Positions 1 to 36,771 of a stretch of 36,771 bases of DNA are shown here, in pieces. Position numbers and translations under genes: made by a program. The stretch is from a virus. Under the pieces are notes generated by a model. That model did not search any database. It saw only the letters and a list, made by a program, of their open reading frames with translations, and was not told the DNA's origin. The DNA lies in IMG/VR virus record IMGVR_UViG_3300048839_000748, positions 1 through 36,771 of that record; one strand, written 5' to 3'. The stretch's first letter is position 1; the number at the start of each line of letters is the position of its first letter.

Positions 1-52
1 CCCGCTAGCGTCCACGTATTTTGCGTTCGGCGCGTCGATCGCGGCCAGCGAC
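1..52. repeat. Left copy of 52-bp terminal direct repeat
   Basis: Bases 1-52 are identical to bases 36720-36771. The repeat lies inside the 57-bp tandem repeat of a minus-strand gene, and joining the two ends keeps that gene in frame. This is either the overlap expected from a circular or circularly permuted genome, or a collapse of the tandem repeat by the assembler. The unique length after joining would be 36,719 bp. Confidence 0.9.
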
Positions 53-570
53 CGGCACCCGCTCACGTTCACGGATTTCGCGTTCGGTGCGTCGATCGCG
101 GCCAGCGACCGGCACCCGTCCACGTCCACGCGTTCGGCGTTCGGTGCGGATAACGTCGTCAGTGACGAGCACCCGCTAGCGTCCACGTATTTCGCGTTCG
201 GCGCGTGGAGCCTCTCCACTGGCCCGTCCACGATCACCCGATCCGCGTGAGCATCTCCGATCTCGTCCGATTCCTCCTGCGTCGTCACGTAATACCACCC
301 GCGAAGAGAAGCCAACATGCGGCAGTACCGGTAGAACGAATCGCGTGTCGGGTATTTTCGTACAACGTGTTCGCCAATCGCGACTGAATCGTACCAGTCG
401 CCCTCGCGAACCATCAGTTCAGGCCTGCCTTTAGGCCACTCGATCTCCACCCAATTTTGATTCTTGTCCCCGATGCCAAGGATTGATCGAGTATTGCTAT
501 GGCTGTCCAGATCGACAGCCACGAGGTCTAACGTGACGCGGTGAACGAGAGCCGATGGTCTATCACACAT
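1..570 (-). CDS. Leucine-rich-like repeat protein, N-terminal part (continues at the right edge)
   Basis: This frame opens with ATG at 570 and runs to base 1 without a stop. It resumes in frame at 36719 and stops at 36327, giving about 320 residues if the ends are joined. Just upstream of the ATG an AAAGGGG stretch is a good ribosome site with a spacing of about 8. The first ~120 residues are non-repetitive and acidic, with several Trp and Tyr. Then come 19-residue units of the form C-x-x-L-x-x-[LI]-x-A-P-N-A-x-x-V-x-x-x-G. This looks like a shortened, Cys-containing leucine-rich repeat, a fold that usually binds proteins or glycans. The start overlaps the end of the preceding small ORF by 43 nt. 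It is co-directional with the propeller gene that follows it across the junction, so a virion or surface-contact role is a fair inference. The exact number of repeats is uncertain because the sequence ends fall inside them. Confidence 0.75.
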   Translation of the reverse strand, partial: MCDRPSALVHRVTLDLVAVDLDSHSNTRSILGIGDKNQNWVEIEWPKGRPELMVREGDWYDSVAIGEHVVRKYPTRDSFYRYCRMLASLRGWYYVTTQEESDEIGDAHADRVIVDGPVERLHAPNAKYVDASGCSSLTTLSAPNAERVDVDGCRSLAAIDAPNAKSVNVSGCRSLAAIDAPNAKYVDASG

Positions 571-725
571 AGCATATACCCCTTTATGCCGCGATACGGG
601 TCGGCATCCGCGAGCAAGTGCCAGTGCTCGAACTGGGCGGCTCTGCGGGAGCCGATTCCGCCCTCGACGTCGGATGGCCATCCGATCGCTCCGGGGATTG
701 TGCGGATACGTCCGCACCACGGCAT
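528..725 (-). CDS. Small hypothetical protein (65 aa)
   Basis: I do not recognise this protein. The ATG at 725 begins one base after the TGA of the preceding 28-codon ORF, which suggests re-initiation. The third codon positions are mostly G or C, as in the clear genes of this genome, and this is why I prefer this frame to the two competing minus-strand frames. The protein is rich in Trp, His and Gly, with no membrane segment or known motif. It overlaps the start of the repeat-protein gene by 43 nt. It is probably the middle gene of a leftward operon that starts in the iteron-containing gap. Confidence 0.5.
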   Translation of the reverse strand: MPWCGRIRTIPGAIGWPSDVEGGIGSRRAAQFEHWHLLADADPYRGIKGYMLCVIDHRLSFTASR

Positions 726-726
726 A

Positions 727-813
727 TCAGTCCATGTATTCGGTGATCGGCGGTGCCGCACCCGCCGTCAGCTGCTCGATCTGGGAGGCCAGCCACATAC
801 TGGCCGTGAACAT
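727..813 (-). CDS. Tiny hypothetical protein (28 aa), first gene of the leftward operon
   Basis: A short ORF with ATG at 813 and TGA at 727-729. It has strong G/C third-position bias and an amphipathic, Ala-, Met- and Gln-rich sequence ending in TEYMD. It is too short for function assignment and has no convincing Shine-Dalgarno site. Support comes from codon bias and from the tight junction with the next ORF. A longer frame from 841 on the same strand overlaps it but has poorer codon bias. Confidence 0.35.
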   Translation of the reverse strand: MFTASMWLASQIEQLTAGAAPPITEYMD

Positions 814-1240
814 ATATTGCCATCGGATGACACGACGTCAAGTCTTGAGAAAATTATTTTTTTGTGTAGATGGGCAGATTTTATATCTCCATATTTTATA
901 AGCGTTTATTGCGATTTTGTGTAGATGAAACGTGGGCTGTGTAGATGAATTTGGCCATCTACACTGATATAACTCTTTATTTTATAATGCTTTGTATTCA
1001 TTTTGTGTAGATAGTGTAGATGATTTCTGTCATCGGTCAGTAAAAAAAATAAAGGAAAAACAAAAAATAAAAAAGTGGCAGCGGGCTAAAACATCTACAC
1101 GATCTACACAGTTTTTATATTAAATGTTGCAAAATATAGAGATATAATTTGTGTAGATGAGCGGGCATCTACACGGTTTGATTATCCAAAGTCGAAGGCG
1201 TGTGAATTGACGGCAGTCGGGATGTTGGTATGTTCCGACT
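814..1240. other. AT-rich non-coding control region between divergent operons
   Basis: No convincing gene lies here. The region contains ten copies of a 9-mer, a long A-rich tract at about 1043-1075, and a TATAAT hexamer at 983-988 without a clear -35 partner. Leftward genes begin at 813 and rightward genes at 1241. The mix of iterated short sites and A/T-rich DNA is what replication origins and multi-operator control regions look like. Confidence 0.7.
864..1174. promoter_or_regulatory. Iteron array: ten GTGTAGATG 9-mers in both orientations
   Basis: Plus-orientation copies begin at 864, 919, 939, 1005 (last base A), 1014 and 1151. Minus-orientation copies (CATCTACAC) lie at 956-964, 1092-1100, 1101-1109 (GATCTACAC) and 1166-1174. 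Two pairs are directly abutting at exactly 9 bp (1005/1014 and 1092/1101). Two pairs form inverted repeats with 8-bp and 6-bp spacers (939-964 and 1151-1174). I found no exact copy elsewhere in the window by eye. The pattern suggests a site-specific DNA-binding protein, either an initiator or a repressor. Which protein binds is not shown by the sequence. Confidence 0.8.
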
Positions 1241-1639
1241 ATGGAAGCACGCAAAAAAACATCGTCGCCAGGGGGTTTCGCCGCAGCACCGATCTTTACC
1301 GCTGAAAAAACAGAATGCACCAAGTGTAAAGAAAAAGATGAACGAATCTACAGCCTTAAGCAAAGGCTGTCAAAGGCTATTGAACACGAAAAACTCGTGG
1401 CGACCATCGAGCATCTCAACTGGCAGCTGGAGCAGCAGAAAAACCTCGTCGCAGCACTGCACGCGAAAATTAAAAAACTGTCGCCAAAGAAAAATGAAAA
1501 CAGAGTCATCCATCTGTATGATGGACCAGGCGAAAGCAAAAAGCCCTCGTACTCGACGCCAAAGTGCGACAGGTCAGGGAAATACTCGGAGCAATCACCG
1601 TGGCAGGAAAACGCTGTGCGATGCTTGGAGGACTGCTGA
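1241..1639 (+). CDS. Coiled-coil hypothetical protein (132 aa)
   Basis: First rightward gene after the iteron region. Residues ~25-80 are highly charged and helical with heptad-like Leu and Ile spacing, so a coiled coil is likely. They are preceded by a CxxC pair (TKCKEKD is preceded by TEC). There is no membrane segment. The C-terminal third is Ser-, Pro- and Lys-rich and probably disordered. It overlaps the lipoprotein start by 40 nt. Possible roles include a scaffold or lysis accessory protein, but I do not recognise the family. Confidence 0.6.
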   Translation: MEARKKTSSPGGFAAAPIFTAEKTECTKCKEKDERIYSLKQRLSKAIEHEKLVATIEHLNWQLEQQKNLVAALHAKIKKLSPKKNENRVIHLYDGPGESKKPSYSTPKCDRSGKYSEQSPWQENAVRCLEDC

Positions 1640-1869
1640 TCCTCGTCATCATCACCTCATGCACCTCGATCACCTACAGATCGCCAGATGGCGCGTCAGT
1701 CACCATTGACCGCTTCGGATACGACACCAAAATCGGATCACTCACCGCCTCGCGCGACCCCCAAACCGGAGCGGTCAATCTCTCGGTCGAAAACTATGAC
1801 TCGCAGGCCGCCGCTATCGCACTCGCCAGAGAAGCACTCGCCGCCATTGTCGCCGGAGCCAAACCATGA
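1600..1869 (+). CDS. Small lipoprotein (o-spanin-like candidate)
   Basis: GTG at 1600 is chosen because GGAG at 1587-1590 sits 9 nt upstream and it gives a classic lipoprotein signal: basic residues (GKR), a hydrophobic stretch, then the lipobox I-T-S-C with Cys21. An earlier GTG at 1564 has no such support. The mature part is about 69 residues with YRSPDGASV-like beta-strand sequence and an Ala-rich C-terminal helix. Lipoproteins of this size in phage lysis blocks are often outer-membrane spanins (Rz1-like). That role here is an inference from position and signal only. The stop overlaps the next start by ATGA. Confidence 0.65.
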   Translation: MAGKRCAMLGGLLILVIITSCTSITYRSPDGASVTIDRFGYDTKIGSLTASRDPQTGAVNLSVENYDSQAAAIALAREALAAIVAGAKP

Positions 1870-2426
1870 TCCACGCATGGCACATCCCGATCATGGGATT
1901 CACTCAGACACCTGGACGACTCACCGGCATAGAGGAGGTCTGGCAATCCATCCGGCACGTCAGCAACGACCGCACATCCGTCGTCACGCCGCTCGTATGG
2001 GACGCCGACTTCACGTCACTGGCGGAGTTCATTTTTCGCAACTCCGAGCCGGCCCCGAAAATCAACGTGTACGCCTACTCGTGGGGCGCAGGCTACGGAT
2101 TTCTCAAGCTCGCCGACGCACTCTCATCGCGCAACCTGACGGTCGATCATGCCGTCTTGTGCGACCCTGTTTACCGAGCCAAGCTCGTTACGTTCCTATT
2201 CCTGTCTCTGACGAAAATCCCGCGCATCACCATCCCCGCCAACGTGCGGCGCGTCTCATGGTTCAGGCAGACAAAATCCATCCCTCGCGGGCACGACCTC
2301 ATTGCCGCTGATCCGTCCGCAACGACCATTGGAGACGCAATCCAGTTAAATTACGATCACGCGCATATCGACAATTCCTGGGAGTTCATTGCGAAATGTA
2401 GATCAGTCGCCAATCAACAAGGATGA
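1866..2426 (+). CDS. Alpha/beta-hydrolase-like protein (186 aa)
   Basis: The motif Y-A-Y-S-W-G-A-G (nucleophile Ser72) resembles the nucleophile elbow G-x-S-x-G with Ala in the first Gly position. It follows a hydrophobic strand (INVY). Asp100 in the segment VLCDP and His165 or His167 in DHAHID have the right order to complete a Ser-Asp-His triad. The protein is short for the family, so a minimal fold without a lid is likely. It sits between a lipoprotein gene and a small membrane-protein gene. A lytic esterase or lipase acting on the envelope is therefore plausible, as LysB-type esterases do in mycobacteriophages, but no substrate can be read from sequence. The start overlaps the upstream stop by ATGA. 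Confidence 0.65.
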   Translation: MIHAWHIPIMGFTQTPGRLTGIEEVWQSIRHVSNDRTSVVTPLVWDADFTSLAEFIFRNSEPAPKINVYAYSWGAGYGFLKLADALSSRNLTVDHAVLCDPVYRAKLVTFLFLSLTKIPRITIPANVRRVSWFRQTKSIPRGHDLIAADPSATTIGDAIQLNYDHAHIDNSWEFIAKCRSVANQQG

Positions 2427-2431
2427 GTACC

Positions 2432-2689
2432 ATGAGTCCGGAAGTTTCGTTAGCCTTCATCACCGTCACCGCGTCATTCCTTGCCGCAATCTGGAGAGGC
2501 GGATCACGCGCCGCAAAACTCACAGCGCAAATCGAAGAAGTCGAAAAGTCCTACAACGACCTGCACGCGCTGGTCAAGCAGATGCAGGCAACGATGGAAT
2601 CCGACCGGAGATCAACCGCAGAACTGCACAGCGAGATCAGAGTCGTCAAAGCCATCGTTGAACGCATCGAGAAAAGAATGGACAAATAA
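2432..2689 (+). CDS. Small membrane protein with coiled coil (i-spanin/holin-like candidate)
   Basis: ATG 2432 is preferred because AAGG (2419-2422) lies 9 nt upstream. ATG 2423 overlaps the upstream stop but would leave no spacing for that site. The protein has one N-terminal hydrophobic helix (about residues 4-20, followed by RGGSR) and then a charged helical coiled coil to the C-terminus. This topology matches inner-membrane spanins and also some holin-like proteins. Together with the upstream lipoprotein it could form a two-component spanin, but the sequence alone cannot separate this from a holin. Confidence 0.6.
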   Translation: MSPEVSLAFITVTASFLAAIWRGGSRAAKLTAQIEEVEKSYNDLHALVKQMQATMESDRRSTAELHSEIRVVKAIVERIEKRMDK

Positions 2690-2690
2690 A

Positions 2691-3047
2691 ATGATCAAAG
2701 CAGCACTATCACCGCAGGCGTCCGCGACCAACACTGCCGGAAGCACCACGACCGGATCAGCCATCGACCTGACCACGGCGTTCGGCGCGACAATCCGAGG
2801 AAAATGCACCAACGGCGGAACCGGCCCAACCGTCGGCTGCACGTTTCGCGTCGAAGTTTCCAACGATAATTCCGACTGGTGGACATTCAGCAGCGAGATC
2901 GCGCCGACGACCAGCAGCCTCGTCTACTACTATCAGCCGGTCGTCCTGCCGCCGGAAATCATGTACGTCCGCACCGTCTTCACCGGCAACACGGGCCAGA
3001 GCGTGACCATCGAATCCGACGGCGAAAAAATCGTGAGCCTGTCATGA
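2691..3047 (+). CDS. Putative virion surface protein (118 aa)
   Basis: The real start is ATG 2691, two bases after the previous TAA. The same frame is open further upstream, but there it only shadows the membrane-protein gene. The product is Ser/Thr/Gly-rich and beta-strand-like, with DNSDWWTF and MYVRTVFTGNTG segments, typical of small tail or fibre-associated jelly-roll or Ig-like proteins. No named family is recognised. ATGA overlap with the LamG gene suggests they are made together. Confidence 0.6.
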   Translation: MIKAALSPQASATNTAGSTTTGSAIDLTTAFGATIRGKCTNGGTGPTVGCTFRVEVSNDNSDWWTFSSEIAPTTSSLVYYYQPVVLPPEIMYVRTVFTGNTGQSVTIESDGEKIVSLS

Positions 3048-3823
3048 TCTGCAACATCGGAGTCTATGCCCGCGAAGTGCTCCGCGACTCGCCCTACGGA
3101 TTCTGGCGATTCAGCGAACGCAGCGGGATAATCAACATCGATCACGGATCGGGCGGCAACAACGCCGTCAACTCCGGCCCTTCCGGCATTGCCGTTGGAT
3201 CAACTGGAGCACTCGTCGGCGACACGTCGTGCGGAATCAAATGCAATTCGACGGGGAGCGGGACCATCTCAGCGTCACCGACAATGCTCATCTCAAAAGA
3301 CCGCGGCGTGTCCTACGAATGCTGGATCAGGACCACGCAGACCAGCAGATTCACATTCGGAACCAACATTAGAAACATCTGGGCTCCGATTGACGTCGGA
3401 GTCTTCTCAACCGGAAAAATCCGCGCCAATCTGTTGAACACGCAAATCTACGACGGGACGACGGATCACCGCATCTACGACGGGCAATGGCATCACATCG
3501 TCACAACTGTCGGACCAGGACTCGGTAACGCACACCTCTACATCGACAGCATCGAGCGACCACTCGCCGTCACGTCCAACACGTGGGGTGCGGATGTCAG
3601 CCTTAACTCCACATTCGTCCTGAACGGATTATACAACGCGCCGACAATTCTCAGGATGGCCGGAGACCTTGATGAGGTCGCCATGTACGATTACGCAATC
3701 TCCGCATCCCGCGTCGTTGCTCACTATCGAGCGGCGAAAGGATTAGCACCCGTTCGCCGCACGTTCACCTTATCGTCGGCGAGCAGGCTTCTTTCGCTGC
3801 GAAGAAAGGCGGTACTCGTATGA
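3044..3823 (+). CDS. LamG/concanavalin A-like virion protein (259 aa)
   Basis: The segment DGQWHHIV, the downstream HLYIDS strand, and the GDLDEVAMYDYAIS and HYRAA segments near the C-terminus are the hallmarks of the laminin-G-like jelly-roll (LamG_3) seen in phage tail fibres and adhesins. This fold binds glycans or polysaccharides. An N-terminal ~35 residues with DSPYGFWRFSE matches the usual lead-in of phage LamG proteins. Start ATG 3044 overlaps the upstream TGA. It probably contributes to host surface binding. Confidence 0.8.
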   Translation: MICNIGVYAREVLRDSPYGFWRFSERSGIINIDHGSGGNNAVNSGPSGIAVGSTGALVGDTSCGIKCNSTGSGTISASPTMLISKDRGVSYECWIRTTQTSRFTFGTNIRNIWAPIDVGVFSTGKIRANLLNTQIYDGTTDHRIYDGQWHHIVTTVGPGLGNAHLYIDSIERPLAVTSNTWGADVSLNSTFVLNGLYNAPTILRMAGDLDEVAMYDYAISASRVVAHYRAAKGLAPVRRTFTLSSASRLLSLRRKAVLV

Positions 3824-4713
3824 TCGTTGCACCAGGATCAACAGACGTCAGCATCGACATCCAGATCGTCGATGACGTCGGCCTGCCGGTCACCGGACTG
3901 GTGGCCGCGACATTCCCCACCGTCTATTGGTCGCTCGCCGGCCCGACCGCAGCGACGACCATCACACTCTCCGACCTGGCCGCCATCACCTCATCGCACT
4001 CAGACGGCGGAGTAAAAGAGCGATCCGCAGGCTTCTACCGTCTCGACCTGCCGGATGCCGCATTAGCCTCTGCCGGAACCGTCCGCGTGTACGGCGAGTC
4101 AACAGGCAAGCGGATCATCGCTGAACCAATCGCGGTTAACGCCGTGTCCGGCGGTGGAAGTGGTGCCGGTGCGTACATCATCACGATCACCGTGGACGAC
4201 GGAACATCGCCGCTCGAAAACGCACTGGTGCGATTCATCGAGGGAGTAAACTCGTTCACCGACCTCACCAACGCATCCGGCGTCGCGTCATTCTCGCTCG
4301 ACGCCGCGACCTATGATTTATCCATCACGAAAAGCGGATACTCGTACACTCCGAGCAATTACACTGTCAGTGCAACAGCCTCGATCACTCGCAGCATGTC
4401 GGCCATTGCGATCACGCCTGGTGTCGCGCCGCTCTGCACTGGGTACATGACGTGCCTCGACCCGTCAGGGAATCCTGAGCAAAACGTGACGATCACGATT
4501 CAGGCCGTGCAGGGCCGCGACGTGGACGGCTTCGCGCTCGACGGCGCGGAACGCACCGCGGTCAGCGACGCGAGCGGACTCGTCACGTTCGCCGGACTCA
4601 TTCGCGGCGCGACCTACACGATTCGTCGCGGCCCGACTGGCGTGAAGCGACGCTTCCTCGTGCCCGACGCAGCGACCGCAGCCATCGCCGAAATCCTCGG
4701 AAACGAAACCTGA
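3820..4713 (+). CDS. Ig-like/carboxypeptidase-regulatory-like virion protein (297 aa)
   Basis: The N-terminal ~110 residues form a beta-rich domain often found at the start of phage tail proteins (IQIVDDVGLPVTGL). Gly-Ser linker residues follow. Two beta-sandwich repeats come next, with the signature of carboxypeptidase regulatory-like or Ig domains: DGTSPLENALVRF with SGVASFSLDAATYDLSI, then a second with SGLVTFAGLIRGATYTI. Such domains decorate heads and tails and bind surfaces weakly. It is the last gene of the block and overlaps the LamG gene by ATGA. Confidence 0.75.
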   Translation: MIVAPGSTDVSIDIQIVDDVGLPVTGLVAATFPTVYWSLAGPTAATTITLSDLAAITSSHSDGGVKERSAGFYRLDLPDAALASAGTVRVYGESTGKRIIAEPIAVNAVSGGGSGAGAYIITITVDDGTSPLENALVRFIEGVNSFTDLTNASGVASFSLDAATYDLSITKSGYSYTPSNYTVSATASITRSMSAIAITPGVAPLCTGYMTCLDPSGNPEQNVTITIQAVQGRDVDGFALDGAERTAVSDASGLVTFAGLIRGATYTIRRGPTGVKRRFLVPDAATAAIAEILGNET

Positions 4714-4793
4714 AAACCAAAAGGTACTCCGCCAACACTTACGAAGCCCTAATACCCGCGGGAACAGTACGAAACCCTAACAGAATTTCTTGC

Positions 4794-4985
4794 GTGAAGA
4801 AAAGAAACCAATTGGTGATGTCCGTCGATGAGATGTCGCGGCTGCTGTCCGAGTCTGGCGGCAGGCCGATCACAGCTGAGCAGGTCCAGGCCGACGTGGA
4901 CGCTGGCGCGCCAATAGGCCCCGACGGGAAAATGAGTCTCGTGGATTACGCTGCGTGGCTGGTCCGTGAAGTTCAAAAGAAATGA
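4794..4985 (+). CDS. Small terminase-linked protein (TerS candidate, 63 aa)
   Basis: The ORF starts with GTG 4794 or ATG 4818; neither has a strong ribosome site. It ends in an ATGA overlap with the large terminase gene. Its C-terminal half ends in KMSLVDYAAWLV, which closely resembles KIDLAKYAAWLF in the first 60 residues of the large terminase. Both also have RLL near the start. Position and the shared domain make a small terminase subunit or packaging-site DNA-binding protein plausible, though it is shorter than usual TerS proteins. Confidence 0.55.
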   Translation: MKKRNQLVMSVDEMSRLLSESGGRPITAEQVQADVDAGAPIGPDGKMSLVDYAAWLVREVQKK

Positions 4986-7273
4986 AACCGGACTTCAAAA
5001 ATCTTCGCACAGCCGATGTTGTTCGGCTGTTGAACTCATCATCCATCGGCAACGTGGTCAAGTCGCACGTGGTGTATCGTCACCACAATTACGCCGCGAG
5101 CAAAGTTGGTGATGGGCGAAAGATTGATCTGGCGAAGTATGCGGCGTGGCTGTTTCACGCGAGGAAAGAGACGTTCAAGGCGGGATGGGCGGAAAAAGAT
5201 TACGAAGCGCACAAGGACGCGGTGAATGAGAGGAGCAAAGAGGAGTCGAAGAAATCCCGCGACATCGCCAAGGACGACTTTATTCGTCCGCCGAAAAATC
5301 CTGAGCGACGAGAGGCGTGCCGCAATTCGTTTCGTCTGTTTTGCGAGACCTATTTTCAATCTACTTTTTCGCTGGCGTGGTCTGACGACCACCTGAAGGT
5401 GATCGGCAAGATTGAGTCTGCCGTACTGCACGGCGGACTGTTTGCGATGGCGATGCCGCGAGGCAGCGGCAAGACGACGCTGTGCGAGGTCGCGTGCATA
5501 TGGGCATTGTTCTTCAATCACCGGAAGTTCGTCGCACTGATCGGCAGCGACGAGGATCACGCGAGCGACATGCTCGACTCGATCAAAAGCGAGTTGGAGA
5601 ACAACGACCTGCTGGACGAGGACTTCTCGGAAATCTGCGGCCCTATTCGCGCGCTGGACGGGATTCACCAGCGGTCGAGCGGACAGTTATACAAGGGCGA
5701 GCGGACGATGATTAAGTGGACGAGCAAGAAGATCAACCTGCCGGTGATCGAAGGCAGTCCGGCGTCCGGCTCGGTGATTCGCGTGGCGGGGATCACGGGT
5801 CGTGTCCGCGGCATGAAGCAGAAGATGTACGACGGCAAGACGATTCGCCCGTCGCTGGTGCTGCTGGACGATCCACAGACGGATGAATCGGCGAGGTCGC
5901 CGTCACAGTGCGACACGAGGGAAGGGATTCTCGCTGGCGCGATTCTCGGTCTAGCAGGTCCGGGCCAGAAGATCGCGGGGCTGATGACACTGACGGTTGT
6001 TCATCCCGACGACATGGCGGATCGCATTTTGGACCGCGACAAGCATCCGGCGTGGCAGGGCGAGCGAACGAAGATGGTCTATGAGTTTCCGAAAAACGAG
6101 AAGCTCTGGGGCCAGTACGCGAAGATTCTGGCGGACAGTTTGCGGGCTGATGGAGATGGCCGCGAGGCCACAGAGTTCTACCGCCAGCACCGCGAGGCGA
6201 TGGACGATGGTGCGGTGGTCGCATGGCCGGCCCGCCACAACCCTGATGAACTCTCTGCCGTTCAGCACGCGATGACCCTGAAGTTCAGGAATGAGGCTGA
6301 GTTTTTCGCCGAATATCAAAACGAACCGATTCGTAAAGACGATTCGTCGGCGATGATGTTCGGCGCAGAGCAGGTCGCGGAAAAGATCAACGGGTACAAG
6401 AAGGGGCAGCTTCCGATTGCGACGGAACAGGTTGTCGCCCACATCGACGTACAAGAGACTCTGCTGTATTACGTCGTCGCGGCAATCGCACCGCAGTTTA
6501 CGGTTTTTGTCACAGATTACGGGTCGTGGCCGGACCAGAAGACAGATCACTTTACTTTGGATGGCGTGAGGTACAAGCTCAAGCCGCCCAACGGCAAGGG
6601 CGGATCGGACGCCGCAATTTTCGAGGGGCTGCGGGCGTTGACGGATTCGATTGTCGGTCGTGACTGGATTCGTGACGACGGTGCCCGCGTGCGAATCAGC
6701 CGGTGCATTGTTGACGCGAACTACAAGACGGACCTGGTGTACGAGTTTTGCCGCCAGAATAAGTACGGCGACATTGTGATGCCTGGTCACGGTCGGTACA
6801 TCGGGGCATCGAGTGTGCCGATGAGCGAGTACAAAAAGAAGCCTGGCGAAGTGGTCGGCCCTGGCTGGCGCATTCCGACGGTGCAGGGCAAGCGTGTTGT
6901 GCGACACGTTGTGTACGACGCTAACTTGTGGAAGTCGTTTTTATCGCAGCGAATTACGACCCCGATTGGCGATGCGGGGAGCTTGACGCTTTATCAGGCG
7001 TCGCCGTCAAAGCATCGAATGATCGGCGAGCACGTCACGGCAGAATATAGCGTGCGGACGGAAGGCCGAGGCCGCGTTGTGGACGAGTGGAAATTACATC
7101 CGCGAAAGCCGGACAATCACCTGCTGGACAGTCTGGTTGGCTGCATGGTTGCAGCCTCGATGATGGGAGCGACGACGGTTGGCGCGCAGCACAAGCAGGC
7201 GGCTCCGGTGAAGCGTCTGTCAGCTGCCGAGATTGCCGCAAGGCGGTCGCATATGAGAAGGAGCTTCGCATGA
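4982..7273 (+). CDS. terL: Terminase large subunit
   Basis: The DNA-packaging motor ATPase and nuclease that cuts genome concatemers at the portal. Residues ~1-60 form an extra DNA-binding-like domain shared with the upstream small protein. Residues ~60-100 are a charged linker. The Walker A motif is PRGSGKT with Lys164, and the Walker B is LVLLDDP with Asp296-Asp297. The C-terminal part has the nuclease pattern HIDVQE, then IVDANYK, then DNHLLDSLVG with acidic residues in order. At 763 aa it is longer than typical TerL (450-600), mostly because of the N-terminal addition. The first codons overlap the upstream stop. Confidence 0.9.
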   Translation: MKPDFKNLRTADVVRLLNSSSIGNVVKSHVVYRHHNYAASKVGDGRKIDLAKYAAWLFHARKETFKAGWAEKDYEAHKDAVNERSKEESKKSRDIAKDDFIRPPKNPERREACRNSFRLFCETYFQSTFSLAWSDDHLKVIGKIESAVLHGGLFAMAMPRGSGKTTLCEVACIWALFFNHRKFVALIGSDEDHASDMLDSIKSELENNDLLDEDFSEICGPIRALDGIHQRSSGQLYKGERTMIKWTSKKINLPVIEGSPASGSVIRVAGITGRVRGMKQKMYDGKTIRPSLVLLDDPQTDESARSPSQCDTREGILAGAILGLAGPGQKIAGLMTLTVVHPDDMADRILDRDKHPAWQGERTKMVYEFPKNEKLWGQYAKILADSLRADGDGREATEFYRQHREAMDDGAVVAWPARHNPDELSAVQHAMTLKFRNEAEFFAEYQNEPIRKDDSSAMMFGAEQVAEKINGYKKGQLPIATEQVVAHIDVQETLLYYVVAAIAPQFTVFVTDYGSWPDQKTDHFTLDGVRYKLKPPNGKGGSDAAIFEGLRALTDSIVGRDWIRDDGARVRISRCIVDANYKTDLVYEFCRQNKYGDIVMPGHGRYIGASSVPMSEYKKKPGEVVGPGWRIPTVQGKRVVRHVVYDANLWKSFLSQRITTPIGDAGSLTLYQASPSKHRMIGEHVTAEYSVRTEGRGRVVDEWKLHPRKPDNHLLDSLVGCMVAASMMGATTVGAQHKQAAPVKRLSAAEIAARRSHMRRSFA

Positions 7274-7551
7274 CAAACGAGCTTAACCCTCCGCAGGTCG
7301 ATCCTCCTTACTTTGATCTGACCTGTCCCAACTGCGCTTGCAACCATTTCCTGCCGACCGACCATCCCAACCGGAAGCGGTGTCGTTGTTGCGGTCGTGT
7401 AGTTCGGTATCAGTACGAAGGCCAGTCATATCACCGGATGCGATGTCCGGCGTGCAAGAGTCCGCGAGTGGTGACGACGAGTACGCAGGGGAAGTTGCGT
7501 TACCACAAATGCCGCGTGTGCAGCTGCAGTTTCAAGTCGATTGAGGAGTAG
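7270..7551 (+). CDS. Double zinc-ribbon protein (93 aa)
   Basis: Four CxxC pairs (CPNC, CRCC, CPAC, CRVC) in order make two zinc ribbons. The product is small and basic and probably binds nucleic acid or packaging proteins. Start ATG 7270 overlaps the terminase stop. The upstream in-frame extension is only terminase in another frame. The stop codon TAG (7549-7551) lies inside the target duplication of the 653-bp mobile element, which begins two bases later. The insertion therefore left the protein intact but separated it from the rest of the head operon. Confidence 0.7.
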   Translation: MTNELNPPQVDPPYFDLTCPNCACNHFLPTDHPNRKRCRCCGRVVRYQYEGQSYHRMRCPACKSPRVVTTSTQGKLRYHKCRVCSCSFKSIEE

Positions 7552-7552
7552 T
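7545..7552. repeat. Left 8-bp target-site duplication (GGAGTAGT)
   Basis: The eight bases before the left inverted repeat are GGAGTAGT, identical to 8206-8213 after the right inverted repeat. This matches the 8-bp duplication made by IS1595-family transposases. Confidence 0.9.
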
Positions 7553-7602
7553 CGGAAGTATGTACATGATCTTGGTCCTTTAGGCTTAGAGGAAAATCAT
7601 CA

Positions 7603-7687
7603 TGCGGGCGACAGGGATCGAACCTGCACGAGCACGCTGCTCACCGGGTTACACACCCGGCGCGTCTCCCAATTCCGCCACACCCGC
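7603..7687 (-). tRNA. Class II tRNA-like gene, tRNA-Leu-type body with abnormal anticodon loop
   Basis: The minus strand folds as a full class II tRNA. The acceptor is GCGGGTG/CGCCCGC, the D-arm GCG/CGC with loop GAATTGGGAGA, the anticodon stem CCGGG/CCCGG, the long variable arm GAGCA/TGCTC, and the T-arm GCAGG/CCTGT with loop TTCGATC. The discriminator is A and there is no encoded CCA. The D-loop and discriminator look like tRNA-Leu. The 7-base anticodon loop is TGTGTAA, so position 33 is G instead of the near-universal U, and the nominal anticodon UGU would be Thr. It may be a decayed or functionally diverged tRNA carried by the mobile element. Confidence 0.7.
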
Positions 7688-7720
7688 ATTAGCAGACTGA
7701 ATGAGAGGCCGATCTTCAAA

Positions 7721-7769
7721 GGCTCCCCGGCCGACGCGCAGAATAGGTTCGTGCCGGGGAGCCTGTTTT
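7721..7769 (+). terminator. Strong stem-loop terminator inside the 653-bp element
   Basis: An 11-bp perfect stem (GGCTCCCCGGC at 7721-7731 with GCCGGGGAGCC at 7753-7763) is followed by TGTTTTA. It reads as a rho-independent terminator on the plus strand. On the minus strand the stem is followed by TTTG, which is weaker. Confidence 0.6.
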
Positions 7770-7774
7770 ACGGG

Positions 7775-7802
7775 TTGATTTTGGTGGGCCTCGGATTACA
7801 AT
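7775..7802 (+). promoter_or_regulatory. Sigma70-like promoter inside the 653-bp element
   Basis: TTGATT (7775-7780) and TACAAT (7797-7802) are separated by 16 bp, close to the consensus. Transcription would start near 7809 and run into the terminator at 7864-7901. Confidence 0.5.
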
Positions 7803-7808
7803 AGGAAA

Positions 7809-7901
7809 ACCTCGGCCGCCATGCCGCATCGCAACTGCTCCTGGTGACTGAGGCGTGAGACTTGGGGCTGCTGGTGCTAGTAACACCACCAGCCCCTTTT
7901 T
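7809..7901 (+). ncRNA. Possible ~93-nt small RNA
   Basis: A promoter-like sequence at 7775-7802 and a terminator at 7864-7901 delimit a short transcript without a sensible ORF. Within it CCTC near 7809 and GAGG near 7851 could pair. It matches no RNA family I can recognise: it lacks the SRP core GGAAGGAAGCA and lacks tmRNA features. The support is only the flanking signals. Confidence 0.3.
7864..7901 (+). terminator. Rho-independent terminator
   Basis: A 13-bp stem with one mismatch (7864-7876 with 7884-7896) and a 7-base loop is followed by TTTTT (7897-7901). It could reduce read-through from the terminase genes into the head operon. Confidence 0.75.
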
Positions 7902-8031
7902 ATTGCGCCATCTTTAACGGTTCATCTGTCATTTCTTTCCTTCGGTATTGCGCCGGGCGTCGGTCCTTTGCTTCACTGGTCACGATCAGGTCTCCGTGCG
8001 AGGCCATCTCGACAAGCACTCCCATTCAAGA

Positions 8032-8154
8032 TCGGGTGACTGGAAGGACGCGGTGAAGAAGTCGCTCCAGAAGAAGCGCCCGGCGGCTGGTTGCCGCCCG
8101 GGAGCAGCCCAAGAAGTCATGAAACTGACTCAGAATAACGTAAGGTGGATTTAG
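8032..8154 (+). pseudogene. Remnant of the short basic passenger ORF
   Basis: The frame reads GDWKDAVKKSLQKKRP near 8035-8085. This parallels VDWKAALKNALQKPKP in the 47-residue ORF at the right end of the large transposon, and the two nucleotide stretches are visibly similar. Upstream similarity is lost and the C-terminus is altered, so I treat it as a truncated or fused copy. It lies at the same place relative to the right inverted repeat in both elements. Confidence 0.5.
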
Positions 8155-8205
8155 CTCGCTGCTGGCTCGCTTCATCAAGCACGTTGCGTAAAGTACATAC
8201 TTCCG

Positions 8206-8213
8206 GGAGTAGT
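8206..8213. repeat. Right 8-bp target-site duplication (GGAGTAGT)
   Basis: Identical to 7545-7552; the pair brackets the 653-bp element. Confidence 0.9.
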
Positions 8214-8223
8214 TATAAAATCT
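8212..8223 (+). promoter_or_regulatory. Shared gap motif GTTATAAAATCT (copy 1)
   Basis: The 12-mer recurs exactly at 16881-16892. Both copies lie directly at the end of a gene and 58-78 nt before a structural module (portal/capsid here, tail tube there). A phage-specific late promoter or RNA-processing site is possible. The mobile element inserted immediately beside this copy and left it intact. Confidence 0.4.
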
Positions 8224-8280
8224 ATTACCTGCCCGACCATGTTCATTGATTTTTGTTCATTAAACAATGAATATTGAGGC

Positions 8281-8490
8281 GTGGCAGAAACTCCATCTGA
8301 AATCGAGACTGCGATTGAGGCCAACGCACAGGGGCCGGAGTCGGCGAGCGGTGACGCGGGAAGTATGCGTCAACACTCGCTCGCCGATCAGATTGCTGCG
8401 GATAAATACCTGGCGGCCAAAGCCGCGTCACGCATTCGGCGGCTGCCGTTTCGCGTGGTGGCGATCAATCCTGGGGGGATGACGCGATGA
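8281..8490 (+). CDS. Small head protein upstream of the portal (gpW-position, 69 aa)
   Basis: It lies between the terminase block and the portal gene, and its TGA overlaps the portal ATG. The C-terminal half, with SLADQIAADKYLAAKAASR and a final PGG segment, resembles short proteins that often precede lambda-type portal genes. The N-terminal half is acidic and low in complexity. GTG 8281 is the likely start, although the GAGG before it is very close; ATG 8365 is an alternative. A role at the head-tail joining region is inferred from position. Confidence 0.6.
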   Translation: MAETPSEIETAIEANAQGPESASGDAGSMRQHSLADQIAADKYLAAKAASRIRRLPFRVVAINPGGMTR

Positions 8491-9947
8491 CTGACGAAGA
8501 CATCGTGATTCTTCCTGGCGAATCGAAGCCGATCTCAAAGGCGAAAAGCCCCGCAAAACTTCGCGCGCGTTACGACGCGGCGCAGACGACCACGGAAAAC
8601 ACGGCTCATTGGTCCGCTGCCGATTATCTTTCGGCGCGATCGAGCAACACGCCGTCGATTCGTCGCACGCTTCGCGCGCGGAGCCGCTATGAGACCGCAA
8701 ACAATGGTTACGCGGCTGGCATCACAGAGACGCTGGCCAATTACGTGATCGGCACCGGCCCGCGACTTCAACTGCTGACGAAAGACCCGCAGATAAATCG
8801 CCGCGTTGAGCAGCTGTTTAGCCAGTGGTCGCGCCGCACGCATTACGCCCGCAAGCTGTGGGTGATGCGTTTTTCTTCCGCTGTTGACGGCGAGAGCTTC
8901 GGCGTTTTTTCGACGAATTACGCATCGCGTGATCCGGTGAAACTGGACCTGAAGGTGATTGAGGCCGACCGTGTTGCGGACCCTCGCGCGGTGTTCAATT
9001 CGCAGCAGCTGAACGACGGCATCTTTTACGACGATTTCGGAAATCCGACGGCGTACACGATTCTGCGGGAGCACCCAGGCGACCTCGGATTCTTGTCTGC
9101 GAATACGGAATACGACCTGGTGCGGGCTGAATTCGTGGTCCATCTTTTCAAGGCGCGTCGTCCTGAGCAGGTGCGCGGTGTTCCTGAGATGACGCCGACC
9201 ATGCAGTTGTTCGCCGATCTTCGCCGTTATTCCGCGTCGGTCTTGGCTGCTGCCGAGACTGCCGCGAATATTTCCGCCATTGGCCGCTCAATTGCCCCGC
9301 CGGACACGACCTCTGAGGGCGCGCCGGTTCCGTGGGAGGAAGTGGACATTCCGCGTCGGTCGATGCTGATGCTTCCCGACGGCTATGACATTACGCAGCT
9401 TCGCGCGGAGCAGCCGACGACGACCTATTCAATGTTCATTGAAGAAAAACTCGGTGAAGCCGGTCGCCCGTTCAGTATGCCGCTTAACATCGCAATGGCG
9501 AAATCGGCGGGATACAACTTTTCGTCGGCAAAACTTGATTTTGCCATGTTCGACAAGGCTATCGGAATCGACCAGTTCAGGGTCGAGGAGGACGTTTGCG
9601 AGCCGACGCTGGAGCAGTGGTTCAATGAGGCGCGGATGATCGCCGGATATCTGCCCGACGGCTTGGATTTTTCCGACGGGCTTCCGCCTCACGAGTGGTT
9701 CTGGGACGGTCAGGAGCAGCTTGATCCGCGAGAGAACGGTTCTCGCGCAACGGCGATTCAGTACGGCATCGACACTATCCCGCGAATCTTTGCGAAGAAA
9801 GGTCTCGATTACGAGGTCGAACAGTCAGCGATGGCCGCGTCGCTCGGCATGTCAGTCGAGGAATATCGCCGTCGTTTGGCGCAAAACATCTTCGCATCGC
9901 AACAGGTTGACGAAGTGACGACAGAGGAGGACGACGACGATGCCTAA
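8487..9947 (+). CDS. Portal protein (lambda type)
   Basis: Forms the dodecameric ring through which DNA enters and leaves the capsid and on which the terminase docks. The sequence matches lambda-family portals: an early ARYDAAQTT and HWSAADYLSARS region, a helical segment with NNGYAAGITETLANYVIGTGP, then IEADRV, IFYDDFGNPTAYTI, and the PEQVRGVPEMTPTM segment with later GYNFSSAKLDFAMFDKAI. The acidic C-terminus (EDDDDA) overlaps the capsid gene start. The 486-aa length is normal. Confidence 0.88.
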   Translation: MTDEDIVILPGESKPISKAKSPAKLRARYDAAQTTTENTAHWSAADYLSARSSNTPSIRRTLRARSRYETANNGYAAGITETLANYVIGTGPRLQLLTKDPQINRRVEQLFSQWSRRTHYARKLWVMRFSSAVDGESFGVFSTNYASRDPVKLDLKVIEADRVADPRAVFNSQQLNDGIFYDDFGNPTAYTILREHPGDLGFLSANTEYDLVRAEFVVHLFKARRPEQVRGVPEMTPTMQLFADLRRYSASVLAAAETAANISAIGRSIAPPDTTSEGAPVPWEEVDIPRRSMLMLPDGYDITQLRAEQPTTTYSMFIEEKLGEAGRPFSMPLNIAMAKSAGYNFSSAKLDFAMFDKAIGIDQFRVEEDVCEPTLEQWFNEARMIAGYLPDGLDFSDGLPPHEWFWDGQEQLDPRENGSRATAIQYGIDTIPRIFAKKGLDYEVEQSAMAASLGMSVEEYRRRLAQNIFASQQVDEVTTEEDDDDA

Positions 9948-12000
9948 GACGCTGTACCTCAAGAACGACTCCGAAGGCGCGGTGACGTTGAACGCTGCGG
10001 CTGAAGCGGACGGCGAGAAGCTGCCGACGTTTTCGATGGTCGCCTATACCGGCGGTGCGATGCGGCTTGGCTGGCCGTCGCTTCCCGTGGTGGTCGATCT
10101 GGCGGGGATGACATTCACGAGCAAGTCGCGTCCGATCTTCCGCGACCACGACTCATCGCAGATCGTTGGGCACACGACCAGCATCGAGATCACCGGCAAT
10201 TCGATTGTCGTCAAAGGGATTGTCTCCGGCGGAAACGAGGCCGCGAACGAAGTCTTAACTTCTGCTGGCAACGGATTCCCGTGGCAGGCTTCAATCGGTG
10301 CGGAGCCGACGACTCCGCTGACGCTGATCGCCAAGGACGAGAAGACGACTGTAAACGGAACAGATTTTGTCGGCCCGATTTACGTGGCCAAGAAAACGGT
10401 GTTGAAGGAAATCAGCTTTGTCGCGCTTGGTGCGGACGACAACACAACGGCAAGAGTTGCGGCGACAGCCGCTTCTCAAAACACGAGGAGCATTTCGATG
10501 AATTTCGCAGAATGGTTGAAGGCGAAGGGTTTCGATCCTGAGACGCTGACTGATGGTCAGCGAGCGAGCTTGGAGGCGATGTACGAGAAGGAGAACGGCG
10601 ACAACGCGACGGATTCTGACATTGAATCCGTGATCGCACCCGCCAAACAGCGTGACGAGCGGCGAAAGAAAATCGTCGCCATCACCCGCTCGCTTCTCGA
10701 AGACTACCCTGAGCACATTCAGGTGATCGAGGCCCTCGGTCGCCAGGCTCAGCAGGGTGAGTGCTGGGAGGCTGATCGGTTCGAGCTTGCGGCTCGTCGC
10801 GCGATCCGTCCTGAAGTGAACGCGCGTTCTCGCTCGCGTGAGGACGACGGCGTAACCGAAACGGTGATCGAAGCGGCGGTCTGCATGGCCGGCGGTCTGA
10901 GCGGGATCGGCAAGCAATTCAGCGACCAGACGCTTGAGGCCGCGTCAAAGCGGTGGCGTCACGGGCTGGGACTTGGCGAGCTTTTCTCGCTTTTCGCCCG
11001 CCGAAACGGCCATGACGTTCTCGGCACACGGAACGTCGCATCACTGCTTCGCGCCGCGTTTGCGGAGCCTAAGCAGCCGGTGCTGACCGCTGCGGTGAGC
11101 ACGCTGAGTCTGCCGGGGATTCTCGGCAACGTGGCCAACAAGTTCCTTCGCGCCGGATTCGACGCGGTGGAATCGTCGTGGCGTCAGATTGCCGCGATCC
11201 GTGCGGTGCGAGATTTCCGCGCCGTGTCGAGCTACGCGCTGACCGGCGACTTCAAATATCAGCAGGTCGCGCCCGGCGGTGAGCTTAAGCACGCCGACGT
11301 CGGCGAGGAATCGTACAGCAATCAGGTGAACACTTACGGTCGGATGTTCGGTATCGACCGGCAGGCGATCATCAACGATGACCTCGGTGCGTTGACGGAC
11401 GTTCCGCGAAAACTCGGTCGTGGCAGTGCGTTGAGCCTCAACGAGTTGTTCTGGACGAAGTTCCTCGACAACGCATCGTTCTTCACCTCTGGCCGAAACA
11501 ACTATCTGTCCGGCGTGACGGTCGGGACCAACGATTCGCGGCTGAATCTTGAGGGGTTGACTCGTGCGGAGAATGCGTTCTTCGCGCAGACTGATCCTGA
11601 CGGCAATCCACTCGGATCGCAGCCGAAGATTCTTCTGGTGCCGGTGTCGCTCGGATCGACTGCGGCTCAACTGATGAGCAGCATGGAAATCCGCGACACC
11701 ACGTCGAGCACCAAGTACGGCGTGGCCAATCCGTTCGCTGGCAAGTTCACCGTGGTTAGATCCGCGTACCTCAACAGCTCCACGATCAGCGGCGCAAGTG
11801 CTGCGGCGTGGTATCTGCTGGCCGACCCGATTGACGTTCCGGTGATCGAGGTCGCGTTCCTCAACGGACAGGACTACCCGACGGTCGAAAGCGGCGAGGC
11901 CGACTTCAGCACGCTGGGCATCCAGTTCCGCGGCTATCACGATGTCGGCGTCGAGAAACAGGAATACCGAGGCGGCGTCAAGAGCAAGGGCGAAGCCTAA
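9940..12000 (+). CDS. Prohead protease fused to major capsid protein (Mu gpT-like)
   Basis: The first ~180 residues are a prohead (U35-like) serine protease. His70 lies in RDHDSS, and Ser118 in WQASIGAEP is the likely nucleophile. A charged helical region (about 187-310) looks like a scaffold or delta domain. The remainder is a gpT-like/HK97-fold capsid subunit ending in FLNGQDYPTVESGEADF and FRGYHDVGVEKQEYRGG. GAGGAGG (9924-9930) is the ribosome site. An internal ATG at 10498 (Met187) has its own GAGGAG 7 nt upstream, which could yield a separate scaffold-capsid product. A fused arrangement is known in phages; cleavage would separate the parts during maturation. Confidence 0.85.
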   Translation: MPKTLYLKNDSEGAVTLNAAAEADGEKLPTFSMVAYTGGAMRLGWPSLPVVVDLAGMTFTSKSRPIFRDHDSSQIVGHTTSIEITGNSIVVKGIVSGGNEAANEVLTSAGNGFPWQASIGAEPTTPLTLIAKDEKTTVNGTDFVGPIYVAKKTVLKEISFVALGADDNTTARVAATAASQNTRSISMNFAEWLKAKGFDPETLTDGQRASLEAMYEKENGDNATDSDIESVIAPAKQRDERRKKIVAITRSLLEDYPEHIQVIEALGRQAQQGECWEADRFELAARRAIRPEVNARSRSREDDGVTETVIEAAVCMAGGLSGIGKQFSDQTLEAASKRWRHGLGLGELFSLFARRNGHDVLGTRNVASLLRAAFAEPKQPVLTAAVSTLSLPGILGNVANKFLRAGFDAVESSWRQIAAIRAVRDFRAVSSYALTGDFKYQQVAPGGELKHADVGEESYSNQVNTYGRMFGIDRQAIINDDLGALTDVPRKLGRGSALSLNELFWTKFLDNASFFTSGRNNYLSGVTVGTNDSRLNLEGLTRAENAFFAQTDPDGNPLGSQPKILLVPVSLGSTAAQLMSSMEIRDTTSSTKYGVANPFAGKFTVVRSAYLNSSTISGASAAAWYLLADPIDVPVIEVAFLNGQDYPTVESGEADFSTLGIQFRGYHDVGVEKQEYRGGVKSKGEA

Positions 12001-12030
12001 TTTCAACCAATCCAACAAGGAGACACAGCA

Positions 12031-12393
12031 ATGGCAGTAACGTATGCACTTTTCCGAAGCGGCTCGCCGGTGATGGCCGACTACACGCCGGGTTCGGCGG
12101 TGACGGCTGGCGACGTGGTGATCGTGTCCGATCTGGCGTTGATCGCGCATCTGGACATTGCGGCCAACGCTCTTGGCTCGCTGGCCACCGGCGGCGGCAT
12201 CTATTCGATGCCCAAGGCGTCCGGGTCTATCACTGGCGGCGTGCGACTGTTCTGGGACGCGACGAATCACGTCGTCACCACGGCTCGCGGCACGAACAAG
12301 ATCATTGGCTTTGCCGGCCCGGACGGGGCGGCAAGTGCTGATACGACCGTGCTCGTCATTCATGACCCAGGCATGGACACCGCCGGAACCTGA
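12031..12393 (+). CDS. Capsid decoration protein (DUF2190-like)
   Basis: A 120-residue protein directly after the capsid gene with AAGGAG 8 nt before ATG. The pattern PGSAVTAGDVV, then HLDIAANALGSLATGGG, then a strand ending VRLFWDATNHVVTT matches small head-decoration or cement proteins of the DUF2190 type, which bind the mature shell and stabilise it. Confidence 0.8.
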   Translation: MAVTYALFRSGSPVMADYTPGSAVTAGDVVIVSDLALIAHLDIAANALGSLATGGGIYSMPKASGSITGGVRLFWDATNHVVTTARGTNKIIGFAGPDGAASADTTVLVIHDPGMDTAGT

Positions 12394-12396
12394 CGC

Positions 12397-12774
12397 ATGT
12401 CTGACATGCTCGGCGATGCTCTGGCGTGGCTTGGCGGAAAGCGCCATGACTACATGAGCGTTTCAGTCACCTACCGACGCGGATACCAGTCCGCGTCGGT
12501 TTTTGCTACACGTGGTCGCACGGCGATTGACGTTGGCGAAGTGGAGGGCATGAAGTCCAGAGCGTTCGAGACTGATTTTATTTTTCGCGCTTCCGACTTG
12601 GTTTTCGATGGCTCACGGTTCGATCCGCAGCGTGGTGATAGGATCATCGAGGGCGACAACACCTTCGAGGTGATGCCGATCAACGATGAACTGTGGCGGT
12701 GGTGCGATCCGCAGCAGGTCGATATCAGGGTGCACGTGAAGCTGGTGGACGACGACAATGACTCCTCTTACTGA
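12397..12774 (+). CDS. Head-tail connector/head completion protein (125 aa)
   Basis: Placed fourth after the portal, where head-closure proteins are found. It is beta-rich, with SVTYRRGYQSASVFATRG, then RAFETDFIFRASDLVFDG and a PQRGDRI turn, similar to small connector barrels. The start lies 3 nt after the decoration gene and has no clear ribosome site. It overlaps the next gene by 17 nt. Confidence 0.65.
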   Translation: MSDMLGDALAWLGGKRHDYMSVSVTYRRGYQSASVFATRGRTAIDVGEVEGMKSRAFETDFIFRASDLVFDGSRFDPQRGDRIIEGDNTFEVMPINDELWRWCDPQQVDIRVHVKLVDDDNDSSY

Positions 12775-13207
12775 AGCTGCCGACGCCGTGACGAGTGCGA
12801 TCAACGCGCAGAATTGGGGATCGCATGTTTTCACGGCGCGTCGCAAGTGGCTTCCGGTCTGGATTCTCAAAGACATAAAAAATGTTCAAGTGATCGTTGC
12901 TCCGGTCAGTGATAGTACGATCAGAGAGACTCGCCACACGCACACGCACAACATCAGGGTTGACATTGGCGTGCTCAGGAAGTTGAGTCGAGCCGACCTT
13001 GAGACTGAGGAGATTGACCCGCTGGCGGACCTTGCCGATTCGATTGCCGAATACTTTCGCACCGGCGGTGACGGCGGACGCTCGCCGCGAGTCGGCTCGT
13101 TCGCCGTGGTGTCGGTGTTGCATGATCCGATTGTGGCCAGAGAGCATCTTGACAGTCATTCACAGTTTACGAGCGTGATTCAACTGTCGCTCACGAAGGT
13201 TTCGTAA
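12758..13207 (+). CDS. Tail completion/terminator-like protein (149 aa)
   Basis: It follows the connector and precedes the neck protein in the usual siphovirus order. An N-terminal helix (LTEAADAVTSAINAQ) leads into mixed alpha/beta sequence with a VDIGVLRKLS strand-helix, typical of tail-terminator (gpU-like) folds. The assignment rests on order and general shape. The TAATG junction links it to the next gene. Confidence 0.6.
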   Translation: MTPLTEAADAVTSAINAQNWGSHVFTARRKWLPVWILKDIKNVQVIVAPVSDSTIRETRHTHTHNIRVDIGVLRKLSRADLETEEIDPLADLADSIAEYFRTGGDGGRSPRVGSFAVVSVLHDPIVAREHLDSHSQFTSVIQLSLTKVS

Positions 13208-13650
13208 TGGTCGGGTTCAGCCTGAAACTCAAAAACTTCAAGGATGCGTTTTTCGACCGGCAGGCGGTGGTAAGCGCGATAGACAAGGTTTCGATTCGCG
13301 TACTGTCGAGGTTCGGAGCTTTCGTTCGTCGGTCGGCGAAGGGTCGTATCCGGCGTCGCAAAAACCCTTCGCTCCCCGGCCAGAGTCCGAGTTCTCATTC
13401 GGGTCTGCTGCGGGACAACATTTATTTTGCGATGGACCTGGGCAATCGTTCCGTGGTGATCGGACCCGCGAAACTTGGCGGCGGTACCGACGCTCCGCAC
13501 GTCCTGGAGTACGGCGGTGATACGGTGATTTCCGGCGGTCGTTCGAGAGGAAAGCGAATTCACATCGAGGCGAGGCCTTACATGCAGCCCGCCTTCGAGG
13601 AGAATCTGTCGAAACTTCCCGATATCTGGCGTGAAGCTGTAATACGGTGA
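13207..13650 (+). CDS. Neck/tail-completion protein (HK97 gp10-like)
   Basis: The central segment with SLPGQSPSSHSGLLRDNIYF, and VVIGPAKL with HVLEYGG, is characteristic of phage neck or minor tail proteins in which a Pro-Gly loop precedes a Ser-rich turn. The basic N-terminus is followed by a long helix. The C-terminal RPYMQPAFEENL is also typical. It is the last connector gene before the inserted sugar-modification cassette. Confidence 0.7.
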   Translation: MVGFSLKLKNFKDAFFDRQAVVSAIDKVSIRVLSRFGAFVRRSAKGRIRRRKNPSLPGQSPSSHSGLLRDNIYFAMDLGNRSVVIGPAKLGGGTDAPHVLEYGGDTVISGGRSRGKRIHIEARPYMQPAFEENLSKLPDIWREAVIR

Positions 13651-14426
13651 GTGTCCATCATTCCATCATCATCGCGCATCGCGCGAGACAGGTGTACTTA
13701 AGCGCGTGCCTGAGGTCCATCGCGTGGTCGGCTGCGGTTTGCTCGATTGACGATTTCGAGGTGATCGTATGCAACGGGGGGCGCGACGTGTCGGCAGTCG
13801 ATGCGAAGTGGTGCAAGGTCGTTTACGACGACTCGCCCATGCCGATCTTCAATAAGTCTCGGCTTCTCAATCGCGGCATAGACGAGGCGCGAGGCGAAGT
13901 GCTGACATTTCTGGACGCCGACGCGATTGTCGGGCCAAGATGGATTTTAGGCGCGGTCAACGCTGACTGGAGCGAGATTCACCGACTGTGCTACCGTGTC
14001 CGGTACGTTTCGGAGGCGGAAAGCCGCGACTACCTTGCTGGTCGCAGCGACCTAGATTTTGCGATGTATGACGACTACCAGCTGGCTTATGAAGCGTATG
14101 GCACGCCAAACCAAGGGCGAGGCGGTACAGGGCAGCCGTGGGGCAATTCGCAATTCAGCATTCATCGTGATCGGCTTGGCGATTTCCGCTATGACGAAAA
14201 GTATATTGGCAGAGGATTCGAGGACCTTGACATTCTGAATCGGATGGCGAGATTGTGGGGGAAGGACTATCGCGCAAGAATCACGACGCGAGGCGTTGAG
14301 TCTATGTACCACCTCAAGCATGGATACGCGACCGACTGGCGGAACGGCGGGTGCTCATCGGCCAACGCGAGAAGATTTATCGGGGTTGCGGTAAGTCACC
14401 ATGAAAACGCCGACCGAAAAAAGTAA
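13647..14426 (+). CDS. GT-A glycosyltransferase (family 2-like)
   Basis: Transfers a sugar from a nucleotide-sugar donor. The N-terminal strand SIIIAHRARQVYLSACLRSI and the metal-binding FLDADA (Asp90, Asp92) are GT-A hallmarks. A later RGFEDLDILNRM is the acceptor-side motif of the galactosyltransferase-like C-terminal domain. The start is GTG 13647, in a GTGA overlap with the neck gene. Acceptor and sugar are unknown. Its place within the structural operon suggests that virion proteins or phage-made glycans are modified late in infection. Confidence 0.82.
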   Translation: MSVHHSIIIAHRARQVYLSACLRSIAWSAAVCSIDDFEVIVCNGGRDVSAVDAKWCKVVYDDSPMPIFNKSRLLNRGIDEARGEVLTFLDADAIVGPRWILGAVNADWSEIHRLCYRVRYVSEAESRDYLAGRSDLDFAMYDDYQLAYEAYGTPNQGRGGTGQPWGNSQFSIHRDRLGDFRYDEKYIGRGFEDLDILNRMARLWGKDYRARITTRGVESMYHLKHGYATDWRNGGCSSANARRFIGVAVSHHENADRKK

Positions 14427-15288
14427 CGACACGATTCAGATTATCGTGACGCGGACCTGCGATCTGTTCTACTGCTCGAACTGCACGCAACTGCTGCCGT
14501 TTCGATCTGACACAACTCACATGTCGCCGGACGTTTTCCGTCGCGCGTTGCGGTCTCTGGACGGATGGCCTGGCGTGCGAGGGATGTTCGGCGGGAATCC
14601 ATGCACGCACCCGCAATTCGAGGAGCTTTGCCGGATCATGGTCGAGGAGGTGCCCGACCAGCGGCAGCGGGGAATCTGGACCAACAACTTTTTGTCTCAC
14701 GGCCAAGTCGTGAGAGACACATTTTACCCGCACGGAAGATTCAACCTGAACGCACACGCCAACCCTGACATTGCCGCAGAGATGGAGCGGTGGACGCCTG
14801 GGAAGGTAATACGCACGAGCGCGAACCGCGCAAGCTGGCACTCGCCTGTATTGATCGGCTATCGAGATGTCGGCATCAGCGACGAAGATTGGCCCGCGAT
14901 CCGCGAAGAGTGCGACATTAATCGGCGATGGAGTGCGGCGATTCGAGAACACGACGGCGAGCCGATGGCTTATTTTTGCGAGGTCGCGGCGGCAATGGAT
15001 GGCGTGACCGGCGAGAACCACGGAATCCCTGCGGTGCCCGGCTGGTGGCGATGGGGAATCGAGCGGTTCGACGAGCAGGTGGAGAAGTGCTGCGGCAAGT
15101 GCGGGATTCCGTTGAGAGGTCGCGGCCATCTCGACGTTGACAAAACTTATGACTTCAGCAAAACGCACGAACAGATTGTTTCCGTGACGATTAAACGTCG
15201 TCCTCATCTGTCGGCTGTCAAGCATGACTCACCGCCGGACTCGACTCCGATGGCGACGGATTACCAAAAGTTGTGGACCAAAACATGA
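14401..15288 (+). CDS. Radical-SAM-like protein with CX4CX2C motif
   Basis: The N-terminal TRTCDLFYCSNC gives Cys20, Cys25 and Cys28, a CX4CX2C spacing rather than the standard CX3CX2C. It is followed by MFGGNPCTHPQFEEL, which matches the GGEP-HP motif of radical SAM barrels, and by WTNNFLSHG at the next strand. The C-terminal CCGKCGIP is reminiscent of the auxiliary Fe-S site of SPASM/twitch proteins. It overlaps the glycosyltransferases on both sides (ATGA at the end). A sugar or peptide modification acting with them is inferred; the reaction is unknown. The altered Cys spacing could also mean a non-catalytic or divergent cluster. Confidence 0.7.
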   Translation: MKTPTEKSNDTIQIIVTRTCDLFYCSNCTQLLPFRSDTTHMSPDVFRRALRSLDGWPGVRGMFGGNPCTHPQFEELCRIMVEEVPDQRQRGIWTNNFLSHGQVVRDTFYPHGRFNLNAHANPDIAAEMERWTPGKVIRTSANRASWHSPVLIGYRDVGISDEDWPAIREECDINRRWSAAIREHDGEPMAYFCEVAAAMDGVTGENHGIPAVPGWWRWGIERFDEQVEKCCGKCGIPLRGRGHLDVDKTYDFSKTHEQIVSVTIKRRPHLSAVKHDSPPDSTPMATDYQKLWTKT

Positions 15289-16250
15289 AGCTGTTGCTTG
15301 GGAACATCGACTATCGAACGCACATGACAGACGAGGGCGAGCAGTTGCAGCGAGGTCTCGTCGATGCGGGATGGACGATTGCCGGATACGGGTACGGCGA
15401 CGGGTGCCGAAGCGTAAAGAAGCTGCTGGAGCGTCACAACCCGTCGATGGTGTTCATTCAGGACAAGCGTGACTGGTCCCGTGATTCGAGAGGTTGCTTT
15501 AATTCTCGCGTCCATTTCGAAGAACTGCCGCTGCTGGCGGCTCATCCGGCGAAGAAGATTTCGGTTTTCAAAGATGCGGGCAGCGTCATCGACTATCAGC
15601 GTCGATCCATCGAGGAAGTGGGAGCAGACGCGGTGGTGACGTACTACCACAGCAGGAGTGTGCTCTCGCTTAATCCGTGGCTGGTCGGCAGACGATTGAT
15701 CCGCACCTACCACAGTGTTGACGCCGACCTTGTGCGGACGATCAACCTTCACCAGACGAGGCGACGCGGGATCGTGACGGGTGCGGTCTCATCGCTTTAT
15801 CCGCTGCGGCGACTGGTCGCCGACCATCACGGGAAGCTGAGGATTGATTTGCAAAGGCATCCTGGATACCACAATCACGGATCGCACACGCCGACGTACC
15901 TGAAATTACTGGCGCGGTTCAAGGTTCACGTTGCAACGTGTTCTGTTTTTCGATTTGCTCTGCGGAAAATCATCGAGTCGGTCGCGGTCGGCTGTACGCC
16001 GGTGACAAATCTTCCGGCGTGGGATGTTCTGCCGGAAATCGACGATGCGCTGGTACGGGTGTCCGAGCACGCGGACCTGGACGAGATGCAATGTGCGATT
16101 GACTTCGCGGAGAAAAACTGGACTGAGGACAAGGCGATTTACTTTTCCGCGAAGGCCGCGGCGTATTACGATTTTCGGATTGCGGGACAAAGGCTTGATC
16201 GGTCTATCAATGAAGATTCACGGCCTGACAACGTGCGTCAACTATGCTGA
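15285..16250 (+). CDS. GT-B glycosyltransferase (family 4-like)
   Basis: ATG 15285 overlaps the upstream TGA, and the in-frame GTG at 15273 is less likely. The N-terminal half alternates strands and helices (LLLGNID, MVFIQDKRD, ISVFKDAGS). The C-terminal half holds the donor-binding pattern ATCSVFRFALRKIIESVAVG, followed by CTPVTNLPAW, as in GT4/CgeB-like enzymes. The 321-aa length is usual for a compact GT-B. It is the middle transferase of the cassette and probably makes a short glycan with the two GT-A enzymes. Confidence 0.7.
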   Translation: MKLLLGNIDYRTHMTDEGEQLQRGLVDAGWTIAGYGYGDGCRSVKKLLERHNPSMVFIQDKRDWSRDSRGCFNSRVHFEELPLLAAHPAKKISVFKDAGSVIDYQRRSIEEVGADAVVTYYHSRSVLSLNPWLVGRRLIRTYHSVDADLVRTINLHQTRRRGIVTGAVSSLYPLRRLVADHHGKLRIDLQRHPGYHNHGSHTPTYLKLLARFKVHVATCSVFRFALRKIIESVAVGCTPVTNLPAWDVLPEIDDALVRVSEHADLDEMQCAIDFAEKNWTEDKAIYFSAKAAAYYDFRIAGQRLDRSINEDSRPDNVRQLC

Positions 16251-16887
16251 CCTGCTGGCGCAGACGCTTCCTCGGTGGGTGACGTACCTTGCGAGTTGCA
16301 CGGTCGTCACGAGTCTGTCAGACAACGACACCGCGTCTATTGCTTCCGACCTTGGCGCGTCGGTGCATCGTACAGATGCGTTTTACGAGCCGCGAGGAGC
16401 GGCGACGTTCAATAAAGCGAGGGCGATGAATGAGGCGATTCCTCGTGAGGGGTGGGTATTATTTTTTGATGCCGATATTCTGCCGCCGGTCGGATGGCTC
16501 GATGTCGTGACTCGATCAGGTCCAACGTGCGGGAATCTGTACGGTGCCGCCAGACGGCAGGGCGAATCGGCGGCAGACGAGTCGAAAGACGATCTTCCGA
16601 TGATTCCCGACCGCGAGTTGGCCGGTTTTTTTCAGATGTGGCACCGCGACGATCCGATTGCTTCGGCGCGAGGCGGCAAGATTCTGAACGAGTGGACTCA
16701 CGCCGGAGGTTACGACAGTGATTTTGCTTTTTTGTGGCCGCAGATGAGGAGGATCATCCTTCCGATCACCACACTCCACATCGGCGAGCCTGGCCGCAAC
16801 TGGTGCGGCAGGGGCAACGACGTCGCAATGGCCGCACTCCGCGCCAAGCGACGCCAGATGAACGGACACCGACACGAGCGGTTATAA
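16210..16887 (+). CDS. GT-A glycosyltransferase-like protein (225 aa)
   Basis: Start ATG 16210 lies inside the previous gene (41-nt overlap). The longer upstream frame is only its shadow. FFDADI (Asp87, Asp89) is a DxD-type metal site. The preceding TFNKARAMNEAI and following GWLDVV fit family-2-like transferases. The C-terminus has a GRGNDVAMAALRAKR segment. The gene ends in a TAA that is part of the repeated motif GTTATAAAATCT. Confidence 0.7.
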   Translation: MKIHGLTTCVNYADLLAQTLPRWVTYLASCTVVTSLSDNDTASIASDLGASVHRTDAFYEPRGAATFNKARAMNEAIPREGWVLFFDADILPPVGWLDVVTRSGPTCGNLYGAARRQGESAADESKDDLPMIPDRELAGFFQMWHRDDPIASARGGKILNEWTHAGGYDSDFAFLWPQMRRIILPITTLHIGEPGRNWCGRGNDVAMAALRAKRRQMNGHRHERL

Positions 16888-16892
16888 AATCT
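16881..16892 (+). promoter_or_regulatory. Shared gap motif GTTATAAAATCT (copy 2)
   Basis: An exact copy of 8212-8223. Here it overlaps the stop codon of the last glycosyltransferase and precedes the tail-tube gene by 78 nt. The gap also has the palindrome AAGTTTA-T-TAAACTT at about 16931-16945 and TAGGAG before the ATG, so it is a candidate late promoter region for the tail module. Confidence 0.4.
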
Positions 16893-16969
16893 GTAATCAA
16901 CTAAACAATTCGAGAGATGCCGTCGGTCAAAAGTTTATTAAACTTGAAATAGTTTAGGAGACCCCTCAC

Positions 16970-17428
16970 ATGGCAGATTACATGCTTGGCAACGAGTTTT
17001 ATCTCTACCGAAACACGGGAACCTATGGTTCACCGACCTGGGTGGAGCTTGAGAACGTCCGCGACGTTACGCCTAATTTTGCGAAGGACGAGGACGACGC
17101 GACTACGCGAGAATTCGCGCGGCTCGGATGGAAAGCCGTCGTCCCGACTCTGCGGAATTGCGAGGTGACGTTTGAGATGGTCTATAAGCCGGACGACCCC
17201 GATTACCTCGCGCTTCGCGCTGCGTATCTGGCCGTGCCCGCTGAGTCGATTGAGTTCCTCATCCTCAATGGTCCGGTGGCGACGGCAGGCAACACCGGCA
17301 TTCGCGCGACGTTCGGCGTGTTTAATCTTTCCGATCCACAGCCGATTGCAGGCGTGGTGAAGGTTCAGGTCACGCTCAAAGCCGTCCCCGCCGACAATCC
17401 GCCCGCTGAGTTCACGGTGTCCACCTGA
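16970..17428 (+). CDS. Major tail tube protein
   Basis: Polymerises into the tail tube through which DNA is injected. It lies directly before the frameshifted chaperone pair and the tape measure, the standard order. The sequence is beta-rich and starts MADYMLGNEFYLYRN. The segment WVELENVRDVTPNFAKDEDD, and ATTREFARLGWKAVVPTLRN just after it, is typical of tail tube proteins of long-tailed phages. A TAGGAG ribosome site lies about 9 nt upstream. Confidence 0.78.
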   Translation: MADYMLGNEFYLYRNTGTYGSPTWVELENVRDVTPNFAKDEDDATTREFARLGWKAVVPTLRNCEVTFEMVYKPDDPDYLALRAAYLAVPAESIEFLILNGPVATAGNTGIRATFGVFNLSDPQPIAGVVKVQVTLKAVPADNPPAEFTVST

Positions 17429-17907
17429 TGCAGAGTTTTTCCGACAACAAGGGCCGCCGGTGGACGATTGAAATCACAATCTCCGCTGTCGGTCGCGTTC
17501 GGGCCGTGACGGGGCTTAACCTTGCCTTTGCCGGCGACGACAACTGCCGGATGCTCGGACAGATTTTGTCCGACCCGTCGATGTTGTTTGCGGTCATCTG
17601 CGCGATCATCAAGCCGCAGTTGACCGCGCAAGGCATCTCTGAGGAGGAGCTTGGCGACGCAATCGGCGGTGATTCGCTGGAGAAAGCGAGCGAAGCCTTC
17701 ACCGAAGCGTTAACGGATTTTTTCCCGTCAGAGAAACAGAGGAAGGCGGCCAAGGGGATTCTCGCCCTGATGCGGACGGCGCACGAGAAAAAGATTCAGG
17801 AAGTGATGGCGAAGATCGAGGAGATTCGGAGTCGAGTCGATGCAGGAGATTTGACGAGCTTGTCTGGCGACTTGCCGGAATCGTCGGCATCGACCCCCGC
17901 GACCTGA
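17428..17907 (+). CDS. Tail assembly chaperone, short form (gpG-like)
   Basis: TGATG overlap with the tail tube gene. It is an alpha-helical 159-residue protein with an early IEITISAVGRVRAVTGL strand and a charged helical C-terminus, as in gpG-like chaperones that coat the tape measure during tail assembly. The -1 frame is open from 17643 through 18158, so part of the product is expected to shift and read through to the next ORF. Confidence 0.75.
   Translation: MQSFSDNKGRRWTIEITISAVGRVRAVTGLNLAFAGDDNCRMLGQILSDPSMLFAVICAIIKPQLTAQGISEEELGDAIGGDSLEKASEAFTEALTDFFPSEKQRKAAKGILALMRTAHEKKIQEVMAKIEEIRSRVDAGDLTSLSGDLPESSASTPAT
17718..17724 (+). promoter_or_regulatory. Candidate -1 frameshift site T TTT TTC
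   Basis: In the chaperone frame the codons are TTT TTC preceded by T, a canonical -1 slippery heptamer. A second weaker candidate is G AAA AAG at 17787-17793. Both leave the -1 frame open to 18158. The gpG/gpGT frameshift is conserved in long-tailed phages, but which site is used cannot be decided from the sequence. Confidence 0.5.
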
Positions 17908-18158
17908 CGTTGCGGCAATTGGTTTTCGCCGCACAGTCGAAGCGCGAAGACGAGTGGAGTCGGACGGCTGGCATTATGTGCATCCTCGCGGAAATCAACC
18001 GCGACCCGAAATCGAGGTCGAAACCCTACAAGCCGGAGGAGTTCAACCCGATGATTAAAAAGCCCAAACGACACGTTCACATCAACGACTTCAAGGCTAT
18101 GTTTGTTTCCGGCTGGGCTTCGCGCCAATTGAAAACAAAGGAGCTTGCCCGTGGCTGA
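17850..18158 (+). CDS. Tail assembly chaperone, frameshifted extension (gpT-like)
   Basis: From about 17850 the -1 frame becomes clearly coding: FDELVWRLAGIVGIDP, then TLRQLVFAAQSKREDEW, a pattern found in gpT-like extensions. It has no start codon before a TTG at 17910, which lies within that conserved-looking segment and has no ribosome site. Expression through -1 frameshifting from the upstream ORF is therefore expected. The C-terminus is basic (KKPKRHVHIND) and ends 7 bases after the tape-measure GTG. Confidence 0.65.
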   Translation, partial: FDELVWRLAGIVGIDPRDLTLRQLVFAAQSKREDEWSRTAGIMCILAEINRDPKSRSKPYKPEEFNPMIKKPKRHVHINDFKAMFVSGWASRQLKTKELARG

Positions 18159-20268
18159 CGTTGGCGCGACAAAAGCTGCCCGCGCGTATGTTGAGCTTTT
18201 TCTCGACCGGACGAAGCTGGATGCCGATCTGGCCAAGGTCGCCAAGAAGCTGGAGTCGTGGGGCAACTCCATCGTCGGCATGGGCAAGAAGATCGCCGCG
18301 ACCGGCGCGGCAATTACGTCCGCATTCGCCGGAGCATCGGCGGTGTACGCCAGGTCCGGCGATGCGATCCTGAAAATGTCGCAGCGAACCGGCATCGCGG
18401 TCGAGTCGTTGTCCCAGTTGAGTTTTGCGGCAGACCAATCCGGCACGTCAATCGACAGCCTTGAATCCGCCGTGCGGAACATGCAGCGAGTCATTGACGA
18501 CGCCGCAACGAACACCGGCGAGGCCGTGGACGCACTGGCCGATCTGGGATTGACCGCTGAAGAATTGCAGGGACTTGGGACGGAAGAACAGGTCAAGCTG
18601 CTGGCCGACCGGCTCGCGTCGATTGAGAGTACCGGCACGCGAGCCGCTAAAGCGATGGCTGTCTTTGGTCGCAACGCATCGGAAGTCCTGCCGATGCTGT
18701 CGCTTGGTGCGAACGGCATTGCCGATTTGCAGATGCAGGCCGACAAGCTGGGGCTGACGATTTCAACCCGTGATGCTGAAGCCGCGTCGAAGTTCGGCGA
18801 CCAGTTGGGCGCGCTGTGGGCGGTGATAAAGCACGGTACGTTCGTCGTCGGATCGTCTTTGGCTCCGCTGCTTGGCAAGGTCGCCGGTCTGGCAACTCAA
18901 GCCGCTGCCGCAATGTCGAAATGGATCGACGAAAACCGAGGGCTTGTCGTGCTCGCGTTTCAGGCCGGAGCCGCCATCACCGCCCTTGGCGTGTCGATTA
19001 TCTTGTTCGGCAAGTCGCTGACCGTGGCCAGTTCCGCCGTGAGTGCGTTGAGCGCGTCGATCAAGTTTTTCCTCAACTGGAAGACGCTGTTGGTCGCCGG
19101 AATCGCGGCAGTCGCGTTCATGATCGGACGATACCTCGTGCAGCACACGGAAGCCGGAGCGAAGATGATGCGATATCTTGCGTCCGTATTCGGCGAGGTG
19201 CGACACTCGATCAGTGATGCGTGGAGCGGAATTGTCGCGGCGGTCGGAAGCGGAGACCTCGCCGGAGCGTTCGAAATCGCGTGGACGGCGGTGAAGCTGG
19301 TCTGGCAGCGAGGAATGCTGGAAGTCACGAAGCTGTGGCCAGGGTTCGAGGCTACCTTCAGTTCGATGGGCGACCGACTGCTTGAGATTTTCATTACGGT
19401 GTCCGGTGCGTTTTCCCGCGCGTGGGTCAGTGTCACCAGCACGATCAAGAGCTTGTTTTTTAAGCTTGTCGCCAGCATCACCAGTGACCTGGAGAAGGTG
19501 CTCGGAGTCATTTCCGACATTCAGGACAGCGTTGCAAAATCAGCCGCGTGGAGCAACGCGAAGAAAACGCAATCCGACGCGATGTTCGTTAACCGCGTGG
19601 CCGCCGATGCCAATGCGTCATGGTGGGAAAGGAACAGAGCGAAGGTCATCGCATCAGAGCAAGGATTCGATCCGCTGATGGCCGCACGCGGTCAGGTGCC
19701 GGTGATGAGTGACGACGAAATCCGGCAGCACATCATGGCATCATCGCAGGAGGACACGAGCAACCCGTTCAGCATGGCGGGTATCAGGTCGCGGCTGCGG
19801 AGTGCCACCGAAGGCAGCCTGGAGAGATCGAGACAGATCAGCCGTGACGCCGACAAACAATTGCTCGATCTGTATAGGGGCGAGCAGGAGAAGCTCAACC
19901 AGCTGCGGAAAATCTCAGACGCCAACGCAAGCGCGAACCTGAATGCGAGAGAGCAGGAGATTAGGGAGCAGGAAGCGAAGGTAGATGAGTTGAAGAAGAA
20001 GTTGTCCGACCTGTCGCTTAACGCGAGAATTCGCGCCGACCTTGATCGAGCATTCCCCGACGAGACGACGGCAATTAAGCCGCCGACGTTCGACGAATTG
20101 AATCGGACCATGACGGCGACTGTTAAGGCGTTCGGCACTTTCAGCGCGGAGGAGGCTTCGAGGTTCGGCAGCAACACCAACAGAACGCTGACCGAAATCG
20201 AAAAGGCGTCAAAGAAAACGGCAGACAACACCAGAAGGATCGCCGATTCGCAACCGGCGTTTCAATGA
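18151..20268 (+). CDS. Tail tape-measure protein
   Basis: Determines tail length. GTG 18151 has GGAG with good spacing; a TTG at 18145 would be too close to it. The N-terminal ~330 residues show the phage tape-measure pattern MSQRTGIAVESLSQLSFAAD, then SGTSIDSLESAVRNMQRVID. About 330-400 contains a hydrophobic stretch (VVLAFQAGAAITALG, LLVAGIAAVAFMIG) likely to cross a membrane on injection. The rest is helical and charged with coiled-coil sequence near the end. At 705 aa it predicts a tail of roughly 100 nm by the usual 1.5 angstrom per residue rule. Confidence 0.85.
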   Translation: MADVGATKAARAYVELFLDRTKLDADLAKVAKKLESWGNSIVGMGKKIAATGAAITSAFAGASAVYARSGDAILKMSQRTGIAVESLSQLSFAADQSGTSIDSLESAVRNMQRVIDDAATNTGEAVDALADLGLTAEELQGLGTEEQVKLLADRLASIESTGTRAAKAMAVFGRNASEVLPMLSLGANGIADLQMQADKLGLTISTRDAEAASKFGDQLGALWAVIKHGTFVVGSSLAPLLGKVAGLATQAAAAMSKWIDENRGLVVLAFQAGAAITALGVSIILFGKSLTVASSAVSALSASIKFFLNWKTLLVAGIAAVAFMIGRYLVQHTEAGAKMMRYLASVFGEVRHSISDAWSGIVAAVGSGDLAGAFEIAWTAVKLVWQRGMLEVTKLWPGFEATFSSMGDRLLEIFITVSGAFSRAWVSVTSTIKSLFFKLVASITSDLEKVLGVISDIQDSVAKSAAWSNAKKTQSDAMFVNRVAADANASWWERNRAKVIASEQGFDPLMAARGQVPVMSDDEIRQHIMASSQEDTSNPFSMAGIRSRLRSATEGSLERSRQISRDADKQLLDLYRGEQEKLNQLRKISDANASANLNAREQEIREQEAKVDELKKKLSDLSLNARIRADLDRAFPDETTAIKPPTFDELNRTMTATVKAFGTFSAEEASRFGSNTNRTLTEIEKASKKTADNTRRIADSQPAFQ

Positions 20269-20271
20269 GCA

Positions 20272-21108
20272 ATGGCAATCACCGTAGAAGAACGATTCAA
20301 GTCGCGGCAGGGATCGGCCATCGAAAATGAGCGGCTGTATCTGGCCGTCGGCGACGACGATGACGCGGCAATCCGTGACGCGGTGGACGCCGCCGCGCCA
20401 TCGACCAGCGACGCCGGAGTGAAGATGTCCGACAAGATCACCGTCGAGCAAATCGCCGGTGATACATGGTTCGCCGTCGTGCCTTACGGTGCGGTCAGTT
20501 TCGACACATCTCCGGCGCAAACGGGAGAATCGGTTTTCTCTTTCAATACCGGCGGATCGACGATCCACGTTCAGACGAGTCTTTCGACCGTGGGGGCCTA
20601 CCCGACGAGCGGAACGCCATCGGCAGCGACCTCAGACTACAAGAATCTGATCGGCGTTAATCAGGACGGCGAGGCGGAAGGCGTCGATATTACGCAACCG
20701 GCCTACGCATTCAGCGAAACAAAATACATCAGCAATTCGAGCATGACGGTGAGTTACCGATCCAAGCTCTATCGACTCACGGGCCGCGTGAACAATGCGT
20801 CGTGGGTCAACGATGCCGGTGACACATTCGCAGCCGGAGAGGTGCTGTTTCTTGGCGTGAGCGGCTCGCGTCGCGGACGTAACGGCGACTGGGAGCTTAC
20901 GTTCAATTTTGCCGCCGCACCGAACGTGACGGGATTGACGGTCGGCGACGTAACCGGCGTGGCAAAGAAGGGGTGGGAATATCTCTGGACCGAAAATAAA
21001 ACCGAGACGACCGGCAGCGGAGGAAACAAGCGCAACGTGACAAGGCCGGTTCGCGTTTACGTCGAGCAGGTCTATCGCACCGACGATTTTGGCGACCTTG
21101 ATCCATGA
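20272..21108 (+). CDS. Putative distal tail/virion protein (278 aa)
   Basis: It follows the tape measure, where distal-tail proteins sit. It is mostly beta-rich, with an N-terminal helix-strand start (MAITVEERFKSRQGS), a central Ser/Thr-rich portion, and a C-terminal segment with YLWTENKTET and VYVEQVYRTDDFGDLDP. No specific family motif is recognised. ATGA overlap with the next gene. Confidence 0.55.
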   Translation: MAITVEERFKSRQGSAIENERLYLAVGDDDDAAIRDAVDAAAPSTSDAGVKMSDKITVEQIAGDTWFAVVPYGAVSFDTSPAQTGESVFSFNTGGSTIHVQTSLSTVGAYPTSGTPSAATSDYKNLIGVNQDGEAEGVDITQPAYAFSETKYISNSSMTVSYRSKLYRLTGRVNNASWVNDAGDTFAAGEVLFLGVSGSRRGRNGDWELTFNFAAAPNVTGLTVGDVTGVAKKGWEYLWTENKTETTGSGGNKRNVTRPVRVYVEQVYRTDDFGDLDP

Positions 21109-22622
21109 TAGGCGATCCGTATAGACCAGTTCGAGCAGGGCAACCCCTGTCGATTCCGGCGACTGTCTGGAATCAGCTGCTGAACATTGCGCGATCGGGC
21201 ACACTGCCGACGCAATCGACGGAAGCCCGCACGCTGGCGAGTCGGCAAACGGGAGTGATTGAGGTCCGCAACGTGAGCGGGTCCAATCTGGATGCGTTTT
21301 CCGTGGTCGGTCTCGATGTCGTGACAATCGACAGCGACGACAACCTGCAAGAGTTCAAATCTCGCGTGCGGTTCGACGGCGATATTCCGGCGACAAGTCA
21401 GACCGGCTTTGCGATTCTGCTGGAGCCGCTGGCCGATGGTGCCATTGGTTCGGCTGCCGTGGCGGGAGTGTGTGCGGTTCAGGTGGAGTTCGCTACGGAG
21501 GCCGACTATCAGTTCGCCGACATGGACGCGGGCAACACCGCGTCGCTGCTGGCATCGACCGAGGGCGGCGCAGAGATTCTCTGGCGCAACGGAACGGGTG
21601 CCGGTACCGTGTGGTGCGTGGTGCGACTTGGCGCGGCTGCACCGCGTGAAGGACGGGTGAAAATCACCGGCTTCGAGCAGATTTCGGCCAATAAATACAG
21701 GTACGCCGGAGTCGAGGCCGACGTTGATGGCTCGGTACTGACCGGCGGTGAGTCGTGGACCGGCAAGGTCGGCGAAAGTTACATTCTCAATTACGTCGAG
21801 GCGAACAATTCCGCGTCTGGTACGCAGGGAAACTCGCGGAGCGAGGCGAGACCGATTCAGGGCGCGCCTGTGCTCAAAATTGTTGACCGCGACGGCGATG
21901 TTGCTTATGTCCAGTACGAAAACGCGGGCGATGAGGTCGGCGACCTGACGTGCTACACGCTGGCGAATTGCGACGACGAGTACGACACGATCACGCGACG
22001 GATCGGAGGAGCAAGTCCAGTCGGAAAGGTCGCGGCGATAAGCGGCGTGTGCTACTACGTTGTCGAGTCGGTGACGTGCCCTGAAGGGAACAATCCGATT
22101 CTCGATGAGGGCGCGCTGTTTGATTCGTGCATTGATTGCCAAGCCGCACAGGAAGGCGCGGAAGGCGACGGCAACGCACCGCAAACGTGCCCTGGCGGAT
22201 ACAGCAACGCCATCGTCACCGGCGGGCCGATCACGAAAAATCTCAACGATACGTCGCCACAGTATGGCTGCGATGCCGGACCAATTGATTCTGACGCGGG
22301 GTCGGATTCTCCGTGGGATGGCACCATCGCATATGCCGGCGGTGTTAACTGCGAATGGTGGTCTGACCCGTGGGTTAAGAGTTGGGAAGGCCGAGCATTA
22401 TACAACCCGACGGGAGTGACACAGCCCGTCACACTGGGGCTGTATGCTGGATATACGACGCCGATAGACAGAAAGATTTGGGTTCTGTTCATCAATTCGT
22501 CGAGTTCCGGCGGAGATAGAATTCAGATTTGGACGCGAGATGATTCGTCGCCGTTCGGGATTTACACCGCATATTGTTCAACGGTGACTAAACCTAAATA
22601 TCTTTTGGTCAGTGAAGTATGA
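21105..22622 (+). CDS. Putative tail tip/fibre protein (505 aa)
   Basis: It begins with DPYRPVRAGQPLSIPATVWN followed by LLNIAR. A similar start occurs in many phage structural proteins that attach to the tail end. It is beta-rich with Cys pairs in the second half (SCIDCQ and CPEG) and a C-terminal SSSSGGDRIQIWTRDD jelly-roll-like region. It is likely part of the host-contact apparatus. It overlaps its neighbours by ATGA on both sides. Confidence 0.6.
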   Translation: MIGDPYRPVRAGQPLSIPATVWNQLLNIARSGTLPTQSTEARTLASRQTGVIEVRNVSGSNLDAFSVVGLDVVTIDSDDNLQEFKSRVRFDGDIPATSQTGFAILLEPLADGAIGSAAVAGVCAVQVEFATEADYQFADMDAGNTASLLASTEGGAEILWRNGTGAGTVWCVVRLGAAAPREGRVKITGFEQISANKYRYAGVEADVDGSVLTGGESWTGKVGESYILNYVEANNSASGTQGNSRSEARPIQGAPVLKIVDRDGDVAYVQYENAGDEVGDLTCYTLANCDDEYDTITRRIGGASPVGKVAAISGVCYYVVESVTCPEGNNPILDEGALFDSCIDCQAAQEGAEGDGNAPQTCPGGYSNAIVTGGPITKNLNDTSPQYGCDAGPIDSDAGSDSPWDGTIAYAGGVNCEWWSDPWVKSWEGRALYNPTGVTQPVTLGLYAGYTTPIDRKIWVLFINSSSSGGDRIQIWTRDDSSPFGIYTAYCSTVTKPKYLLVSEV

Positions 22623-22930
22623 AATTAATCGTAAACGCAATGGCCGCACCGAAGATGTTCGCCAGTCTCGTCGAGTGCGGACAGGTTGACGCCAAACGCA
22701 ACACCGTGACGGTGGACGCCGACTCGGAGTGCTGGAAGGCTATCTCGCCATCCATCCCGACGGATGCAATAACACCGCCGCCGCCGTTCGGTCTTGGCGA
22801 CCTCGTGGCGGCGGCGGCAAAAGTAACCGGCGCGGCAAAAATAGCCGAACTGTTCACCCGACTCACCGGCAAAGACTGCGGGTGCGCAAAGCGACGCGAA
22901 AAACTCAATCGTCTTTCCTCTCGCGGTTGA
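22619..22930 (+). CDS. Small tail-region protein with C-terminal DCGC motif (103 aa)
   Basis: Start overlaps the preceding stop. The C-terminus LTGKDCGCAKRREKLN is a metal- or Fe-S-binding-like motif seen at the end of short proteins in phage tail regions. A Pro run (PPPPFG) separates the N-terminal part. The function is unknown. It is the last plus-strand gene and ends convergently over the next minus-strand gene by 26 nt. Confidence 0.55.
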   Translation: MKLIVNAMAAPKMFASLVECGQVDAKRNTVTVDADSECWKAISPSIPTDAITPPPPFGLGDLVAAAAKVTGAAKIAELFTRLTGKDCGCAKRREKLNRLSSRG

Positions 22931-23096
22931 CTCGAATCGTAAGATCAGTCCACCCGTAATTAAGCAAAATCCGCAACGCATGGCGCAGTTGCCGGATGTC
23001 CAGCTTTCGATTCGCGCCGCCAATATGCGCCCGCGCCAGTCGGCTCGACCAGTGCGGCGGATCGTGGTCCCACACTCGGACTGTATAGGTGGTCAT
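22905..23096 (-). CDS. Hypothetical protein (63 aa)
   Basis: Last gene of the leftward recombination operon. ATG 23096 is preceded by GGAGG with good spacing and overlaps the upstream TGA. Basic with several Trp; no known motif. Confidence 0.6.
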   Translation of the reverse strand: MTTYTVRVWDHDPPHWSSRLARAHIGGANRKLDIRQLRHALRILLNYGWTDLTIRVNRERKDD

Positions 23097-23434
23097 TCGC
23101 CGACCTCCACTTCCGCGATGATCTTTTTTCCGTGCCGATAAAAGCTCACCAACCGGACCCTGATCGTCACGGGGCGGTCAACGCCGTCAGGATCAATCAT
23201 CGTAATGTCGCTGCGGAACTGGAGCGGGATCGGGTCATAGACCGCGTAGGCTTCGGTCACGTCAAGTTCAACGCTCATTTCCTTGACCCAGTACGACTCG
23301 CGGTCCCAACGCACGGCGAGCCTGCCGAGCATTTCCGCGATGTCGTGTTCCGAGTGGTTTGCTGTGATTTTCAGCGGCGCGTAATAGTCGCGTCGATATT
23401 CACCCTGCCCGATTGATACCAGAGGTGCGGTCAT
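23093..23434 (-). CDS. Hypothetical protein (113 aa)
   Basis: ATG 23434 is chosen for its AAGGAG site 8 nt upstream. The open frame extends further but the longer N-terminus reads like a shadow. Mixed alpha/beta sequence with WDRESYWVKEMSVELDVTE and a basic C-terminal strand (RVRLVSFYRHGKKIIAEVEV). No family recognised. It lies among replication/recombination genes. Confidence 0.6.
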   Translation of the reverse strand: MTAPLVSIGQGEYRRDYYAPLKITANHSEHDIAEMLGRLAVRWDRESYWVKEMSVELDVTEAYAVYDPIPLQFRSDITMIDPDGVDRPVTIRVRLVSFYRHGKKIIAEVEVGE

Positions 23435-23648
23435 ATTGAGTCTCCTTTCGTTGCGGTGAGTTCCACCATTGCATGACCAGTTTCGTGTCGCGGATCGGAG
23501 CGGTCGAAGCAACCAGTGCTTTGGCGAACCGCAGCGTGGTGTTCCGCTCCGCAGCGAACATTTTGTCGTAATAGACGTGGAAGGAATAGAGCCTGAACTC
23601 CGCGACAATTTCTTCCATTAGATCGGGATTGCTGATGTTGCCATCCAT
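23400..23648 (-). CDS. Hypothetical protein (82 aa)
   Basis: ATG 23648 follows GAGGAGG. It is a helical protein with EEIVAEFRLYSFHVYYDKMF. It overlaps both neighbours by about 30 nt. No known motif. Confidence 0.55.
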   Translation of the reverse strand: MDGNISNPDLMEEIVAEFRLYSFHVYYDKMFAAERNTTLRFAKALVASTAPIRDTKLVMQWWNSPQRKETQYDRTSGINRAG

Positions 23649-24352
23649 TTCCAGTCCTCCTCTGTCATTTCGGATTCTTGACGACCGGCGAGACGACTTT
23701 CCAGCCGACGCCACCATTCTGCGGAGATTGCCTCCTCACTCTGACCTGGCATCAGGCGGCGGAACGCCTCCCATGCGGTTTCTTTCGTGGCCGCGGGTTT
23801 CTGCGGCGGTGCAGGTGGAGTTGCTGCGGCTGCGGTTGGGGGCGGTGGTGGAGTATGGGCCACCGCCCCCTTGCCGCTGGCAGCCGCACCTGCCAGAGCA
23901 CGCAGGCTGCTTCCGAGACGATTCTGCAATTCTCGGAGAGAATCTTTGTCGGCCTTCCGCGTCATCCCGCCTTCGTCATTCAGGCTGGCGATCCACTTGA
24001 CCGTCATCCTCTTTTTTCCTTCATACTCCTCGGTGGCAACCGTAATTTTCACGCATGTAGCGCTCCAGTCAGTGTCCTGGAGCTTGCAAAGATCAACGCC
24101 GTCCCATCCGAGAGCCTTTCGCAGCTGCTCGATTGTCGTGTCGTTGGCGGTGTGGTCACGCTTCTCCAGCATGTGGTATCCGGTGATTTCCGCGTCGTAG
24201 TCTCGATAGTCGCACCATTCCCCGCCATGCCAGAGTTGTGACAGAGAATATCTGACAACGAACATGGCCAGTTGGTTTTTCTCGGTGAAATTGACGCCCC
24301 ACTCCTTCGGGTAGGCGCGATACGTTCCGTCACGATCCGGCAGATTTGCCAT
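23618..24352 (-). CDS. Possible ssDNA-binding/DUF669-like protein (244 aa)
   Basis: It sits directly after the Sak4-like ATPase gene, where single-strand-binding or annealing partners are usually encoded. Residues ~1-150 form a beta-rich region containing VKITVATEEYEGKKRMTVKW, which resembles the last strands of the DUF669/OB-like partner proteins. Residues ~165-190 are a Pro/Ala-rich flexible linker. The C-terminus is acidic and Trp-rich, ending MTEEDWKWMATSAIPI, which is like the acidic tips of SSB proteins. Identification is by context and partial pattern. Confidence 0.55.
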   Translation of the reverse strand: MANLPDRDGTYRAYPKEWGVNFTEKNQLAMFVVRYSLSQLWHGGEWCDYRDYDAEITGYHMLEKRDHTANDTTIEQLRKALGWDGVDLCKLQDTDWSATCVKITVATEEYEGKKRMTVKWIASLNDEGGMTRKADKDSLRELQNRLGSSLRALAGAAASGKGAVAHTPPPPPTAAAATPPAPPQKPAATKETAWEAFRRLMPGQSEEAISAEWWRRLESRLAGRQESEMTEEDWKWMATSAIPI

Positions 24353-25173
24353 TACTTGGTCTCCTTATTGTTGATGGAAAAAAGTTTATCCCACAGTTCC
24401 GAAGAATCTTTGGGGAATGCGATTGCGTCCGCAAGCGTCCTGCTCTTGGCAACGTGAGTCGGCATCTCGGTCGGGAAGATGGTGCGAGTCCCGCACCCCT
24501 TCGCCTTGCCGTCGGTCGTCACAATGTCGTAGCCGACAAAAAACATATGGTCTGTCCACTCGCGGACGCGGTGACGGATTGACGCCTTGCCGGATGCCGG
24601 AGATTGCAGCCGCGGCTCGTAACGAATCCAGTCGTCACCGCTGGGGTTCGGCACGGTCGCCGTGCAATCGTGACAGATCAGCACGACGTTTCGCCCCTGT
24701 TTGACGTGTCGATCCAGTTCCGCCAGCAGGCCGACGAACGTGTCGTAAACGTACTGGTAGCCCTTGCCGTATCCGTAGCCTTCAATGTTTTTGACGTGGC
24801 TTCCCTTGTCGTTCGGGATCGTCTCCAGTGTGTAGGGAATCGCCAGTTCTTCGGCGCGAGTGGCCGAGTCGATCACGATGGTCTTAACGCCATCCCACAG
24901 TTGCGGCGTTCGCAACGCCGCAAGCAGAAGCGACCAGGACCACTCAGCGTCGTTGGACAAGCCGACGCGATCCGTGTCGATGTTGCAGGTCCCGCTTTCG
25001 AGGTCGATGAACTTCGGAGCGGGTGCGGACGCGGCAAGCGATGATTTGCCGATGCCGCCTGGACCATAGATCACGATGCGGTGAGCATGTGCCGTGACGC
25101 CGGTCGAGGAGACGAACTCCGCGTTCGGTCTGGATGGTGGAAGTTTCGCTGGCGGTCTTGGTGCGGCGGTCAT
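24352..25173 (-). CDS. Sak4-like RecA-fold ATPase (AAA_24 family)
   Basis: Walker A is GPGGIGKSS with Lys43, and the Walker B strand TIVID ends in Asp102. The following ICHD and GYGYGKGYQYVYDTF segments match phage AAA_24 proteins. Family members such as Sak4 load on ssDNA and promote strand annealing in phage recombination. It lies with a PD-(D/E)XK nuclease and a putative ssDNA-binding partner, forming a complete recombination set. The ATG overlaps the TGA of the preceding small frame. Confidence 0.8.
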   Translation of the reverse strand: MTAAPRPPAKLPPSRPNAEFVSSTGVTAHAHRIVIYGPGGIGKSSLAASAPAPKFIDLESGTCNIDTDRVGLSNDAEWSWSLLLAALRTPQLWDGVKTIVIDSATRAEELAIPYTLETIPNDKGSHVKNIEGYGYGKGYQYVYDTFVGLLAELDRHVKQGRNVVLICHDCTATVPNPSGDDWIRYEPRLQSPASGKASIRHRVREWTDHMFFVGYDIVTTDGKAKGCGTRTIFPTEMPTHVAKSRTLADAIAFPKDSSELWDKLFSINNKETK

Positions 25174-25414
25174 TGATTGACCCTTTCGGTTGGGGGTTGC
25201 GGTAGATGTTGCACGATACGATCAGGTCGTTCGTCCGTTGCCAACCTGGGTGGCTGTATCCAGGAAGCGGCGGTGGGCCATTTTCTCGCCGCGGAACGAT
25301 TGGCGTATCGTCGAATCTCCACGACTCGCGCCTCTGCTCCAGCGGCCTCCGTTTTCGTCCGCATGTCGCACAGAACTGTGAACAGTCGAAACTACGTGTT
25401 GATTGCTGATTCAT
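25170..25414 (-). CDS. Small ORF region with conflicting frames (possible frameshift)
   Basis: The best start is ATG 25414: it overlaps the upstream TGA and has GGGAG 9 nt upstream. That frame reads CSQFCATCGRKRRP, a CxxC pair, then a Pro-rich segment, but it meets no stop until 24944, far inside the ATPase gene. The best stop, TGA 25170 overlapping the ATPase ATG, is in the frame one base back, which alone would start at 25364 without a ribosome site. Together they suggest one ~80-aa protein with a sequencing error, mutation or -1 shift, perhaps at the run of five C near 25190. Function unknown. Confidence 0.45.
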
Positions 25415-25650
25415 GGCCTGTAGCTCCCGTCTCCGCTGTTCAGTGCGGCGTCAACCGACCTCTTGAACGCCATCGCCCCATCCAGCGAGGAAATAAGTTC
25501 GTCTCTGGAACGCCGAAGTGCATCGATCTGCGCTACTAGGTCAACCAGCATGGTCATCTCAATCGTGGCCGTTTCTGTGCCATTGGCCATCCGATCAACG
25601 GCGGACTGCCGCAGATAGCTCCACTCGCCATCAGTCATGATGTCGTTCAT
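25411..25650 (-). CDS. Hypothetical helical protein (79 aa)
   Basis: Overlaps its neighbours by ATGA at both ends. Mostly alpha-helical, with a heptad-like stretch TMLVDLVAQIDALRRSRDEL. No known domain. Confidence 0.6.
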   Translation of the reverse strand: MNDIMTDGEWSYLRQSAVDRMANGTETATIEMTMLVDLVAQIDALRRSRDELISSLDGAMAFKRSVDAALNSGDGSYRP

Positions 25651-26081
25651 GGCTTCACCTTCCCCTCGTCAAACCGGTGAAACCCGTGCGTCCCGTCGGC
25701 CAGCCGCTCGTCGCGCTGATCAACGCAGCCGATTATCCAGTCCAGCCGGTCTCGTAGGGCGCGATGAAACCGACCCGACTCGCTGCCGCTGTCGAAGTGG
25801 ATCGCGTTGAGCGACTCCAGTTGCTCCCGCGCCCAACACACCAGGTCCGCGAAGTGCGGCAACAGTGCGATCGCAACGGCATCTCGCCCGCTGGAGGCGG
25901 TCATATCAAACACCTCCTCGCCGTCGTCATCCTCCTCAGTCATGCCGATGTTGACGGTTGCCAGCGGCCCGACCCACGCGCCGCGCGTGTCCGGGTCCGG
26001 CCGGCAAACGTCGATGGTGTTTTCGCCAACGTCAACGATCATTCTCCACTGCTGGCCTGCAAGGTCTTTCAACGTCTTCAT
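25647..26081 (-). CDS. Hypothetical acidic protein (144 aa)
   Basis: TAGGAG lies upstream of ATG 26081. The protein starts with a beta-rich half ending TEEDDDGEEVFDM and continues with helices containing ALLPHFADLVCWAREQLE. No family recognised. It lies 9 nt after the nuclease gene in the same leftward operon. Confidence 0.6.
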   Translation of the reverse strand: MKTLKDLAGQQWRMIVDVGENTIDVCRPDPDTRGAWVGPLATVNIGMTEEDDDGEEVFDMTASSGRDAVAIALLPHFADLVCWAREQLESLNAIHFDSGSESGRFHRALRDRLDWIIGCVDQRDERLADGTHGFHRFDEGKVKP

Positions 26082-26090
26082 GGTTTTCTC

Positions 26091-27065
26091 CTATCTGTTA
26101 ACTGGCCGTTTCAGTTTGGCGTCCGCTCCGGGTTCTAATTCCTGATGGACATTCGTCACCTTGACGAACCCATCAGGAATCTGGTCAGTAGCGTTAACTC
26201 CGTTGCAACATAGCGCAAAATACGGACACTTGAACGGGTGGAGACACGAGTTCGTGTTTCGGTACCACCGGCCCGTGCGCTGGCATTCCCGCAGCAATTG
26301 CTGCTGCTGCCACAGTTCGGCAAGAAACTCATCGAGGTCGGATTCGAGCCTTGGGATTTCGCGTCGCGCAAAATAAAAATCCGGTCGTTCGGTCAAGTCT
26401 AACGCAAGCCTGTCGCCGAATTGTGCGATGGTTTCCCTGACGCCGCGAATGAGTTTCGGACGGATCGACGGCTTGCGCACCACGTCGTACAGGACGGTCG
26501 TGACATCGTGCCCCATCACTCTGGCTGCGAGCATGTACCCGCTGATTTGCGTGTCGAGCCGGAGCCTCATCCAGTAATCGTCGTCGATGCTCGATGTGGT
26601 CTTGTGTTCGATGATGGCCAGTCGCCCGTCGGGCAGTTTGGCGATTTTGTCGATCTTGCCGGCGAACCTGAAGTTTGGCGTCACGCCGCCGGTTTCCGGG
26701 TTCTTGATTGGCAAAATGAACGCCTGTTCGGTGGCGACAATCTCGACGTTCTCCCGTCCCCACCGAAGGTGATAGCCGACGATCAATCGCGCGACAATCT
26801 CGCGCTCGATCATCCATTCGTCAACGTCTTCTTCGCTCGCACACCACTGCGGGACAACCTCGTAGCCTGCGACCGCGCGAGATGCAGACTCGACAGGATC
26901 GACGCCTTGTGCCAGCAGGTCGATGCCGAGGTGAAAAGCTGCGCCCATCCTGAGCGGCTGTGAATCGCGGTTGGGGCGAATGCCAAGCTCGTACGCGAAA
27001 TAATGCCTCCTCAAACACGACTTGGCGGAACTCATCCTCGAATGTGTTAATAGATTTTGTTGCAT
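26091..27065 (-). CDS. PD-(D/E)XK nuclease with Fe-S cysteines (Cas4/RecB-type exonuclease)
   Basis: Asp139 in GKID and Glu153/Lys155 in IIEHKTT form the nuclease core. Cys17 in SAKSC together with CLHPFKCPYFALC near the C-terminus gives the one-plus-three cysteine pattern that binds a 4Fe-4S cluster in Cas4 and AddB-like nucleases. It probably resects DNA ends for the Sak4-like annealing system. ATG 27065 is used; the frame is open further upstream but that part crosses the inverted repeat of the mobile element and was created by the insertion. It is the first gene of the leftward operon. Confidence 0.78.
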   Translation of the reverse strand: MQQNLLTHSRMSSAKSCLRRHYFAYELGIRPNRDSQPLRMGAAFHLGIDLLAQGVDPVESASRAVAGYEVVPQWCASEEDVDEWMIEREIVARLIVGYHLRWGRENVEIVATEQAFILPIKNPETGGVTPNFRFAGKIDKIAKLPDGRLAIIEHKTTSSIDDDYWMRLRLDTQISGYMLAARVMGHDVTTVLYDVVRKPSIRPKLIRGVRETIAQFGDRLALDLTERPDFYFARREIPRLESDLDEFLAELWQQQQLLRECQRTGRWYRNTNSCLHPFKCPYFALCCNGVNATDQIPDGFVKVTNVHQELEPGADAKLKRPVNR

Positions 27066-27182
27066 GGCCGACGACCTTATGGACTTTTTATCGAGTGTCA
27101 ACGGCGTATTTGTTGAAAAAAAATATTTAAAATAAAAATAACCATTTACGCGATAAACAATAAGGTGCGGAAAATTATTTTT
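27066..27182. promoter_or_regulatory. AT-rich leader of the leftward recombination operon, cut by the transposon
   Basis: The 117 bp between the nuclease start and the transposon include TTGACA on the minus strand (near 27095) and an A-rich block. Its other half now lies beyond the transposon at 29784-29835, next to the rightward HTH gene. Before the insertion this was a divergent control region of about 160 bp. Confidence 0.5.
27175..27182. repeat. Left 8-bp target-site duplication (TTATTTTT)
   Basis: Identical to 29784-29791, bracketing the 2,601-bp element. Confidence 0.88.
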
Positions 27183-27211
27183 CGGAAGTATGTATTTATT
27201 GAAAATAACCC

Positions 27212-27239
27212 TTGACTTCCGATTTTCAGTATGTATCAT
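27212..27239 (+). promoter_or_regulatory. Transposase promoter overlapping sub-terminal end-like repeats
   Basis: TTGACT (27212-27217) and TATCAT (27234-27239) are 16 bp apart. Between and across them are ACTTCCG (inverted end core) and AGTATGTAT (direct end core), so transposase binding could repress its own promoter. AAAGGA precedes the ATG at 27266. Confidence 0.45.
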
Positions 27240-27265
27240 AATATAAAGATTGGAAAGGAAAATTT

Positions 27266-28225
27266 ATGGCCACACACCAAGTGAAAGTCGGCGAACAGAA
27301 AGACGAGATCGTGCGAGTTATGCCACTAGTGTGTGGCGATGAAAGCGCGGCGGTAGAACTACTTGAAGAATTACGATGGGGCAATAATCCTGCTTGCCCG
27401 ACGTGCGGAAGCACCAATGTGTATAGCATAACTGGCCGTGATGGGAAGCGAGAAAAGAACTACCGATGGCGATGCCGTGATTGTAAAAGGTCTGGGTTAT
27501 TCTCGGTGCGTACCGGAACCGTCATGGAGCAAACGAGAATTCCTCTGCGATATTGGTGCTGGGCGTTCTGGCATCTTTGCTCTAGCAAGAAGGGTATGAG
27601 CGCTAAGCAGATTCAACGTCAAACCGGATTGTCCTATAAGTCGGCATTGTTTCTCCTCCACAGGGTGCGATTTGCGATGGCCGATATGGAAGGTGTGAAG
27701 CTTTCCGGCACCATTGAGGTAGATGAGACTTACGTGGGCGGAAAGCCTCGTCATAAAGGGAATAACAAGCGTGGCCGCGGCACAAAGAAAACTCCCGTCT
27801 TCGGCATGGTCGAGCGCAATGGGCGAGTGAAAACGCAAGTTGTAGCTGATGTGACTGGGGCGACGCTTAAGGGCGCAATTCGCGAAGTGGCCGATAATCA
27901 ATCTCGAATCATGACCGATGAGAATCGCGCGTACAGCGGCATCGGTGCAGAGTTTGCGGGCGGTCACAAGTTTGTAACTCACAGTGCAATGCAGTATGTC
28001 AATGGTGACGCGCATACAAATACTATTGAAGGCGTATTCAGCCTAATTAAGCGAGGCATGTACGGCATCTATCACAACGTGAGCAAGCGACACCTTCACC
28101 GTTATCTTGCCGAGTACGATTTCCGCTGGAATAATCGTAAAGTGAGTGACGGAGAACGTACGGTTGCTGCGATTCGAGGCGCGGAAGGCAAGCGATTAAT
28201 GTACCGTGAGCCGTCGTCAGTATGA
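27266..28225 (+). CDS. IS1595-family (ISXO2-like) transposase
   Basis: Catalyses cut-and-paste or copy movement of the surrounding element. An N-terminal zinc ribbon (CPTCGS and CRDCKR) is followed by a helix-turn-helix-like region (GMSAKQIQRQTGLSYKSAL). The DDE-type core has Asp153 in EVDETYVGG, Asp218 in MTDENRAY, and Glu255 in HTNTIEG, with the family C-terminal motif YDFRWNNRK. The 319-aa length is normal. Codons are more A/T-rich than in the phage genes, consistent with separate origin. Confidence 0.92.
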   Translation: MATHQVKVGEQKDEIVRVMPLVCGDESAAVELLEELRWGNNPACPTCGSTNVYSITGRDGKREKNYRWRCRDCKRSGLFSVRTGTVMEQTRIPLRYWCWAFWHLCSSKKGMSAKQIQRQTGLSYKSALFLLHRVRFAMADMEGVKLSGTIEVDETYVGGKPRHKGNNKRGRGTKKTPVFGMVERNGRVKTQVVADVTGATLKGAIREVADNQSRIMTDENRAYSGIGAEFAGGHKFVTHSAMQYVNGDAHTNTIEGVFSLIKRGMYGIYHNVSKRHLHRYLAEYDFRWNNRKVSDGERTVAAIRGAEGKRLMYREPSSV

Positions 28226-28278
28226 CGGTCAAAGAAAATACCGACTTTCCTGGATGATTGATCGCAAGCGTAAGAAAC

Positions 28279-29091
28279 ATGGCAAAGCGAACAATCAAAA
28301 TACGGCTCGGCGAGAAGGGAAACCATCTCGAGATTAGCACGCTAATTACCGTGCTTCAGGATACTGTTGGTATTTTACGCGGAATAGATAAAGCAATCAC
28401 TGGGGAACGATCGCCCGCCCTGCATTGGTTCATTCGTCGAATAGAAATGAAAAGTCCCCTTGAAGCGATCCTAGAAGCCGAAGTTGTAAACGATGGCGTC
28501 GTCGCGCCAGAAGTAGTTCGCCCCTTTATGCGCGGCCTGAAGGCTATGGAGAAAACTTCTGCGCCCCCTCGGTACTTCGGAGATCACGAGTTGACTCGTA
28601 CCAAGCGCATCGTTGATCTGCAACACAACGGTGTTCAGTTTGTCGAGTTCACCTCTGATCGCGATAAGCCGATCCGCCCCACGACACGAGTATCAGAGCA
28701 TATTCAATCCTTGCTCGGCCCGGCCCCAACCCGACCATACGAGCAGTTTGCTGAGATTGAAGGAACGCTTGAAGACGTATCGCTTCATCCAGATATTCCA
28801 CAGTTTGCTATCTACGACCCGCTTACCTATCAGCCGGTGGAGTGCTCTTTTGATTCACAAGACATTGACACAATCACGAATCTGATGAAACGAAAAGCGA
28901 GAGTATTTGTAACGGGAGTTGCCAAGTTCAATGCACGACACCATCCGGTATCTATTTGCGTTGAAAAGATTGAAGAACTTCCAGATCAAAAAGACTTGCC
29001 GCAGATCGGCCAGCTTCGGAAGGCTGGGTTGAACCTCACGAACGGGCGTGATCCGGTGGACGTTATTCGAGGCCTGCGAAATGGCAGATGA
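28279..29091 (+). CDS. Transposon passenger protein, probable antitoxin partner (270 aa)
   Basis: ATG 28279 is preferred over TTG 28258. It overlaps the PIN gene by 11 nt, the usual tight coupling of toxin-antitoxin pairs. The C-terminal half looks like a small beta-barrel (EGTLEDVSLHPDIPQFAIYD, then ARVFVTGVAKFNARHHPV). I know of hypothetical proteins of this kind next to PIN genes, but I do not recognise a named antitoxin family, and it is long for an antitoxin. Its role as partner is inferred from position. Confidence 0.6.
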   Translation: MAKRTIKIRLGEKGNHLEISTLITVLQDTVGILRGIDKAITGERSPALHWFIRRIEMKSPLEAILEAEVVNDGVVAPEVVRPFMRGLKAMEKTSAPPRYFGDHELTRTKRIVDLQHNGVQFVEFTSDRDKPIRPTTRVSEHIQSLLGPAPTRPYEQFAEIEGTLEDVSLHPDIPQFAIYDPLTYQPVECSFDSQDIDTITNLMKRKARVFVTGVAKFNARHHPVSICVEKIEELPDQKDLPQIGQLRKAGLNLTNGRDPVDVIRGLRNGR

Positions 29092-29614
29092 ATACAATGT
29101 CGCGGTGTGGGACGCTTGTGTGCTTATTAGTGCAATTGACCAAGCAAGCCCAAGGTGGCCTGCCATTGAACCGTGGCTGCGCGATGCTGAACGCGGTGAG
29201 TTTCAAATCGTGGTTCCAGAAACAGTAGTAGCAGAACTCCGATATTTGCCGGTCGCTACAGAAGAAGGCGTGCCTCAGGAAAGGCAAGACGATTTGATCT
29301 CGAAGTTTCTGCTTAACCCATACATCGTGCGGCGTTCGGTTCACCGTGGCATATCTGAGTTGGCGGCAACTATTGGTAGAAAGCATAAAAGCGTCAAGCG
29401 GGTTGGCGACGCAATCGTATTGGCCACCGCGCTATTCTGGCAAGTTCCCGTGGTTCATACCTATGACGGCGATGGTAAGAAGAATGGGTTACTCAACTTG
29501 GATTGTGTACTAGGCGACAAGACTAAATTACGTATCATGACGCCCGACTACGGTGCCAACACACTGTTCGGAACACCCAATAATGAAGAAGCCAAGAAGA
29601 AAAAAAGGGCCTAA
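29081..29614 (+). CDS. PIN-domain ribonuclease-like protein (177 aa)
   Basis: PIN domains cut RNA and often act as toxins. The acidic residues are in order: Asp11 in VWDACVLIS, Glu52 in VVAELRYLP, Asp110 in VGDAIVLATAL, and Asp129 in HTYDGDGK, so the active site looks complete. The C-terminus is Lys-rich. It is the third gene of the transposon and overlaps its neighbours on both sides. The likely arrangement is a toxin-antitoxin module carried by the transposon, which could stabilise the element in a phage or host genome. Confidence 0.8.
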   Translation: MADEYNVAVWDACVLISAIDQASPRWPAIEPWLRDAERGEFQIVVPETVVAELRYLPVATEEGVPQERQDDLISKFLLNPYIVRRSVHRGISELAATIGRKHKSVKRVGDAIVLATALFWQVPVVHTYDGDGKKNGLLNLDCVLGDKTKLRIMTPDYGANTLFGTPNNEEAKKKKRA

Positions 29615-29726
29615 ACCAGAAGTGCTCAAACTTAAAACACTGGTTGACTGGAAAGCGGCGCTAAAGAACGCACTCCAGAAACCCAAGCCCACAGACGGCT
29701 GGCCAAAAGTCAAGCTGGAAAAGTGA
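29583..29726 (+). CDS. Short basic passenger ORF (47 aa)
   Basis: ATG 29583 overlaps the end of the PIN gene. The product is Lys/Arg/Pro-rich with VDWKAALKNALQKPKP and a GWP turn near the end. A relative is recognisable at the right end of the 653-bp element. It may be a third member of the toxin-antitoxin module or an accessory of the transposon; no known family. Confidence 0.6.
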   Translation: MKKPRRKKGPKPEVLKLKTLVDWKAALKNALQKPKPTDGWPKVKLEK

Positions 29727-29783
29727 ATACGCTCCTCACCCCCAAGCCCGCCAATAAGTCATTTCAATAAGTACATACTTCCG

Positions 29784-29791
29784 TTATTTTT
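29784..29791. repeat. Right 8-bp target-site duplication (TTATTTTT)
   Basis: Identical to 27175-27182. Confidence 0.88.
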
Positions 29792-29835
29792 TTCCACACT
29801 TGACACCAAGACAGAAACTCTCAATCTTGGCGACC

Positions 29836-30192
29836 ATGACACCAGCAGAAGTCGTAATCGGCATGTTCGGCGGGACGGCGGCACTTGCCGAGATGCTCGG
29901 AATCACGCGCCAAGCCGTCAATCACTGGAATCTAATTCCGGCCAAATATCATCGGCAGCTGTTGCGTTTAGCCTGCGAGCGCGGGCTGTGGCTGACTGCC
30001 GACGATCTCATATGGGGACGCAACAATGGAACTAGAACCGTGGGAATCACTGGAAAAACCATCGAAATGGGACCGACTGGATTCAACGACGCGGGAAGCA
30101 CTGAAAAAACTGGGGTGGACGGAAAAACAGTGGAATCGACAGGAGGCGGTCTGGAAGACCGTGCTCAGGATGCTGCTCGAACAAAGAGTTGA
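29836..30192 (+). CDS. Cro/YdaS-like HTH regulator (118 aa)
   Basis: ATG 29836 is chosen; TTG 29800 is part of TTGACA. The segment FGGTAALAEMLGITRQAV followed by NHWNLIP is a Cro/YdaS-like helix-turn-helix, and RGLWLTADDLI follows as usual. Such proteins bind operators in phage control regions. The C-terminal ~50 residues are Gly/Thr-rich and are read from the same DNA as the next ORF in another frame, so this tail may not be under selection. It is the first gene of the rightward replication operon, 52 nt from the transposon. Confidence 0.7.
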   Translation: MTPAEVVIGMFGGTAALAEMLGITRQAVNHWNLIPAKYHRQLLRLACERGLWLTADDLIWGRNNGTRTVGITGKTIEMGPTGFNDAGSTEKTGVDGKTVESTGGGLEDRAQDAARTKS

Positions 30193-30211
30193 CGAAGTTT
30201 GCGATGATTAA
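30026..30211 (+). CDS. Small hypothetical protein (61 aa) overlapping the HTH gene
   Basis: ATG 30026 has GGGGA 7 nt upstream. The product is Glu/Lys/Trp-rich and helical (STTREALKKLGWTEKQWN), a more natural sequence than the overlapping tail of the HTH gene. It overlaps that gene by 167 nt and the helicase start by 8 nt. Function unknown. Confidence 0.55.
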   Translation: MELEPWESLEKPSKWDRLDSTTREALKKLGWTEKQWNRQEAVWKTVLRMLLEQRVDEVCDD

Positions 30212-31574
30212 GCTCCGAAATTACCAACTCGATCTGATCGAGGCTGTGCGTGACCAGATGAGGTCCGGCGTAAAGTCGGTGCTCATCCAATCGCCGACCG
30301 GAAGCGGAAAGACCGCGTTGACCGCTGCCATGCTCACGTCTGCCGTGTCGAAAGGAAAGGTCGCGTGGTTCGTCGTCCATCGGCGCGAACTCATAAAACA
30401 ATCCGCAGCGGCGTTCCAGAGTGCTGGTGCGCCGTTCGGCATCGCGTCGAACGGGTTCACGCTTGAGCCGGAGAAGCCAATCCAGATTTGCGGCGTGCAG
30501 TCGATTGTGGCCCGACGCGACAAGCTGCCGACTCCGAATCTCGTGGTGTGGGATGAGGCTCATCACTTGGCAGCCGGAACCTGGGCGCACATCCGGCAGA
30601 GCCTGCCGGACGCATACCACATCGGATTGACCGCGACGCCTGAACGCCTCGACGGTCGCGGATTGCGGCCATTTTTCGACCACATGGTTTGCGGGCCGTC
30701 CGTCCGATCATTGATCGATGACGGATATCTGGCTGACTTCAAATTGTTCATTCCGCCGTCGTCGATCTCTCTCGATGGCGTTCACACGCGAGGCGGAGAT
30801 TTCGCCAGGGACGAGCTTGAACGAATCGTCGATACTCCGGCGATCATCGGTGATGCCGTCGATCACTACCAGCGGCTCGCGTCAGGGATGCAGGCGATTG
30901 TTTTTTGCGTGTCAATTCCGCATTCGCGGAATGTCGCCGATGGTTTCATCGCGTCCGGCATTCCATCCGTGCATGTTGACGGCGAGACTCCGCACAAAGA
31001 ACGTGACGCGACGATGGCAGATTTTTCCAGAGGAAACATTCGGATTCTCTGCAACGTCGATCTGTTCGGTGAAGGCGTTGACGTGCCGTCAGTCGGTGCC
31101 GCCATCCTGATGAGGCCTACGCAATCGCTCGCGCTCCACCTCCAGCAGGTCGGGCGAGTGTTGAGGCCGTCGCCGGGGAAATCACACGCCATCATCATCG
31201 ACCACGTTGGGAACACGGAACGGCACGGATGGCCGGACGATCATCGATGGTGGTCGCTCGACGCGAAGAAGCGAAAACGAAACGCAGAAAAGGCGATGGG
31301 TGTAAAGTGCTGCAAAGCCTGCTTTGCGGCCATCCCCATGAATGCGATCACTTGCCCGCACTGCAAAACTCCAATCGAAAAAATGGTACGGGAAATAGAT
31401 GAGCTTGAGGGCGATCTGGTCGAAGCCGAACGATTGTTCAAAATCGAAAAAAAAAGAGAACAGGGAGCGTGCCGCACGATGGAAGAATTGGTATCACTGG
31501 GAAAGTCGCGCGGCTATAGAAACCCCGTCGGATGGGCGAAGCATGTTTTAGCGGCCAGACTGGTGGCGTCATGA
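30204..31574 (+). CDS. SF2 DEAD/DEAH helicase
   Basis: ATG 30204 is better than TTG 30189. Motif I is SPTGSGKT (Lys36), motif II DEAH (Asp117-His120), and motif III TATPERLDG. Motif V-like LFGEGVDVPSV and motif VI QQVGRVLRPSPGK are also present. A C-terminal CCKACF with CPHC forms a small zinc site. Phage SF2 helicases of this type unwind DNA for replication or repair. It is followed by a VRR-NUC nuclease and a primase, consistent with a replication role. Confidence 0.88.
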   Translation: MIKLRNYQLDLIEAVRDQMRSGVKSVLIQSPTGSGKTALTAAMLTSAVSKGKVAWFVVHRRELIKQSAAAFQSAGAPFGIASNGFTLEPEKPIQICGVQSIVARRDKLPTPNLVVWDEAHHLAAGTWAHIRQSLPDAYHIGLTATPERLDGRGLRPFFDHMVCGPSVRSLIDDGYLADFKLFIPPSSISLDGVHTRGGDFARDELERIVDTPAIIGDAVDHYQRLASGMQAIVFCVSIPHSRNVADGFIASGIPSVHVDGETPHKERDATMADFSRGNIRILCNVDLFGEGVDVPSVGAAILMRPTQSLALHLQQVGRVLRPSPGKSHAIIIDHVGNTERHGWPDDHRWWSLDAKKRKRNAEKAMGVKCCKACFAAIPMNAITCPHCKTPIEKMVREIDELEGDLVEAERLFKIEKKREQGACRTMEELVSLGKSRGYRNPVGWAKHVLAARLVAS

Positions 31575-31915
31575 GCAATCCTGAATCAATCATTCAGAAT
31601 GCAATCCGCATCGCGGCCAGCACAGCGGGCGCCCGCGTGTTCCGCAATCAGGTCGGATCGTACAGACTCGCTGATGGACGCTGGATCACCAGCGGGCTTT
31701 GCGTCGGAAGCTCCGATCTGATCGGGTGGACTGTGGTCAATGGTGTTGCCGTTTTCACCGCCATCGAGGTTAAGACCGTCAACGGGCGAACATCGAAGGA
31801 GCAGGACGCCTTCATTGCCGCCGTCGAAAGAGACGGAGGACTCGCCGCAGTCGTCCGCTCGCCGCAGGAAGTCCTTTTCGCAATCGAGACTTTCCGCAAA
31901 AAACACGAGGAGTAA
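31571..31915 (+). CDS. VRR-NUC domain nuclease (114 aa)
   Basis: The catalytic pattern Gly-Ser-Ser-Asp-Leu-Ile, then the AIEVKT strand with Glu and Lys, then a TSKEQDAFI helix, is that of stand-alone phage VRR-NUC proteins, which process branched DNA during replication. Start ATG 31571 overlaps the helicase stop; the upstream in-frame extension is helicase in another frame. Located in the replication operon. Confidence 0.82.
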   Translation: MSNPESIIQNAIRIAASTAGARVFRNQVGSYRLADGRWITSGLCVGSSDLIGWTVVNGVAVFTAIEVKTVNGRTSKEQDAFIAAVERDGGLAAVVRSPQEVLFAIETFRKKHEE

Positions 31916-31917
31916 AC

Positions 31918-34320
31918 GTGTTCAAGCAACTATCACGCGAACTGCTCTCGCAGTCACGGTCCCTGCTGCACCAATGGTTCCCTGAAGGCCGCGTGCAGGG
32001 CAAAGAGTTTGTTGTCGGCAGCATCCGAGGCGAAAAAGGATCGAGCCTGTCGATCAACATGGAAACCGGACAATGGGCCGACTTTGCCGGAACCGAAAAA
32101 GGCGGTGATCTAATCAGCCTGTATGCGGCGATTCACGGAACCTCACAGGCTCAGGCTGCCCGTGACCTTGGCGGTGTCGCTCTCGGAGGAAAAATAAAAA
32201 AGAAACGACCGTCACCGCCGGACAACGCGACGATACCATCCATGTCGCACGCAAAATGGGGCGATCCGTCGTCGGTCTGGACTTACCGAGAAAAAGACGG
32301 ACGGGTGATCGGGTACATCGCTCGTTACGATCCGCCAGGCGAACGAAAGCAAATCGTCCCGTGGACGTGGGATGATGAAAAAAAATGCTGGCGCGCGATG
32401 GCGTTCTGTTCTCCCAGGCCGCTCTACGGACTGGACCGGCTCGCCGCGATGTCCGGTGTACCGGGGCTGATCGTCGAGGGCGAGAAGGCCGCTGACGCCG
32501 CAGCGAAGATCGTGGGCGATCATTTCGCGGTCGTGACGTGGCCAGGCGGTGCGAAGGCCGTCGGCAAAGTAGATTGGTCTCCGCTGCACTTCCGCGCCAT
32601 CAACATCTGGCCGGACGCAGACAAACCGGGTGTCGAGGCCGCATCAGACATTGCCGCGGCACTGGCGGGAAACGTGCCGAGCATCCACATTCTGGACGTG
32701 TCCGGCCAGGACGACGGATGGGACGCAGCCGACGCACTGGCCGACGGCTGGACGTGGGACGAATTCTCTGCGTGGTCCGCACCGCGATGGCGAGCGTCCG
32801 CAAAATCCGGCGAGCGACCGGAGGTGCGATGCGGGTTCCGCGAGGACGAAGCAGTAGAGGCGGCAATCTCCGCGCTGGCGTCCGATCCTGACATTTTCTG
32901 CCGGTCGAATCGGCTGGTAAGAATCATCCGCGATCCAGGACGCCTGCCGTCAATCGGCGAGCTTCCGGTCGCAGACTTGCGTACTAGGCTTACGACCGTC
33001 GCTTCAATATTGAAATATGAGCCGGATCATGATGAGTGGGTCGCATCGCATCCGCCGCAATGGCTGGTGCAGGGCGTTCATGCTCGCGGATCATGGCCGC
33101 GTGTGCGCAGATTGACGGGAATATCAGACGTTCCCGTGTTGCGCGACGACGGGTCTGTCTGGCAGTCAGCAGGATTCGACGAGCGAACGGGGATTCTCTA
33201 CGAGCCTTTTTCCGCCATCGAGCCGATACCCGACGACGTTGATATTGACGACGCCAGCGATGCAATCGAATCGTTGAATGAGATCGTCTGCGACTTTCGA
33301 TTCGAGTCCGAATCGCACAAATCATCGTGGCTCGCCGCACTGTTGACACCGTTTGCCCGCCCTGCTTTCTCAGGCCCTTCACCGCTGTTTCTTTTTGACG
33401 CCAACGTGAGAGGCGCGGGAAAAGGGAAGCTCGCACAGGTTATCGGCCAGATTGTGATGGGACGCGAGCTTCCGACGCTTGGCTACTCGCACGACGACAG
33501 CGAGATGGATAAACGCATTACATCAGTCGCATTGAGCGGCGACCGGCTGGTTCTGCTGGACAACCTCTGCGGGCTGTTCGGCAACGCACCGCTGGATAGT
33601 GTGCTCACCTCGACGACGTGGGACGGTCGTATCCTCGGAAAAAACGAAAAGGTCTGCACTCCCATCAATACAGTGTGGCTCGCCACGGGGAACAACGTGC
33701 AGGTTGTCGCCGACACGATCCGCCGGATCATTCATTGCCGACTCGACGTGCTCGACGAGCATCCCGAAAACCGCCGAGGGTTCCGCCATCCAAGGCTGGA
33801 ACAATGGGTCGCATCGCAGCGTCCGCGATTCGTCCGAGACTGCCTCGTCATTCTCGCCGCGTACATTCGCGCTGGATCGCCGGGGAAAGACGAACTCAAG
33901 CCCATTGGAAGCTACGAAGGGTGGTCGTCGCTGGTGCGAGGCTCACTGGTGTGGGCGGGGATGGTTGACCCGGGAGAGTCGCACGACAGGTTTGCCGAGC
34001 ACTCTGACACGACGAATGAAATGCTGGAGATGCTCCTGAATGCGTGGGTTCCGCTTGACTGGCGTCGTCGAGGGTTCACCGCCAGTGAACTGTTGGCGGC
34101 GGCATACGGAGAAGGGAGCGGAAGCGACGAGGCGTCGGACATGCGGGACGCAATCGAACTGCTCACTGGATGCCCATCCGGCAAGCGACCATCGGCACGG
34201 CAGGTGGGAATGCGGCTAAAGGCAATCCGTCGGCGTGTTGTCGGTGGTCGAATGATCGATGTCTCGCCCGTCCGAAGCGGAGCAGGCGTGCGGTGGGTGG
34301 TTGCGACGGCGACCAACTGA
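31918..34320 (+). CDS. TOPRIM primase/helicase-like replication protein (800 aa)
   Basis: GTG 31918 has GAGGAG 7 nt upstream. Residues ~1-90 (ETGQWADFAGTEKGGDLISL) resemble the zinc-less or degenerate N-terminal binding domain of phage primases. The TOPRIM core has Glu187 in IVEGEKA, Asp233/Asp235 in WPDADKPG, then GWDAADALADG. The C-terminal part has a GAGKGK P-loop-like sequence (around residues 499-504), LSGDRLVLLDN, and TVWLATGNN as sensor-1-like. It is likely a D5/DUF927-like ring helicase, although the P-loop is unusual. It probably primes and unwinds at the phage origin. Confidence 0.78.
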   Translation: MFKQLSRELLSQSRSLLHQWFPEGRVQGKEFVVGSIRGEKGSSLSINMETGQWADFAGTEKGGDLISLYAAIHGTSQAQAARDLGGVALGGKIKKKRPSPPDNATIPSMSHAKWGDPSSVWTYREKDGRVIGYIARYDPPGERKQIVPWTWDDEKKCWRAMAFCSPRPLYGLDRLAAMSGVPGLIVEGEKAADAAAKIVGDHFAVVTWPGGAKAVGKVDWSPLHFRAINIWPDADKPGVEAASDIAAALAGNVPSIHILDVSGQDDGWDAADALADGWTWDEFSAWSAPRWRASAKSGERPEVRCGFREDEAVEAAISALASDPDIFCRSNRLVRIIRDPGRLPSIGELPVADLRTRLTTVASILKYEPDHDEWVASHPPQWLVQGVHARGSWPRVRRLTGISDVPVLRDDGSVWQSAGFDERTGILYEPFSAIEPIPDDVDIDDASDAIESLNEIVCDFRFESESHKSSWLAALLTPFARPAFSGPSPLFLFDANVRGAGKGKLAQVIGQIVMGRELPTLGYSHDDSEMDKRITSVALSGDRLVLLDNLCGLFGNAPLDSVLTSTTWDGRILGKNEKVCTPINTVWLATGNNVQVVADTIRRIIHCRLDVLDEHPENRRGFRHPRLEQWVASQRPRFVRDCLVILAAYIRAGSPGKDELKPIGSYEGWSSLVRGSLVWAGMVDPGESHDRFAEHSDTTNEMLEMLLNAWVPLDWRRRGFTASELLAAAYGEGSGSDEASDMRDAIELLTGCPSGKRPSARQVGMRLKAIRRRVVGGRMIDVSPVRSGAGVRWVVATATN

Positions 34321-34365
34321 GTAGCTGGCCCCCCGCACGCCGTTAGGCGGGCAGTGGACTTGGCC
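34321..34365. other. Short convergent gap
   Basis: 45 bp between two converging genes. CGCC-GTTA-GGCG at about 34338-34349 makes a small hairpin inside a GC-rich stretch, but no T-run follows, so it is at most a weak terminator. Confidence 0.3.
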
Positions 34366-36330
34366 TCATACCAGCACCTCCGCATCCAGCAGCACGCGGC
34401 TGGAGTCGCCCCGTTTGATGAACGGCACCGCCTCCACGACCACGATCCCCGCCTCGATGGGACACTCCACGTCATAGATTCCGCTGGCTGCTGGGATCGG
34501 AATCTTGTGCAGGATCGGCAGCGTGGCTTTGTCGCCCCACACCGTTGTCTCGTGGACGGTGATGTACCTCGTCTTGTCATCTCTGTACCAGACCACGAGC
34601 CGTAGCGTTCCGCCTTCGGCGAACTCGTAAAATATCCGGTTTCGAGGCTTGTTTTTCGTCCACGACAAGACCGCAGTCCGCACCGGCTGCACGATCCGCT
34701 TCTTTGGCCCGACTGTGAACGTGCGAGCGTCGCTCCCGAACCGGACGATATGCGGACCTTCGCTCCACTCTCGGTCGATTGTTTTTGTGTTGCGGACGAT
34801 CTGACCGTCCACTGCCCAGTCACCTGACACGTTGCCGACGATTGCGAGTTGCTCCCCGTCGTATAGCTTTGCGTAATACGAGCGGTCGATGATCGCCTTT
34901 GGTGCGGGGTCCGGCTTCTCCTGAATCTGGCCGGGGATGGGCCAGCCGACAAGGAACTGATCGTCGCCGATGTCGCCATGTACGATCAGCCACCCTCGCA
35001 CGATCTTGAGTCGCCGCAACCTCACCGGCGTTTTGTCGTCGCCGGTTAAGCCGGTGTCGATAACCTTATCACCGGGCCACATTCGCAGCACCATCGAGCC
35101 GCTCACCATCTTCGGCTCAACCACGATGCCGCCGACCATCTGGGTAGCTTCATTCATGTCCCATGCTGTGCCGGATAGATTCGTAGTCAACGTCACAGGC
35201 AGCGGCGTCACTGTCCCTCCATGCAGCAGGCTGGCTCCTACCGTGTTGTGCTTCGGGATGTAAACCACCGGCTCACCATCGAGGAAATCAAGGTACGCTG
35301 TGGCAACGATGCCGCTGTATTTCATGTCGCGGTCAAATATTTTCTCGCCATCCCTGACTCCGAAAACATGCAGATTCGTTGTGCCCGGCGTATAACCGAC
35401 CCAGTAGAACACGCCGTCGCGGAGCAGCATCGGTCGCGGAGCACCGTTGACGCCTGATCCGCCCATGCGAGAGTAAACGAACGTCTCGTCGCTGGTGTAG
35501 GTCCAGCTCCTGCTGCTGGTAAGCTTGATGCCTGTGCCCAGCCAGTCGCCTTGTCTGACCGCGAAGGTGAACTCAACGATATGGTCGCCCTCGATCTTGG
35601 CCCCGCCCCAATGCTTCATCCTTGTCTGGCCGTCCCATGCACGATGCCCTTGATCGAACGAGCGGGAAAACGCACCTGTAACCGGATCAACCTCGAACCA
35701 TCCGGCCTGATTGGAGCCGCTCACCAGTGCGGGATGCTGGACCGACTCGCCTCCAGGCGTAGAGCACGACCACGAGGCATGATCCCCGCCGTGGGCCGTC
35801 AGGATCGTGTCGCGGTCGATGCGGTGCAGAATAAAACCGCGATTAAGCGTCGCGTCCATCACCCCGCCGCTCTTGCTCATCCACTCTCCGCCATTCAGGT
35901 GTTGACTGGTGAACCGCCAGAGTTCTTCTCCGGTCGAGCAGTCAATCGCGGCGAACGTCGGGCGGAAGCCCCATCCGGTCTTGGCCTTGTCGGCAAGCTC
36001 CTCTTGTGCGGGATCGTCGCCCCGCACGATCACATAGAGAATGCCGCCGCTCTCGCTTACCTCATACGACCGGATCGGCTTCTTGACTTTGTACCCTTCG
36101 CTGTATGGTTTCAGACCAGTGATGCGCTTGGCCCATATTTTCGGTGTCTCCTGTGATGATGGTGTAATTTGAACGGACGATCCGGCTCCGATGGTGACAG
36201 AGCCGACGAAGCGAAAGCCGCCGCGAACCTCCACGGTGCCAAGCCCCGGCGAGACAACCAGTTCGCCGGTGAAGCCGTCGAGGGATGGACCGGAATAGAC
36301 GCCAGGGGATGAGATGGTATGAGTGGTCAT
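34366..36330 (-). CDS. Beta-propeller/PQQ-like repeat protein (654 aa)
   Basis: ATG 36330 is used because GGAG lies 9 nt upstream and it overlaps the repeat-gene TGA by ATGA. The longer N-terminus in this frame is only a shadow of the repeat gene. The sequence has AAIDCSTGEELWRFTSQ and WFEVDPVTGAFSRSF, which match PQQ-type propeller blades. Several Trp-rich beta repeats with DG turns precede a beta-sandwich C-terminus. Without an obvious signal peptide it is unlikely to be a secreted dehydrogenase. A virion adhesin or depolymerase-like tail protein is more plausible. It is co-transcribed with the leucine-rich-like repeat protein. Confidence 0.65.
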   Translation of the reverse strand: MTTHTISSPGVYSGPSLDGFTGELVVSPGLGTVEVRGGFRFVGSVTIGAGSSVQITPSSQETPKIWAKRITGLKPYSEGYKVKKPIRSYEVSESGGILYVIVRGDDPAQEELADKAKTGWGFRPTFAAIDCSTGEELWRFTSQHLNGGEWMSKSGGVMDATLNRGFILHRIDRDTILTAHGGDHASWSCSTPGGESVQHPALVSGSNQAGWFEVDPVTGAFSRSFDQGHRAWDGQTRMKHWGGAKIEGDHIVEFTFAVRQGDWLGTGIKLTSSRSWTYTSDETFVYSRMGGSGVNGAPRPMLLRDGVFYWVGYTPGTTNLHVFGVRDGEKIFDRDMKYSGIVATAYLDFLDGEPVVYIPKHNTVGASLLHGGTVTPLPVTLTTNLSGTAWDMNEATQMVGGIVVEPKMVSGSMVLRMWPGDKVIDTGLTGDDKTPVRLRRLKIVRGWLIVHGDIGDDQFLVGWPIPGQIQEKPDPAPKAIIDRSYYAKLYDGEQLAIVGNVSGDWAVDGQIVRNTKTIDREWSEGPHIVRFGSDARTFTVGPKKRIVQPVRTAVLSWTKNKPRNRIFYEFAEGGTLRLVVWYRDDKTRYITVHETTVWGDKATLPILHKIPIPAASGIYDVECPIEAGIVVVEAVPFIKRGDSSRVLLDAEVLV

Positions 36331-36771
36331 CGTGTTATCTCCGCTTTTGGAGCGTGGATTGCACCAAGTTTCGGGCAATCGCTCGCGTACACACATTCCG
36401 CATTCATCGCGTCGAGCGTGGTCAATGCCTCGCATCCGTTCGCGTCCACGTATTCTGCGTTCGGCACATCGAGCGTGGTCAGTGATGGGCAATCGCTAGC
36501 ATACACGGATTCCGCGTTCGGCGCGTCGATCGCGGCCAGCGACCGGCACCCGCTCACGTTCACGGATTCCGCGTTCGGCGCGTCGATCGCGGCCAGCGAA
36601 TCGCACCCGCCAGCGTGTACGTATTCTGCATTCGGCGCGGATAGCGTCGTCAGTGCCTCGCACCCGCGAGCGTCCACGTATTCTGCATTCGGTGCGGATA
36701 ACGTCGTCAGTGACGAGCACCCGCTAGCGTCCACGTATTTTGCGTTCGGCGCGTCGATCGCGGCCAGCGAC
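36327..36771 (-). CDS. Leucine-rich-like repeat protein, C-terminal part (continues from the left edge)
   Basis: The frame is open through the right edge and is the continuation of the gene at 1-570. It has about seven 19-residue units with Cys at the start and a conserved A-P-N-A core, and ends KAEITR. If the ends are joined the full protein has about ten units. Units alternate between T-T-L-S and A-A-I-D cores, suggesting a two-unit duplication history. It precedes and overlaps the propeller gene by ATGA. Confidence 0.8.
   Translation of the reverse strand, partial: SLAAIDAPNAKYVDASGCSSLTTLSAPNAEYVDARGCEALTTLSAPNAEYVHAGGCDSLAAIDAPNAESVNVSGCRSLAAIDAPNAESVYASDCPSLTTLDVPNAEYVDANGCEALTTLDAMNAECVYASDCPKLGAIHAPKAEITR
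36327..36771. repeat. 57-bp tandem repeats (coding), continuing at 1-213
   Basis: The nucleotide period is 57 bp (for example the same nine bases begin at 32 and 89). Units are nearly identical at the DNA level, including synonymous positions, so they are evolving by recent duplication or recombination. The terminal 52-bp repeat is part of this array. Confidence 0.85.
36720..36771. repeat. Right copy of 52-bp terminal direct repeat
   Basis: Identical to bases 1-52; see the left copy. Confidence 0.9.

What the first reader, a model, noticed from the sequence alone, without database searches (positions are those of the whole stretch)
7553..29783. Two mobile elements with the same ends in one phage genome: an autonomous 2.6-kb element and a 653-bp relative
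Seen directly: both elements end in CGGAAGTATGTA inverted repeats, and each is flanked by its own perfect 8-bp duplication (TTATTTTT and GGAGTAGT). Only the large one has a transposase of the IS1595 family, whose known duplication length is 8 bp. A phage hosting both a helper element and a non-autonomous partner is unusual and would allow the small one to move within the phage and into hosts.
Basis: partly seen in the sequence, partly recalled or inferred. Interest (0 to 1): 0.85.

Follow-up and report, generated by a model that had tools for sequence, protein, structure and literature searches.

The report
Phage transposons carrying misfit transfer-RNA genes
Two related jumping DNA elements really do sit in this phage genome, and the small one, which cannot move by itself, carries a transfer-RNA gene with a mismatched decoding loop; relatives in other phages repeatedly carry similar leucine-type transfer RNAs that would read a proline codon, so these transposons may spread translation-altering RNAs.

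Summary
The window holds two elements with CGGAAGTATGTA ends, each flanked by its own exact 8-bp duplication. The 2,601-bp one encodes an IS1595-family transposase plus an unknown gene, a PIN-domain gene and a 47-aa peptide. The 653-bp one has no transposase. The same ends, also with exact 8-bp duplications, bound at least eight other elements in viral contigs, so the element family is real. IS1595 elements in phage contigs are not rare. The small element carries an intact Leu-type (class II) tRNA cloverleaf with the anomalous anticodon loop UGUGUAA (UGU, G33). Seven different Leu-body tRNAs with a proline UGG anticodon lie inside, or within about 0.4 kb of, related IS1595 elements; three are inside elements with exact duplications. 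Over eight cloverleaves all 160 base-pair cells pair and 17 of 20 pairs show two-sided changes. The window transposase falls in a 100/100-supported clade in which four of its five sampled relatives have such a tRNA. Best reading: an autonomous IS1595 element with toxin-antitoxin-like cargo, and a non-autonomous derivative of a tRNA-carrying relative that it could mobilise. Cross-mobilisation and what the tRNAs do are inferred, not shown.

The parts
7545..7552 (.). left 8-bp target duplication GGAGTAGT of the small element (overlaps the stop codon of the upstream zinc-ribbon-like ORF)
   Evidence: sequence
7553..8205 (.). 653-bp non-autonomous element
   Evidence: 13-bp perfect inverted repeats plus exact 8-bp duplication; identical in an independent contig
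7553..7565 (+). left terminal inverted repeat CGGAAGTATGTAC
7603..7687 (-). class II (Leu-body) tRNA gene, A73, no encoded CCA, anticodon loop UGUGUAA (UGU, G33); ARAGORN names it tRNA-Thr from the anticodon alone
   Evidence: ARAGORN, Rfam tRNA 45.1 bits, E 3.5e-8; nearest references are tRNA-Leu; all 20 cloverleaf pairs intact
7720..7764 (+). 12-bp perfect hairpin (AGGCTCCCCGGC / GCCGGGGAGCCT), terminator-like
   Evidence: I2; not tested functionally
8034..8090 (+). decayed remnant similar to orf4 ('DWK..LQKK.P..G') of the large element
   Evidence: blastn 61 columns, 72% identity, E 3.5e-5
8193..8205 (-). right terminal inverted repeat
8206..8213 (.). right 8-bp target duplication GGAGTAGT
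27175..27182 (.). left 8-bp target duplication TTATTTTT of the large element
27183..29783 (.). 2,601-bp autonomous IS1595-family element
   Evidence: inverted repeats, duplication and transposase
27183..27204 (+). left terminal inverted repeat (22 bp, 95% complementary)
27266..28225 (+). IS1595-family transposase (319 aa; zinc ribbon and DDE domain)
   Evidence: PF12762 2.7e-42, PF12760 2.3e-13; NF033547 1.9e-61
28258..29091 (+). orf2, unknown 277-aa partner of the PIN gene; possible OB-fold in its C-terminal half
   Evidence: homologue at the same place in the Methylobacterium pMOC1 element (22%, 8e-9), in L165 and in L169; fold match weak
29081..29614 (+). PIN-domain (VapC-like) protein
   Evidence: PF01850 6e-9
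29583..29726 (+). orf4, 47-aa '..DWKAALKNALQKPKPTDGWPK..' peptide, also present in most elements of this clade
29762..29783 (-). right terminal inverted repeat
29784..29791 (.). right 8-bp target duplication TTATTTTT

Best explanation
Both features are IS1595-family transposable elements inserted independently into a phage genome. The large one is autonomous: transposase plus an orf2/PIN toxin-antitoxin-like pair plus a small peptide gene. The small one is a non-autonomous derivative of a different, tRNA-carrying member of the same clade: it keeps the terminal repeats, a Leu-body tRNA gene and a decayed end of the small peptide gene, and has lost the transposase. Shown: boundaries, duplications, transposase family, an intact tRNA cloverleaf, relatives with the same ends, and Leu-body tRNAs with a UGG (Pro) anticodon recurring in related elements. 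Inferred: the transposase binds the shared CGGAAGTATGTA ends and can move the small element in trans. Inferred: the tRNA cargo was kept because it is made and charged (probably with leucine) and reads non-Leu codons (CCA in the UGG relatives), acting as a missense tRNA. In the window copy the loop has G33 and UGU, so the tRNA may have changed codon (ACA) or be losing function.
For: Ends and duplications. Transposase family. Other elements with exact CGGAAGTATGTA ends and exact 8-bp duplications: L039, L044, L082, L086, L117, L138 and L146; L139 has one mismatch in one end and L145 has CGGGAGTATGTA. Non-autonomous members move: L044 and L082 share 781 bp at 97.6% but sit at different targets with different duplications, AACGCGAG and CAAAGACT. 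tRNA. Leu(UGG) tRNAs: in L082, L086 and L145 inside elements with exact duplications; in L148 between exact repeats; beside transposases in L161 and L155; 80 bp from an element end in L060. Body nearest to tRNA-Leu in every case compared (L060 was not in that comparison). 160/160 cells paired, 17/20 pairs covary, 0/500 shuffles reach it. Transposase tree: W, L086, L145, L146, L148, L161 form a clade at 100/100. Small-peptide ORF in most members.
Against: No empty site or second insertion of the window's own elements was found; no reads were available. The window tRNA loop (UGUGUAA) was found in no other tRNA: of the 21 viral stretches matching that D-arm and loop pattern, only the near-identical contig gave a tRNA at the match. 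The large element itself, L146 and most IS1595 elements outside the clade carry no such tRNA. Ends of L155 and L161 were not delimited, L148 lacks matching duplications, L060 shows one end only, and ARAGORN does not call the L060 and L155 tRNAs, whose variable arms are long. L082's tRNA has C1-G72/A73, which from general knowledge is a bacterial Pro identity set, so not every copy need be charged with Leu; L161 has U73.
Confidence: 0.75

Rival explanations
1. The tRNA in the small element is an accidental capture of neighbouring host or phage tRNA DNA in a MITE-like deletion derivative, and has no function.
For: The window's loop is aberrant (G33, UGU) and unique; the small element also has a frameshifted remnant of the peptide gene; positions of tRNAs within the elements differ.
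Against: Accidental capture does not predict that seven different Leu bodies share one non-Leu anticodon (UGG), with all cloverleaf stems kept by compensatory changes, nor the concentration in one transposase clade.
Confidence: 0.25
2. The tRNAs are decoys or protected substrates for the tRNA-cleaving (PIN/VapC-type) toxins carried by the same element family, an RNA part of a toxin-antitoxin or counter-defence system rather than decoding tRNAs.
For: PIN genes in the window's large element and in L138, Roseomonas and Methylobacterium elements; XRE-M78 protein in L145; Panacea antitoxin in L148. The review PMC7609411 reports that non-translating allo-tRNAs were hypothesised to belong to transposons or toxin-antitoxin systems.
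Against: No delimited element holds both a PIN gene and a Leu(UGG) tRNA; the toxin-antitoxin-like genes vary while the UGG anticodon is constant.
Confidence: 0.15
3. The tRNAs recode CCA as Leu inside the element's own genes, so that expression depends on carrying the tRNA.
For: Would explain linkage and the constant anticodon.
Against: CCA codons do not occupy conserved Leu positions in transposases of tRNA-carrying elements, and CCA is used in relatives without the tRNA.
Confidence: 0.04

Closest known systems
IS1595 family with passenger genes (tIS; MTnSag1/tISSag10, tISCpe8; Siguier et al. 2009, cited in PMC5704250)
   Same: DDE transposase with zinc ribbon, short terminal inverted repeats, 8-bp target duplications, passenger genes
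   Different: Here the cargo is orf2/PIN, or, in the small element and several relatives, a tRNA gene; the known cargo cited is antibiotic resistance. I could not read the 2009 family paper or search ISfinder.
IS1595 elements of Roseomonas p1318-1 (L032) and Methylobacterium pMOC1 (L030/L034)
   Same: Same gene order: transposase, unknown gene, PIN/VapC, small ORF; exact 8-bp duplication in L032
   Different: Transposase about 42% identical, different outer end bases (GGGGATTATGTA in L032), no tRNA found
allo-tRNAs (Mukai et al. 2017, reviewed in PMC7609411)
   Same: Long-variable-arm tRNAs with anticodons that do not match the body; one UAU group overlaps a transposon-related ORF and was hypothesised to be linked to transposons or toxin-antitoxin systems
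   Different: Those have Ser-type identity and 8/4 or 9/3 acceptor/T stems; these have Leu-type bodies with ordinary 7/5 stems, mostly UGG anticodons, and several lie in elements with mapped ends
tRNA-ProX dual-identity tRNAs of Streptomyces (PMC10365949, PMC11415595)
   Same: Body of one amino acid with the anticodon of another; shown to mistranslate in E. coli; also tolerate a non-U33 base
   Different: Pro body with Ala/Asn/Thr anticodons, next to a ProRSx gene; here a Leu body with a Pro anticodon and no synthetase gene recognised in the elements

Membership tests
IS1595 family (large element) | IS1595-type DDE transposase with zinc-ribbon N-terminus | tested here: met
   PF12762, PF12760, NF033547 above cut-offs
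IS1595 family (large element) | terminal inverted repeats and 8-bp target duplication | tested here: met
   8 bp stated for family members in PMC5704250
IS1595 family (large element) | demonstrated transposition | not testable with these tools
   no reads or empty site
non-autonomous (MITE/tIS-like) IS1595 element (small element) | same ends and duplication length as an autonomous member, no transposase | tested here: met
non-autonomous (MITE/tIS-like) IS1595 element (small element) | mobilised in trans by a family transposase | not testable with these tools
   only indirect: L044 and L082 relatives at different sites
bacterial tRNA, Leu type (cargo of the small element) | complete cloverleaf with long variable arm, Leu-like D arm, A73 | tested here: met
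bacterial tRNA, Leu type (cargo of the small element) | Leu anticodon and U33 | tested here: not met
   loop UGUGUAA, anticodon UGU, G33
allo-tRNA | 8/4 or 9/3 acceptor/T-stem arrangement | tested here: not met
   7/5 arrangement fits all eight sequences
VapBC-type toxin-antitoxin | PIN toxin next to an antitoxin that neutralises it | tested here: inconclusive
   PIN domain present; orf2 has no Pfam, NCBIfam or PADLOC match, only a weak OB-fold resemblance

The most novel reading that the evidence does not exclude
A clade of IS1595-family transposons in phages carries dual-identity tRNA genes, leucine-accepting tRNAs with a proline UGG anticodon, as a selected cargo that changes decoding in the host; the window's small element is a non-autonomous vehicle of that cargo, moved by a helper in the same phage.
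Probability: 0.4. Interest if true: 0.85.

Novelty: new variant of a known kind. Interest (0 to 1): 0.64.

Why it matters
Transposons are known to carry resistance genes; here they recurrently carry tRNA genes whose body and anticodon disagree, on phages that could deliver them. If the tRNAs are active, mobile DNA would be spreading programmed mistranslation. It would also give mapped, transposon-borne cases for the earlier guess that odd tRNAs in soil metagenomes belong to transposons or toxin-antitoxin systems, and the claim can be tested with standard reporters.

Tried and rejected
Direct relatives of the large element by single-sequence peptide patterns: none close. The end pattern CGGAAGTATGTAYTTATTG gave one chance hit inside a coding sequence of a Bacteroides-like contig. 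ORF2 search gave one probable chance match. Nucleotide search of the small element in phages and plasmids found only ordinary tRNA-Leu genes and short stretches. Phage relatives with 49% identical terminase (L022-L024) have no element ends and carry other cargo between terminase and portal where both genes are in view; they are too distant to show an empty site. The UGUGUAA anticodon loop recurs in no other viral tRNA found. CCA recoding inside the transposase: rejected. The L207/L208 tRNA(UAU) lies outside the element delimited in L207. Bacterial genomes could not be surveyed: the one genome scan found only Helicobacter/Campylobacter relatives, and the genome search draws no relatives for a virus record. 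ISfinder was not available.
Full report
Observation. The small element is 653 bp with 13-bp perfect ends and GGAGTAGT on both sides; the large one is 2,601 bp with 22-bp ends at 95% and TTATTTTT on both sides. Among 20 exact 12-mer inverted pairs at 300-4000 bp, only these two have matching 8-bp flanks. A second contig from another IMG/VR sample is identical over 8,504 bp and includes the small element. Insertion sites are tolerant: the small one abuts the stop codon of a zinc-ribbon-like ORF (7270-7551) between terminase and portal genes; the large one sits in an AT-rich gap between divergent genes.

Large element. The transposase is IS1595-family by Pfam and NCBIfam. It is followed by orf2 (277 aa), a PIN protein and a 47-aa peptide. 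Roseomonas and Methylobacterium plasmids hold the same order of transposase, unknown gene, PIN/VapC and small ORF; the Roseomonas element has an exact 8-bp duplication. orf2 matches no library family; its model (pLDDT 74) resembles OB-fold proteins only weakly, best E 0.008, which is a lead and no more.

Small element. It has no transposase. ARAGORN and Rfam find a tRNA at 7603-7687 on the minus strand. ARAGORN names it Thr from the anticodon, but it is class II with a Leu-type D arm and A73, and its nearest references are tRNA-Leu genes. Its anticodon loop is UGUGUAA, that is UGU with G33 instead of U33. By inspection this is two substitutions from UUUGGAA, a loop of the UGG type seen in relatives; that derivation is a guess. 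A 61-bp stretch resembles the end of the large element's 47-aa gene at 72%. The small element is therefore better seen as derived from a tRNA-carrying relative than as a deletion of the neighbouring copy.

The family. One pattern scan (CGGAAGTATGTACWT) in viral contigs found elements with the same ends and exact 8-bp duplications in L039, L044, L082, L086 and L117; further ones are L138 and L139 and L146, with L145 having CGGGAGTATGTA. L039, L044 and L082 have no intact transposase among their listed ORFs. L044 and L082 share 781 bp at 97.6% but have different targets and duplications, so non-autonomous members of this family have moved. An IS1595 transposase profile gave 80 viral loci, about 40 with inverted repeats and an exact duplication (near-identical contigs included). 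IS1595 elements in phage contigs are thus not rare, and one contig (G004) has two complete members and an end of a third.

tRNA cargo. Leu-body tRNAs with a UGG (Pro) anticodon were found in L082, L086 and L145 inside elements with exact duplications, in L148 between exact repeats without matching duplications, next to the transposase in L155 and L161, and 80 bp from an element end in L060. Those in L155 and L060 were found with the covariance model R1 and read by eye; ARAGORN does not call them. Across these seven and the window's tRNA, all 160 base-pair cells form standard pairs and 17 of 20 pairs show two-sided changes; none of 500 shuffles reaches this and slid controls give 40-47% pairing. 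In a transposase tree the window's protein lies in a clade with 100/100 support together with L086, L145, L146, L148 and L161; all of these but L146 have a Leu(UGG) tRNA in or beside the element. The loci were chosen for a transposase or an element end, so how common such tRNAs are elsewhere was not measured. L148 also has a Ser-like body with a CGC anticodon, and L140 a Leu-like body with UUA, 0.7 kb from an element end.

How it may work. Shown: structure, family, boundaries and recurrence. From established knowledge: E. coli LeuRS does not read the anticodon, so a Leu body with UGG should be charged with leucine and insert it at CCA. Natural dual-identity tRNAs that mistranslate are known from Streptomyces (PMC10365949, PMC11415595), and these also have a non-U33 base, so G33 in the window copy does not by itself prove inactivity. 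Inferred: the cargo alters decoding, perhaps as an addictive or stress-related trait alongside the toxin-antitoxin-like genes that these elements also carry (PIN; XRE-M78 in L145; Panacea in L148). The idea that the transposase itself needs Leu at CCA was tested and not supported.

Comparison and novelty. IS1595 elements with passenger genes and 8-bp repeats are known (PMC5704250). Odd tRNAs linked to transposons were hinted at for allo-tRNA(UAU) (PMC7609411), but allo-tRNAs are described as Ser-type with 8/4 or 9/3 stems. In the papers I could search I found no report of Leu-type UGG tRNAs as transposon cargo; most subscription papers and ISfinder were out of reach. I rate this a new variant of a known kind. 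The two-elements-in-one-phage observation alone would score about 0.3; the recurrent tRNA cargo raises it.

Noticed in passing
L207:2221-2308 and L208:1842-1929: Class II tRNA with UAU (Ile) anticodon in viral contigs that also carry an IS1595 transposase; resembles the soil allo-tRNA(UAU) group, but in L207 it lies outside the delimited element.
   Followed up: partly
L140:2154-2239 (G004 contig): Leu-body tRNA with UUA anticodon, which would read the UAA stop codon, 0.73 kb from a CGGAAGTATGTA element end; the other end of that element was not found.
   Followed up: partly
L148:7267-7356: Ser-type tRNA body with CGC (Ala) anticodon between the same ends as a Leu(UGG) tRNA and a Panacea-domain antitoxin.
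   Followed up: partly
G002 contig (L141, L142): The 2,219-bp element has one flank identical to L082 and an unrelated flank at the contig end, as if a second insertion site exists in that sample.
   Followed up: partly
window 36327-36734 (-): Leucine-rich-repeat-like ORF ('DAPNAEYV..GC.SL' repeats) at the contig end; similar DNA at both contig ends.
   Followed up: no
L153:1-10906: Phage with a large tRNA array that contains an IS1595-type element inserted among the tRNA genes.
   Followed up: no

Follow-up and report, generated by a model that had tools for sequence, protein, structure and literature searches.

A two-gene unit of a PIN-domain protein and an overlapping partner, carried by an IS1595-family element in a phage genome

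Within IMG/VR virus record IMGVR_UViG_3300048839_000748, a 36,771-nt stretch of DNA analysed over its whole length (the window), a gene for a PIN-domain protein lies among transposon genes inside a phage, raising the question of what it does there and whether it forms a unit with its neighbours. The original prediction was that an IS1595-type element had mobilised an addiction-like PIN module into the phage, the PIN gene being preceded by an overlapping gene for a protein of no recognised antitoxin family (here protein X) and followed by a short Lys-rich ORF. Terminase, portal, and head-protease matches in a PHROG search of the window bear out the phage setting, and all three ORFs are present where they had been placed. 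The features of the locus are as follows.

26091–27239, minus strand: exonuclease gene, left flank of the element
27175–27182, no strand: left target-site duplication TTATTTTT, 8 bp, an exact copy of 29784–29791
27183–27204, plus strand: left terminal inverted repeat CGGAAGTATGTATTTATTGAAA, complementary to the right end at 21/22 positions
27212–27239, plus strand: promoter-like TTGACT-16-TATCAT inside the left end, facing the transposase and cargo; weak, 10/12 match to consensus
27266–28225, plus strand: IS1595-family transposase, 319 aa (NF033547 E=1.9e-61, PF12762 E=2.7e-42, PF12760 zinc ribbon E=2.3e-13)
28279–29091, plus strand: protein X, 270 aa, proposed antitoxin or partner
29081–29614, plus strand: PIN-domain protein, 177 aa, proposed RNase toxin (PF01850 E=5.1e-9)
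29583–29726, plus strand: 47-aa Lys-rich ORF, overlapping the 3' end of the PIN gene
29762–29783, minus strand: right terminal inverted repeat TTTCAATAAGTACATACTTCCG, 22 bp, pairing with the left end
29784–29791, no strand: right target-site duplication TTATTTTT, an exact copy of 27175–27182
29800–30192, plus strand: Cro/YdaS-like gene, right flank of the element

The element is complete and spans 2,601 bp (27183–29783) with the gene order transposase, X, PIN, 47-aa ORF, and its predicted IS1595 type is confirmed by the NF033547 transposase, the 21/22 terminal repeats, and the exact 8-bp duplication. Near-identical terminal repeats are present at the ends of a Phycisphaeraceae element (locus L009). 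The G+C content of the element is 49.7% compared with 57.9% for the remainder of the window, where 2.6-kb segments have a standard deviation of 1.5% and a minimum of 52.3%. In a consensus scan the count of promoter-like sites was near the shuffle mean, such sites being about equally common in shuffled sequence. Presumably a passenger-carrying ('transporter IS') element of the IS1595 family entered the gap separating two divergent gene clusters of the phage, and would have brought with it a self-contained X-PIN module. No empty insertion site could be demonstrated among relatives of the left-flank exonuclease, because these lack the right flank of the window.

Transporter IS elements of the IS1595 family with passenger genes are already known (Siguier, Gagnevin & Chandler 2009, as relayed in PMC3129680 and PMC8496243). 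As far as those accounts describe them, the window element resembles them in its IS1595 transposase, its terminal inverted repeats, and its passengers unrelated to transposition (X, PIN, and the 47-aa ORF), and itself has an 8-bp duplication; it differs in that its passenger is X-PIN and that its sister elements carry many defence and toxin-antitoxin genes.

The PIN protein has the complete set of acidic residues that had been predicted, with D11, E52, D110, and D129 invariant in 19 of 19 homologues, even at overall identities of 20–40%. The PIN part of the model matches the VapC structures 5x3t, VapC20, and VapC15, and no defence-protein match was found in PADLOC-DB 2.0.0. Its start overlaps the end of the X gene by 11 nt.

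Protein X has no match in Pfam, NCBIfam, PADLOC (PADLOC-DB 2.0.0), or PHROGs, in agreement with the prediction that the partner belongs to no recognised antitoxin family, and a PDB sequence search was also without a match. Two viral proteins match X over almost its full length, Q6NE06 of Leptospira phage LE1 (E=4.5e-9) and A0A8S5T657 of Myoviridae ctLIM9 (E=4.5e-8). An AlphaFold2 model (7 alignment rows, pLDDT 80, pTM 0.54) has an N-terminal alpha/beta domain, a barrel at approximately residues 154–233 with beta-beta-beta-alpha-beta-beta topology, and a C-terminal helical tail (243–267). As modelled, the N-terminal domain appears to be novel. The structure models drew their alignment rows from the window and related loci only. 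The PDB fold matches are mostly to OB-fold proteins (SSB, Stn1, RPA, LysRS, AspRS, ExoVII); the best is E=2.4e-3 and none falls below E=0.001, so an OB fold in X is likely, with some uncertainty.

M1 and Cys189 are the only positions identical in every row of a 21-row alignment of X proteins, and G162 and G213 come close to this. Cys189 (window 28843–28845), the sole invariant internal residue in the 21 homologues, is located in the OB fold. Many X proteins in this alignment share a C-terminal motif, DFTGGLxTxxYLxxLRNGR, and others terminate shortly after LPxxxDVRG. The long tail is absent from the X proteins of L056, L069, L191, L192, L194, and L205. The toxin-binding tails of antitoxins often share a conserved motif.

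Does this pair of genes occur together elsewhere? A tblastn search of plasmids and phages with X gave no match, and the same search with PIN identified only the Methylobacterium oryzae plasmid pMOC1, in which the genes behind an IS1595 transposase encode a hypothetical protein of 288 aa and, overlapping it, a 'VapC family toxin', with a 62-aa ORF after them. The 288-aa protein is homologous to X (23% identity, E=3e-9) and the pMOC1 PIN protein to that of the window (27% identity, E=1e-11). In searches with iterated profiles, the transposase proved to be followed directly by X and PIN in a Paraglaciecola arctica MAG (L016), a Marinosulfonomonas MAG (L056), Thalassococcus profundi (L069), and IMG/VR contigs L101, L108, and L113; at L113 the PIN match is strong (E ~1e-45) and that of X marginal (E 0.003–0.06), and we accepted this locus on the PIN score and its position. 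Pattern scans of viral and genome contigs with X or PIN alone gave no genuine match, and a candidate relative at L002 was discarded as an 18-residue chance match.

The expectation that the three genes would recur together near other IS1595 transposases thus held for X and PIN, as at pMOC1, L016, L056, and L069, and failed for the 47-aa ORF. This ORF has nothing in Pfam, NCBIfam, PADLOC, or PHROGs and no detectable homologue, and a leave-one-out profile misses it, so that we reject it as a conserved third gene of the module. Short basic ORFs occupy the same position in L003, L016, L056, L069, L101, and L108, and the 47-aa ORF appears to be conserved in position only, not in sequence. Many IS1595 elements, irrespective of the rest of their cargo, have near their distal end a member of a short ORF family with the motif RFKEAARELxxDDDExxFDExLKKIAK (L069:7015-7287, L108:7346-7516, L006:5142-5288, and approximately 40 other loci); membership of the window ORF in this family was not detectable.

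With X alone as the query, whole-genome searches gave matches in 14 of 385 genomes of the Thalassococcus class, in 4 of 369 of the Paraglaciecola class, and in the L009 phylum in 3 of 294 and later in 10 of 392, several of the ten being weak. At 24 of the 27 loci found with the X profile alone (16/18 and 8/9) PIN lies directly downstream of X, counting L202 by match position and L236 by visual comparison with the similar L238 and L239; the neighbours are therefore related in other genomes, the opposite of what would have spoken against the predicted module. At more than half of the loci that X alone detected there is no transposase next to the pair. Pseudomonas phage vB_PaeS_AV001 has X-PIN directly after its S24 repressor gene, without a transposon (L211:3459-4818), and four IMG/VR contigs have the same pair as AV001; the absence of a transposase at most loci and from AV001 indicates that X-PIN is a module independent of the transposon. 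A place beside the phage repressor is usual for exclusion genes expressed in lysogeny. The AV001 PIN gene is annotated as 'repressor protein' in the deposited record.

The X and PIN genes overlap by 4–17 nt in nine loci, suggesting that their translation may be coupled. The pair ranges over Alpha- and Gammaproteobacteria, Planctomycetota, and phages, and from these comparisons we regard X-PIN as shown to be a conserved, mobile, predicted two-gene operon with an intact catalytic site. At one locus X is present in three tandem copies, followed by only one PIN gene (L232:3089-5740).

More distant versions of the pair also exist, in which X-type proteins are coupled to other PIN subfamilies. IS1595 elements at L088:5960-7236, L100:5921-7292, and L164:5912-7275 carry a second pair, X2-PIN2, in the same cargo position, with an X-like partner followed by a PIN-like gene. 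It differs from X-PIN in its divergent PIN, which has a weak Pfam match, and in its X2, which is homologous to X by profile comparison (hhalign E=6.8e-6) at ~13% identity; the homology of PIN2 to PIN is weak, and the PIN2 of L100 reaches PF01850. Cys189 of X is conserved in the X2 family too. Remote X proteins with a canonical PF01850 PIN were found at L233, L238, and L239, and at two of these loci type I restriction-modification operons contain or adjoin the X (~320 aa) and PIN genes (L233:4047-8161, L239:1770-6955).

The carriers were compared using 160 loci gathered with the transposase profile, of which 115 have recognisable ends and 95 of those 115 an exact 8-bp duplication. Nearly all of the related IS1595 elements carry extra genes. 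The window transposase clusters with Phycisphaerales transposases with a support of 100/100, a grouping that suggests a Planctomycetota host. X-PIN is cargo in at least 10 elements spread across the transposase tree, and the notion that it marks a single transposase lineage was ruled out (9 label changes for 10 carriers, compared with a random mean of 9.6). Closely related transposases have quite different cargo. The scatter of the carriers, together with the position of L069 (X-PIN) as sister of L088 (X2-PIN2), indicates that cargo is exchanged among IS1595 elements.

A Pfam scan of 142 cargo ORFs from these elements recognised DUF3800, DUF1828 (5), methylases, GmrSD, SocA/Panacea, and AIPR, as well as RelA/SpoT, M78, DUF4411, and type I subunits. 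Among the passengers that could be recognised, DUF3800 is the most frequent (17 of the 142, e.g. L104:2807-3793). PADLOC matches in the cargo of sister elements include AbiU (E=1.6e-114), PD-Lambda-5, DruM-type and type I methylases, and candidate families, and sister elements also carry other PIN modules, restriction-modification genes (type I M+S), and M78 with DUF4411. Known anti-phage genes lie as passengers between recognisable ends at L004, L076, L080, L098, L104, L120, L125, L133, L157, and others, and the passengers of this group are AbiU, PD-Lambda-5, type I M+S, a DruM-like methylase, GmrSD, and RelA/SpoT. Since there was no control set, enrichment of IS1595 cargo for defence genes is an impression.

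What, then, might X-PIN do? We consider it reasonably probable that PIN is an RNase toxin of the VapC kind that X restrains, the two forming a toxin-antitoxin or abortive-defence unit, a reading favoured by the order in which the genes decay, the homology of PIN to VapC, and the defence-rich company. At L199 and L200, both decayed elements, X stands alone beside a decayed transposase with PIN absent, and X remains open in L195, where PIN has a frameshift, and in L192 and L206, where PIN is shortened, as expected if an unopposed toxin is harmful. X and PIN would bind each other, with X masking PIN, probably via its C-terminal tail; the tail would not be the sole contact, as the long tail is absent from some X proteins. 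PIN would be an RNase that halts growth by cleavage of tRNA or rRNA, as VapC toxins do, and could be freed by loss of X or by a trigger, for example when a rival phage infects the cell, and the freed PIN may penalise loss of the element (addiction), abort the infections of competitors, or both. Against this reading, X is far larger than typical antitoxins and has no DNA-binding autoregulatory domain by family search, and L231 shows the reverse decay, with an in-frame stop in X and PIN open. A model of an X-PIN fusion (read-through, 12 alignment rows, no linker) was uninformative on binding and gave no confident interface, with a pTM of 0.44 and a tail pLDDT of ~41.

The OB fold of X also leaves room for a nucleic-acid-handling role, in which a two-part RNase would use X for sensing or for handing over the substrate: the OB fold would bind nucleic acid in single-stranded form, or the anticodon arm of a tRNA, and present it to PIN, the complex being active in defence. 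The nearest structures to the fold do include SSB, Stn1, RPA, and the anticodon-binding domains of LysRS and AspRS, but no OB-fold match passed E=0.001 and OB folds bind proteins too. Sister elements with defence-rich cargo and the remote X-PIN pairs at the type I restriction-modification operons of L233 and L239 are consistent with such a role; decay of the toxin first with X retained is a better fit to an antitoxin, and we judge the two-part RNase unlikely, if still worth weighing.

Control of IS1595 transposition by X-PIN, for example by cleaving the transposase mRNA or acting on transposition intermediates, is very improbable: in at least 10 elements the pair does lie directly 3' of the transposase and seems to share its transcription unit, but most loci found with X alone have no transposase alongside, the AV001 pair has no transposon, and closely related transposases carry quite different cargo. 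Also very improbable is that X and PIN are non-functional hitch-hikers, ordinary genes acquired by chance, which the diverse cargo of this IS group might suggest but which sits badly with catalytic residues kept invariant at 20–40% overall identity, a gene order kept across phyla, and repeated acquisition by unrelated elements.

If PIN is a toxin restrained by X, the closest known system is VapBC, which X-PIN resembles in its PIN toxin with invariant acidic residues and a VapC-like model, its upstream overlapping partner gene (adjacent to PIN at 24 of 27 loci), and its small, mobile two-gene form. VapB, in contrast, is a short antitoxin of the AbrB, RHH, Phd/YefM, or HTH type, whereas X-family partners, at 250–300 aa, combine an OB fold with an N-terminal domain that was not recognised; as both size and domain differ, X is not VapB by definition. 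X-PIN probably functions as VapBC does, with a partner from a new family. PIN toxins as repeatedly acquired transposon cargo also have a precedent in Tn3-family transposons, whose toxin-antitoxin passengers include PIN toxins of PF01850 and PF13470 (PMC7157771); these elements have another class of transposase, and their PIN partners are RHH_6, Phd/YefM, or AbrB proteins, not X (PMC7157771). Our literature search found neither an OB-fold antitoxin for VapC nor a description of the X family and its pairing with several PIN groups, and it did not find IS1595 elements with toxin-antitoxin or defence cargo, of which an earlier description, for example in the 2009 IS1595 paper, is possible.

A broader proposal, which we put forward tentatively and at rather less than even confidence, is that X founds an undescribed superfamily of OB-fold partners that control several PIN subfamilies and are exchangeable within a defence-shuttling group of IS1595 elements able to arm phages against phages. 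X-PIN suggests a new family of antitoxin-like partners for PIN nucleases, and the pair in Pseudomonas phage AV001 is a tractable example. Single-transposase IS1595 elements are suggested to be an overlooked and very small vehicle by which toxin-antitoxin and anti-phage genes may be swapped among bacteria and phages.
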